Positions 1 through 64,000 of a stretch of DNA of 64,000 nt are shown one piece after another; the stretch's first letter is position 1, and each line of letters starts with the position of its first letter. The notes under the pieces are model-generated. The model was not told the origin of the DNA. It saw only the letters and a program-made list of their open reading frames with translations, and did not search any database. The translations under genes and the position numbers were made by a program. The stretch spans positions 74,282,268-74,346,267 of the forward strand of contig NC_134847.1 in NCBI RefSeq assembly GCF_965363235.1, given 5' to 3'. Source of the DNA: Mytilus galloprovincialis (taxonomy: Eukaryota; Mollusca; Bivalvia; Mytilida; Mytilidae).

Positions 1-2328
1 TGTTAATGGAAATACATATGTGTTTACAGCGGTTGATATGTTCACTAAACTATTATTTGCATACCCTTTGCGAAATAAAGATGCCATAACCGTATGTGAG
101 GCAATTTACAGGATGTTTACTACTTTAATATCGGATCGCGGTAGTGAATTTACCAATAAGTGTGCAGCCGAATTATGTAAATTGCTTGAAATAACACAGG
201 AGTTCACGCCAGCATTTGCCCATCATTGCTTAGGAGCGTGTGAACGCCAACATCGAACGTTAGCAGAACGTTTAACAACTCATGTTCTAAAAGGAAAATC
301 ATGGGAAAACGAACTACATTCCTTTACATTTTCAATGAACTCGTCTGTAAACAACATCATTGATTTTTCTCTATTTGAAATACTCTATGGGAAACGCCCA
401 AATTTTTCGCTCATTCAATATAATAGCGCATCTTTCAAAGACATACCCGTAGATATGCGTACGTATTTTCAGGAACTCACTTGTAAATTAAATACAATAC
501 ACGAAATAGTATCCAACAATGCTATCGCATCCGGCTTACAAATGGAGGAAAAGGAGAATTTGAAAACTAATAACTTAAAATTATCAATTGGTTACAACGT
601 GAACCTACTGGTGTAGGAAGAAAATTTCAACCAATTTTTGATGGTCCGTATCAACATTCCGAGTTCTCATCTTATCAAACTCCGCGACCCAACAAGGAAA
701 AGAAAGTTGTCCGACCCCGTACATATAAACAGACTGAAAATAGCACATATCCGAACACCCGACCCTGCGCATTGTTTAGCGCCTTTAAATATTGAGAGTA
801 TCGAGACGGAAGAAAGTAAAACTTTAAGTTCTAGTAAGAATGACGATATTGACAACCAACCGTCCGATACTATTGACAGTGAGCCTCATGTTAGGAGGTC
901 TAAAAGAAAAGTTAATAAACCATTGCGTTTCAGAGACGAAAACTTCGTAACTGCTAATGACATTGAAAGTTGAACTGATGTCAAATCCGAAAAGGTTAAA
1001 CGAATTTTAGCAAAGAAAAAGAACGGAAATCAATCATTCCTATATTTAGTGCAATTAGTCGGTGAATCCTCTGATTCCAATGAAGGACGTTATCTCAATT
1101 ATCCAAAAAAAGCGCAAGATTTGTTAATTTCACGGCCGCCGCCGCTAGTGAAATAATTTATTGTATCTACATTATGTATTATCTTGGTGATAACTGTATC
1201 GCCAATTACCTTGAATATTCCGCATTTTAAATTGCAACAGTGTCGTTAGCGTTCAATGATAAGTGTATATATATAGTCAATGTGCGCGGTATTTTTTTTG
1301 AATGGTTCTGTTTCTTCAATTTGAATTTAAAGGGTTTGGTGATAACTGTAGCGTTAATAACCAGTGTTTTTTTTTAAAAACGTATACGAATTAGAATTAA
1401 AGATCAATAATTTGAGAATATTTTCATACAAGAATGGCCCATGTGTGTTATTCTGCAAAGTTTGAAATGAAGTTAATGGTGTTTCATAAAACGGATTTGG
1501 TGAAAACTGTTTCGCCAAAGTGAATTTCGAATGGTGTTCTTGTGATTAGGATGGGAAATTTACAGTTTATGAATTGAATAACATTTAATGAACATTTGTT
1601 TTATACGTTGTGTAACTAATGATACATTTGTTTTATGATTGTGTGTTTATATGATTGTGCGTCTGCTACCCATTTCATTTATGCACTTTTTATAAGTACA
1701 TGCAATTGTGTATATTTATCTCTATGAGTAAGAACGAGTAAGAAAGTGGTGTAGGAGATGTAATGATTTGCTTAGAACGAAAACCTTTAATTTTTAATGC
1801 TGTCGTATGTGTGTAGACAAGCGAACGAGGAGTTTATGGTCTCCACTGAGAAATCGTAATATTTATTATTCAATCGATGGAATAGTTAAATACTGTATCT
1901 CTATTACACTATACTTTATATTTGGTGCATTATTTGCAATATTTTTAATTGACTCTATATGATAGGTACAAATGAATGTTTGGGTGCAGTGGCGAATGTT
2001 TGAGAAGGTTTTAGAAGAGAGAATTGTTTTATTAGTTGCTTTGAAATTGCATAATTATATGACTATAATTTTGTTAATTATTACAATGTTATATTCCGTC
2101 TGTGAAACTAGCAACCATTTAGAAATTTGAAAAATTTCTTTCTTTCGGGGCGGGGATGTTATACACATATTTGCATTATAAATAATGGTTGCTAGTTCAC
2201 AGTCTGGTATCTGTATCACTCCGGAATCGGAAAGGGTTATTCCGTATCCGGACTGATATTAAGTATCTCTCTTTTTCTTGTCGATGAGGGTAGCAGACGT
2301 TATTTTTATTTGAGTGCAAAATATTACA
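1..2328 (+). mobile_element. Ty3/Gypsy-type LTR element, 3' part, upstream tandem copy (fossil)
   Basis: This is the 3' portion of a Ty3/Gypsy-like retrotransposon cut by the window edge. The parts seen are integrase core sequence (about 20-616), the C-terminal tail of pol (about 638-973), a long non-coding stretch, a purine-rich tract (GGGGCGGGGA) at 2147-2156, and a short 3' LTR at 2157-2328 that begins TGTTATA and ends TTACA. It is broken, with at least two breaks in the visible coding part. It is nearly identical to 4760-6915, so the duplication is young. Clade within Ty3/Gypsy was not determined. Confidence 0.8.
2157..2328 (+). repeat. Short LTR (3' LTR of upstream Gypsy copy)
   Basis: The stretch starts TG and ends CA directly after a purine-rich tract, the layout of a 3' LTR. 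A near-identical 172-bp stretch lies at 6744-6915. The 3' edge is chosen at TTACA; an edge some 40 bp further on is possible because the flank is shared by both copies. Confidence 0.6.
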
Positions 2329-2447
2329 TCAAAAACTATCTTATTCGTTATTATATGTGTCCTTAATATACAAAAGTCCCCAAAGGATACAGAACCTAAA
2401 CATTGCACTAGGAACATTCCCTACACCCAGGCCATACGAATAAAAAG
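2329..2447 (+). mobile_element. Penelope-like element fragment at the duplication junction
   Basis: This piece repeats 6916-7034 almost exactly. That downstream copy encodes a PLE segment resembling the linker after the reverse transcriptase (PKHCTRNIPYTQAIRIKR, compare PKHCSRGIPFSQALRIKR in the PLE at 13832-15360). Here it ends abruptly at 2447 and gag-like sequence of the next Gypsy copy follows. It is therefore the 3' flank of the Gypsy insertion, carried along in a tandem segmental duplication. Confidence 0.7.
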
Positions 2448-5400
2448 AATAAAAACATGAAATGCTCTCCAAATTTATCAGTGGCTTACCAGACCAAATG
2501 TCATTTTTTGTTCGCGCAGGGATGCCTCCAGATATGCAAAACGCCCTCGCTTCCGCAAAAATGACAGAAGACTAGGGTTATAGAAAACATGATGATTCTG
2601 TAAATGCCGCAGGATTCTTCAAAAACAAATCTCGTGATAACAGAAGAACTGCAGATGATCGAAATAGTTGGGTGAGCGATTTACGAGAGCAAATTCGGGA
2701 GTTAAGCAAGTTAGTTAATGCACAAAAAGAAATGAAATCCGACAAAATATCCCCAGATCTCGAGTCTCCTGCAGCGGCTTCATTTGAAATATCCGAAACG
2801 AAGGATCAGATACAGACACTAACGTCTCTGTTATCATGAATGAATGTGCAGAGTAAGCCACAGGCTACATATGACCGACAAAATACTCCTGGTCGTAATT
2901 ATAATTATCCAAGAAATGGCGGACAAGTTACAAATGATCGCAATAACTTTTCCGGGCCGTGTTTTAAATGTAATGGTAGAGGTCACCGACAGCGTGAATG
3001 TTATTAGAACGGTATGGACAAAAATATGTCGACTGCAAAATATCAGTTGTGTCAGCAGGAGGGACATACAGCGAATGTCTGCACAACGTTTGATTCGGGA
3101 AACCGACAGAACCCGGGAGACAGGCACGGTCGTCCGGGATAGATTATGAAAGTGCCTTTATAGACTTCAGTTCACAAAAGAAGCATCAATTTTTGTACAT
3201 TAATGTTTTTTTTCGATCAGTTGAAAGTGGCTGCATTAGTTGACTCTGGCAGTTCCATAAATATCATGTCAAAATCTTCATTTGATTCTGTTTCCGACAA
3301 GCAAAAATTATCATTTGAACAGTTGGATTGTTCGGAAATACGGTTAGCCAATAATGACACAATTAAAGTAACGGGAACGGCCAACATTAAATTGTACATA
3401 GAGACACGAGGGGAAATTGATATTGATGTATATATTCTCCCAGTAACTTCACATCCGTTTATTCTAGGGACGGATTATTTGATGAAAAACAATGTTGTGT
3501 TAGATTTTAGCAAAATGTCATATCAATTGAATACCGCAAATGTTCAAACTCATAAGCGACTTAGCCTTGAACCAAATACAGATACTGTTGTTTGGGCTAG
3601 GGTTCCGAATTACATTGCATTGGGACTACAAGGTGTGTGCTGCAAAAGCAAGTTTTCGTGTAGTAAAGGTCTACTTGTAGCTAAAGTGTTGTTACCGTAC
3701 CGTACAATAGGAAAGTTCCGGTTAAATTTTAAATCCAACAAGTGAGAATGTCGTTATTGCGAAAGACCGTACAATAGCAGAATTTAGTGTACTAAATAAC
3801 GAATATGAATGTGCATCATTTTCAGATACTATACCGGAAGTACAGCATGTAGACGTTTCCGAAACTATTGAATCACCTCATTCAAAATTTACTTGTTCGA
3901 AACCCGACTATTCAAAAGTGAAGTCCCTGTTTACCTTACCCGAAAATTTGCAAGAAACTGAATCAGATAAACTAGCGTGTTTGTTGAATGACAATCTAGA
4001 TCTTTTTGTCACGGAAAATAACCCGAATTTAGGCTTTAAACGTGTGGTGGAACATAAGATTTTACTAAAACCAGACGCCGTTGGCAAACACCAAAAGCCA
4101 TATCGACTTCCCCTTTTAAGAGGGAAATTTTGAGAGAACATCTTGACAATTTATTAAAACAAGGTATTATTGCTCCTGTGAGTGAAACAGAAGATTTATT
4201 AATTACAAGTCCTATTGCACTAGTCACTAAGCGATCCAAGAATTCTACAAAACCGTGTGCCCAAGACTTTCGATTTTGTTACGATTTTCGTTTCTTAAAT
4301 TCACAAACTAGGGAATTCAAATATTATAGACTATCTCGAAAATGACACTTTACCCGAATCTCAAAAGGAGGCTAGGCGAGTTCTTTAAAAACCATCTGAT
4401 TACGCCTTGATTGACAAAGTACTATTTCATTCTCGAATCGCTAAAGCTAAAAGAAACAAAATGATGGATCATTGTCAGATTGTTATACCTGAGGCGTTAA
4501 TTAATACTGTGCTTAAAGTTGTTCATGATTCACCCTTTGGCGGACATTGTGGGATTAATAATACTTTGGACAGGGCAAAGAACACTTTTTTCTATCCAAG
4601 AATAGGAAACATCATTCCAGACTATGTACAATCATGTCACATTTGCCAAATTCGCAAGGTTTCAAATAAGCAAACAAAACAGGAAATAGTGTCTTTCCCA
4701 ACGCCGGCCGAACCATATCAAGTGTGGCAGATGGACCTATGTGGCCCTAATCAAGTTTCTGTTAATGGAAATACATATGTGTTTACAGCGGTTGATATGT
4801 TCACTAAACTATTATTTGCATACCCTTTGTGAAATAAAGATGCCATAACCGTATGTGAGGCAATTTACAGGATGTTTACTACTTTAATATCGGATCGCGG
4901 TAGTGAATTTACCAATAAGTGTGCAGCCGAATTATGTAAATTGCTTGAAATAACACAGGAGTTCACGCCAGCATTTGCCCATCATTGCTTAGGAGCGTGT
5001 GAACGCCAACATCGAACGTTAGCAGAACGTTTAACAACTCATGTTCTAAAAGGAAAATCATGGGAAAACGAACTACATTCCTTTACATTTTCAATGAACT
5101 CGTCTGTAAACAACATCATTGATTTTTCTCTATTTGAAATACTCTATGGGAAACGCCCAAATTTTTCGCTCATTCAATATAATAGCGCATCTTTCAAAGA
5201 CATACCCGTAGATATGCGTATGTATTTTCAGGAACTCACTTGTAAATTAAATACAATACACGAAATAGTATCCAACAATGCTATCGCATCCGGCTTACAA
5301 ATGGAGGAAAAGGAGAATTTGAAAACTAATAACTTAAAATTATCAATTGGTTACAACGTGAACCTACTGGTGTAGGAAGAAAATTTCAACCAATTTTTGA

Positions 5401-6915
5401 TGGTTCGTATCAACATTCCGAGTTCTCATCTTATCAAACTCTGCGACCCAACAAGGAAAAGAAAGTTGTCCGACCCCGTACATATAAACAGACTGAAAAT
5501 AGCACATATCCGAACACCCGACCCTGCGCATTGTTTAACGCCTTTAAATATTGAGAGTATCGAGACGGAAGAAAGTAAAACTTTAAGTTCTAGTAAGAAT
5601 GACGATATTGACAACCAACCGTCCGATACTATTGACAGTGAGCCTCATGTTAGGAGGTCTAAAAGAAAAGTTAATAAACCATAATAATCCAAAAAAAGCG
5701 CAAGATTTGTTAATTTCACGGCCGCCGCCGCTAGTGAAATAATTTATTGTATCTACATTATGTATTATCTTGGTGATAACTGTATCGCCAATTACCTTGA
5801 ATATTCCGCATTTTAAATTGCAACAGTGTCGTTAGCGTTCAATGATAAGTGTATATATATAGTCAATGTGCGCGGTATTTTTTTTGAATGGTTCTGTTTC
5901 TTCAATTTGAATTTAAAGGGTTTGGTGATAACTGTAGCGTTAATAACCAGTGTTTTTTTTTAAAAAACGTATACGAATTAGAATTAAAGATCAATAATTT
6001 GAGAATATTTTCATACAAGAATGGCCCATGTGTGTTATTCTGCAAAGTTTGAAATGAAGTTAATGGTGTTTCATAAAACGGATTTGGTGAAAACTGTTTC
6101 GCCAAAGTGAATTTCGAATGGTGTTCTTGTGATTAGGATGGGAAATTTACAGTTTATGAATTGAATAACATTTAATGAACATTTGTTTTATACGTTGTGT
6201 AACTAATGATACATTTGTTTTATGATTGTGTGTTTATATGATTGTGCGTCTGCTACCCATTTCATTTATGCACTTTTTATAAGTACATGCAATTGTGTAT
6301 ATTTATCACTATGAGTAAGAACGAGTCAGAAAGTGGTGTAGGAGATGTAATGATTTGCTTAGAACGAAAACCTTTAATTTTTAATGCTGTCGTATGTGTG
6401 TAGACAAGCGAACGAGGAGTTTATGGTCTCCACTGAGAAATCGTAATATTTATTATTCAATCGATGGAATAGTTAAATACTGTATCTCTATTACACTATA
6501 CTTTATATTTGGTGCATTATTTGCAATATTTTTAATTGACTCTATATGATAGGTACAAATGAATGTTTGGGTGCAGTGGCGAATGTTTGAGAAGGTTTTA
6601 GAAGAGAGAATTGTTTTATTAGTTGCTTTGAAATTGCATAATTATATGACTTTAATTTTGTTAATTATTACAATGTTATATTCCGTCTGTGAAACTAGCA
6701 ACCATTTAGAAATTTGAAAAATTTCTTTCTTTCGGGGCGGGGATGTTATATACATATTTGCGTTATAAATAATGGTTGCTAGTTCACAGTCTGGTATCTG
6801 TATCACTCCGGAATCGGAAAGGGTTATTCCGTATCCGGACTGATATTAAGTATCTCTCTTTTTCTTGTCGATAAGGGTAGCAGACGTTATTTTTATTTGA
6901 GTGCAAAATATTACA
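2448..6915 (+). mobile_element. Ty3/Gypsy-type LTR element, downstream tandem copy (fossil)
   Basis: This is a longer copy of the same Ty3/Gypsy-like element. Parts in order: the end of gag with a zinc knuckle (CFKCNGRGH, near 2960), an aspartic protease with a DSGSS motif (near 3240), the start of a reverse-transcriptase region (near 3900-4340), an integrase with an HHCC zinc-binding domain (about 4500-4660) and a catalytic core (about 4700-5375), a pol tail, a long 3' non-coding stretch and a 3' LTR (6744-6915). No 5' LTR or primer-binding site is present because the copy begins inside gag. It is broken, with several breaks (about four or more), and does not look able to move. Family assignment rests on the gag-protease-RT-integrase order. 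Confidence 0.82.
6744..6915 (+). repeat. Short LTR (3' LTR of downstream Gypsy copy)
   Basis: This is the partner of 2157-2328. The same purine-rich tract precedes it and PLE sequence follows it, which marks the 3' edge of the insertion. Confidence 0.6.
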
Positions 6916-8000
6916 ACAAAAACTATCTTATTCGTTATTATATGTGTCCTTAATATAAAAAAGTCCCCCAAGGATACAGAACCTAAACATTGCACTAGGA
7001 ACATTCCCTACACCCAGGCCATACGAATAAAAAGGATGTGCCCCACCAACGATATTGCAAAAAACGACTACAAGAATTTCGCGGTCACCTAAAACATCGG
7101 GCTACAAAAGAAATGACATTGATAAAGGTTTTTCTCGTGCTAACAACATCAGCCGAAATGAACTTTTACAAATTACAGACAAAAAGGTCAACAAGAGGTG
7201 GCTTTTGTGTTGAATTACCATCCAAATTTTACAACTTATCTCACTTAATCCGCGCCGGAAAATCGGAAAGATAAACATCCTAAACTATCCAACATCTTTC
7301 CCGAGTCACCTGTACCGGCTTTCTGTAACCCGAAAAGCCTTAAAGACTTGCTGGCGAGAGCTGATTTATCCTCTTAAGCAGGCTCTACGTCTGTGGGTTC
7401 GAGCAAAGGTTGCAGAAACAAACGATGTCTGACTTGCGAACAAATACTGGATACCCAGACTTTTAACAGTCACTCCACTGGTACAGAATACAGCATATTT
7501 TGCAATGTTAATTGCAAGACTACAAATGTTGTGTATCTCCTACAGTGTAAATGTGGTAAACAGTTTGTTGGCGAGTCAGAACAGCCGTTATACAAACAAA
7601 TGATTCCGTGTAGTAGAACAGCCGTTATACAAACAAATAATTCCGTGTAGTGCTTCACATTAGGGTTATATTACTTATTATTACAGTCTATGTTTCAATT
7701 TACTTACCTTACTCATCTCTAAAATAAATTAAAATTTGTTGAATATACCAATTTAAAAAATTGCTTAATTTATTTAGGGATGTAAACGTACCAAGCCACG
7801 TTCAACTAGTTAAACTTAGTCAAAATTTATTATTATATTTTAACGGCCGTTTGTTTGCGATGTTTAAATACGCAGACTGTTGTAACTACTCTACCGTTGT
7901 CAAATTTGAAATATTTACAAGTTTAGATCGTTTAGTGCTGTTTATTTGGAATTTTTATTGACGCAATCGTTCTTGTAACGCCGTTTTTGTAGCTAATAAA
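6916..8000 (+). mobile_element. Penelope-like element, 3' part (decayed)
   Basis: The piece at 6956-7092 encodes a linker region after the reverse transcriptase (CTRNIPYTQAIRIKRMC). About 7393-7650 encodes a CxxC-type cysteine motif (RCLTCEQ) and the start of a GIY-YIG endonuclease (VVYLLQCKCGKQFVGESEQ). The coding region is shifted between frames and ends in a small tandem duplication (about 7583-7650). Bases 7768-8000 match the 3' untranslated region of the minus-strand PLE at 11640-12610 (shared words such as GGGATGTAAACG and AAATACGCAGAC). The Gypsy element lies inside or at the 5' break of this PLE, so the PLE is older. Confidence 0.7.
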
Positions 8001-9165
8001 ATAGATGTTGATTATTGAAAAATTAAATAGAGTTTGGTTAGAATATGGCATTTAAACGGCATAAGCTGTCTAGTTCATATTCACCGATTCTAACATACTA
8101 AATCTTTTAAAAATGTTAAAAATAAATTATAAAAAAAACCAAAAAAACCCACCAATTCATAATACATGGGCTCGATAATATGTATCAGTTGTTTTGCGTG
8201 TATAATAGTCTAGACGTCATACAAATAACCACCGAGATGACCTACAAAGTCTGTCGACGGTCATTAACACGATATAACCATGAGTATAGATTTAATAAAA
8301 GTGAACTTTTGCAATTTGATTTTTCTAGTTCTGTTTGATTTCATATGTTAGGTTATACATATATCTTATTCATTGTTTTTACCTGTTGAAGAATGCGGTT
8401 TTGTAGATCGAATCAGTCAATTAAATTGTTTACCATTCTTTTACTTTCAATGTTGACATTCTTTTCCTTTTAGTAATTGCGCACGCCTAATTCATGCGTA
8501 ACCAATATCTAGCTAAGAGGTTAAATTAAAGTTCACATAAATACGGATGCAATTTGATCGAATGTTTCGTTTTAAAGTGAAAGATTCATCTGCGATGTTT
8601 CTTATCCTATTTTGACAAAATTTAACAAAACTTGCTGTTAAAAGCGAATTATCATTTCACTTTTTTACCTTAATGATGATTGAACAAATAAAAATAATAT
8701 TCTAAGTTTTCTATGTATTTTGTAGGTAATGCCCTTTTGAGGCATTATTTTGCCATTACGGTTTTGAATATTTATTTGGACCAGGAATTATTTATGTTTT
8801 GTAACACTTAAGTTCCGCTTTTCGCCTATTAATACATGAGATAAAGTATATGAAGGTTCAACATGCAGGAGAGTATATCAACCCTATGATTATCATTTTT
8901 CCTATTTTAGATGTCGAAATCGGTCATGTGTTGTATTGAAAATATATGCACAGAAAAAAACATTGCAGATACAATGGAGATTAATCACAACTATACAGTC
9001 ATCAAATCTGGTAAATACAAAGTTTAAAATTTCATATTACATTGATATAAGAAGATGTGGTATGTGTGCAAATAAGACATTTCCGCATCAAAGTCACAAT
9101 CTACAAAAGCTAACCATTATAGGTCAAAGTATGGTCTTCAACACAGAGCGGAACATTGGCTCATA
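8001..9165. other. Non-coding AT-rich stretch
   Basis: I see no supported gene here: all frames are short, and no splice-linked exons or tRNA-like boxes stand out. It is probably intergenic sequence or old unrecognised repeats. Confidence 0.5.
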
Positions 9166-9400
9166 CCGAACAACAAGCTATAAAGAGCCCATAAATGACG
9201 AGTGTAAAACCATTCAAACGGGAAAACCGATGAACTAATCTATATATAAAAAAAATAACGGAAATAATTTATGAACCACATAAACAAATGACAACCACTG
9301 AACATCAGATTCCTGCCTTGGGCAGGTGGAAACAATTGCTGCGGGTTTAAACGATTTAATAGGTACCAACATTCACCCATATCTGAAACAATAGTGTGAC
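9165..9400 (+). repeat. Dispersed mussel-type repeat, family F
   Basis: The wording (AGCTATAAAGAGCCC, CCATTCAAACGGGAAAAC, GACAACCACTGAACATCAG) recurs in part at 22690-22760. I recall it as an abundant dispersed sequence in mussel genomes. A 100-aa reading frame at 8936-9238 overlaps it and has no recognisable domain. Confidence 0.5.
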
Positions 9401-9495
9401 ATCACAATACGTTATGTATTTTTTTTTTTATTTAATAATATTGTTTCAAGGAAATATATGAAGATATCAGGCTTCTTATATATATATATATATAT

Positions 9496-9729
9496 ACAAC
9501 TCGTCTTACATCAACCCAATAATGTTAGAAATTTTTTGTTCTTCCCTCCCCGGGATTCGAACCCATACTACCGAGATATCGAGACACCAAATCGCCTGCA
9601 CTGTAGCCGTCCCTCTAGACCACACGACCACCTGGGCTTCAAATAATAAAGCTTTCGGTGGTCGTGTGTTACCTTTCCTAGCAAATTTACAGATCTAACA
9701 TTTTTGGGTTGATGTTTAGACGAGATGTA
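9496..9729 (-). mobile_element. tRNA-headed SINE copy, composite, TA-flanked
   Basis: On the minus strand the tRNA-like head shows a B box (GGGTTCGAATCC, near 9550-9565) and an A-box-like stretch (GTGGTCTAGAGGGACGG, near 9607-9625). The copy is bounded by inverted sequences: it starts ACAACTCGTCTTACATCAAC and ends with the reverse, GTTGATGTTTAGACGAG. The tail module is therefore present on both sides of the head. A (TA)n run precedes it at 9478-9495. Confidence 0.65.
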
Positions 9730-10845
9730 TATACATAATGTACACAGCCATGTATCATCATCATTGCTGGTGATCCGATGGATAAATCTGTTGTAGAGTT
9801 GTCACTGACGCAGACGTATATCATAGCCAGAAATTAGTAACGCTTTTGCTAATTAATATTCATAATATTTAATGAGAATTGTACCACGTGATAATAGTTT
9901 GAACTGGACTGGCTTGATATCAATAAAATCTTTAAAACACGGATATTATAAGTTGCCCGTCACAGAGTCCTTGATTATAATCACTCTGGTATTTCCGTAA
10001 AGTTGCCAGGCGGTCAAAATCAAAACAATGAACGCGAATTTATGCAATTGTTCGTGTTTTTGTGAGTTAATTCTTCTTGAAATAGGGCCATTTTCACTTT
10101 ACGTGGGAACCTAGAGTTTAACGACTACACATACAAGGTTTAGACTTGCTTATTCTTTGGACATTCAAGTTTTAAATTTCAACCCGGCAACCTGTTTTTC
10201 TAATGACCTTGTAAGCCAATTTTCGACACGAAGTTTGCAAATTTGACGTTTCAGCCATTTTAGCCTGTATTTTATACTGCAATATTAAAAGCCTCTCGCT
10301 TCGATTTTTAAAATAGCTCAGGAACCTGGATTTTTGCAACAACAGTCATTATGTTTCGTTTCAATGGTGTATATTGTTGTGTATATTTATTTTCTGCCCC
10401 GGCAACCAGTCTATCACTTAAATAAAAAGTTAAAAGAGATATTTATTCAAAATTCCCTATCATTTCAATATAATTTCCGTGACCCGTATCCGATTTCTTT
10501 AGTATAATATGCAAATAAACAAAGAGGCGTTGATTTCTGGATATGTATATCCTATATTGACTCTTAAAATTCAAGAGTCTATCTAAAAATGAGGATACTT
10601 TTTCTAAAAATGAGGGTACTTTTTATATGGCCTTTCAAATACCGTTTCGATCCCTAACATCACTGAAGAGACATTTATTGTCGAAATCCGGATCTGGTGT
10701 ACTAAAAAAATATTGATATCTTATTTTTGTGGCATTACATCGTGGCCACAAGTAAAAAAAAAAAAATTCTGTTTAGTATTAAATTTATATTAAGATCCAT
10801 TTTGTTACATCTTGTGATCAATTTTATTTGGCAATCGCCAATGGC
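9730..10845. other. Non-coding stretch, no gene seen
   Basis: No supported coding exon. The words near 9790-9815 (GTAGAGTTGTCACTGACGCA) recur at 17945 (inverted) and 18310, so its first 100 bases belong to a repeat shared with the SINE-rich segment near 18 kb. The rest is AT-rich. Confidence 0.45.
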
Positions 10846-10849
10846 AGTC

Positions 10850-11168
<319 letters not shown>

Positions 11169-11639
11169 TATATAAAATATATAAAGTGCCTAGAAAATCA
11201 ACCTAACGATGTTAGAGTAGATTTGATTCGTAACTTCCTCCCCGGCGCCGGGGCTGGAACCTGTACTTTATTTTCTAACTTCTACGACAACACCGCCTAG
11301 CATTGCGCAGAGACCTTATCCCCTCCTCTAACTCTAGCTTACAAAAATAAGCTTTCGTTTCGGGAGGTGTTACCTTCTTGTAGGAATTAAACAAGGATCT
11401 CTGATACAATACACGAAGTATTTATTTTTAGTGTACAGAAATGATCATCTACTCATCTCTTCAGTATAATTGCAGGATGCTAATCTATTTTTAGAAGCAT
11501 ACAATCACTGTAAATAAATATATGTATATATTTTTAGACACTATATATATATGTATATATATATATATAAATGACTGAATAAATAGTCAACGATAAATCT
11601 TACGGGGCGATGGATCATATAAACATGATTCAGTACACT

Positions 11640-12610
11640 ACAAAATATAATATATAACAAGTCTATAAGGGTCACCAAAAACACAATAAAACGAACAATA
11701 TGTTAGATATTTCGGATAACAGATATCCTTCTTCGGTAATTGCACGATGACATATGATTCGTGTCAATTCAAATTAAGACTCTATCAAAATCTTGAAATT
11801 TATACAATTAAAACGAACGCTGGAACAATTTAAAAATTTCCAAACACGACGCAAAGACTACAAAGATATGCCAAAATAAAAATAGTTATTTACGATGTGA
11901 ACTGGCACAACTTTAAATTCCCAAAGGTGGTGACATTTGAGATGTTAAACAACTGCGTGGAAATACAGTCCCAGTAAACAGTCCTGACCGATCTAAGCTG
12001 GTATAATATTTAAAATATGACAACGGTAGAGCAATTGCAACAGAGACTGCGTATTTAACACCCTAAAAATATAGTAATTTGATGATAAGAAAAATGAGTA
12101 ATACATTTTTACTAAGGTTAAGTAATAGAACGTGGCTGCGTATTTACACATCCCTGCCAACTGTAATTAAAACTAGTATACTTAAAAAATTCCTGAAAAG
12201 TGTAAGAGTCCAGTACTGAAGCCGGATTTACTGGACACAAGTGATGGCAGGAAATTAGTGATGGTAGGTAAAATGAGTGACTCTTCTATGTTTTTTCAAT
12301 AATGCCCTCTGGGGAAACTGTCCTGAGCTTTCTTATCCAAAAACTTTCCCGAGCAAGTCTGTCGGCCTTTGACCAGTCCTTGTTGTGATCTATGATGGTG
12401 ATGGTAAGTTTTTTAAGATCAGCTTGGGCGTGCCCATGTGATCTTAAATGACGACTTACGGGAAGTTCGGGCTTGCAGGTGTAGTCACTACGATGACCAT
12501 TCATGCGTTTGTTGAATGGCTGTTCTGTCTCGCCAACATACTGCATGCCATATCGACACTGAAGAATGTATACAACATTCTGGGTTTTGCAAGTTACATT
12601 ATAAAATATT
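11640..12610 (-). mobile_element. Penelope-like element, 3' part on minus strand
   Basis: The minus-strand frame at 12286-12609 encodes a GIY-YIG endonuclease domain (VVYILQCRYGMQYVGETEQ) with the following R, H and W-K positions (RMNGHRSDY, VSRHLRSHGH, RESFWIRKL). The copy is 5'-truncated at a (TA)n run (12611-12634), so the reverse transcriptase is absent. The 3' untranslated region runs down to about 11640 and ends with a hammerhead-like fold (11701-11736). Bases 11980-12200 match the 3' region at 7768-8000, so this is the same family as the PLE that carries the Gypsy element. Confidence 0.8.
11701..11736 (-). ncRNA. Hammerhead-like motif at PLE 3' end
   Basis: On the minus strand the core reads CCGAAGAA, then a 5-bp stem GGATA/TATCC with loop TCTGT, then GAAA, then ATAT...ATAT as a possible stem III. 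PLEs are known to carry hammerhead ribozymes near their ends. The first core box departs from CUGAUGA, so self-cleavage is uncertain. Confidence 0.45.
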
Positions 12611-12725
12611 GTATATATATATATATATATATATAAGTGCCTATAAATAGCAGCACATGACATACAAATCTATGGGAGTGTGGATTAATCAGTACAGAGA
12701 TTAATTCAATTATACAAATAAAATT

Positions 12726-13831
12726 ATAGATTGCCTAACAATGTAATTTTAACACACTATTTAGTATGTAAATATAAGAATGTTTAAAATATTTACAAAA
12801 TGATGAAAATAAACGCAATATTTCGCTAGACCAACTAGCTTTATCAAGCGTGCATCTATCCAGGTGAAATGTAGATGATAAGAAACTTTTGCAGCTCAAC
12901 GTCTATGTTGCACTGAACTGCCTTTAAAATAAGAAAATTTTGCAGCTCAATGTCTATGAGCAATTGAATTTAGCTGCTTTGAAAATAAGAAAATTATGCA
13001 GCTCAATGTATATGTTGTATTGGATTTAGCTACCTTAAAAATACATAATTGGTAGTTGAAGTTAGCAACGTCCATTGGCCAATATTACGGGATAAAAAGG
13101 ACGATGCTATGTTTTAAATTATTCTTTATCTTTCCTGTATCTTTTTTTCGTCTTTTTCGTTAAGACCATCTGGTTCTAAAGTGTGGAGTTGGTGGATCCA
13201 AAAGTTTTCTCTTCTCCTTCTCGCCGTGGTGTCCCACTCGGTGTTGACTTCTATAATTTAGAAAGTGACATTATCAAAAGGATGTTTCGTTGAACGAAGA
13301 TGTCTTGTGAGAGGACAGTTTGTGTTGGTTTTGTACGATGAACGATGGTTATTGAGCCGAATATTAAATTTGTCCATTGTTTCTCCCACATACTGAATGC
13401 CACAAGTGTCACATGTTAATATATAAATTGAGTTCTCCGTTTTACAATTGGAATTAGAGTAGATGGTATAATTTTGTTTAGTAACGGAGCTGATGAAAGA
13501 ACTGATTGTATTGGCAGCTTTACAACACACACAATTCCTTCGACCACATTGTTTGTAGCAACCGGGCGATGGATTAGGCTGCTTTGCTAATACAGATGTC
13601 ACTAATTTGTCACGGATGTTTTTAGGTCTTCTGAAGGCCATAACTGGTGGTGAAGAAAATACTTTTTTTTAGATTTAAATCATTTTCTATAATTTTCCAA
13701 TGCTTCTGAACAATGGATGACACATTTTAAAAATCAGGATGGTAAGTGAGTACAAGGGGTGTTCTGTTAGCTGCTTTATTCTTATCTTTGTACTCAAGAA
13801 GTTCTTGGCGACTAGTTTTGTTTGCTCTTTC
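12726..13831 (-). mobile_element. Inverted (fold-back) arm of a Penelope-like element
   Basis: This 1.1-kb arm is the reverse complement of the 3' part of the plus-strand PLE (14647-17575 without the TIR insertion) at roughly 99% identity. On the minus strand, 13258-13641 encodes the linker and endonuclease start: cysteine motif CYKQCGRRNCVCC and GIY-YIG start IYILTCDTCGIQYVGETMD. It has a stop just before the end of the endonuclease, unlike the plus arm. Inverted terminal copies are known in Penelope elements. The arm lacks the TIR element found in the plus arm and so preserves its empty site (12963-12971). Confidence 0.8.
12811..12850 (-). ncRNA. Hammerhead-like motif in PLE inverted arm
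   Basis: This is the reverse-strand copy of the motif at 17451-17490, with the same stem (GCTAG/CTAGC) and GAAA box. Confidence 0.45.
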
Positions 13832-15506
13832 TATATGTTGCCTAAAATACATAAAACGGGCAATCCAGGTCGACCAATTGTGTCAGTGAATAGTCATCCA
13901 ACTGAAAAGATATCAGAATTTGTAAACCATCATCTAAGACCTTAACCTTAACCAAGCAATACTATACTTGCATCCATGGACGTGTCTTCTTTATATACCA
14001 ACATTCCACAAGACGAAGGAATAGCAGCCTGTGAAGAGGCATGGAACACTCGTAGTGAAAAAAATCCTCCTACTGAGTGCCTTGTTACACTTCTGAAACT
14101 AGTACTGGAGAATAACAACTTCTCTTTCAATGAAAAACATTATCTCCAGATAGACGGTACTAGTATTGGCACAAAAATGGCCCCGTCTTATGCCAACATA
14201 TTTATGGGCCAACTTGAAAAACGCCTCTTGGCTAGTGCTCCATATCAGCCCTTATCATGGTTCCGATTCATTGACGATATTGATTTCAAATGGACAGATT
14301 CACAAGAACATCTTAATGAATTTCTAGAACACTGCAACTCTTTCCACCATTCAATAAAATTTACATATGAATCATCTATGGAGAAAATAAACTTCCTCGA
14401 TACTACGAGTTACATCAAGAACGGATCCATTATAACGGACCTCCATACCAAACAAACGGACAAACATCAATTCCTTTCTCCTAAAAGTTGCCATCCTAAA
14501 CACTGCTCCCGTGGTATCCCATTCAGCCAGGCATTGCGAATCAAGAGAATATGCTCTACTGAAAATACGAAAAATGCTAGACTTGGACAACTTCGTAAAC
14601 ATCTAGTTGTTCGAGGATACAATAACAACATCATTGATAGCGCTTTCGAAAGAGCAAACAAAACTAGTCGCCAAGAACTTCATGAGTACAAAGATAAGAA
14701 TAAAGCAGCTAACAGAACACCCCTTGTACTCACTTACCATCCTGATTTTAAAAATGTGTCATCCATTGTTCAGAAGCATTGGAAAATTATAGAAAATGAT
14801 TTAAATCTAAAAAAAGTATTTTCTTCACCACCAGTTATGGCCTTCAGAAGACCTAAAAACATCCGTGACAAATTAGTGACATCTGTATTAGCAAAGCAGC
14901 CTAATCCATCGCCCGGTTGCTACAAACAATGTGGTCGAAGGAATTGTTTGTGTTGTAAAGCTGCCAATACAATCAGTTCTTTCATCAGCTCCGTTACTAA
15001 ACAAAATTATACCATCTACTCTAATTCCAATTGTTAAAACGGAGAACTCAATTTATATATTAACATGTGACACTTGTGGCATTCAGTATGTGGGAGAAAC
15101 AATGGACAAATTTAATATTCGGCTCAATAACCATCGTTCATCGTACAAAACCAACAAAAACTGTCCTCTCACAAGACATTTTCGTTCAACGAAACATCCT
15201 TTTGATAATGTCACTTTCCAAATTATAGAAGTCAACACCGAGTGGGACACCACGGCGAGAAGGAAAAGAGAAAACTTTTGGATCCACCAACTCCACACTT
15301 TAGAACCTGATGGTCTTAACGAAAAAGACGAAAAAAGATACAGGAAAGATAAAGAATAATTTAAAACATAGCATCGTCCTTTTTATCCCGTAATATTGGC
15401 CAATGGACGTTGCTAACTTCAACTACCAATTATGTATTTTTAAGGTAGCTAAATCCAATAAAACATATACATTGAGCTGCTAAATTTTCTTATTTTCAAA
15501 GCAGCT

Positions 15507-15515
15507 AAATTCAAT
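15507..15515. repeat. 9-bp target-site duplication, left
   Basis: AAATTCAAT lies directly before the TIR element and again directly after it (17332-17340). The undisturbed site is seen once, inverted, at 12963-12971. Confidence 0.85.
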
Positions 15516-17331
15516 GGGTCTCTAAAAACACCGCAGAGGACCTCCTTTGTGCACAAAGGACCACAAAGGAGCTTCATAAGAGCACAAAGGACCTGATATT
15601 CATTTTAAAACATAAAAATATTATAATTCGTGAAGAAAAATGTAAAAAAAACCAAACAATTTCAATAAAAATTGCGATTTTATAATGTACGATTTGTAGT
15701 TTTCACCGGTATCGGTTTGGAACCGACTTTATATCCGGGTTAAGTGATAGTTCATGTATGTGAATTTTTAAATAGTAAAAATGTAACATAACTGATAAAA
15801 ACGTCAATAATTATTCTTGGTATCATATTGTTGTAATTTTTTAAGGGTAAAGCGTTACCAAAAATTCGAAAATTATATAGGATAGCAATGTGTTGTTGGT
15901 TGTTTTTTGGTCTCATATATCATCACTTTGTTTTCTTTATACGTATGATAATATTTTTTTAAGTGAAGTAAGAATACTTGCATTATAAAAAAAAAGTCAA
16001 AACTTTATATTTTCAATTATGATTTATTCAACAAACAAAGTATTTACCGAAATTTTCTTACTTGACGTATCTTAATCAGAACAAAAATGTATACTCAGCA
16101 CAGTGAAGAAAAGTCGGTAGAGCTGTCATTTCAAAATTTGAAATAAAAAATGGATATTGAAATGAAATTAATTATTTTGATAAATAGTTTCTGAAATTTA
16201 CTTTCTGCTATGGATGTGTTAACTTAATTCACACATAAATGGTTAATATATATATATAATTGACAAAATCACGGCAAAATCATATATCATTTCAAATGTT
16301 TTAACATTCGCAATATTAAATTTAGACTTTTCAAATAATTGAAAAGAAACACTTGCAATAGCAAGTAGATATTTTGCATATTAACTATTCAAATAATTAT
16401 ACGAAAAGAAATAAATACCGTATAAAGAATCATTTACGCTAAGCAGGAGCTTGTTAATTAAAATTATCATATATTTAGATGATTGATAAAAAAAATAAAG
16501 AAGGAGTTCAGTTTCCTTAAAGCAATGCTGATGAACATTAAACAAACTTGAAAAAAGTATACCTGTTGAAGTCTAGATAGACTTGACACGTAGTTGTATT
16601 GAGAGTGATTCATATTGAATTTGTATAGCTTTGAATGTTTCAGTGAAGAACTCTCTTATTTTATATTATTTTATTTCTGATAAGATTTTAAGTAAAATGG
16701 TTTATTTTTCTCATTTTTTAACTTCAATAGACGACGTCTTTGATCGCCGCTTGTAAGATCTATATTTAGAAACCTTGTATGTCTAAAGTCTTTTTTTGTG
16801 TGTGTTTTTTAATAAATGAATACATATAAATGTTTTTTCAACAATGTTATTGTTTTTAAAGACGGTCTTTGAACGCTGATAATTAACTGTAAAGAATATA
16901 ACGCTTTGTTCACCCCAAGCGCAATCAAGGTTTGATTATACTTAACCTATTAATTGTGTGAAATTGAAATCTTTACAAACAGTGTTAGCTTATTTTTTTC
17001 TCTCCGGTTTAATGTGCAGTCTTTATTTATATGTTTATGTCTTCTCAATACTTTTCAATATATAGTTATAATTATACTAAAATCTTATCGAAAATGGCCG
17101 TATTCTTATACATATCCGTACCGGTTACGGAACAAGGTTTCATAAATCTTCAACTTTATATCAATTTAACTCGAGTATTTTAATAAAAATCAATATTTTT
17201 TTTCGTGAGAAATGTCTTTCCCCCCATTAAATAAACAATTTCAGGTCCTTTGTGCACTTATCATACTCCTTTGTGGTCCTTTGTGCTCCTTTGTGCACAA
17301 AGGAGGTCCTTTGCGGTGTTTTTAGAGACCG
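15516..17331. mobile_element. 1.8-kb TIR DNA transposon, non-autonomous, Mutator-like TSD length
   Basis: Both ends carry an 80-90 bp terminal inverted repeat starting GGTCTCTAAAAACACCGC, preceded by one extra G or C. Inside each TIR the nonamer CACAAAGGA recurs, and TCCTTTGTGCACAAAGGA forms an 18-bp palindrome. The 3' TIR has one extra repeat unit. A perfect 9-bp duplication (AAATTCAAT) flanks the element, a length usual for Mutator-like elements. The 1.6-kb interior is AT-rich with no frame above about 65 codons, so no transposase is encoded. It inserted into the 3' region of the PLE after the fold-back copy formed, or entered only one arm. Confidence 0.85.
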
Positions 17332-17340
17332 AAATTCAAT
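17332..17340. repeat. 9-bp target-site duplication, right
   Basis: AAATTCAAT, identical to 15507-15515. PLE sequence continues immediately after it. Confidence 0.85.
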
Positions 17341-17450
17341 TGCTCATAGACATTGAGCTGCAAAATTTTCTTATTTTAAAGGCAGTTCAGTGCAACATAG
17401 ACGTTGAGCTGCAAAAGTTTCTTATCATCTACATTTTACCTGGATAGATG

Positions 17451-17490
17451 CACGCTTGATAAAGCTAGTTGGTCTAGCGAAATATTGCGT
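17451..17490 (+). ncRNA. Hammerhead-like motif in PLE 3' region (plus arm)
   Basis: The order is TTGATAAA, then a perfect 5-bp stem GCTAG/CTAGC with loop TTGGT, then GAAA, the arrangement of a hammerhead core. The first box differs from CUGAUGA at two positions and has one extra A. The same motif occurs inverted at 12811-12850 in the other arm. PLE ends are known to carry hammerheads. Confidence 0.5.
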
Positions 17491-17589
17491 TTATTTTCAT
17501 CATTTTGTAAATATTTTAAACATTCTTATATTTACATACTAAATAGTGTGTTAAAATTACATTGTTAGGCAATCTATATATATATATAT

Positions 17590-18050
17590 ACAACTCGTCT
17601 AAACATCAACCCAACAATGTTAGATCTGTAAATTTGCTTTTGCAAATTTTTGGTTCTTCCCTCGCCGGGATTCGAACCCATGCTACTGTGATATCGTGAC
17701 ACCAAATCGCCTGCACTGCAGCCGTCCCGCTAGACCACACGACCACCTGGGCTCTCAAATAAAAGAGCTTTCGCTGGCCGTGTGTTACCTCTCCTCGTCA
17801 GTTTTAATCTAGCGGCGTACTACAGTACATGATATATAAGGCATAAAGATGTTATTGTTACAGATCAGCTAAATTATCTATAGTAAAGGATCCTACAAAT
17901 TAATGTAATATACAGTCACAGAAAATAATTATATTTATAAGTACGTCTGAGTCAGTGACAACTCTACAACATATGTATCCATCGGATCGCCATCAATGAT
18001 TGTGATACATGGCTGTGTACATAATGACATAAATTTAGACTCGTTTTTAT
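17590..18050 (-). mobile_element. tRNA-headed SINE copy with long extra tail, TA-flanked
   Basis: On the minus strand a perfect B box (GGGTTCGAATCC, 17668-17679) and A-box region (GTGTGGTCTAGCGGG, 17726-17740) mark a tRNA-like head. The 3' module ends ACGAGTTGTATATA at the (TA)n run. Upstream of the head lies a further 280 bp that is also present in the 46.3-46.9 kb palindrome (GATCCTACAAATTAATGTAA). The unit thus exists as a longer composite with ends ACAACTCGTCTAAA and TTTAGACTCG. Confidence 0.65.
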
Positions 18051-18054
18051 ATAT

Positions 18055-18275
18055 ATATATATATAAGCAAGTCTAAATTGAAAACTACGTTCAAACTTAT
18101 GATTGCGTTGGATAAAAACCGCAATTTTTATACGTGTGCATGTAAAATAAATTTCTTTATAGAAGGTTCTAAATACAGCACAAACAACATTTTCCAAAAG
18201 GCAAAAAAAGTGAAAAAGTATATTTAAACAAAACGCATTTGACCAACAGGTCGAACAACTGATGTTCTTTAATAT
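18055..18275 (-). repeat. TA-flanked short repeat, inverted partner of 10850-11057
   Basis: About 220 bp between two (TA)n runs, matching 10850-11057 in reverse. It is non-coding and MITE-like. Confidence 0.55.
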
Positions 18276-19021
18276 ATATATATATAGGCAGACGAATTAT
18301 ATATAAAATCTGTCGTAGAGTTGTCACTGTTTCTGACGTACATATAATATTTTTATTTATGTGAGCGTATGCTACATTTATTTATTACGATAGATAAGTT
18401 ATGACTTATATTAGTTCCCAATATTTGGAATGTCAGCTAAATGAAATATACAATTGAGTTCAAAAACAGATTATAAGACAAATACAAAACAGAAAAAATA
18501 CGACCCCGTCAGAATAAAATTACTGTGTTAAGAATATTGCAAGATCGCGCAACATGGTGTCGTCAACGATATTGAATCATAGCCAAACATGAACATGACA
18601 CATCAATATACATAAATCATGTCCTGTACAAGTTAGATTCATTGTAAACTAGCACGATATTCCTGTGGGAAAATGATACATAAGTACATTGTATATATAA
18701 TAATTTCCTCTCGATTGCTTTAACTATGTCCTTCCTGTCATACATGTACTATTCTGTCAACGTGAATCATATTTCCTGGTACAAGAAATGTTATGGAACC
18801 GTACCAATAACAAAACTATGAAATCTAGAAAATTGTCGAAAATAGATGAAACAAATGAAAAGTGTGTATGGCTTTTAAACATGTTTGATAACTTGTATAT
18901 ATTCAGTAAAACTGATCTGTTTTGGTAAAAATAAAAAGAGAAATATATGATGTATATTCAGTTGTAGTGAATTACTCTTTTTTTTTTTACAATTTCAAGT
19001 TAAATTCCATGATTATTGCAG
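18276..19021. other. Sequence upstream of the IgGFc-domain exon
   Basis: No exon is supported here. The last part is an intron end: a pyrimidine-rich tract (18977-18988) and TTATTGCAG at 19013-19021. Bases 18457-18647 are duplicated at 22491-22681. Any earlier exon (signal peptide) of the gene must lie in an unrecognised short piece here or further upstream. Confidence 0.5.
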
Positions 19022-20262
19022 ATTCTAAAGGAACACAGTTCCTTCTGGTGTTTCCAGAGCAGTATAACTATGTCATGGCAAGATCTAAACTGTTAATTGC
19101 AACTGACATGGCAACAGTGATTTGGGTCTATTCTTCTAGATCAGGGAGAAATATATCAACAATCATCAATAGTTCAGAACCTTACTATAACCCAGATATT
19201 CATGTTGTTACAGTTAATGGTATTAACAAAGCCGGAATTGAAGTGAACTCTGAAGTTCCAATGTCAATGTATGGTTTTATTCAAAATGCTTTGAACGACA
19301 ACAGCGAGAGGTATTTGGCTTTACCAGTACGATATGCTGCAAATTCTTACATCGTTCCCTCATTTACAGTTTCAAAATTTAGAGGTATTTCTTTCACTTC
19401 GAAAAGCATTGTCACTATATCACCATTGCAATTGGATACTAAAATTCAGATTAATCTGAGAATGAAGTCCGGTTCATTGGTTGTTAACAATATTATGTAC
19501 AGAAACAATGATACAATGTCAATTACGCTTCAAAGACATGAAACCTTTCAACTTTCACATTCATCTGACCTTACAGGAACAATGGTTACTGCAAACAAAC
19601 GTTTTCTGTTAACCAGTGGAAATATTTGCAGCTATATGAATAATATCGGAAGTTGCAATCCATTCCTTGAAATGATTTTACCCATCACACAACTAGATAA
19701 GTATTATGTCATACCAAAAATAGCAACAAGACATATATATACTGTAAGAATATTAGCTGTACATTTCACCATTGCTAAGATTAAACTTGGTGAAAATCTA
19801 ATCAAAAAAGAATTAAATGCGAGGCACTATTATGATTTCAATTTTACTAATAGTTCAAGCGTGACGGCTTCAGATGATGTAATGGTCATCGTGTATCCTC
19901 ATGAAGAAGCAAGCACTCGTTCAAATTCATTCATGATGACCATACATGGAACCAATCAGTATTTAAATGAATATCTATTTGTTGTACCGGATGGGTTTTC
20001 AAGCTTTATCAGTGTTGTTGTCGAGATGAAAGATAACGCTGGTTTCATTCTTGATGACATGCCAGTAACAAATGATATATTTGATCAACAGTCATTAATA
20101 TCTGAGTCGGTAATTTTTAGTACTTTTTCAATAAAAGTAAAAAGTGGAAGGCACAAGTTGATCCATTTAAAAGGTTCATTATTCGGGTTATGGGTGTATG
20201 GCAATGCAGAGTATGATGGTTATGGATTTCCTGCAGGAATAGCAATGAAAACACGTGTGTAG
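19022..20262 (+). CDS. IgGFc-binding N-terminal domain protein, terminal exon
   Basis: This exon encodes about 412 residues ending at TAG. The pattern GTQFLLVFPEQYN near the start, a beta-rich series of short repeats (TVIWVYSSRSG, SIVTISPLQLDTKIQ), the YLALPVRY...YIVPSF segment and two cysteines (ICSYMNNIGSC) match the IgGFc-binding N-terminal domain seen in FCGBP and in many bivalve secreted proteins. Family members are secreted and mucus- or immune-linked; the role here is inferred. The exon starts at 19022 because TTATTGCAG precedes it and the first codon is split (G|AT, phase 1); the apparent Met at 18922 lies in the intron. A polyadenylation signal AATAAA is at 20535-20540. No signal peptide is visible in this exon, so at least one 5' exon is missing from view. 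No von Willebrand or other domain follows. Confidence 0.75.
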
Positions 20263-22320
20263 TGCTTCAATGAACTTCATATAACGAGATTTCGAAGAAG
20301 AAAAAGTCACTGATTGCATTAGTCTCGTATGCAAATACAGCTATTTATTTGTTAACATAAAAATCAGAAATTCCATAAAACATATTTTGTCTTGTTCTGA
20401 AATCAGATTATATTTTTACTTTAATACAGAATTATAAATGAATGATACAGTTTATGCACAAATGAATCACAAATTTGTAAACGTTGATAAAATGCTAGGT
20501 TTAAGTGAGAAATTGACGCAAATTCTTTTTTTCCAATAAAGCTGAAAAAGCGAACTTCATGATAAAATAGTAAAACTATCAAACACTATCAATTTTAGAA
20601 AAAAATGTAAGGACTCAAAGTATATTGACTCAAAGCACATATATACTCGGAGTTCAGTATTTTTGTGTTTTTACTTTTTACTCTTGCACTGAGCTGAGAA
20701 TTTTTGATCTGTGTGGAAGGCTTCACTGCTACTTTGAGACGAAGAACAGTTATACAAGGGTTGCACCTGTGTTTTTGTTGTTGTTGGGCATGTATTGATT
20801 TTCTGTCATGGATTGATATCCCCATATCTTTTGCTTTCTAGTCTATTAACGAGTTTTGTCTCTCTTGCTATGTGGAGACCGTAGAAAGTTTTTTCTTGAG
20901 ATATTATCTCTTATATGCATTTCACAATTCTCTCAATCTATGGCCAGTTTGTCGGTTTTTTTGTAAGACGCACACCACCTACCCATTGCCCCCATAGCTA
21001 TATATTTTGATTTTTCGCTTTTCAACATTTATGGCGGGTGGCGTCAATATATCGTCATTTACACATAAGGTCGCACTGATTACCGGCACTTTGGATATAA
21101 TTGATATATGGCCTTCTTTTTAGGTTTACCTTATATATTATTGTATTATAAAAAACACAATTATTCAAAAAGGTATCAGGGTTCTACAAGGAACATCAGT
21201 CATTCAAATTTTATTCATATCGAAATCACCGATATATATTCTACATACCGGTAGTTTGATATGAACACCTATGTGTAGGGACTATTATGATTGAAGTTAT
21301 GTTCTACCTAACGGTATGTTCTTTTTGACTGGGTCAAGTGAAAAATCTTGAAAGTCTTCCCGAAATATTTGCCCTTTAATTAGGCTATTTTCTTTTTAAT
21401 GTTTTGTAGTTTTTGTACGCTTCGGTTTGATTGTACATATCTATTTTTAGAAACAGAAGTTTCCCCTTGTCCTTCAAGTCACAACTGTGGCGTGATCTTC
21501 AGTTTGTAAAAAATCGCTTGAACCGGTGCTACGGGCAATATTAAACTTGCAGTGCGGTATGAGGCTTGTTTTGCTTTAATTTGAAGGCTTCACTATGACT
21601 TTGAGATGAGAAACAGCACTACCAGGGCTGTTCCTTTGATTTTTGTATTTTTACTGTGCATGTGTTATCGATTTTGTTATGGATGGATATCCCTATTCTT
21701 TTTTTATCAGTTTACTGATATTCATAGTATGCTCTTTTCTGTATCGTCTTTTCATTTGAAAGAGATTTAAGAAAGGTTAAGATTAAAATCTATTTTATAA
21801 GCATTTCAAATTTCAAAATCAGAAGGCTGGTAAGTGGTTTTCGTTTGTCATTTAAAATATTGTGTATGTTTGTTTGGTGGGTTGTTGGTAGTTTTTGTTT
21901 TCATTTGTGTTGTTGATATTATTATTTGGGAAATATGAAAACTACTGAAGTAAAATACCTGGCTTTCTTTTATGGTTTGTTTACTTGGTTTACATCTGTC
22001 ATCATTGAATATGTAGGACAAGAGCTTACAATCTTGTAAAGACCTTGGTCTTTTCTCTAAAGACCGAAGATTGCACTTATTGTTTGTTATTCTTTTACGC
22101 TGATATGCATATATATTGACGTATACTCAGTAGCTTCCAGCATTAGTTTGTTATCTTATTTTAAACACTATGATATTAATTAACATTATTACTATCAAAT
22201 ATTGGAAATCATTTAGATAAAGAAATGTATCTCCTAATTCATAGCTCTGATTCCATATAAAATAAGAAGATATGATATTCTTGCCAATGATATAACTCTC
22301 TACAAGAGACCAAAATTACA
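20263..22320. other. 3' flank of the IgGFc gene with two diverged direct repeats
   Basis: No gene is supported. Bases 20715-20850 and 21580-21720 are diverged direct copies of one sequence (GAAGGCTTCACT...TTTGAGA, GGATATCCC). The rest is AT-rich. Confidence 0.45.
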
Positions 22321-22681
22321 CAAGTTAAATTCCATGATTATTGCAGATTCTAAAGGAACACAGTTCCTTCTGGTGTTTCCAGAGCAGTATAACTATGTCA
22401 TGGCAAGATATAAACTGTTAATTGCAACTGACATGGCAACAGTGATTTGGGTCTATTCTTCTAGATCAGGGAGAAATATATCAAAAACATAGTTCAAAAA
22501 CAGATTATAAGACAAATACAAAACAGAAAAAATATGACCCCGTCAGAATAAAATTACTGTGTTAAGAATATTGCAAGATCGCGCAACATGGTGTCGTCAA
22601 CGATATTGAATCATAGCCAAACATGAACATGACACATCAATATACATAAATCATGTCCTGTACAAGTTAGATTCATTGTAA
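22321..22681 (+). pseudogene. Permuted duplicate of the IgGFc exon front end
   Basis: Bases 22321-22484 copy 18996-19159 (intron end, splice acceptor and the first 138 bases of the exon) almost without change. After six unrelated bases, 22491-22681 copy 18457-18647, which in the parent lies upstream of that exon. The two pieces are therefore in swapped order. The exon copy is cut after about 46 codons and no donor follows, so it is a pseudogene fragment. The near identity means it is recent. Confidence 0.85.
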
Positions 22682-22689
22682 TTAACAAC

Positions 22690-22760
22690 TCTTGTTCACT
22701 GCGTAGGCAGCTATAAAAGGCCACGAAATGAACAATGTAAACCAATTCAAACGAGAAAAC
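22690..22760 (+). repeat. Dispersed repeat, family F, short copy
   Basis: It shares words with 9165-9400 (GCAGCTATAAAAGGCC, CAATTCAAACGAGAAAAC). Confidence 0.45.
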
Positions 22761-22892
22761 TAACATTTTTTTTACAAACACTATATGTTGAACTCAAATA
22801 TTTGATGGGTTCTAAATCTTTGGTAGATTCCTAAGCTATGGCAAATATGACGACATTCCATCCCTTATCTATGGCAGATGTTTACAATCATA

Positions 22893-23025
22893 ATCTTTGG
22901 TGACTTTTGTTGTTTCATAATCTATGGCGAATTTTGTTGTTTCATAATCTATTGCGAATTTTGTTTGTTGTTTCATAATCTATGGCAAATTTTGTTGTTT
23001 CATAATCTATGGCGAATTTTGTGCA
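22893..23025 (+). repeat. 27-31 bp short tandem repeat, about 5 copies
   Basis: A unit containing TTTCATAATCTATGGCGAAT is repeated at about 27-bp spacing (one unit is lengthened by four bases). Non-coding. Confidence 0.8.
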
Positions 23026-23060
23026 AATAGAAAACAATGTAGCACAATGACTTGCCTTAA

Positions 23061-23623
23061 GGAGGTTTGCGGGTACAAAAAATTCAGCAAAAAATTAAAC
23101 ATTTGTTTTTTCATTACAAATCTTATTTATTACACTATTATTTATTACTATATAATATGGTACAAAAATTACACAGACAAATCGATTTGGGTTGGCCACA
23201 GATGACTTTAGAAATGTTTATATCATTGAAAAAGCTCCAAATTATCTCCCTTTGGTGCAAAAATGTAATTTTTTGACGTTTAAAATGAAATATCTTTTTC
23301 AACTCATCGGTGACCTTAATTTTTTATTATTGTTTTCAAACAAGCTGTACATAAAGTAAATAAATGTAAAGTTTAAGTGATTTCTGTAATTCAGTTCTTT
23401 TTTATTTCGATATTACCAATATTTCTCCTATTAGTTCAACAGAAAAAAAAGGACATGAACAAAAATGTATGCTTCTTTCGGAGGCAGATTGTGAGCTCAT
23501 TTAACGGTGACCACGTATTTTTATTTTATATTTCTATTAGGTATAAGATAAAGTTTAATCATAGAAAAAAATAGCAAAATCTTATATTAGAAAAAAAAAG
23601 TTGATTTAGACCCGCGAGCCCCC
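23061..23623. mobile_element. TTAA-flanked TIR element, non-autonomous
   Basis: TTAA at 23057-23060 and 23624-23627 bracket a 563-bp element whose ends are inverted: GGAGGTTTGCGGGT at the left, ACCCGCGAGCCCCC at the right. A TTAA target is used by piggyBac and Kolobok transposons. The interior is AT-rich, without a transposase. Confidence 0.65.
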
Positions 23624-23627
23624 TTAA

Positions 23628-24047
23628 CAAGTGGAAATGTACGACAACGGGCATGTTTAAACCAACCATTTGTTCATGTGCCTGTTGCAAGTCAAGAGCC
23701 TGTAGTGTAGTGACTGTCGTCGGTTCATGTAAGGTATATTACTTTCATATAATTGCGTACATTCACTTCATTTAAACTCAGGTGAATAGCTGTTTCATTG
23801 GCAATCATACATTATTTCCTTATATTTCCTCCCACGTTAAACACCCTCAGCGACACTTGGAAGTTTTTGGATTGATACTTTCTTTATCTAGTTGAATTTT
23901 GACCGTTTCTATGTGCAGCTTCTCCTTTTTACGATAAGCCAATATTTCAGTGTTTTTTGTGGTTTTTTTTTAGTTCTAAGAATGTTTGAAATACATGTAC
24001 CTGTTACTGGTATTTGTAAATTAACTAACAATCATTCCGTCAATATA

Positions 24048-24084
<37 letters not shown>

Positions 24085-24230
24085 TACCATACGAAAACAT
24101 AATTTATTGAAAACATAAGTTCGTGGATCTGTACGTCTATCTTCCAATGATCTGCGTATTATTTCTAAAATCAATTGCTCTGAAATAAAAATTATGAAAT
24201 TTCTTTTGAAAAGTAAAATTATTAATGTAT
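23628..24230. other. Non-coding stretch with a (TA)n tract
   Basis: No gene supported. A (TA)n microsatellite lies at about 24050-24080. Confidence 0.5.
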
Positions 24231-24231
24231 A

Positions 24232-24500
24232 AAAAGTAAAATCACAAAAATACCGAACTCTGAGGAAAACTCAAAACAGAAAGTCCCTAATCGAACGGCA
24301 AATTCATATGATAAAACACATCAAACGAATGGACAACTACTGTCATATTCCTGACTTGGTACACGCATTTTAAAATGTAAAAAATGGTGGATTGAACCTG
24401 GTTTTATAGCGCTAAACCTATCACTTGTACGACCGTCGCATCAAATTTCATTGTAGTGACAACGATGCGTGAACAAAACAAACAGATACAATAGGTAAAT
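24232..24500 (+). repeat. Dispersed mussel-type repeat, family A
   Basis: The family is recognised by AAAATACCGAACTCTGAGG, GGAAAGTCCCTAAT or AGAAAGTCCC, CATATTCCTGACTTGGTAC and GAACCTGGTTTTATAGC in fixed order. I count about ten copies in this window, on both strands. Non-coding; class unknown. Confidence 0.7.
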
Positions 24501-24509
24501 ATGTCACAA

Positions 24510-24900
24510 ATAGGGATACAACAGCAACACGAAATCCACCAAAATCTGGCGGTGATTGCAGATGCTCCGAACGGGTAAGCAGATCTCATTCCACATGTGG
24601 CACCCGTCGTGTTAGACATGCTATTTCAAAGCCGGTATATAGTCTAATTCGGTAGGTCACATTCGGGAAAAGGGAAAAGGATTGTAGTAACGACAAAAGG
24701 AACATATCCGATATCATCTGTATAACGGATATTCTAAAACGGCCAACCAACTCGTGATGGCGTCTGTCAAATTGACAAAGTGATGATTTCAACTTCACCA
24801 CTTGGAACTCTAGGTTTAAAAATGAAAAGGTCACAATTGGGAAGCTGAAATCATCTCTTTTGTCGTTAAGTTTTGTTTTCAATCCTCATAGTCAATTTCT
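24510..24900 (+). repeat. Dispersed repeat, family E (3' part)
   Basis: It shows GTGATTGCAGATGCTCCG, CACATGTGGCACCCGTCG and CAACCAACTCGTGATGGCG in order. The front part of the same family is at 55870-56075 and another 3' part at 39160-39430. The minus-strand frame inside it is not a gene. Confidence 0.6.
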
Positions 24901-24909
24901 AGATATAAT

Positions 24910-25040
24910 TCCCAATCAAATGGCAAAATCAAAAGCTTAAACACATCAATCGAATGGATAATAACTGTCATATTCCTGACTTGGTACAGACATTTTCTTA
25001 TCTAGAAAATAGTAGTTTGAACCTGGTTGATAAATGTTGA
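24910..25040 (+). repeat. Dispersed repeat, family A, partial
   Basis: It has the CATATTCCTGACTTGGTAC and TTGAACCTGG words of family A, without the front end. Confidence 0.6.
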
Positions 25041-25307
25041 TACATTTCAGTATTGTTTTTTCTGTTGGTATTATCTCTTTAATGTATATGACATAGCTTT
25101 ACAGTAACAGCTACAGTATTCAGTTTCTTCATATATGCAAACACAAAGAAACTTAATTTACCTTTATTTTATATTATTATTGTAGTAGTAAAAGTTAAAA
25201 TGATGTGATTGCGCTGTTTTACTTATTATCTTACCTCCTATACATTTCTAGGAATCTGATTGGTTAAAAGCGTCCGCGTGGAGACCGTGTATATAGGTTA
25301 GAGTAGG

Positions 25308-25432
25308 GAGGCGGGGCTTATTTCATACACGGTTAGTAGTGGTGTTAAGTCCCTTTATATTTCATATTAGGTAAGAAGGGAGGCGGGGCTTATTTCATAC
25401 ACGGTTAGTAGTGCTGTTACGTCCCTTTATAA
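25308..25432 (+). repeat. Tandem duplication of about 55 bp
   Basis: AGGGAGGCGGGGCTTATTTC and the following 35 bases occur at 25312-25366 and again at 25379-25432 with two or three differences. Confidence 0.8.
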
Positions 25433-25559
25433 AAACAAAACGGGACTGAGAAAAAATCTTAAAGGTTTAAACAGACGAAGAAATTGATGATTAAGTTGGA
25501 AATAAATTCATAAGACACATTTAAACCTAACAAGCTGTTGTTTTTGGCATCTGTTTTTG

Positions 25560-27296
25560 TAGGATCAATGGATGTAGTTTCTTAATGCTAACAGTATTGA
25601 AGACTTGCTCGTACTTTTGTTCGGGAAAGAAATTATTTTGCGCTTTTGTAGATTTTAAAAAAGCTTTTGATACAGTGTGGAGGGTGGGACTATGGCAAAA
25701 ATTATTAAAATATAACATTGGTAGGAAAATGTTTAAAGTTATTTTGAGCATGTATACGGATATTAAGTTAAAAACAGATTTTTTCCCGTGTGAGGTAGGT
25801 GTAAGACAGGGAGAAAAAATGTCACCTTTTCTCTTTGCCTTATACCTGAATGACTTGGAGGAATATCTGGATGAAAACTTTGTTGAAGGTCTAACATTTA
25901 TGAATGACAAATTTACAGAAAATCTTGATTTGTATATCAAGTTATTTATTCTTCTGTACGCCGACGACACTATTATTTTTGCGGAGTCGGCAGAAGGGTT
26001 GCAAAAGGCTCTGAATGTTTTTGAGCAATATTGTTTTGAGTGGAAACTCACTGTGAATGTATCAAAAACTAAGATTGTAATTTTTTCAAAGAGAAAGTTT
26101 TATAAGAATGTTACTTTTAAACTATGTAATGGAATTATTGAAATTAAAGATTCATATGTTTATCTTGGTCTGCTGTTTAATTACAACGGAAACTTCTTTC
26201 AAGATCGAAAAAAACTGGTAGACCAAGCTCAAAAAGCACTTTACGCTCTTTACAAGAAGATACAAAATATCTCACTCCCGATTGATTTACAGTTAAAATT
26301 ATTTGATGCATTGGTGGTTCCTATTTTGACCTATTCCTCGGAAATATGGGTGTTTGAAAATAAAAATAATACTGAAAAATTACATCTACAGTTTTGTAAG
26401 CGCATTTTGGGGGTGCGATCCTCTACGCCAAATTTTATGGTGTATGGAGAACTTGGAAGATTTACCTTTGAACTGCAGATCAAGTTAAAAATGGTATGAT
26501 TTTGGCACAAGCTTGCAACAAACGATAAAAAATTATCGGGTAAACTGTACAAGTTATTTTGGTACATGCATGAGCATGAAGTTTATAATTTCAAATGGTT
26601 TAACTATGTAAAATTCGTGTTTAATGACTGTGGCTTTTGTGAAGTATATAATATTCCGGAGCAAGTTGATTATAATTATATTAAAACTAATGTGAGGCAG
26701 CGTCTTCAGGACCAGTTTATTCAAAAATGGTTCTCTGATATAAATAAATCATCAAGGGGGGAATTTTATTTACACTTCAAAGAAGAGTTTTGCTTAGAAC
26801 CATATCTGTTAAAATAGAGGCGGGGTCATAGAGTTAATATATGTAAACTAAGGGTATGTAACACAAAGTTTCCCATTGAAACAGGAAAATGGAGAAATGT
26901 ACCACGAAATGAGAGACTTTGTCCACTTTGTAAAGCTGGTCTTGGGGATGTGTACCACTATACATGGACATGTACCAATTGTGAAGTTAAAGATTAAAGG
27001 GGGAAGTTCATACCTCTATATTATTTAAAATATCCGAATGTTAAAAAAGTACTGGTTATGCTTAAATAATAATGTGCTGTCTCAGCTGTCAATTTTTATT
27101 CAAAAGGTAGAAAAGATGCTTGTCTGATTTAAAATTGCAATAAACAAAGATTTATTTCTGAAGATGTATAATATAAAAATGTATACTGAATGTATTATGA
27201 AATATGTTGTGATTTATATTGTGTATAATATGCTCCTGTTACGCAGTCTTCTGCGGCTGAGTTTTCTTTAATAAACTATGAAACTATGAAACTCGT
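25560..27296 (+). mobile_element. LINE (non-LTR retrotransposon), 5'-truncated, decayed
   Basis: The frame 25585-26499 encodes an RT with FVDFKKAFDTVW (motif with the first catalytic Asp), GVRQGEKMSPFLFALYLNDL and the catalytic LLYADDT box, then a thumb-like region (LGLLFNYNG). The same frame continues after an in-frame TGA at 26497-26499 through 26817 (MHEHEVYNF to LEPYLLK), and after a TAG to a C-terminal zinc motif CPLCKAGLGDVYHYTWTC near 26920-26975. The 3' end is a short 8-bp repeat (ACTATGAA, about 2.5 copies, 27272-27296), a tail style seen in CR1/L2-type LINEs. The endonuclease and first ORF are absent. At least two stops make it inactive. Confidence 0.85.
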
Positions 27297-27352
27297 TTTG
27301 ACAGGTCACTAATTTAAATTTCACACGTTAAAATAGTCGGTAGGATAAATTC

Positions 27353-27492
27353 GTTACATAGTGTGCTAGTGATGTAATACGGTATATATGGGGTCAGTAA
27401 ATTCCGTATGGGGATTCGAATTTCGCTCTCACCCCATATGGAATTTACTGATCCCATATATACCGTATTAGGTCACTAGCACACTATGTAAC
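27353..27492. mobile_element. 140-bp hairpin MITE-like palindrome
   Basis: Left arm GTTACATAGTGTGCTAGTGA and right arm TCACTAGCACACTATGTAAC are reverse complements. Pairing continues through TACGGTATATATGGGG and AATTCC.. to a loop near 27415-27432. A few mismatches only. Confidence 0.8.
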
Positions 27493-27617
27493 TAATAATA
27501 TTGGAAAGCTTTTAACTTAACTTTTGAGATCATTTTCCTGAATTTCGTCAATCATGTTGAAGTTGAAAGGATGATTATATTGGAATGAACACCCAATGTG
27601 ATTGTCATAGTGGTTAC

Positions 27618-27720
27618 TGTTAATAAACCATAAATAAGGTAACAGCAGAATACCGCTGTTCATAGGTCATAAATCGAGTAAAAGAAAACAAATTCGGGTA
27701 CCGAAATAAAACTGAGGGAA
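27618..27720 (+). repeat. Dispersed repeat, family C
   Basis: Words AACAGCAGAATACCGCTGTTC and TCATAAATCGA recur at 51420-51545 and, inverted, near 60265-60310. Confidence 0.55.
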
Positions 27721-27721
27721 A

Positions 27722-28000
27722 AAAAGTAAAATATCAAAAATACCGAACTCCGAGGAAAATTCTAAACGGAAAGTCCTTAAACAAATGACAAAATCAAATG
27801 CTCAAACACATCAAACGAATGGATAAAAACTATGAAATTGCTGACGTGGTACAGGCATTTTCTTATGTAGAAAAGGTGTATTAAACCTGATGCTATAGCT
27901 AGCTTAATCTCTTACTTGTATGACAGTCACATAAAGTTCAATTATATTGACACCGAAGTGTGAACAAAACAAACAGACATTATAGGTGAAAATTTAAAAA
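27722..28000 (+). repeat. Dispersed repeat, family A
   Basis: Carries the ordered family A words (ATACCGAACTCCGAGG, ACGGAAAGTCC, TACAGGCATTTTC). Confidence 0.65.
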
Positions 28001-28380
28001 AAAGTATGGGTCATCAATCTCAATAACTATAAAAACAAGCAAATATGTCAACAAAGAAAAACAAAAAGGCATGTAGAGAAAGCACAGTTCTGTAGCAATA
28101 CGAAAGACAAGAATACAAAAATTTACCATAGCACAATAACACAAAGACGGGATGTAGTTTTGCTAAAAGTAATAATTTACAAAGATAAATAAAAGAATAC
28201 TATAATACGTTATTAAGAAGATTAAAAAACGCCTGTACCTGGAAACACATCAACTATAGGAGGAAAACAACGGAACAACAGATACAATGAAATGCAACAA
28301 AACAAATTTTAAAATACATAGAAACAACTGACATATTCAAGAACGCTAAAGTCTTAACATTTGAAAACCAGAAGCTTCAT
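28001..28380. other. Non-coding A-rich stretch
   Basis: No gene or recognised repeat seen between two family A copies. It would hold the missing last exon of CTL-1 only if that exon is far away; none was found. Confidence 0.4.
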
Positions 28381-28387
28381 GAATAAA

Positions 28388-28520
28388 GTAAAATAACAAA
28401 AATACATAACTCAAGGGAAATTCAAATTGGAAAGTACATTATCAAATGTCAATATCAAAAGCTCAAACACATCAATCGAATGGAAATGAACTGTCAATCT
28501 CCTAAATAGGTACAGGCCTT
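28388..28520 (+). repeat. Dispersed repeat, family A, partial
   Basis: Diverged copy with AAAATACATAACTC, GCTCAAACACATCAATCG and TACAGGCC. Confidence 0.5.
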
Positions 28521-28862
28521 GATATAGTTGCAGAACATACAAATAGCACTTTGTGGATCTTAGTCCAGTCGAATCGGTTTAATGGATTAACCTTATTGAC
28601 TCTCAAGACTAAAATTGAAAAACCATGGATGTAAAAATATGTAGCAACGTTAGGAGCCAAATGATCAAAAGGGATATAAAAGAATATCTAATTTAATCGG
28701 ATGTCAATTTTTCATGAGAAGTTGTACAAACTGTGAAATAAACAATACTTAAAAATCCAAGCCGGTAGCCTGTGGCCTTTATTATATTAGTCTTGTAGTA
28801 TTATAATTTTAGTTTATTTATATATTTCGGAGTCCATTATCACTGAACTAGTACATATTTTT

Positions 28863-29005
28863 GTTTAGAGGCCAACTAAAGCACGCCTTCGGGTGCGGGA
28901 TTTTTTTTCGCTGAATTAATGACCCTTTAATGACCTTCGGCTGTTTTCTGCTCTTCGTTCGGATTGTTGTCTCTTTGACACATTCCCCATTTCCATTCTC
29001 AATTT
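28863..29005 (+). repeat. Dispersed repeat, family B
   Basis: Contains ACGCCTTCGGGTGCGGGA and TTGTTGTCTCTTTGACACAT, shared with 47785-47909. Abundant in mussels as far as I recall. Confidence 0.6.
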
Positions 29006-29031
29006 TAATGCTTATCAAAATCCGAACTTAC

Positions 29032-31130
29032 TGTTTTTCGCATATATAATGACGTCGTTGATTACAATCCTCGTCAACCCAAACAGCTTCGTTATCCTCC
29101 CAGCTAAATTTCATACAATTATGGCCGTCCTCGCCTTGAGGCATGCCTGAGCCCCATGCAGTAAAGGACGAGACTGGGAAGCCAGTTTCCATCCATCTCC
29201 ATGTACCCTCAAAGGCAAAATCATCGGAACCCAAATAAAATCCATCTATGTTAAAAGCTATCGGAGAAAAAAGTCTTTTTTTAAAGGATATTAATAAAAT
29301 TATATGTAGCATTTTTTTTATACATTTTGTTGAATATTTGAGATTTATTCATCCCGTTCTATGTTGACAAAATCTTTAAAAGAGGGACGAAAGATACCAG
29401 AGGGGATGGTCAAATAATCCGATTCTTCTAAAAAAAAAACCACCAATACACCAACATTATATCAAACAAAGCAATCAGAACTGAAAGATTTTAAGTATAA
29501 TAAGCTAAGGTTTATCTACACATGGATAGAATAACCTGTTACAATAAGATGAGTATAATGTTTTCAAATTGGAAATAATTTGAACAAAAGACAAATTTAA
29601 GCTAAATAATGGAATTATGAATGCCGTATCTAATTCCTTAAATTTAAGCAATTCCCTCCATCTGTTATTTTCAATTGGTATTTTTTTTTTCGGTATTCTA
29701 TAAATGAATTGTTGAGATTTTTTAGCATCGATAGATTTTGTTCTCTCTAACCGATACGGTAGGTACAGAGTGAATGCGTAAACGGATTTCCCCTTTCTAT
29801 CTGTATTTGTATAAATGTAGTTTCATCTATTTCTTGTTTGTTATACTTTTGCTTTCTACAAAAAATATAGTAATAAAAATACCGAACTCTGAAGAAAATT
29901 CTGAAAGCATATTATAAGCAACATAATGACAAAATCAAACTCTCAAACACAGCAAACGAATTGATAACAACTGTCGTATTCCTGACTGTGTAGAAAATCG
30001 TGGATTAAACCTGGTTTAATAGCTTGCAAAACCTCTCAAGTGTATCACAGTAGCATAAAATTCAATTATATAACCAACAATGTGCTAAGAAAACAAACGG
30101 CTTGAACACAATGAACTCCCACGCAAAACAATATGGTATTAGGTTGACATAAAGGTTGGTTTTAATTGAATGTTTTTACAGATGATTTTTTCAGTCTTAC
30201 TTTTAAGGGCACTCATCACTTGTCGCATGAAGTTATGTTTGTCAGGATTGTCATCTGATGCTAAGTATGCTCCTCTGCTTCTGCAATCTCTCTATTAGAA
30301 ATAAATTACAATAATAAATACTGTCGCAAAATACATTGTGATCAAATATGAGTCTAGTGCCATATGAAATTGACAGACATCAACGTGAATTTGGTTTATT
30401 GAAATGTTTATTTCAAAAACTAAACATGCTTAAGGAACATCTGTGTATAAATCGAAATTGTTGCTTTCAGAATAAAACATTGAAAACTTGATTAATGTTT
30501 GAGAATCAGTTATAATGTCTGGGAAAAAAATTTCCGCTTCAATGTAAAAGCAAACAAATACTTAAGCATTAAAAGATACGTGAATGGTGATACCAGCATG
30601 GGTATCAAGTGATATGATATGTTGACAGATGTGTAAGTTGTTTGCATTTTGCTTATATTAAAAAGTCAAACATTTATTATTGATATTTGTATCATTACCT
30701 GAGCATCAATCCAGCTTCTGCCATCTTTAGCGAAGAACAAACATTCACCTTTAAACTCTGCCCAATCTAAAGGACACAGATTTTTTGGTTGTACTACACC
30801 TAAAGCTAATGAAATAAAGAATAATGATTAATTATACAAAAATTCAAAGATAACCGATACATGTATGTAAACAATTGTTTAGACAATGTTATTCGTTTGT
30901 GATAATGGCTACCCTTAAAATGGATCTTGCTTATGATGTTGCATGTTAAATCGAAGAGTATTACAATCTCTGGACGATTAAAAATTAAGCTTCTAACCCT
31001 TTGGATGCATACTGTATATTTAACCCATTGAGTGTATATATAATGTAAGTGTACAATAAAAATAAAAAATATAGTCTTTTCTGTAATACTAACCAACCAC
31101 CAATAGTGTAAATAAAGTAATTCCATACAT
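29032..31130 (-). CDS. CTL-1: secreted C-type lectin, minus strand, MPQ motif
   Basis: Exons on the minus strand are 31130-31094 (signal peptide, MYGITLFTLLVV), 30805-30699, 30291-30201 and 29257-29032, with phases 1, 0, 1 and 2 and GT/AG borders. The mature part is one long-form CTLD: NLCPLDWAEFKGEC, a helix with RDCRSRGAYLASDDNPDKH, the WIGL-like GFYLGSDD, TWRWMETG, and HNC...DEDC...YICEK cysteines. The calcium/sugar tripeptide is MPQ and the WND position reads WVD, so binding by the classical EPN or QPD rule is not predicted. The penultimate loop is 7 residues shorter than in CTL-2 to -4 and not His-rich. A donor (CA|GTAAGT) after YICEK predicts a short last exon, which I could not find. 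Family role: innate recognition or mucosal particle binding. It is divergently arranged with CTL-2, 1.5 kb apart. Confidence 0.85.
29366..29420 (+). repeat. Dispersed repeat, family E, front fragment (in CTL-1 intron)
   Basis: AGAGGGACGAAAGATACCAG matches the front of 55870-56075. Confidence 0.5.
29868..30110 (+). repeat. Dispersed repeat, family A (in CTL-1 intron 3)
   Basis: Diverged copy with AAATACCGAACTCTGAAG, TCGTATTCCTGACTG and AAACCTGGTTTAATAGC. Confidence 0.6.
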
Positions 31131-31172
31131 AGTCTGCGGCTTATCAAATTACTCTTAAATGAATTTTGAACT

Positions 31173-31178
31173 TTATCT
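31173..31178 (-). promoter_or_regulatory. AGATAA (GATA-type) box upstream of CTL-1
   Basis: TTATCT on the plus strand, AGATAA on the gene strand, leaving 42 bp to the start codon at 31130. The same hexamer at nearly the same spacing precedes CTL-2, -3 and -4. Confidence 0.45.
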
Positions 31179-32570
31179 GTACTTCGCTATACTTGTCTAA
31201 CGTGTCCGACTTTCTAATCTTTAGAAGTTTGCTTTGTTGTTTTATCATTATTCAATAGATTTGACATATATTACGATTGATTAATAGTAATATCTGAAAT
31301 GCTACATATGAACACTTTATATATCAATGAAAAAGAGAGGACCTTCGATGTTAAATGCGGCCTAGTCTTCAATACACTCATGTCAGTTTGACTCTGTTGG
31401 ATAGTTGCCTCACCACTAGTCATAACACCTCTCTTTCTTTTCAAACTAAAATCAATATTCACAAATTTCAATGTAAATTGTGAAAATATCGTTTAAACAC
31501 GTTATGAAATGCGTTTGGATGAGATTTAATATGTTACGTCCATACCGAGAATGGCCATCAAAACAAGTAGTCGAAGATACCGAGAATGGCCATCAAAACA
31601 AGTAGTCGAAGGAACACAAGACAATAACATGGCCACAAAAAACGATTTACAATAGTCCAAAAAAAGACACTGTTAAATAAAGATAATGAAACACGACAGT
31701 AACACAAGAAAGTTATAAAATTCGAAATATTTGAACAATGTCATGTAGTAGCCCATTGAAAATCTGACAATCTTTCAAATTCATATATTAGTTAATGACA
31801 CCCCAACCCTTCTAGACTACAAAACCAAACTCAAAATAATTTTGTCTCGATCTTTTGGTATCTATCTGTGTTGTTTCATTAACATATACCCTTCGTCTAT
31901 AGTGCAATGTAAATTGACAAATGTTTATACAACATGTATACAAGCTCTTTAACCTGCCCAGTGAAACAATTTGCAAATAAAGAGGACAGACCGTTTTTCT
32001 TTTTCTTTGTTAGTAGACTTCATTTAATATTCAACAGTCTTAGTCATTTTTCTGATAAACGATGTGTTACAGCTGCATATGCGAAACAGTTCATGATATT
32101 TTGTCACACATTTCAACAAATGATTTATTACAACGAGAAAGTATGGACACTCAGAAAATAAGAACGACCCGCAAAATGTTTATCCCGATAGAAGTATAGT
32201 GTATCCATTTTTACAGCTGTTTTAAGACACGTGTCTATATCGATTGTCAAGCGCATACGAATCTTTTTATCAAATTCTAAGATTGAAAAAACGACTTAGT
32301 TTTCATCAGTGATGTAACAAATAATAAGGTGTTCTTTTCAGAGATTTTCTAAGAATAAGTTTCTTACATGCGATAGAATTCAAAATAGAAACATGCAGGT
32401 GCAAACATCGAAATAAAGGAAAAAAAGTCTAAATGGATTCTTGAAAAGGTTATTTGGCACTTGAATTGTTATGTGAAGACGCCATTTTAAGAGTACTAAA
32501 GTAAGTGTACGAGATTTCAAAATAGGTCAATCCTCAATCATACAATTGAAACATGCTCAGTGAATACAAA
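31179..32570. other. Divergent intergenic region between CTL-1 and CTL-2
   Basis: No gene supported. A 34-bp tandem duplication (containing ATACCGAGAATGGCCATCAA) lies at 31542-31609. This 1.4-kb stretch would hold regulatory sequence for both flanking lectin genes. Confidence 0.45.
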
Positions 32571-32573
32571 TAT

Positions 32574-32579
32574 AGATAA
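32574..32579 (+). promoter_or_regulatory. AGATAA box upstream of CTL-2
   Basis: It lies 42 bp before the ATG at 32622, within TATAGATAAA, so it could also act as a TATA-like element. Confidence 0.45.
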
Positions 32580-32621
32580 AGAGAGCTGTCAGATCTTGAC
32601 ACTTTTATCAAAGACGAAATC

Positions 32622-35600
32622 ATGGTGGCGTTGGCTTTGTTCACATTTATCATAGGTAATTAGAATAGAATAAGCTAAACATGTGAAAAGTTACAGATTT
32701 AGAAGTCTTTACTGTGTTCAACTTTTATAATATTTCGTAAAGGTAAATATTTTGGATCGCAAAGAAACTGCATATTATTTATGCCTTAAAGCATCTGTGT
32801 ATAGATGATTAATGTACTCATCGGCATTTGTGAAGAGTAGCAACACATACGTGCATCTTGTAAACCTAACAAAATATTAATGTAATTAGATAACACAGCA
32901 ATAAAACCGTACAAAACCCAAAAAAGAAATCTAAAACAATTCAACATTTGTTTTTAAACAATTGACGGATGTCTTTACCATATGTCAGTCTCCAAATCGC
33001 TATAACAAGTTGTGAACTATTTTAACAGACGATATCAATAATATACCCTCAACAAAATATCATATACAGGACAATACGATTTAACTAAAGACACACACTG
33101 AAAAGGTGTCCTACCTTGTTCAGACACATTATTACATGGCGTTATTGAACAAGGTTATTTAGTTCTCAACAAAAGTAAATATATGTAACAATTATTGTTA
33201 TACTAATTACTGCTTGATTCTTTAATACGGGCAATGCAAATGACAATAAAACCCAACAGAATACAATTGAGAATAGAAAAATAGTACACAATATATTTTA
33301 TAGATTAGTTAGACAAAATATGGTATAGAGATACATTCATGTTCATTCTCTTTGTATATCCAGGCCTAGGAGCTGTTATACCAGATTGCGATAAGGGATG
33401 GGCATTATTTCAAGGAGAATGTTTATACTTTAGTAGAACCGCCAAAGTTTGGCTGGATGCAGAGGTAAATATTTATAGACTTTCATTAAATGCTCTTTTT
33501 TTGTTATGGTTTATGCAGAGTTCGAATACTTTCGTTAGGGTTTATGCAGAGTTCGAATACTTTCGTTATGGTTTAGGCAGAGTACGAATACTTTCGTTAT
33601 GGTTTATGCAGAGTACGAATACTTTCGTTATGGTTTATGCAGAGTACGAATACTTTCGTTAAGGTTTATACAGAGTTCGAATACTTTCGTTATGGTTTAT
33701 GCAGAGTACGAATACTTTCGTTATGGTTTATGCAGAGTACGAATACTTTCGTTAAGGTTTATACAGAGTTCGAATACTTTCGTTATGGTTTATGCAGAGT
33801 ACGAATACTTTCGTTATGGTTTATGCAGAGTACGAATACTTTCGTTATGGTTTAAGCAGAGTACGAATACTTTCGTTATGGTTTATGCAGAGTACGAATA
33901 CTTTCGTTATGGTTTATGCAGAGTACGAATACTTTCGTTATGGTTTATGCAGAGTACGAATACTTTCGATATGGTTTATGAAGAGTACGAATACTTTCGT
34001 TATGGTTTATGCAAAGTACAAATACTTTCGTTATGGTTTATGCAGATTTCGAATACTTTCGTTATGGTTTTTGCAGAGTACGAATACTTTCGTTATGATT
34101 TATGCAGAGTACGAATACTTTCGTTATGGTTTATGCAGAGTTCGAATACTTTCGTTAGGGTTTATGCAGAGTTCGAATACTTTCGTTATGGTTTAGGCAG
34201 AGTTCGAATACCTCGTTATGGTTTAGGCAGAGTTCGAATACTTTCGTTATGGTTTATGCAGAGTACGAATACTTTCGTTATGGTTAATGCAGAGTTCGAA
34301 TACTTTCGTTATGGTTTATGCAGAGTACGAATACTTTCGTTAAGGTTTATGCAGTGTACGAATACTTTCGTTATGGTTTATGCAGAGTTCGAATACTTTC
34401 GTTAGGGTTTATGCAGAGTTCGAATACTTTCGTTATGGTTTAGGCAGAGTTTGAATACTTTCGTTATGGTTTATGCAGAGTACGACTACTTTCGTTATGG
34501 TTTATGCAGAGTTCGAATACTTTCGTTATGGTTTAAGCAGAGTTCGAATACTTTCGTTAGAGTTTTTGCAGAGTACGAATACTTTCGTTAGGGTTTATGC
34601 CGTGTATGAATACTTTCGTTATGGTTTATGCAGTGTACGAATACTTTCGTTATGATTTATGCAGTGTACGAATACTATCGTTAAGGTTTATGCAGAGTAC
34701 GACTACTTTCGTTATGGTTTAGGCAGAGTACGAATACTTTCGTTATAATTTATGCAGTGTACACATACTTTCGTTATGGTTAATGCAGAGTTCGAATACT
34801 TTCGTTATGGTTTATGCAGAGTACGAATACTTTCGTTATAGTTTAAGCACAGGTCGAATACTTTCGTTATGGTTTATACAGAGTTCGAATACTTTCGTTA
34901 TGGTTTATGCAGAGTACGAAAACTTTCGTTATGGTTTATGCAGTGTACGAATACTTTCGTTATGGTTTATGCTGTGTACGAATACTTTCGATATGGTTTA
35001 TGCAGAATACGAATACTTTCGTTATGGTTCATGCAGTGTACGAATACATTCGTTATGGTTTATGCAGTGTACGAATACTTTCGTTATGGTTTATGCAGAG
35101 TACGAATACTTTCGTTAACGTTTATACAGAGTACGAAAACTTGCGATATGGTTTATGCTGTGTACGAATACTTTCGATATGGTTTATGCAGAATACGAAT
35201 ACTTTCGTTATGGTTCATGCAGTGTACGAATACTTTCGTTATGGTATATGCAGTGTACGAATACTTTCGTTATGGTTTGTGCAGTGTACGAATACTTTCG
35301 TTATGGTTTATGCAGTGTATGAATACTTTCGTTATGGTTTATGCAGTGTACGAATACTTTCGATATGGTTTATGCAGAGTACAAATACTGGTTATTACTA
35401 TAGTTAAGAAATGAAGTTTAAGTAATGTTGAACTGTAGTTTAAGACTAAAAAAGTCACGCCTAACATAAAAATAATTATGGGTAATATTCGTACCGGATT
35501 TGCAGCGAATAATACACATGATCGCACTTGTAGACTTACAGCTAAACGTACTTAAATATTTTTGCAACGCTTTACATAATAAGACAGTTTCTACATTTGA

Positions 35601-37436
35601 AAATGCCTGTACCAAGTCGTCAGGCATATGACAGTTATTGTGCATTTGTTTAGTTTCATATGTTTTGGCATTTGATTTTGCCATTTGATTAGGGACTTTC
35701 CGTTTTGAATTTTCCCCGGAGTTCAGTATTTTTGTGATTTAATTTTTGGTTTAACTCTTTTATAGGTTTTCCTTATAAAAACCTTTAAGTTTGAGATCTC
35801 GATTACAGGAAAACAAAATGATCTATAAATTCATACGACCAATAACCATTCTACGTCTAAACATGTTTGGAAAAAGGTAACCCAAAACTGACTTCATACT
35901 CTTTCTATGACAATTTAAGAAACATTTGAACACAAAACGTTTATTTTTGCTCATGGTATCTTGTTAATAGTTTCTTTCTTTCAACAGGCAGATTGCAGAA
36001 GACATCAAGCTTATTTGGCCACAGATGACAATCAGGCAAAACACAATTTCATTGCCGATTTTCTTAATGTTTTCACAAGTAAGTTTAGCAACAAAACTTA
36101 GAAAAAAAAACAAACAAGCAAACAATTATGAGGCCCATCATGGGGATGTTCAAGTATTGATATAAACTCAAATATTTTGCCAATATAATCACATGATCAT
36201 TAATTAGTTTTTTAAACAAGATAATCGATTAATATTAGTACAATTTTCGGATTATCAAATAATCATTTTAAAAATAATCAAGTAATCATACAATCAAAAA
36301 CCCTATGAGGAGACTCAGTTATGCATTGTTTTCCTGTGTGTTACATGCTTCCGAACAAATAGTACTAAATATAATTATGAAGGGAAATATTTGTATGTTT
36401 CAAATTGTCCATAGTACAATAACTTTAAGATTCAGAAATGGAATTGCATACTGTATATTTGCATATACTATTTATAGTTTTACCATGTTTTAGGCCGTCA
36501 AAATTTTATTTGTTCTGCCTATTGCATTCTATAAAATTCATATACTTGGAAAGATCTAATCTGCATTTCAAATGTTGACAGATCAATAGAATAAGTGAAG
36601 AGAGATAGATAGTTGATTGAGTCAGTGTATATGCAATCAGATCAAATTCAGTATCTTATAATTTAAATTTGTATTGAAAACAGGAGAAAAAAATTAGTTA
36701 AATAAGGAGGCCTTATACTGTTTTTAATACAATTTTTTTAAATCATACATTTTTTCTGTAAATCTTAACAGGTTGGGGTTTGAACCATTTCTGGCTGGGA
36801 GCAAGTGACTATACATTTGAAAATCGTTGGCAGTGGCTAGAAACAGGAGGTGTAATCAGTGGCTTTTCGGCTTGGCTTCCTGGGTATCCAAATGGAAATC
36901 TGTCGCAGAATTGTATGATGACTGTATTTAATGGTTCACAATTATATTGGGATGACCAGAGATGTGACTCCCACCATGGCCATAAGACTGCAGGGTTACA
37001 TTACATTTGTGAAAAACCGTAAGTACGAAGAGGAACTTTTTTTTTTTTTTTTATCTTTTTCTGAATACGCAACTGATACAAACTTCGAAGAGAAAGTTTT
37101 AATTAGTGAAAAGATATGTTAAGAAAGACAATTAATTTAAGTTTTGCTTCTTTATTTGATTTCATAGTACAGAAACATCCTGCTCAACTACGTTTACAAT
37201 GAAAAAAGGAAATCAATGAAAATCGTTCATGATTCATAATCTGATTATAACTTTATCGAAATACATTTGTAAAATGTAGGAATATATTATCAAAAAGAAT
37301 AGAAAAAATGTCTGAGGTAGTTTAAACCTATCGTTAATTAACTACATGTATTCCCCGTATTTCAGAACATGAGATTAATTTACCTTTATTCTTTTACAGG
37401 GATCCTGATTACAACGCCGGAAGCATAATTGGTTAA
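32622..37436 (+). CDS. CTL-2: secreted C-type lectin, YPN motif
   Basis: Five exons: 32622-32655, 33364-33464, 35988-36078, 36772-37018 and 37400-37436, phases 1, 0, 1, 2. They give 169 residues. Residues 1-16 (MVALALFTFIIGLGAV) are a signal peptide. The CTLD has C20 and C31 (long-form pair), C48, C123, C140 and C155, HFWLGASD at 81-88, WQWLETG at 95-101, the binding tripeptide YPN at 114-116 and WDD at 135-137. The canonical tripeptides are EPN (mannose) and QPD (galactose), so YPN keeps the proline and Asn but not the Glu ligand. A His-rich loop (SHHGHKTAGLH, 142-152) precedes the last cysteine. The C-terminus ends SIIG, as in CTL-3. AATAAA is at 37467-37472. Intron 2 carries a 1.9-kb minisatellite. 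Sugar specificity is not predictable. Confidence 0.9.
33504..35390 (+). repeat. 31-bp minisatellite, about 61 copies, in CTL-2 intron 2
   Basis: A 31-bp unit beginning TTATGGTTTATGCAGAG and ending AATACTTTCG is repeated head to tail for 1,887 bp with scattered substitutions. Because 31 is not a multiple of three, each strand frame cycles through the same 31-residue peptide (VYAEYEYFRYGLCRVRILSL and so on) and stays open over long stretches. The frames above 100 codons here are repeat artefacts. It lies wholly between exons 2 and 3 of CTL-2. Confidence 0.95.
35585..35745 (-). repeat. Dispersed repeat, family A (inverted)
   Basis: Reverse-strand words GGGACTTTCCGTTTTGAA and GGAGTTCAGTATTTTTGTG match family A. 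It sits in CTL-2 intron 2 after the minisatellite. Confidence 0.6.
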
Positions 37437-37472
37437 AGGAAGAATATCAAATTAAGATTGTGCTAGAATAAA

Positions 37473-38335
37473 TGTTTTACTCTTATGGCCTATTGTTTTA
37501 AAAGATAGAATACGGTATCATAGTAAAATTGATGATGTGAATCGAAAATGTCAGAGATTGAATGATTTGTAAAGTATTGATAATGTACTGTACATATTTT
37601 TACTATAGTATATAGTTCCTTATTATAACTGACTTTAGCCAGTATAAACTAGTATGGCCATTGTTTATAGATTTAGACAGACAATTGAAGTCTCATTTCT
37701 AATTTGGAGCAATCCAAATGCTATTCAATAGGAGTTTCTTATACAATCCAGACGAAATACCACAGTTCTGAAGACGCTAAAATCTAAAAATAAAACTTAA
37801 CTACTACAAGAAGTTACGCATCCAAAGCGCTATTCTGATTATAACTTCATCGAAAACGTTCAAACCTAAACATATGCATGCTATGGATGTGTAAATACGT
37901 TCGTAAAATGTAGATATATATTACCAAAAAGAATAGAAAAATTCCCCTAAGGTCATTTATGTTTGAGGTAGTTTAAACTCAACTTTCTTAATACTTGTAT
38001 TCAAATCACCAAAGGATAAAACAAACTTTTAAAGATCTCTGAATATGCAGGGATTTTGAGAGCTAATCAAATAGTACAAAATCGGATGACAGTTAAACGT
38101 CGTTAAGAAACACACCCCACAAACCATAACTAACCCTCAAAATATACCGGACAGTCAAACCAAAGCAAACAAGAACGGATAAAACACGGTCCTATGCGAT
38201 GAAAGGGGGAATCTAGGCTATTCTATATGTCGTTAAAGAAAATCTCACAATTGAAAAGCTGCACAATCCAGCTACAAACAAGGAGACCCTTGTTGTTTTT
38301 ATAGTGATTTAAATGATAACAGAATGTTGACCTCT
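37473..38335. other. 3' flank of CTL-2, no gene seen
   Basis: AT-rich, no supported exon. Bases 37225-37380 and 37830-37990 share sequence (GATTATAACTTTATCGAA/GATTATAACTTCATCGAA, TAGTTTAAAC), so part of the last intron is duplicated downstream of the gene. Confidence 0.45.
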
Positions 38336-38337
38336 GT

Positions 38338-38624
38338 ACCCCTATTCTTTTTACTTTTTACCTATTGTGTCTATTTGTTTTCTTCACGCATCGGTGACAA
38401 TATAATGGAATTTGATGCAATTGTAATACAAGTGAGAGGATTAGCTAGCTAAAAAACCAGGTTCAATCCACCATTTTCTACATTTGAAAATGCCTGTACC
38501 AAGTCAGGAATATGACAGTTCTTGTCCATTCGTTTTGATGCTTTTTGTTATTTGATTTTGCCATGTGGTTATGGACTTTCCGAATTGATTTTCCTATGAG
38601 TTCAGTATTTTTGTGATTTTACTT
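38338..38624 (-). repeat. Dispersed repeat, family A (inverted, long copy)
   Basis: Reverse-strand copy from GTGATTTTACTTT back to CACGCATCGGTGACAATA, with GGTTCAATCCACCATTTTC and GACAGTTCTTGTCCATTCG. Confidence 0.65.
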
Positions 38625-38949
38625 TGGACTGGAACACGAAAAGAAGAGACGGTAAATAATTTGGAACGTTGGATCAAACGTGAGCGCTCCTACATGAAAC
38701 TCAACGAGGGTAAGATAGCCACAGTTGTTGGTTTAATATTGCTGTTAATATGCATTGTATAAAAGAGGCGGAGGATACCAAAGCGGTATTTTAACTCGAA
38801 AACAAGTAACGATGCAATGGAAAATATGAAAAACGAAAAGAAAAAAAACCAGTACATACAACATAGCATAGCAAAGCAAAGGCCGAGCAACATAAACACG
38901 TACATCAGTGGTTGTCGTTTGTTTATGTGTTACAAATTTGTTTTTCGTT

Positions 38950-39140
38950 CATAAATTAGACTGTTAGTTTTTCTCGTTTGAATTGTTTTATATTACTATT
39001 TAGGGTCCTTTTATAGCTGATTATGCGGTATGGGCGTTGCTCATTGTTGAAGGCCATACGGGGACCTATAGTTGTTTATTTCTGTGTCATTTCGGTTTCT
39101 TGTGAAGAGTTGTTTCATTGGCAATCATACCACATCGTTT
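38950..39140 (+). repeat. Dispersed repeat, family D
   Basis: Ordered words CGTTTGAATTGTTTTATATT, GTTGAAGGCCATACGGGG and CATTGGCAATCATACCACAT recur at 49740-49925 and in part at 57325-57395. Confidence 0.6.
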
Positions 39141-39159
39141 TTTTTTTTTTATAATAACC

Positions 39160-39430
39160 ACTAAAATACTGGCGGCGATGTTGGAATAGTTAGCAGATCC
39201 GGTTCCATATGTGGCACGAATCGTTTTACTCGTGTATATATAATCAGCGATAAGTAATTTGGTAGGTCTCATTCGTGTGACACCGGTAATTTATATGACA
39301 TTTGTTAACCAAGTCATGGTGGCGTCCGTAAAATTTCGAAAAAAAATTATTCCAATTTCATCCATTGAAATAATTAGATCAACATTTGCCTTGTGTAGCA
39401 GCCTTCTTACAGTGAAGTCATGATAGCAAA
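39160..39430 (+). repeat. Dispersed repeat, family E (3' part)
   Basis: CATATGTGGCACGAATCG, TTTGGTAGGTCTCATTCG and AGTCATGGTGGCGTCCG are in the same order as in 24510-24900. Confidence 0.55.
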
Positions 39431-39814
39431 TACAACCGTATCAACTGAGATATGTATACTTCATATGCAAGTGCTGCTGAATGTTGCAACATAATACTAA
39501 TTACATCTCAATGAAGATATAAGATGAGGTTACATTCTCAATTGAAGAAAAAATCAAGTTATGCCAATCTAATAAAGCTACAACTTAGCACATGTGACCT
39601 TTAAATGTGTACTGGGAACTAAACAGCAAGGGCATATCCCTAGCATATAACTTATATCTGACGATCAGCTTACATTTGGTTTAGTATAATCGTATGCATC
39701 GACACAATACTAGATAGTCAGACAAACTGGCAGTCGGAATTTTAGAGTTCATAACTTTACTTGATTGTTGCTACACATCATACTTATTCAGGACAGGATC
39801 AAATTATCACTTAT

Positions 39815-42800
39815 AGTCAAGTCGATTTGTGAAACAATTGCTCAGATTGTGGTAAAAGCATAAAATTTTGCAGAGTGTTAGTTGATGTCTTAACTAACAT
39901 TTATAGCTATGGACCCAATTCAGAAAATCAAAATGGCGGCTCTGGGCGGCCATTTTGAAATCATGTCCAAAAAATTAATAAAAATTATTATTAAAAATAT
40001 GAAATATATCATATTACATTACCAATTTTGATAAATTTTCGTATATCCTATGACAAAGAAAATCAACTGATGACTATTGAAGTATTAAGTGGCCATCTTG
40101 AATGGTGGCCATTTTGGAAACGTAAATTTCAAATGTATTTTTTTTAATTAATACTAAGTTTTATATGCATTTACAACTAGTTTTTCTTATCATTTATTTA
40201 TATGACTGTTGGTATTCATATAGGATATATTCACCAAGTGCTCAAATAAGGCATGCATATGTTTACAAATAATTGTATTTAAAAAATACGCGTAAATTCT
40301 TATAATTGAAGTTTAGCATGTAGGGCTTAGTTACTTTTTTACCACCAAAAAATGCGTATATACAATATAAGTTATGACCACTGTATGTTGAAAAGGAATT
40401 GTACGTATTTATTAAGTCAATGGAGCTGAAAAAATAATAAATAGACTGGAAAGAATTTCGTAACGCCAAGAGAGGACACATGAGGATTTACAATGCCAAT
40501 CAAATACAAAAAGAGCAGACATAGACATTTGAGCTGGTAATCAGTCATTTTTGTAAGCATACAACTGTTCCAAGTTGATGAAGGCCATGTAATGGGAGAT
40601 ACACTCCAGAATCACAAGGCAAAAGGTGCGTATCATGTCAAAGCAAAGCTTAAGATCAAAACATATTTTGTCAGGAAAAAAGTCTAAGATGAGTCACGGA
40701 TTGAAAATACTAGTAAAATAACCAGCCACGGTTGTGATGAATTAACAAGAACAGTATGATTGCAGGATTTTTTTTTCTTTCATTGTGATGAGGTATCTGA
40801 CTATCATCATTAAGCCTCGACAATTATGATCGACAATAGAGTATGTGACTGTCACTTGAACTACTAACCATTGTTCTTTTAGCAAGACTCAGTGCTGGAG
40901 ATTAATATTTCAGCAGCAGATATCATGCTAAATGTTTGTTAAAACTACAAGACAGGGCAATTAGACAGAATTCGAGACACAGAAAAAAAGTCAAGAATCT
41001 GATATCCATGGAATAGGCCTGCCAAATTGATAGAAAACAGTGACGGCTCACACTCTGGAACAGATATTGTTTTAATATTTGAAATTGATGATATTGGTAA
41101 ATTGTACAGTAAACGTTCTTAGTAAATATGAGTTGTCATGGAAGGATTTATTAATACAAAACCTCTAAAAAATTGAATACTAGCTGCCATAGATGATATG
41201 CAAGTACACATGAAAGGTTGCGTCTTTCTCTGGATTCTCAACGAATATGTCGGGGAAGTTCTGAAACAGGCCATGTCTTTTAGTCGGGATGATGAAGGCC
41301 TCTTCATAGTCAAAGTAACTAGAATAGTTTTAAGAGTTAAGCTTGTTACTATAATCTATATCTAGGCTTTCCAAATGAATCAGTTCCACAATCTTTAAGA
41401 CATCTTACTCTCTATCTGAGGACTGATAAGTTGCAGTTGTATCCTTTCAACGACGAGTTGCACAATTGAACTATTATAGCTGAGAAATGGTAAGTCGTGT
41501 CTGCCACTCAACGATATTTCTGGACTGTGTCCTGATGTTTGGCCATTCTTACTAAGAAAACTTATGTCTGTTGAACTGATTCGTGTCAACAGCTGTTATT
41601 GAGTGTCCCTGTAAAGTTATTCTTAGTATCAAGTATATATATTTTGCCTGCTATGGCTATAGTGATGCCTTCATTTTTACCCTTTTATTATTAGGTCTGT
41701 TTCAGAGCTTCACGATTACATATGTAAAAATCAAGAGCGCTAATTTATCTTGCTTGTATGCTTATAGTTATCCTATGGCAGCTACATTCCAATTTTGTTA
41801 ACTGCGTTGTATCAGTTCTTCTTTCCATGATAATCCAAGATCTTCCAGGCGTGTTCTGCAAGCTTGGAGATTGGTGCCATCAATGTATTTCATTATTTAG
41901 GAAAGCATAACTCCAAGGATAAAAATTGCTGGCTTTCTTTCTGTGTCTTTTATTCTGCCTATTTGCTATGTTGTCAAGTTTCATCAATCATTAAGCATGA
42001 TACTAGTGATTTGACATCTCCAGCTCTTACTTTGGCTAAGGGAGAATGTCTTGTAGTACAAGTGCACTGTCATGCCCTATTTTTGTTGATTTGAAAATGT
42101 CGATGTATCATGGAGATCTTCAGATACATCACCACAGAAAAAAATACATTGCAGTCATTGTTCTTTTTGATCCAGTTCCACTTTACAGTGTCTGGTCACT
42201 TATTGTTTCGTTTCAATTGGCAACTAATCTTCAACATCAGAAGTATGTTTTCCATTTTGCTGATGAAATATTTTGAGGTCTGAAAATTTGTTTGACATAA
42301 TTTGTGCCATTTTGCCTTGTGATTCTGGAGTGCTTCTGCAGTTCCATAGCCCTCATTCAACTGGTTCGAATTGAGCGAAAGGAAAACCAATTCAAGACCT
42401 AACATCTTCGTATGCTTGCATCGAAAGAGTGATTGCCAGCTCAAATGTCTATGACTGTTCTGTTTGTATCTGCTTGTAATTGCAAACCATTACATGTCCT
42501 CTCTTGCCGTTTCACACATTCCTTCCAGTCTAATTGCCCATTATGTTTTTCGTATATCTAGTTCCAGTGTTTTCGAAATCTACAATTTTGAACTTTTCCA
42601 AAAAAACTAAAAAAACTTTCGGTCATAAATTAATAATATATACGTAATTTCTGTTTTTAGTTACTTAGGCAAACGTGTAAGTAACAGCAATTTTGATACT
42701 AATCTTAATTTTGTAAACAGGTGCATGCCTTATCTGACCTCTTTGTGAATATCCAATATAAATTAGTAAAATAAAGTATGAAAGCAAACATTGAATTAAT

Positions 42801-43927
42801 AAGATAAGCGAATAATTATATATTGAAAATTCATGTTTTCAAAATGGCCATCATTCAAGATGGCTACCAAAAAATCAATATATATGAAGTCCTCAGATAA
42901 CAGTCCTTGTCAATGGTGATGAATATACCATATGACTATATAATAATTTCCTGCAGCAAGCGCTTAACTTAGAAGTCAAAGTGAACACGGTTACTAAGGA
43001 AATGCAAATTTGTAAAGGCAGTATTAAGTTGTTCTACTCTATGTTGATGTGGAGGACAATGTGATAGAAATTGATAAACAGAGTGTGGTTTGACAAAACA
43101 TTGTAAGTATACATTTCATTCATTGTTAGATATTTTCAACGTCAATTGAGAACATTTGAGCAGTTGATGTTCTTATAACATTTAATTTACTTGTATCATA
43201 TAAAATTGATTATGTCTGCAATCAAGGTTTTTAAAAGTTGTTTCAAATGAACAATATCAACAAAACGAATTATCCAGTAATCATTCAACTGTTATAAACG
43301 ACAGGTATACACATATTTTCTTGCTTTATTTCTACGTATAAAATAAAATTCTCCTGTTATTCTATGTCGAACAAGCGGTTGCACGAATATTGCTTTCAGA
43401 GTAATAGTTCATTTTATGATCCTCTTCGTGTCCGCGTTTTAATGCTTTTGTACACAAAACAGAAGAATAACTCGAAGAGGGGAAAAGGCTATCTTTTTGT
43501 CCTGTTTATATAGCTCAAACAAATGCATTTGTATATATCTTCCACAATGCATTTTTTTTTTTATCGAATAATGACTACATATTTTGGCTTAAATTTTTTT
43601 TATTCAAGATGGCCGCCATTCAATATGGGTAATATTTCCGAAATTTTTGTTCTACGAGACAATTGGATTCAGCACTGTTATTCTACCAACCAGATTTCAT
43701 GTCAATATCTTCTCTTGTATCATTTTGATGATTTTCTGTTATTAATCTATTGAGATCAAACGGCCGCCATTTTAAAATGGCCGCCTCTTCCGCCAATTTT
43801 GATTTTCAGATTGGGTCCATAGCTTAAAATGTTGTCCATGTCATATACTACTACTATGCCAAATTTTATGCTTTTACCACAATCTGAGCAATTTTGTCAA
43901 AAATCTGCACAAATCGACTGGACTATT
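39815..43927. mobile_element. 4.1-kb fold-back element with long imperfect inverted arms
   Basis: The outer ends pair as TATAGTCAAGTCGATTTGTG at the left with the reverse of CACAAATCGACTGGACTATT at the right. Matching continues through CAGATTGTGGTAAAAGCATA, GCTATGGACCCAATC and the ATGGCGGCC-rich segment, and again between 40090-40260 and 42715-42990 (AAGGCATGCA, GGCCATCTTGAATG). The right arm is longer by about 600 bp. The 2.4-kb centre (40480-42450) holds decayed minus-strand coding sequence. It lies between CTL-2 and CTL-3. Family unknown to me. Confidence 0.75.
40480..42444 (-). pseudogene. Decayed protein-coding remnant inside the fold-back element
   Basis: Reading the minus strand in pieces across frames gives KWHKLCQTNF (about 42320), FFCGDVSEDLHDTSTF and LQD..LAKVRAGDVKSL-like pieces (about 42000-42150), and a stretch with YEEAFIIPTKRHGLFQNFPDI (about 41215-41300). 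Such Cys/His-rich starts and LLAKL-AGD motifs resemble large uncharacterised repeat-encoded proteins that I recall from coral and mollusc genomes. Many breaks are present, and no conserved transposase motif could be confirmed. Confidence 0.4.
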
Positions 43928-45280
43928 AATACAATAGATACCTTATATCTGTGATCTGAGTTAGTAACGATAAAGGTATTGAAATTTAAACTGTTATTGG
44001 AAATAGAGTGTATTTTTGAATATTGAAAGATCTTTTCTCAAAAACATCAACCGTGAACGTGCAGTTACAAAAGTCCTTCAACAAGCAGAGAACGTATCCT
44101 TCTTCCTATACAAGGCAATAGTTTCAATGTCCCTTTCCGAAAGGAACGTGGTTACCTATTCATTATACATCATACAAACAACTATACAGGACAACCCTCC
44201 TTATTCTATGTAACCATATTCCGTTATCCTCGATAACCATTATGGTTCTCTTTAATTTGAATATTTAAAGAGTTTTTATTTACATTTTGCTGAATTCTCT
44301 ATGATATATACAGTCGCTAATGAGAGGAATGAGACTGAGCCCCTTACTGATACGAGAATTCAGCTATTCAATTTGTTATTTTTATTTTAGATTTAAATCT
44401 ATTAACAAATAGAAATGCTTAAAAAGTTGGGTTTTTTTTTTACTATCTTTTTAAATTGCTTGATTGTTTCTTTTATTTTGTCAAAAGTTTAATGCATATG
44501 TACATATAAAACCAACAGACATGTTAATCAAAAGGGTCAGATGTACATACATGTAGCCATGAAAGCGGCAAATAGGTTTTAATACTGTATATTTGAGAAC
44601 TCTGGTTTAAAGATTAGTTCACAAATTTTTACCTACTATTGCGTATTTCCCGACTACTACAGGAATTGACATTTGTTTCTTTAACACCAGGGAGCGCGAA
44701 AAGCAGGACTTGCATACTTCTATTGTCCTCTTAAACGAACTCACTGCATTATCAGACAACTGGAGAGCAACACACGGACTTAAACAACAGACACTGTAAA
44801 TAAAATATGTCATAACTAAATTGTCGTAAGTATATACAAGTTGTAAATGTATCTTACAGAAAAAATAACAGATTAGCTATTACAACCCAGTTTTCAAAGA
44901 ATTATCAACATTAAGATATGATATATGATATAGGTACGAGAGTCCTGACAATTTAAAGGGGCCTGGACGTTTGATAGGGTGCAACACGTTTTAAGAGATC
45001 TCAACGTTTCTCGATATTTGAAAACAAAAACGGAAAACGTAGACGGATAAGAAACAATCATGTCAATGACAGTGCCAATTCAAGTTTAGCTTTAATGGAC
45101 GTGACATACATAAGAAGATCAGCAATGTACGCTAAAAATACAGCTGGTTCCACACAAACGTCATGAATATTTAGTCAGCACGACTTAAAGATTGCTTATC
45201 TAGTTCAATTTGGTTCTAAAACCAGTTACCGTACTTACATATCTATGTTCAACTGATATTGTAAGTGAAATAAAGAGGTC
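43928..45280. other. Upstream region of CTL-3, no gene seen
   Basis: No supported exon or recognised repeat; AT-rich. It leads into the CTL-3 promoter. Confidence 0.45.
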
Positions 45281-45281
45281 A

Positions 45282-45287
45282 AGATAA
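45282..45287 (+). promoter_or_regulatory. AGATAA box upstream of CTL-3
   Basis: It lies 51 bp before the ATG at 45339. A second, inverted copy (TTATCT, 45310-45315) lies 23 bp before the ATG. Confidence 0.45.
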
Positions 45288-45338
45288 GGGTTATTTAGTC
45301 GTATTTTCCTTATCTATATATATCATAAAATAACCAGA

Positions 45339-48300
45339 ATGGTGCTCTATGTTGCTTTTCTATTTATTTGTAAGTAAAATATTTTACTATTTCTCATGGA
45401 AAGACATGCCTTGCAAGGCATTGATTGTGTTTGTTGATTACTGCTTAACTTCTGGTGGCAAATAGGTCATGCATATAAAGGACGAGTTTGTCAAAAGAAA
45501 ACCCCAAAATTAAAATGAAAATGAAAAATAATTTCAAAAGCCTGTTCTGTAATTGGATTTAATATATACGAGTTAAACATAAACCTAAATTCATCTCCGA
45601 CATTAGATAGTCTTTTTCAAATCCCTTTTTATTTTTTCTTCAGAATTGCAGAACTTCGTGAGGTCTTCAAAGATGAAAACCATTACATCACGTGAAGCAA
45701 GATCTGTAACATTATAGGTCACTACCGTTTCAGGCGGGATTCATACTGATTGGTCTTAAAATTTGTTTGATTAATCATGTTTGAAGATTGAATACAATAT
45801 TAAGATGCAACAATTTTTTTTTTTAATTTATCATGTTTTATTGAAATCTGTACATTTGTTAGTTCGCAAACATCAAGTTCCTGAGCCTTATCCCGGCCTT
45901 GGTAACATTAGTAAATAATATGTGTATACAGCTGTTAGTTTTTGTTAGTATTATACATACAATATTCCATACTGAAATAAATTATATTCCATGTCAGTAA
46001 TATCAAAGAGAAGCTGACTATTAAGATTTTCAAACATATATATTCTAGTATAACAAATGCACAGGTTTTGAAAATATATATCATTTGTGTTGTTTTAGTA
46101 TCAACATATAAAGATATATAAGATATATGTTTTAGTAAGTCTGTAGATTATTTTTTACTTTAAATATAAATGATAGAAAAAAAAACAACATAAAAAAAAA
46201 CAAAAACAAGATGCAACATTATTGGTATATGCATTACTTTTCTGTAGAACCATTTTATAAAAGTTTAAACATAATATATATATATAAATATATATATACA
46301 ACTCGTCTAAACATCAACCCAACAATGTTAGATCTGTAAATTTGCTTTCGCAAATTTTTGGTTCTTCCCTCGCCGGGATTCGAACCCATGCTACTGTGAT
46401 ATCGTGACACCAAATCGCCTGCACTGCAGCCGTCCCGCTAGACCACACGACCAACTGGGCTCTCTAAATAAAAGAGCTTTCGCTGGCCGTGTGTTACCTT
46501 TCCTCGTCAGTTTTAATCTAGCGGCGTACTACAGTACATGATATATAAGGCATGAAGATGTTTTTGTTACAGATCAGCTAAATTATCTATAGTAAAGGAT
46601 CCTACAAAATTAATGTAATTATTTTCTGTGACTGTATATTACATTAATTTTGTAGGATCCTTTACTATAGATAATTTAGCTGATCTGTAACAAAAACATC
46701 TTCATGCCTTATATATCATGTACTGTAGTACGCCGCTAGATTAAAACTGACGAGGAAAGGTAACACACGGCCAGCGAAAGCTCTTTTATTTAGAGAGCCC
46801 AGTTGGTCGTGTGGTCTAGCGGGACGGCTGCAGTGCAGGCGATTTGGTGTCACGATATCACAGTAGCATGGGTTCGAATCCCGGCGAGGGAAGAACCAAA
46901 AATTTGCGAAAGCAAATTTACAGATCTAACATTGTTGGGTTGATGTTTAGACGAGTTGTATATATATATATATATATATATATGTTCCAGACCATATGAG
47001 TATTTGGACCGTACGCGTACGGTCCGGACCGTATACGTATACTCGTACGGTCCGACCATACGCGTACGGTCGGACCGTATGAGTATACGCGTATGGTCCA
47101 GTACGAGCTAACCAGCTGACTATATATGTATTAGATTATATGGGTTAAATTTATACAAATTAACGTTAATCACAATCTTTATTTTTAGGTTTACTAATTA
47201 ATATTATTACAATTACACGGATAAAATGAACAAATGAACAATTGAAATTAAATATTTGTTTAATTGTATATATCTTGATCCTTATTTTGGTACTCTCAAC
47301 CAATGTTACACTTGCTACCACAAGTAACGTACTAATATTTTTTACATTTACATTTTTGCAGTTCGTGTATGTTCCTTAGCATTTCCATTTTTCGTAAAGT
47401 TGCTAAATATTCTCAAACAATTGTCCTCCCACATTATATTTACTTCCAATATTTTCAATTTTAGTGTTCATAATTCAATTATTTTACTGAGTGATCGACA
47501 TGCTAAATACAAGAGATTAACAGATTCAATTAGCGTGAATTTTTTAAATCTATAAAATATTAAAGTGTTTTTTTTTCAATTACAATTAAACTTTTTTATA
47601 TCAATTTGAGAATTAAGCTATATTGATCTGATATATGCATCTAATTAACTTTGCCAACTTCTTAATATAAGTCAGACCGTACGCGTACGGTCCGACCGTA
47701 TGAGTATTTTGAAAAAGTACGCATACGGTCCAGACCGTACGCGTACGGTCCAAATACTCATACGGTCTGGAACATATATATATTTGTTTAGGGACCAGCT
47801 GAAGGACGCCTCCGGGTGCGGGAATTTCTCGCTACATTGAAGACCTGTTGGTGACCTTCTTCTGTTGTTTTTTTCTATGGTCGGGTTGTTGTCTCTTTGG
47901 CACATTCCCAAGGTGGTCGTGTGGTCTAGCGGGACGGCTGCAGTGCAGGCGATTTGGTGTCACGATATCACAGTAGCATGGGTTCGAATCCCGGCGAGGG
48001 AAGAACCAAAAATTTGCGAAAGCAAATTTACAGATCTAACATTGTTGGGTTGATGTTTAGACGAGTTATATATATATCATGTGTGCACACGTTGAGGGGA
48101 CATTTACTATTGTCTGACACTAGTTTTATCCATCATTTTCTATTGAATGTAAATAAAAGGAGACAATGATGTTGTTAGGTGACTTAAACACAGATCCTAA
48201 ATAGAGAAAGACTTTAAAATTAATCTAATATCGAACACCGGCCTAACAAATGTAAAATAGGTGAAATTGATACACCCAGAAAACAAACAAACGAAAGTAT

Positions 48301-51294
48301 TTATTTTATATATTTGTCTTCTTTAAACCACGATAGGTACCATTCATATAACGAGTATACTTGATAAGCTTTATTTCTAATTTTAGGCATCTCATTGACC
48401 AGCGCTACATGTCCAAGAGGATGGGCAGAATTTGATGGAGAATGCCTTTATTTCAGCAAAACTCCAAAAACATGGGTAGATGCCGAGGTAATGATTTCAA
48501 ATATAAAAATATGAATAATGAGAAACAAAAAATACACAAACAAGCAAACACAGTTTCAAACCACTTCAAACCTATTTTACAATTACCTAATTAATAAGTC
48601 CAAATATTTCAAGACCAAGATGTATGTTTCTAGTAATTACTGAAAATCGGCATTGTCAATCAAATCTTTTGTAGCTTTTGAACATATGTAAGTTTACACT
48701 AAAAAATCGCTTCGAATTCTTGTTCCGTGTTTTGGCTATGAAAGTGTAATCATTATCCCATTTCTTAACTTTTTTTTATATACATGCATTTTTAATCTAA
48801 CCAATTTGATTTAAAAATGTTGCAAATGAATTGTATTTTTGTGAAAAATGAAAACAGCAACATAAAACCAAACACAAACAATGTTTTACAGAAAAATTTA
48901 ATGTGGTATACACTTCCTCCGATGGACAACATTTGTAAATTTTTCGTCCTTCAATTGTATGTCATTGAGGGGAAAAAATTATCCGAACATTATATAAAAG
49001 TCGAAATATTAAAAATTTGAAACTAGTTATAATGTGTTACATTGCTCGTTTGCAATAATTTTCTATCAAAATCGTACTGATAGACAAACAACCGTCATTG
49101 TGTTTATCCCGATTGCTTATCGGTTAGCATTCTTAATATGTGTTTATACCAATATGTGTAGGTAAAACGAGTCAGAGATTATGTATAGCAATACAATTTG
49201 CTAATTTCATTGCACCAGATACATATTTCGACATGTAATGTCTCTTCCTACAGTAACGATCGAAGCCAAACTCTTTTGATGGCTCGACCCAATACAAAGA
49301 TTACAGACCTGATAAAACCAAATGTAAAACAAAACACTAAGAATGTATCGAAGCTATGCATGAGGTCGATACGTTCGTAATTTAATTTATTTTGAAATTT
49401 TAACAGCAAATTGAAAAAAAGAACACATCCATATATTCATGCCAGTAATGAAATAGTTTATATCATTAATCAATCAGCTCCTTATTCAATACTCCGAAGT
49501 CTCCGATGAAACATTTTAATTAACGAAGTAACTACATGCATGTATAACGGTGCATTTTATGTTGTTTATTATATTGGTAGGCTTCCTGTAGGAACATGCA
49601 TTCTTACCTAGCAACAGATGACAATCCAAAAAAGCATGAATTCATTAAAGAAATTTTGAATGTCTTAATCGGTAGGTACATGTATGTTGAATGATTGTTT
49701 TCCAAGCATTAACAACAGAAAATAAATGTGTTTTTATATAGATTAGACCGTTGGTTTGCCCGTTTGAATGGTTTTACACTAGCTATGCTTATGGGACCAT
49801 CTATAACTTGCTGTTCGTATTGATGAACGTACCTTTACCTATAATGGTTTATTTTTATAAATTGTGAATTGAATTGAGAGTTGTCTCATTGGCACTCATA
49901 CCACATCTTCCCATATCTATAAACATTAACAACAGCAATTACAAAAATCCAATATTTCAAGTCGATACAACGACATCAATTGAAGTCATAAGATGTGTAC
50001 AAGATACTACAATTTACAATCATTACTAAGCTAAACTAAGATCTTTTCCAACTTTTAGTCTGGGGAGCACCACATTTCTGGTTAGGTGGCACTGATTACG
50101 TCATTGAAGGACAATGGCGTTGGGTCGAGACAGGTGTATCGATGACCGGATTTTCAATTTGGGGAGTTGGCTACCCACAAGGTGGATTGGGCCAAAGTTG
50201 TTTGAGTACATATTTTAATGGGACAGAATTATTCTGGCAAGACCTAAGCTGTGGACACAACGTTGGGCACAGACATCATGGATATAACTATATATGTGAA
50301 AAGTCGTATGTATATTTATATATCAATGACGTTACGCGCGATGTTCGTACCGTTTACGTTTTTTTGTATGTTTTGTGGGTAAAACTGCGCTGCAGGTGCA
50401 GAAAAAACGTATTTTAAGTAAAACAAAGATATTATTGTACTGGATATAAATGTCCTTGTTCAATTATGTCCATTAAAACAATATAAAACGCATTTGTTCA
50501 TGTTGTTATGCATTTTATTCCGGATTTTGGGAAAATAATGGGCTGTCCCGGGTAACATTTGACGACGAAAACTGAAGTATAAGCCTTCTTTTCAACTTTT
50601 TTTCGCCGATTTTCATTATTTTTTGTTGTTGCCGCGAATTGCCATGAAATGAAAACCCACTATGATATATTTTTTTGACGGCTAATGGCGTCTTATCCTG
50701 TTACGCCATGCAAATCTGCAAAGTTTCATTGTGTCCCATCTCCATTTTCGAAACTACTTTGACGAAAACAGTTAAAAACTACGGATAAATGATGTCATCA
50801 GGTGAGAAAATGATATAGCTAGTATAATGTTTACATCCTTTATAGTAAAAATATATATAAAAAAATACTATTGCAATAATTTTGAACTGCGCATTTGATG
50901 CACCAATTTAAATCCGTATCGCTCGGTCGATGCCACCGATGGTGACTGTACTTAAAAAAGTCCCGATAGTTGAATTAACCTTCGTCAAGTAATCGACACG
51001 GTACGGTCGAGGTAAAAAATAACCTGACAAAATCGGAATATGCAGTCAATAGGTTTATATTGGTGGAAAAATTATTGCATTTGATGATAGCATCGATTTA
51101 AAGTAAAGGTAACCGATAGTATTTATTAGGATTCAAGCTGTTACAATTTAGCATAATTATGACTACTTTTTACCTCAACAACTATAAGATACCACGATTT
51201 TACCGAGAAAACACAGTTCCATAAACGTACAATAGTATAATTTGTTTTTTTTGTGTATTTCAGGGCGGAGCCTTCTGCATCCATTATTGGATAA
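45339..51294 (+). CDS. CTL-3: secreted C-type lectin, YPQ motif
   Basis: Five exons: 45339-45369, 48387-48487, 49581-49671, 50059-50305 and 51264-51294, phases 1, 0, 1, 2, total 166 residues. Residues 1-17 (MVLYVAFLFICISLTSA) form a signal peptide. The CTLD shows TCPRGWAEFDGEC, ASCRNMHSYLATDDNPKKHE, HFWLGGTD, QWRWVETG, the tripeptide YPQ in GVGYPQGGLGQSC, WQD in place of WND, and the last cysteines LSC...YICEK. A His-rich loop (GHNVGHRHHGYN) sits between the last two cysteines. The C-terminus is AEPSASIIG, matching the SIIG end of CTL-2. AATAAA lies at 51314-51319. Intron 1 (3.0 kb) hosts the SINE palindrome, the CG-palindrome TIR element and a further SINE. The nearest paralogue by ending and loop is CTL-2. 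Confidence 0.9.
46289..46968. repeat. Perfect palindrome, 331-bp arms, built from a SINE composite
   Basis: The left arm 46289-46619 and right arm 46638-46968 are reverse complements with no mismatch that I could find; the 18-bp centre is TATTTTCTGTGACTGTAT. Each arm carries the tRNA-like head (B box GGGTTCGAATCC) and its 3' module. Both arms share a private variant (CCAACTGGGC rather than CCACCTGGGC), so one arm was copied from the other. It lies in intron 1 of CTL-3 and is bounded by (TA)n. Confidence 0.9.
46983..47774. mobile_element. 792-bp TIR element with CG-rich palindromic ends
   Basis: Ends are TGTTCCAGACC(A/G)TATGAG at the left and its reverse at the right, both set in TATATA. Each roughly 100-bp end is packed with copies of the 20-bp palindrome GGACCGTACGCGTACGGTCC or close variants (three exact or near-exact, several diverged). 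The interior (47110-47670) is AT-rich and non-coding. TA flanks fit a TA-targeting DNA transposon; the superfamily is not assigned. Confidence 0.7.
47785..47909 (+). repeat. Dispersed repeat, family B, cut by a SINE
   Basis: Carries GGACGCCTCCGGGTGCGGGA and TTGTTGTCTCTTTGGCACAT. It stops at 47909 where the SINE begins, so the SINE inserted into it. Confidence 0.6.
47911..48068 (+). mobile_element. tRNA-headed SINE, clean unit copy
   Basis: This is the best-bounded copy, about 158 bp. It starts GGTGGTCGTGTGGTCTAGCG (A box) and has a B box GGGTTCGAATCC near 47981-47992. After a variable part (AAATTTGCGAAAGCAAATTT, a short hairpin) it ends GATGTTTAGACGAG before (TA)n. A and B boxes imply RNA polymerase III transcription. 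Other copies are at 9496, 17590 and in both arms of the 46.3-kb palindrome. Confidence 0.75.
49740..49925 (+). repeat. Dispersed repeat, family D (CTL-3 intron 3)
   Basis: Has CGTTTGAATGGTTTTACACT, CCTATAATGGTTTATTTTTA and GTTGTCTCATTGGCACTCAT in order. Confidence 0.65.
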
Positions 51295-51419
51295 TCAATT
51301 TGAGCTAGAAATCAATAAAATATGGGATACACGTTATTATAGTTACATTTTTAATTATAAATCAACGGTACATAATGTACAAATGAAGAACTACTATTAT
51401 ATACAAACGTACAACATCA

Positions 51420-51590
51420 GCTATACAAAGGCAACAGTAGTATACCACTGTTCGAAATTCATAAATCGATTGAGAACAAAAACCAAATCCCGGTTACAAA
51501 CTAAAACTGAGGGAAACACAACATTAAAATGTAACACACACAGAAACGAACTATAATATAACAAAGTTCATTTTCCTGACTCGGTAAAGG
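51420..51590 (+). repeat. Dispersed repeat, family C (downstream of CTL-3 stop)
   Basis: CAACAGTAGTATACCACTGT, TCATAAATCGATTGAGAAC and AAACTGAGGGAAACAC are shared with 27618-27720. Confidence 0.55.
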
Positions 51591-52619
51591 ACAAGGTTTT
51601 GCTGATTTGGTACATGGCAAGGTCGTGCCGAGGGTGTGAAACGTTGTTTAATGGTATTTCTGCTCATATGAACTCAATTAGTTGACTTGAGTATAGACAT
51701 ATGATCACCGGACTACTCAATCCGACATTTAACAATGCTCAAGAAGGGCATCCGTTTAACTGTACTAGATGTATAAAATTGTATTTAATACGCACCTCCA
51801 TCCGGTCAGAATTATAATGGGTTTTTGATGCCTCGTGTGTTCCATTCTCTTCCGACATTGAGGCATCTTTAACGCAACCAATCTGAGGTACCTGTGCGGG
51901 ATAAAACTTTTCGCCCCTATTCAACACACAAAATTATTCCATTTGCAATTTTTGTTTAATGATCATTATTTTTCATGTCAGAATTCACATGTTCTTATCA
52001 GCACCTTTAATATATCAATGAGATATTCAATGTTAAATTTGTATAGTGAACTTTAGCAATTGTTTATTCGAAATAGCTAAAGGTTTAAAATAAACCTGAT
52101 GTGTAAACAGATACTGATGATGACACCGTCACTTCTCCGCCCTTGCGGTTTGCAAATTTCACTTCCTTTTTAATTCTAAAATTGATTGATTAATTATAGT
52201 TTGCTCGACTTTCTATTGAACATATTTCCTGTATATTCAGGACAACGACATCCATCCACTAGGTTGGTTTTGTAATGTGTATTAACGTTGATGAAAGAAA
52301 AATAACAATTATCGACAAATTGTGTGCTTCTGCAGCGCTTTATTTGGATCCAACTATATCAGGAACGATTAAACAAGAAAACAGTAACGCCAATGATGAT
52401 AGACATGAAAAAGAAACACTAAAAGGAAAATATAAACTTCCAATGAAAAAGAGGGTATTTATTTTCTGGATATGGACAAACTGTTTGTTCCTACAGCAGG
52501 CTGCTGACGATTTTTTTGATAAAGTCATTTTGCTATTTGAATAATGCTTTCATTAAAAATGCTGTTAGATGTACGTTGTTAACCATCGTCAATAACATTA
52601 TCATCGTTATCTAAAACAA
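51591..52619. other. Non-coding stretch downstream of CTL-3
   Basis: A frame of 89 codons at 52275-52544 (MCINVDERKI...) has no recognisable domain, signal peptide or splice context, so I do not call it. Nothing else is seen. Confidence 0.4.
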
Positions 52620-52621
52620 AA

Positions 52622-52725
52622 GGGGTCTCGGTGGCTGAGTCGTCTTAATATCCGTATCACCAGCCCGTCAACACGTGGCAGGTTAGATTGAGTTCAATCC
52701 TAATTGTTTAGGACTGCCAATTTTC
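52622..52725 (+). repeat. tRNA-like sequence (second SINE type or tRNA pseudogene)
   Basis: GGTCTCGGTGGCTGAGTCG resembles the start and A box of a leucine/serine-type tRNA, and GAGTTCAATCCT resembles a B box 65 bp on. The acceptor strands do not pair and there is no clear anticodon arm, so it is not a working tRNA gene. Confidence 0.4.
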
Positions 52726-53358
52726 CAACATTTCCGTCTTCCTTCAATATGAAAACTTACCAACACCTTTTGATGACTATGTTGAATACATCTGTATACT
52801 ATGCAACTTGAAACAAAGTATACCACACTTATATTTAAGGCTGCATCGTATCATGACTAATATCAAGAAATTGACATTCATAAATTCCTAAATGGGTCTG
52901 TTAAAACACAACTGTACGACAAAAGGGCTCCATTTATAAACTTGCCATTTGTATGTATCAGCATTATAGCAGCACCGCAATATTAAGAATATCTCCCAAC
53001 CAATTGATACCGAAACAATATTTCAAAGTTTGAATATTCTGTCACAATGTTATTGACTAAATGATGCTGCTTTCATGGAAGCTATTGAACTAAGAGTTCA
53101 AAGTGGTAAAGTTGGTGATTCTTCGAAAGTGTTTTGGACGCCATCACAAGTTGTTTGATAGTTTTGAAATACGGGTATATGTGTCACAGATGACTACGTT
53201 TTATGTTGTGATAACACAAGTGTTAAAGTCTTCCAAAGGGTTTAGCGCACACTAATTCCTTCATATTATATATGTTCCTGTCCTATGTTAGGAACCTACA
53301 CGTTAGTGGTTATTGTTTGTTTGATAAAACAGGGTGTTGTTTTTTTAAGTTTGCATTG
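52726..53358. other. Non-coding stretch before the 36-bp minisatellite
   Basis: No supported gene or recognised repeat. Confidence 0.4.
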
Positions 53359-54629
53359 TTTCACATTGTGTCGTGTTGGCACTATTTGTGTTTGTTTCAC
53401 ATTGTGTCGTGTTGGCACTATTTGTGTTTGTTTCACATTGTGTCGTGTTGGCACTATTTGTGTTTGTTTCACATTGTGTCGTGTTGGCACTAGTTATGTT
53501 TTTTTCACATTGTGTCGTGTTGGCACTATTTGTGTTTGTTTCACATTGTGTCGTGTTGGCACTATTTGTGTTTGTTTCACATTGTGTCGTGTTGGCACTA
53601 ATTATGTTTGTTTCACATTGTGTCGTGTTGGCACTATTTGTGTTTGTTTCACATTGTGTCGTGTTGGCACTATTTGTGTTTGTTTCACATTGTGTCGTGT
53701 TGGCACTAGTTATGTTTTTTTCACATTGTGTCGTGTTGGCACTATTTGTGTTTGTTTCACATTGTGTCGTGTTGGCACTATTTGTGTTTGTTTCACATTG
53801 TGTCGTGTTGGCACTAGTTATGTTTGTTTCACATTGTGTCGTGTTGGCACTATTTGTGTTTGTTTCACATTGTGTCGTGTTGGCACTATTTGTGTTTGTT
53901 TCACATTGTGTCGTGTTGGCACTATTTGTGTTTGTTTCACATTGTGTCGTGTTGGCACTATTTGTGTTTGTTTCACATTGTGTCGTGTTGGCACTATTTG
54001 TGTTTGTTTCACATTGTGTCGTGTTGGCACTATTTGTGTTTGTTTCACATTGTGTCGTGTTGGCACTATTTGTGTTTGTTTCACATTGTGTCGTGTTGGC
54101 ACTAGTTATGTTTGTTTCACATTGTGTCGTGTTGGCACTATTTGTGTTTGTTTCACATTGTGTCGTGTTGGGACTATTTGTGTTTGTTTCACATTGTGTC
54201 GTGTTGGCACTATTTGTGTTTGTTTCACATTGTGTCGTGTTGGCACTATTTGTGTTTGTTTCACATTGTGTCGTGCTGGCACTAGTTATGTTTGTTTCAC
54301 ATTGTGTCGTGTTGGCACTATTTGTGTTTGTTTCACATTGTGTCGTGTTGGGACTATTTGTGTTTGTTTCACATTGTGTCGTGCTGGCACTAGTTATGTT
54401 TGTTTCACATTGTGTCGTGTTGGCACTATTTGTGTTTGTTTCACATTGTGTCGTGTTGGCACTAGTTATGTTTGTTTCACATTGTGTCGTGTTGGGACTA
54501 TTTGTGTTTGTTTCACATTGTGTCGTGTTGGCACTATTTGTGTTTGTTTCACATTGTGTCGTGTTGGCACTATTTGTGTTTGTTTCACATTGTGTCGTGT
54601 TGGCACTATTTGTGTTTGTTTCACATTGA
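53359..54629 (+). repeat. 36-bp minisatellite, about 35 copies, with higher-order pattern
   Basis: A 36-bp unit starting TTTCACATTGTGTCGTGTTG is repeated head to tail. Because 36 is divisible by three, all forward frames and one reverse frame stay open, giving a 455-codon frame (FTLCRVGTICVC per unit) that is not a credible protein. Two unit types alternate: A (ACTATTTGTGTTTG) and B (ACTAGTTATGTTTG, with one ACTAATTATG). The order begins AAAB AAB AAB AAB, then seven A, then B and mixed runs. Three units with GGGACTA and two with GTGCTGG suggest later block duplications. Confidence 0.95.
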
Positions 54630-54761
54630 TTGTGTCATGTCGGGATTTATAGCTTCAGTTGGAACTTAGACTACGTTGGCTAGTTGTATAATTGACATTC
54701 ATATGCTCTTCAGCTTTGTACTTTATTTTGCCATTTTAACTTCTTCTGATTCGAGCCACCA

Positions 54762-54799
54762 CTGATGAGTTTTTTGTAGACGAAACGGGCGTATGGCGA
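54762..54799 (+). ncRNA. Hammerhead ribozyme motif, retrozyme type
   Basis: Bases 54762-54768 are CTGATGA, followed by a short stem-loop GTT...GAC (54769-54781) and GAAA (54782-54785). Then ACGGGCGTATGGCG can form stem III. This order with an exact CTGATGA and GAAA is the hammerhead core. The surrounding words (AATCCTGGTATCTATGATG) match what I recall of mussel retrozyme repeats. The base expected as U before the cleavage site reads A here, which would weaken stem III, so this copy may be inactive. Confidence 0.6.
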
Positions 54800-54849
54800 A
54801 AATACAAAATTTCAATCCTGGTATCTATGATGAGTTTTGTTCAGTATGT

Positions 54850-55100
54850 TTGTGATTTTATTATTTTATATATATGTTGTGTACATTTTATATCTACATG
54901 TACTATGCAAAAATTAACAAACAAATAAATAAATAAGAAAATAGTACAAGAAAAACAAATACCTGACAATCGACAAAAAAATCCTTGACTTACAAAACCA
55001 AAGAAAGGAGTTTTTTTAATAAAACATTTAAAGCAAAAGAAGAAACAAACATAACTCAAAGATAATGTGTTGTACAAGTTGTTATCCTTTTCTCAACAAA
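54850..55100. other. Non-coding AT-rich stretch
   Basis: No gene seen. It separates the hammerhead motif from the palindrome cluster. Confidence 0.4.
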
Positions 55101-55101
55101 A

Positions 55102-55230
55102 TTGTACAAGTAATTACTGGTACAATTATATTTTTACAAGTAATAACTTGTATGATGGCCTCATACAAGTAATTACTTGTATAAAAAGTTTGTACAAGTA
55201 ATAACCTGTACAAAATATTAACATGTACAA
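55102..55230. repeat. Cluster of TACAAGTAATTACTTGTA-type palindromes
   Basis: Four near-copies of one palindrome lie within 130 bp: 55102-55126, 55134-55153, 55163-55182 (exact 20-bp palindrome ATACAAGTAATTACTTGTAT) and 55190-55214. Half-sites (TTGTACAAG, ATGTACAAG) lie at 55069 and 55223. Spacing is about 28-32 bp. Confidence 0.75.
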
Positions 55231-55865
55231 GACATATACAAGAGACTCATCATCGAACTGTTTTACATACCATGAGCAACCTAACGAGCGCCACTAGTGG
55301 GAAAGATAAAAACTATGTTTACCCTTTGGTAGCACCCGAGTCTTGTAAACAATTTATTTGTAAATAAGACCTTACCAATGCAAATTCATGACAATACAGA
55401 AGCAATATTATAACATAAACATGTGTATTCAATATTATAAAGTTAAAGACATACGTTTGTGTTTGTTTAAAGTTAAAGACATACGTTTGTGTTTGTTTCA
55501 TAAAAACAAGGAATGACCAAGGCAGATATAAATATTTTTTATCAACACCCACTATGATTCAAACAAAAAGTAATATGTAACTATCATATTAAGGATACTT
55601 GGTGTTTAAATTTAACTGATATTTTTATTACGTTAGAAGGATGTATTTTATAAAAACAATTTCTTGCCATACTTTTTTGACATAGTGTTGCTGTTTATTA
55701 TTTAGCTATTGAAGTAAAAGTTTTGTGTAGAACAAAACATAGCCATCCCTTCGAAAGTGTAATGTACTCCGTCGCAAGTTTATTGGCTGTTATGGAGTGT
55801 CTGTGTCACAAGTGAACCGCCTTCGATCTTCGACTTATCAACCTGTTCATGTTATGCTATGAAGC
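55231..55865. other. Non-coding stretch with a small tandem duplication
   Basis: A 28-bp unit (AAAGTTAAAGACATACGTTT...) is present twice at about 55439-55495. Otherwise nothing seen. Confidence 0.45.
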
Positions 55866-55869
55866 AGAC

Positions 55870-56075
55870 TTTATAAAAGAGGGACGAAAGATGCCAGAGA
55901 GGTAGTCAAACTCATATATTGAAAATAAACTGACAACGCCATGACTAAAAATAAAAGGACAAACGGACAAATAATAGTACATAAGACACAACATAGAAGA
56001 CTAAGCAACACGAACCCCACCAAAAACTGGGGGTGATCTCAGGTGCTCCGGAAGGGTAAGCAGGTTCTTCTGAAA
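55870..56075 (+). repeat. Dispersed repeat, family E (front part)
   Basis: Contains AGAGGGACGAAAGATGCCAG, ACTGACAACGCCATGACTAA and GATCTCAGGTGCTCCGGAAG, which is continuous with the 24510-24900 part in the family as I recall it. Confidence 0.6.
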
Positions 56076-56980
56076 ATAAATAAAATGAAGCTTGTATCAT
56101 CCTTAAATTTAACCGTCTATCATCTAGGTGTCATCTCACTTAGAATTTAAAGTTTTGTGACTGTTGATTGAAATAACGTGTGCCTCATATTTACACTTAT
56201 CATAGATGGAAAACAGTTTTCTTTTCAACGAATGCAACATTATTGAATTCGACTTATCACCGAATGATGGGTGTGTCTAGCAAAGATTAGATTTGTTTTG
56301 GCAAATCTTTTAGTGTCTGTGTATTGCTTAAAGGACTATCGTTTCTTGTTTCTTTTAATTTTGATACTTGTGTTTTCTGTCTTTTTTTATCTATGCATTT
56401 GTTTATCCCGTTTTCACTTTTAACATATAGAAATTGGCAATGAAGGTCGCGGTAGAAACCTTAATTTTATGAAAAATTATTGATTTTAGTTTTTCAAATT
56501 ATGAAATGTTCATTTGTCTGCTGCAACATCTGAACAGCACCTGTCCATAAAATACATGTGCGAATCGTATGATGACTTCCTTGATAAGGTATCGCACCAA
56601 GGGTTCCTAATGTGGAAGTAGCTAGATATACAATTAAGAGTTATGTAACTTGGAAAAAAAAATAATCTGTAGTCAAGGTATCATTTTCTAAGTGGTACAT
56701 GTACGAAATAAAACTATTTTCATAAATGCGTACTACATGTATTAATAATCCGTTCATTCGGGTTAATATAGTATATATATTCTCTATCTTTTTCTGAAAT
56801 TTTATAGTACATTCAGTGTATATGTATAAATATACGTTTCACGTGAAGAACGAGTGACAAAAGTTTAATTTTGGAACACTAAAACTAAGTATGTCACATA
56901 TTAATATGTGAATTTATAGATCCTTCGACGGACCAACGAAATTGGTATCTTGAGGTTACTAGATGCATGTAATACTATAT
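56076..56980. other. Upstream region of CTL-4, no gene seen
   Basis: AT-rich, no supported exon. Confidence 0.4.
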
Positions 56981-56982
56981 GA

Positions 56983-56988
56983 AGATAA
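56983..56988 (+). promoter_or_regulatory. AGATAA box upstream of CTL-4
   Basis: It lies 46 bp before the candidate ATG at 57035. Same hexamer and nearly the same spacing as in the other three lectin genes. Confidence 0.45.
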
Positions 56989-57034
56989 GATTATAGATCA
57001 AATGTACTAGCTGTTATTTTCACAAGTGTCAAAA

Positions 57035-60000
57035 TGGCGTCCATGCTACAAGTCCTAACCCTGTTGTCAGGTACGATGTTTCTCACAAACGATTATATGT
57101 TTTATTTTGTATAGTTATAGTATTTTTTAACAGAAAACTAATTGTGAAAAGTTGTACAACCCCTTTAAGTGACATTTCTGATACATTGGTTTTATTGCAC
57201 TTTAAAGGTCTGATATTTTTGCATGCATACTCATTTTTTTGAGCTTCGGAAAACAACTAATTCTTTAGAAAACTCCTTTCGTATCCTGGAAATAAAAACA
57301 CAAAGTAAACAAACATATAACTTTTTCACGTTACGACTTGGATGGAGAGTTGTCTCATTTGCACTCATACCACATCTTCTTATATTTATATATTAATAAC
57401 AATTTCCTTTTTTTTAGAAGACTATAAACATATTTTATTTCAGCTTCCATACTACTATCCACTGCCTGTGATCTTGGATGGACCTCATACAAAGGGAAAT
57501 GCATTTATTTCAGTAACAAACAACTATACTGGAACGAAGCAGAGGTATATATCAATTAAAATGTATAATAAATATTGTAAGGTAATTAAACCAAATTTTC
57601 GTAATACGGTTCATGTTGTTTCTAGACATCTATTATTAGAGATTATTGTTTGATTAATGTCAAATAGCAAACTATTTCTAAAGGAAAACGCGCAAACAGT
57701 TCATACAATACTGAATAGATAGATTTTGCAAATTAAAGTAGGTCGATTGGAACGAACTATAGGAAATATCGACTGTCACTGCAAAGGCAAAATGAGGCCA
57801 TTTTGGAAAAGAACAGAAAGTTTGCCTAGCAAAACGTCACCTACAATCACTTTCTGCAGGTGGTCTCAAGTAAACAGAGAGTGAATAAACCTGTTACGTG
57901 AAATTAGATTGAAAGTCCTCATTCTGACGGGATATTAATGTGTATTAAATATAAATCCTGAACGGCTGCTAAAAATTATAAGGGTTTCACTTGAAAATGG
58001 CAGTAGTGCAAAGATGATCATATTTCTCAACCCCATACATTCATCTTGGGTTTATTTTTTTACTTAAACTTCAACTATGCTATTGCGAATTACGTGTGAA
58101 AAATGCCTTATATCATAAAATCAAATAAAAAAAGTGTTTAATAATAATGCACAAAATTTGAAATAAACAAATCGATACATGTATGGGCCCACTTTTTAAT
58201 TTTAAAGCTGCGACTTAAGTTCATGAATACTTTTTTTTTTATCATTAATCTTAATTTTGTGTATTAAGTAAAATTGAGAGGCATGCTGATTTAGCACGTA
58301 CTATGCAATTGGGGTATGCACAAATGTGCTATGCAAATATATAGTTTTCTCTGATATCATTTATAAATATTTACGACGTAAATGTTTTAATATTAATAAT
58401 CGTTCCTGTCATATTATTTCAGGCAGCATGCGAGAAAAAAGGAGCCTATCTGGTAACGATTGACAGTGAAGATAAAATGAACTTCGTATCAAAATATCTC
58501 AACGTTTTTCAAAGTAAGAAAAAAACTGTTATTGATCATTCAGTTTCATTTAACTCCGAGGAAAATTCAAACGGAAAGTCCCTTTTCAAATGCAAAATCA
58601 AAATTTATGATTGCATATATAGTAGCTGAATCTATTTCAATAAATGTGTAATTTTTCCAAAATTGAAATGTGTATAACTTATAAGTTTATCAGTTAACAT
58701 TGACTCATTTTGAGTAAGATAATTGTAATTGACAAAGAAAGTGTTGTTTCTTCAATTTGTTTTAAAGAAACATTTGATCTGTAACATTGCGTGAACAGAT
58801 TTCAATTTGATTTAGTTCAAGTAACCCTAACGGTGTCTCAGTGACGCAAATATAAGAAAAAAGTTATCCGACGACGGAGTGCAGGTACATGCAAATTATA
58901 GCAACTTGCATTTTTGGTCATTAGACATCCTGCTTTTATGAAAATATTGAGGAATTTAATGGAAACGTTTCTCGACGATTTTCTTTTTCTATCATTAATG
59001 TTATTTAAATTTAGAGTAGCTTCCCTTTGCCCATTCTGTTAAAACTGCTATTTTCCTCGATGCATCGATGAAATAAAAAGAAAAGATGTACTATGTACAA
59101 TGAAACACGTAAACATATATTAAACTAGAGAGAGAAAAGTAAAATCACAATAATACTGAACTTAGAGGAAAATCAATTTGGAAAGTCCATAATCACATGG
59201 CAATTTCAAATAACAAAACGCATCAAAAACGAATGGACAAGAACTGTCATATTCCTGACTTGGTACAGGCATTTTCAAATGTAGAAAATGGTGGATTAAA
59301 CCTGGTTTTATAGCGCTAACCCTCTCACTTTGATGACAGTTTCGTCAAATTCCGTTATATTTACATCGATGCGTTAACTAAACAGACACAATAAATAAAT
59401 AGTCAAAATATGGGTACATCAGTCATCATCGTATAACAATTTTAAAAGGGACAATTTAACAAGAGTAATTAGAAGTTTTCGATTTTAATATGATTTTCCG
59501 ATTGAAAAGAGAAAAGAAATATCCTGTGTTTGAAAGTCAACCAAAATTAAGTTAATATCTGTAATCTGGAAAATGATATATTGTTAATTAATTAGTTCCA
59601 GCTGCAATCATTAATTATTTAACTGTCGAAAATAAACACCATGCATTGTGCATGTTGTATAATTACCCAATAGAAAGAAAGAATATGTTCTTTTCTATAA
59701 AATGTAACTTAATTAATTTTTGCAATGAGTAAAGTGTCTAAAAAATAAATATTATATGATAACCAAAAGGAAAAGGCAAAATTGTTCCTTTTATAAAATG
59801 TAGAGTAAATAATATCTCTAATAAGTAATATGGCGAAGAAATACAATCATGCAGTGGTTAAAATATTCTTTAGGTTTCCGTTATACTCACTTTTGGATTG
59901 GGTTGAAAGACGCCCCTATTGAAGGACACTGGCGTTGGATAGAATCTGGTTCTTCGCTAGGATCATACAGTAGTTGGGGACCAGGTCAGCCAGATGGAGA

Positions 60001-61162
60001 TACCTCCCAAAATTGTGTGCAAGCAAGTTTGAACGGGACTCAGGCATTTTGGTATGATGCCAAATGTGAAAACCCACATCATTCAACTCATGGAGGCTAC
60101 TATTACATTTGTGAGAAACCGTGAGTTATTTCATAAGTATACAAAAGTGGTTAACCACATCAGATCCATTTTTTTCTGCTCGTTTAGGAAGATGGCAAGT
60201 ATTTTTAAGGAAGCAGTCAAGTGATGACAAGTTTGTAATCCGTTTTTTTTTTCTCTCAATCAATTTTTGACCCTCGAACAACGGTATACTACTGTTGCCT
60301 TTTTTGATGAATCATCACAATTATTCATTCATTCAATTTGTTGAGTTGTAAACATAGTAGAAACTAGAGGCTCCTAAGATTTTGAATTGCTCATGCGTCA
60401 AAATTATATATCATATTGGTGATCATTTATCCTCCTTACAGCAATACTGTGAAACGAGGTTTTTCACACTCCAGTAGTCACAATGGTAAACATTTATTGA
60501 TGTACTATTGAATTGAACCATACACGCTATTAATTTATTTCCTTAGTTAAATTATACTTCATAGTTATTGATATTGATTTAAGATGGGGGATTCTGAAGT
60601 CCTTGTTAAAGTAAGAGTAAAATGTACATGAATTTAAAGAAACAGAAAGTGGTCATGGGTGTAATACATTGTCTAAAGAATTATCGCCTTTTGTTTGCTT
60701 TTAACAAATCAGAGAGTTTAAGGTCTTTCTGAGGTGTAAGTAAAAGTATGTTTTCATCCTCTGAAGGATTAGATGTAGATATATATGAACAACATTGATG
60801 GAAAATGGGGGCATTGTTAATGACTTTAATAATGATTATGTTGAAAATATAAATAAATGCAGGTGAAAATGTAAATACTATATCTAGAAAAAAGCCTAGT
60901 AAATATAAAACTTTGAATTTATTTTGGCTAGGAATATTTTAACGGACGAATACATCTCTGTAGAACATAGCAGAATTCGGATTTAAAACTTTGAAATGCA
61001 ATTATTGTGCAGACATTCAAACTTAATATAAACAAATAATCGTAGTGGAAGGAAAAGACAACAACAATAACTCGAGACATTTTGCATTTTCTTTTCGTTA
61101 CATTTTGCAAATTAATCTTTTAATTAAATGTGTTTAATACTTTCAGGGATACAAGCAGTTAG
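57035..61162 (+). CDS. CTL-4: secreted C-type lectin, QPD (galactose-type) motif
   Basis: Exons: candidate first exon 57035-57070 (MASMLQVLT...), then 57444-57544, 58423-58513, 59874-60120 and 61147-61162. The middle exons are 101, 91 and 247 bp, exactly as in CTL-2 and CTL-3. Exon 2 encodes SILLSTACDLGWTSYKGKC, so the signal peptide continues into it. The CTLD has HFWIGLKD, HWRWIESG, QPD in GPGQPDGDTSQNC, WYD in place of WND, and YYYICEKP. QPD is the classical galactose-type calcium-site motif, the only canonical one in the cluster. A His-bearing loop (NPHHSTHGGYYY) precedes the last cysteine. The protein ends DTSS, without the SIIG tail. By my count exon 1 ends in phase 0 while exon 2 needs phase 1, so the true first exon or one base there is uncertain. 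AATAAA is at 61283-61288. Confidence 0.85.
57325..57395 (+). repeat. Dispersed repeat, family D, end fragment (CTL-4 intron 1)
   Basis: GACTTGGATGGAGAGTTGTC and CACTCATACCACATCTTC match the end of 49740-49925. Confidence 0.55.
58548..58612 (+). repeat. Dispersed repeat, family A, fragment
   Basis: TAACTCCGAGGAAAATTC and GGAAAGTCCCTTTTC only. Confidence 0.45.
59138..59410 (+). repeat. Dispersed repeat, family A (CTL-4 intron 3)
   Basis: Long copy with GAAAGTCCATAATCACATGG, CATATTCCTGACTTGGTAC, TGTAGAAAATGGTGGATTAA and CCTGGTTTTATAGCGC. Confidence 0.7.
60265..60310 (-). repeat. Dispersed repeat, family C, inverted fragment
   Basis: ACGGTATACTACTGTTGCC is the reverse of the family C core. Confidence 0.45.
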
Positions 61163-61288
61163 ACGAAGAAAAGATTTGCTGAGAGGTTTTCATTATTAAA
61201 AAAGTATATTTTCAAGTGGCAATCTGTGTTGTTTTAATAGCTTTAAAAAGACGTAGATAAGATATCTAACAATGTATAGCTAAATAAA

Positions 61289-63340
61289 TAGAACGGTCGG
61301 CACTGATTTAAATTAGTGTCTCTTCATGATTGACAGTCTTGAACATTGAAAAATGCTAAAACACTGCTTATTGGTATTTGTTGTTATAGATTGGCTGTCA
61401 CTGTCATAGAGCCCTATGAGTACGAAAAAAATAGAGATCTATTTTGTCAGAAAACTGTCATACATCCAGAAATACTATCCACACTGATCTGTGTCCACAC
61501 TTACAAACAGCACTTTTGACCATAATAATAGATATTGGAAAATTCAGATATCCGATTTGAATGATTATATTTATTGTATTATGATTCTTTTGGAATTACA
61601 TGTTTTTTATATATTCACTGCAGAAAAATCAACGATATTGATGTATATTTATATTTTTAATTGACAATATAATCTAGTATCGAAAATGGATACACACACA
61701 AAAATACAAAAAATACAAAAACTTTCGAAATTAGTTTCAGTTTTCGAAAAAAAAAATAATATAAACGACTGATTTAATTGTTTAATGAAAAAATCATTTA
61801 CATTAATTTACTAAGATGAAATATAAAAATACCACACATTTATTTATTTATATATTAATAGTAAATATCGCATAAAAAATCGTATCAAAATTGTAATTAT
61901 TAATGCTTATTACAGCAAAAAAGAGAATAAGGATGTCAAAGGCACATTCAAATTCCTAATAAATTTACAATATTATGGATACAAAAGAAAAAGACAAACA
62001 ACGATACACATAAATATTTATGCAGTATTGCTACATGTACTTGTAGAGGACTGAATACCGATCAGATATTTAGTACATATTATTAACACATAAATATTTA
62101 TGTAGTATTGCTACATATACTTGTAGAGGACTGAATACCAATCAAAACGACTTAAAAAAACTGAATATTCAAATATGCAGATTTTAAATGCCTTTTTTGA
62201 GCGGCCAGTCGATTCCGATGTAAAGAAGTCTTGCTAATTGGACACTATTTCAATGAAAAAATGCACAATTTTAAAAATATCGCTGATGCTTACAGTACGT
62301 AAGCCAATACAGTACGTTTATGATATAGGCAATACGTTCTTTTGTAGATTCTGCGTACTGACGTTGTTTATCATCTTCATACGTGTTATATTCCTCTCCT
62401 GTTTTATAGTGTTCTTTTATTTGTCTTTATTGATATTACTTTTACTGTCTGGTCTATTCTTGGTGATACCCATTTGACGAGGATCTGTACTTATGCATCC
62501 CGTCATTGTGTTGTTTGCATTATCTTTCATATTCGCTTTGTCACTATGTTTTTTTTTGTTTCTTTGATACACATGTGGTAGCTCTGTACTTAAACATCTG
62601 GCCATTGTGTTATTGTTCTATAAAAAAAATGTGTTATGGTCTTTCATACTTGCTAATGCTATGCCTATATGACATCATTTTGTGTTTCTTTTATACATAA
62701 TGGCGTGGCTCTCTTTCAGAAAAAAAATCCACAATTCACCTGCTACGCCCACGTCCTGCACTGACGTTAGCTCTAGATACAATAGGTAAAACTATCTGCA
62801 TTTGAAATTCTGCGAAATATAATTCCGCTTGCAGTCAAATAGTTTGATCGTGGTCAAATAGTTTGAAACTATTGACCGGTAAAATAGTTCAAGGCTTGCA
62901 ATTTGGAAAATAGTCAAAATATTGTATACTTATCTTATAAAGAAAATGATATTCGAAGTAAATGACACTACCTGTGTGACGTTTACATTCTGACGTTAAA
63001 CGAGCGATTCTTCTTTATAGCCATGTTGATCTGGCCATTCGGTCCCAATGCTTAAAACCTTTCAAACGTTTATGGGTGGATTTAACATACATAAATAAAA
63101 TTCAAAAAAAAAAAGAAAGCAATGTATGAGGTTGTTAAATTTATTATATGCCTTTTTGTGCTTCTCATATATGACGTGGCTCTTTACCTATTCAACCCGT
63201 CATTGCGGTTTTGTACAATGGTAAATTTGTGTATTCTTATCTTTACTTTTTGGATAAAATGCTTGGTCTATATGCCATTTTGTGTTTCATATTTGTAGTT
63301 TTTTTCTTTCTTTTTAGAGTTTAAGATTATAACAAAATGT
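61289..63340. other. 3' flank of CTL-4 with degenerate repeats, no gene seen
   Basis: A direct repeat (ATAAATATTTATG, GTATTGCTACAT, ACTTGTAGAGGACTGAATAC) occurs at about 62010-62065 and 62091-62145. Bases 62470-62720 and 63150-63310 share a diverged unit (GTGGTAGCTCTGTACTTA, CATTGTGTTATTGT, TTTTGTGTTTC), a decayed tandem array. Frames of 60-80 codons here are hydrophobic by composition and not credible genes. Confidence 0.45.
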
Positions 63341-63344
63341 TGAC

Positions 63345-63625
63345 AGCGGTTTTTTTTTTAACTTTGTTTACCTATTATGTCTGTTAGTTTTGTTTACGCA
63401 TCGTAGTCATTATAATGTCATACTAGTGAGAGGTTTAGCTAGCTATAAAATCAGATGAAATCCACCCTTTTCTACATAAGAAAATGCCTGTTCCAATTCA
63501 GGAATATGACAGTTGCTATCCATTCGTTTGATGTGTTTGAGCTTTTGATGTTGCCATTTCATAAGGGACTTTCTGTTTCGAATTTTCCCCGGAGTTCAGT
63601 ATTTTTGTGGTTTTACTTTTTACAT
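63345..63625 (-). repeat. Dispersed repeat, family A (inverted, long copy)
   Basis: Reverse-strand copy with AATCCACCCTTTTCTACAT, CAGGAATATGACAGTTGC and GGAGTTCAGTATTTTTGTGG. Confidence 0.65.
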
Positions 63626-64000
63626 AATTGTACAGAAATCTGTTTATAACAAGGACTCTGTTTGTCTCGATCGACAATTATATAAGATGTTTTAAACACT
63701 AATGGAATAAGAGAACTGTTGAAAAAATTATATATTGTGCTGTTGGTGTGATACTCAAAGTGACTGTTCTACACGAGACTTATGATTTAAATTTTTCTAC
63801 TCCGGATGGATGTTGAAGATCGAGTATTAAGACCACTAAAAGCCAAAAGCACACCCGTCTTGAGCGTTCGTTTTACTGTCAAATGGCAGAACATATTGTT
63901 TCAGTCATTTCTTTGCATGCCCCCCTTTTTTTTAATTTGTTGTAAGCTTATTTACTAGAATTGAATTGGTAATTCCCGTCGCAAATATATGGTCATCAAT
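63626..64000. other. Right edge, no gene seen
   Basis: No supported exon or recognised repeat. Confidence 0.4.

Follow-up and report, generated by a model that had tools for sequence, protein, structure and literature searches.

Four neighbouring C-type lectin genes of Mytilus galloprovincialis (CTL-1 to CTL-4) carry four different tripeptides at the position that is EPN or QPD in canonical lectins, and the question raised by this locus is whether that variety records a change of sugar specificity. In EPN/QPD lectins the choice of sugar is determined by the canonical calcium site 2. An earlier note, made from the DNA alone, read the four genes as diversification of the ligand site around a conserved scaffold. 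We examined the window (the whole stretch of 64,000 nucleotides, C10:74282268-74346267) together with the rest of the genome, the searches covering 1.385 Gb in 331 contigs.

Gene models and domain structure

The four genes were rebuilt by six-frame reading, tblastn inside the window and splice checks. All four are intact C-type lectin genes and lie at the positions that the earlier note gave. The exon sizes and phases that it listed also hold after the splice checks: exons 2 and 3 measure 101 and 91 bp in 4/4 genes, exon 4 measures 247 bp except in CTL-1, where it has 226 bp, the phases are 1, 0, 1, 2 throughout, and AG/GT borders are found at all 12 internal exons. The tblastn search within the window showed no further lectin copies beyond these four. 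The exons are as follows (window positions).

CTL-1 exon 1, 31094..31130, minus strand: signal peptide MYGITLFTLLVV..., donor GTTAGT (predicted, ab initio)
CTL-1 exon 2, 30699..30799, minus strand: 101 bp
CTL-1 exon 3, 30201..30291, minus strand: 91 bp
CTL-1 exon 4, 29032..29257, minus strand: 226 bp; MPQ, H two before Cys, WVD
CTL-2 exon 1, 32622..32655, plus strand: signal peptide MVALALFTFII (predicted)
CTL-2 exon 2, 33364..33464, plus strand: 101 bp
CTL-2 exon 3, 35988..36078, plus strand: 91 bp
CTL-2 exon 4, 36772..37018, plus strand: 247 bp; YPN, Q two before Cys, WDD
CTL-2 exon 5, 37400..37436, plus strand: tail PDPDYNAGSIIG, then stop (predicted)
CTL-3 exon 1, 45339..45369, plus strand: signal peptide MVLYVAFLFI (predicted)
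CTL-3 exon 2, 48387..48487, plus strand: 101 bp
CTL-3 exon 3, 49581..49671, plus strand: 91 bp
CTL-3 exon 4, 50059..50305, plus strand: 247 bp; YPQ, Q two before Cys, WQD
CTL-3 exon 5, 51264..51294, plus strand: tail SAEPSASIIG, then stop (predicted)
CTL-4 exon 1, 57034..57070, plus strand: signal peptide MASMLQVLTLLS (predicted)
CTL-4 exon 2, 57444..57544, plus strand: 101 bp
CTL-4 exon 3, 58423..58513, plus strand: 91 bp
CTL-4 exon 4, 59874..60120, plus strand: 247 bp; QPD, Q two before Cys, WYD
CTL-4 exon 5, 61147..61162, plus strand: tail PDTSS, then stop (predicted)

The exon 1 candidates of all four genes were chosen by a hydrophobicity score and by eye as signal-peptide-like starts, without a predictor. 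Exon 5 came from a scan in CTL-2 and CTL-3 and from the DNA read at the end coordinate of the earlier note in CTL-4; in CTL-1 the same scan and a reading of the window DNA gave no convincing candidate. CTL-1 appears to use a GTT donor after exon 1, like the donor after exon 3 in two relatives (L014 with L069, GTTCGT; L071 with L012, GTTAGT).

All four proteins match the PF00059 (Lectin_C) profile above its curated cut-off of 22.6 bits (CTL-1 51.3, CTL-2 44.0, CTL-3 42.7 and CTL-4 68.1 bits; E 1e-10 to 1.3e-18) and thus belong to the C-type lectin-like domains. The long form of this domain has six cysteines in the usual places. In the alignment of the four domains 34/145 columns are invariant, among them six cysteines (C8, C19, C36, C111, C128 and C143 in CTL-4 numbering) in 4/4 genes, which makes them long-form domains.

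The shared exon plan was compared with 38 other lectin loci of the same genome (defined below). A phase-2 donor at the same place as the exon 4 end is found at 30/38 loci (chance about 1/16), and an acceptor of exon 4's phase within 36 nt at 37/38. The acceptor test is loose: every AG of suitable phase in that 36-nt range was accepted, a condition that chance alone would satisfy at about half of loci, so that the donor count carries the argument. Since 30/38 sampled loci share the exon 4 end phase, the plan does not look special to these genes; it looks inherited.

A cluster of at least seven genes

CTL-1 and CTL-2 are divergent (head-to-head), CTL-1 on the minus strand; CTL-2, CTL-3 and CTL-4 share the plus strand. 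Genome searches found three further minus-strand genes just upstream of the window (C10:74.2376, 74.2512 and 74.2573 Mb), so the cluster (C10:74.238-74.342 Mb) has at least seven genes, four of them inside the window. One more close relative is located on the same contig outside the cluster, at C10:6.1706 Mb (C10:6.17 Mb in rounded figures). These genes (CTL-1 to CTL-4, the three upstream genes and the distant one) are referred to as the eight relatives. The description of the locus as four tandem paralogues is therefore right about paralogy and wrong about tandem, since CTL-1 is on the minus strand and the cluster is larger than four.

In own-genome searches with exon 4 of CTL-2 and of CTL-1, the eight relatives were the eight best matches in both, and the next match had E 7.6e-9 (CTL-2 query) or 2.0e-9 (CTL-1 query). 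With exon 4 of CTL-4 as query, seven relatives lead, the seventh at E 2.8e-10 with the next locus close behind at 3.4e-10, and the eighth (74.2376 Mb) ranks 22nd. Over the domain, CTL-1 shares most identity with the other minus-strand genes (50-53%), and CTL-2 with CTL-3 (56%). A search with exons 2 and 3 returned seven matches, of which four lie in the cluster (CTL-2 exons 2 and 3, CTL-3 exon 2 and one upstream gene) and three outside it, a weak basis for judging whether the relatives form a clade. This genome has a very large lectin family: a first look gave 1034 candidates, 150 were scored and 150/150 matched PF00059, which sets the family at 150 members or more.

A tree of exon 4 was built for the eight relatives and the 38 other loci with the ligand columns excluded (65/95 columns kept). 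CTL-1, the three upstream genes and the distant relative group together (82/81, the branch not starred). In the best tree CTL-4 stands apart from CTL-2 and CTL-3 and falls weakly among loci several of which are QPD-type, and CTL-3 is placed, also weakly, beside the very long branch L027. On these 65 columns, p-AU is 0.43 for the eight relatives as one clade and 0.48 for the seven without CTL-4, values compatible with either group being a clade or not.

Several other elements were seen in the window. Positions 1-6253 hold pieces of an LTR-type retroelement, where an integrase zinc-binding match exceeds the cut-off and matches to protease and integrase core fall short of it; three stretches of 284-300 nt, 4586-4759 nt apart, are 100% identical, and this identity suggests recent insertion or assembly duplication. 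Reverse-transcriptase matches (PF00078) are found near the cluster at 13952-15037 and 25531-26499, a 448-aa open stretch at 18916-20262 matches IgGFc_binding (PF17517, E 2.5e-39), and a weak APOBEC3 profile match at 8840-9238 (E 0.0069) is below the cut-off. Intron 2 of CTL-2 contains a 31-bp tandem array (33499-35389, 61 copies, 91% matching). Another array lies between CTL-3 and CTL-4 (53356-54628, 36 bp, about 35 copies); as its period is divisible by three, more than one of its reading frames stays open.

Calcium and sugar-site residues

The earlier note gave the tripeptides and WxD triplets correctly: MPQ/WVD in CTL-1, YPN/WDD in CTL-2, YPQ/WQD in CTL-3 and QPD/WYD in CTL-4. The ligand positions follow the five site-2 positions of mannose-binding protein and were placed by aligning the genes with canonical loci of this genome; the full calcium-dependent EPN/QPD set is then E/Q, N/D, E, N and D. 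By this measure none of the four genes has the calcium-dependent ligand set: the Glu two before Cys and the Asn of WND are gone in 4/4 window genes and in 8/8 relatives. In CTL-1 (M, Q, H, V, D) a single ligand of the five is of the usual type. The view that CTL-4 alone is canonical stands for its galactose-type QPD tripeptide and fails beyond it, as the loop Glu is Gln and the Asn of WND is Tyr (WYD). In a phmmer alignment of one relative's exon 4 with a mosquito lectin of known structure, KPE pairs with EPN and Gln pairs with Glu.

The background of 38 loci was drawn from the exon 4 matches of CTL-2 and CTL-4 (59 loci, L009-L067, less 16 that represent the eight relatives and less five duplicates). 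The first tripeptide residue is E or Q at 36/38 of these loci versus 1/8 relatives, and the third is N or D at 36/38 versus 3/8. The Glu two before Cys is kept at 29/38 versus 0/8 (Q in six, H and K in one each), and the Asn of WND at 25/38 versus 0/8 (T in four, V, D, Q and Y in one each). A complete EPN/E/WND or QPD/E/WND set is found at 22/38 other loci and in 0/8 relatives. Fisher tests on these ligand counts ignore relatedness. The Asp of WxD is present at 38/38 other loci and in 8/8 relatives, and the Pro of the tripeptide and the Trp of WxD are also invariant in 8/8 relatives; something at the site is therefore still constrained.

A second sample of 40 exon 4 matches was picked by hand (20/150 from the PF00059 scan and 20/138 from the search with CTL-1 exon 4) and read by script, with six rows (L076, L084, L111, L099, L107 and L114) read by eye. 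Here the Glu is kept in 32/40, the Asn of WND in 25/40 and [EQ]P[ND] in 29/40. Both Glu and Asn are lost at 7/38 loci in the first sample and 6/40 in the second, as against 8/8 relatives, and the six double losses of the second sample are all among the 20 loci from the CTL-1 match list. As double loss occurs at other loci too, this cluster is not alone in site decay, which is spread through the lectins of this genome and merely complete here.

Variety of motifs and rates of change

Among 125 column pairs with the same spacing, 48% also show four distinct combinations in the four genes, as the outer residues of x-P-x do; the seven distinct pairs in eight relatives are equalled by 24% of column pairs. 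The genes and their homology exceed chance; the variety of the tripeptide is no greater than expected by chance from divergence.

Synonymous sites are saturated in the six pairs of window genes (pS 0.73-0.84), so dN/dS on the four genes alone is uninformative, and the eight relatives were used for codon models instead (F3x4, best of four topologies). The M0 omega of the whole domain is 0.14. M1a fits better than M0 (lnL -3064.4 vs -3097.4) and assigns 48% of codons to its class with omega fixed at 1, a figure to be read with care as dS is saturated. Among the eight relatives there is no class with omega > 1, the M2a likelihood being equal to that of M1a, and no positive selection was detectable. 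The neutral rate across the whole domain that the earlier note had set against its own reading was not seen either; the domain as a whole is under purifying selection.

The codons of the ligand sites have omega 0.25-0.34 versus 0.14 for the rest (p 0.002-0.017), significantly below 1. Random codon sets reach the ligand-codon value in 5-15% of cases for sets without the invariant Asp and in 29% with it, so that the ligand codons do not stand out, and the site loop taken as a stretch (omega 0.146) resembles both exon 3 and the remainder of exon 4. The per-site rate elevation that had been predicted for the sugar site is thus present relative to the domain mean and absent relative to 1. Single-site estimates above 1 were obtained for four codons of exons 2 and 3, two of them at the grid ceiling. 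The site evolves faster than the domain mean, yet this shows relaxation rather than positive selection. Of the proposed diversification on a conserved scaffold, the scaffold is borne out (34/145 invariant columns), and the adaptive part is not, given the missing omega > 1 class.

N-glycosylation sequons in the site loop

The stretch that separates the tripeptide from WxD contains an N-x-S/T sequon in 7/8 relatives (all but CTL-1), a count that does not represent independent events as the eight genes are related. The same loop carries a sequon at 4/38 other loci and in 6/40 of the second sample. Two places are used: just after the tripeptide (the three upstream minus-strand genes, the distant relative and CTL-2) and at the turn before WxD (CTL-2, CTL-3 and CTL-4). 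These sequons are the only mildly surprising part of the cluster. They could mean that the sugar-gripping site was retired and replaced by a glycan on the protein's own loop, the sequons having arisen in both arrays and at two different places, an idea drawn from sequence that we regard as a long shot. If true, the former lectins may present a sugar, or shield with one, where their relatives bind one.

Discussion

We consider it probable that in this cluster of at least seven genes, part of a large bivalve family, the secreted C-type lectin-like scaffold was kept and calcium site 2 decayed. The copies would share an exon plan by inheritance. The canonical site would have decayed by replacement of two of the five ligands in every member, and the outer tripeptide positions would have drifted roughly as fast as other variable positions do, with the fold held by purifying selection. 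Binding of calcium and sugar at site 2 would be lost or weak, and the proteins, if they are lectins at all, may work via a calcium-independent or altered surface. Some observations speak against such decay. The omega of the site codons is about twice the domain mean, the Asp of WxD, Pro and Trp have been retained in every relative, and loss of both ligands also occurs outside the group at the frequencies given above. The clade test (p-AU 0.43) agrees with one clade or with several, CTL-4 stands apart in the best tree, and the decay may reflect one loss or more than one.

If site 2 had instead been rebuilt and still binds calcium and sugar, CTL-4 would be galactose-type and the others respecified via Tyr, Met or Gln. 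Gln or Asp is able to ligate calcium, and the invariant Asp of WxD fits such a site. Table 4 of PMC12842671, in the part available, lists calcium-dependent bivalve lectins with QPD/WLD, QPN/WDD and QPN/WVD; such calcium dependence despite unusual motifs is likewise a point against decay. With a single usual ligand type left in CTL-1 and with Tyr for Asn and Gln for Glu in CTL-4, we regard a rebuilt site as unlikely. A little less likely still is that positive selection diversified the sugar site and that each duplicate recognises a different glycan. The seven x-P-x combinations in eight relatives and the faster site codons agree with it; it would have to be reconciled with the absence of an omega > 1 class, with a variety matched by 24-48% of ordinary column pairs, and with the loss in 8/8 of two calcium ligands that calcium-dependent sugar choice needs. 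Degraded site residues and the missing exon 5 of CTL-1 could also be taken as signs of decaying pseudogenes, which is highly improbable in view of the intact frames and splice sites of exons 1-4, the six invariant cysteines and the omega of 0.14. Decay of the calcium site on a maintained fold is the reading that we retain.

A varied EPN/QPD tripeptide alone is no evidence for new sugar specificities, and this cluster exemplifies the point: reading such variety requires a check of the remaining calcium site and of the background rate of change. The eight relatives form a compact set for the study of site loss and of a possible gain of a loop glycan.

Comparison with known lectins

An expanded lectin repertoire in bivalves is described in the available part of PMC10140915, in whose main text a term search for EPN, WND and positive selection gave no match. 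The accessible part of PMC12842671 presents motif variability on a constant fold as typical of bivalves and tabulates YPD/WID, YPT/FQN, QPN/WDD, QPN/WVD, RPD and KPD; in its Table 4, CvML and CgCLec-1 have YPD/WID, TgCTL-1 has QPN/WDD and VpClec-4 has QPN/WVD. The exact pairs MPQ/WVD, YPN/WDD, YPQ/WQD and QPD/WYD were not found in that part of Table 4, nor were the motifs of this cluster found named in the portions of the bivalve lectin literature that were searched. Like CTL-1 to CTL-4, the tabulated proteins have the lectin domain, varied outer residues of x-P-x and a WxD without Asn; CTL-1 to CTL-4 differ in being neighbours in one cluster.

SPL-1 and SPL-2 of Saxidomus purpuratus are calcium-independent, with K/R-P-D replacing EPN and with Tyr66, Asp106, Asn118 and His120 as contact residues, according to the same available part of PMC12842671. 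Their structures (PDB 6A7S and 6A7T) are among the PDB matches of the KPE relative and of CTL-2. They differ from the cluster in that Table 4 of that source, as far as available, gives them WND, a point on which its text is inconsistent. The canonical EPN/QPD lectins of the same genome share with the cluster the fold and the phase-2 end of exon 4 (30/38), and differ from it in the full EPN/E/WND or QPD/E/WND set (22/38 versus 0/8). Bivalve lectins with varied motifs are already known as a kind, and the cluster is an ordinary part of a known large family.
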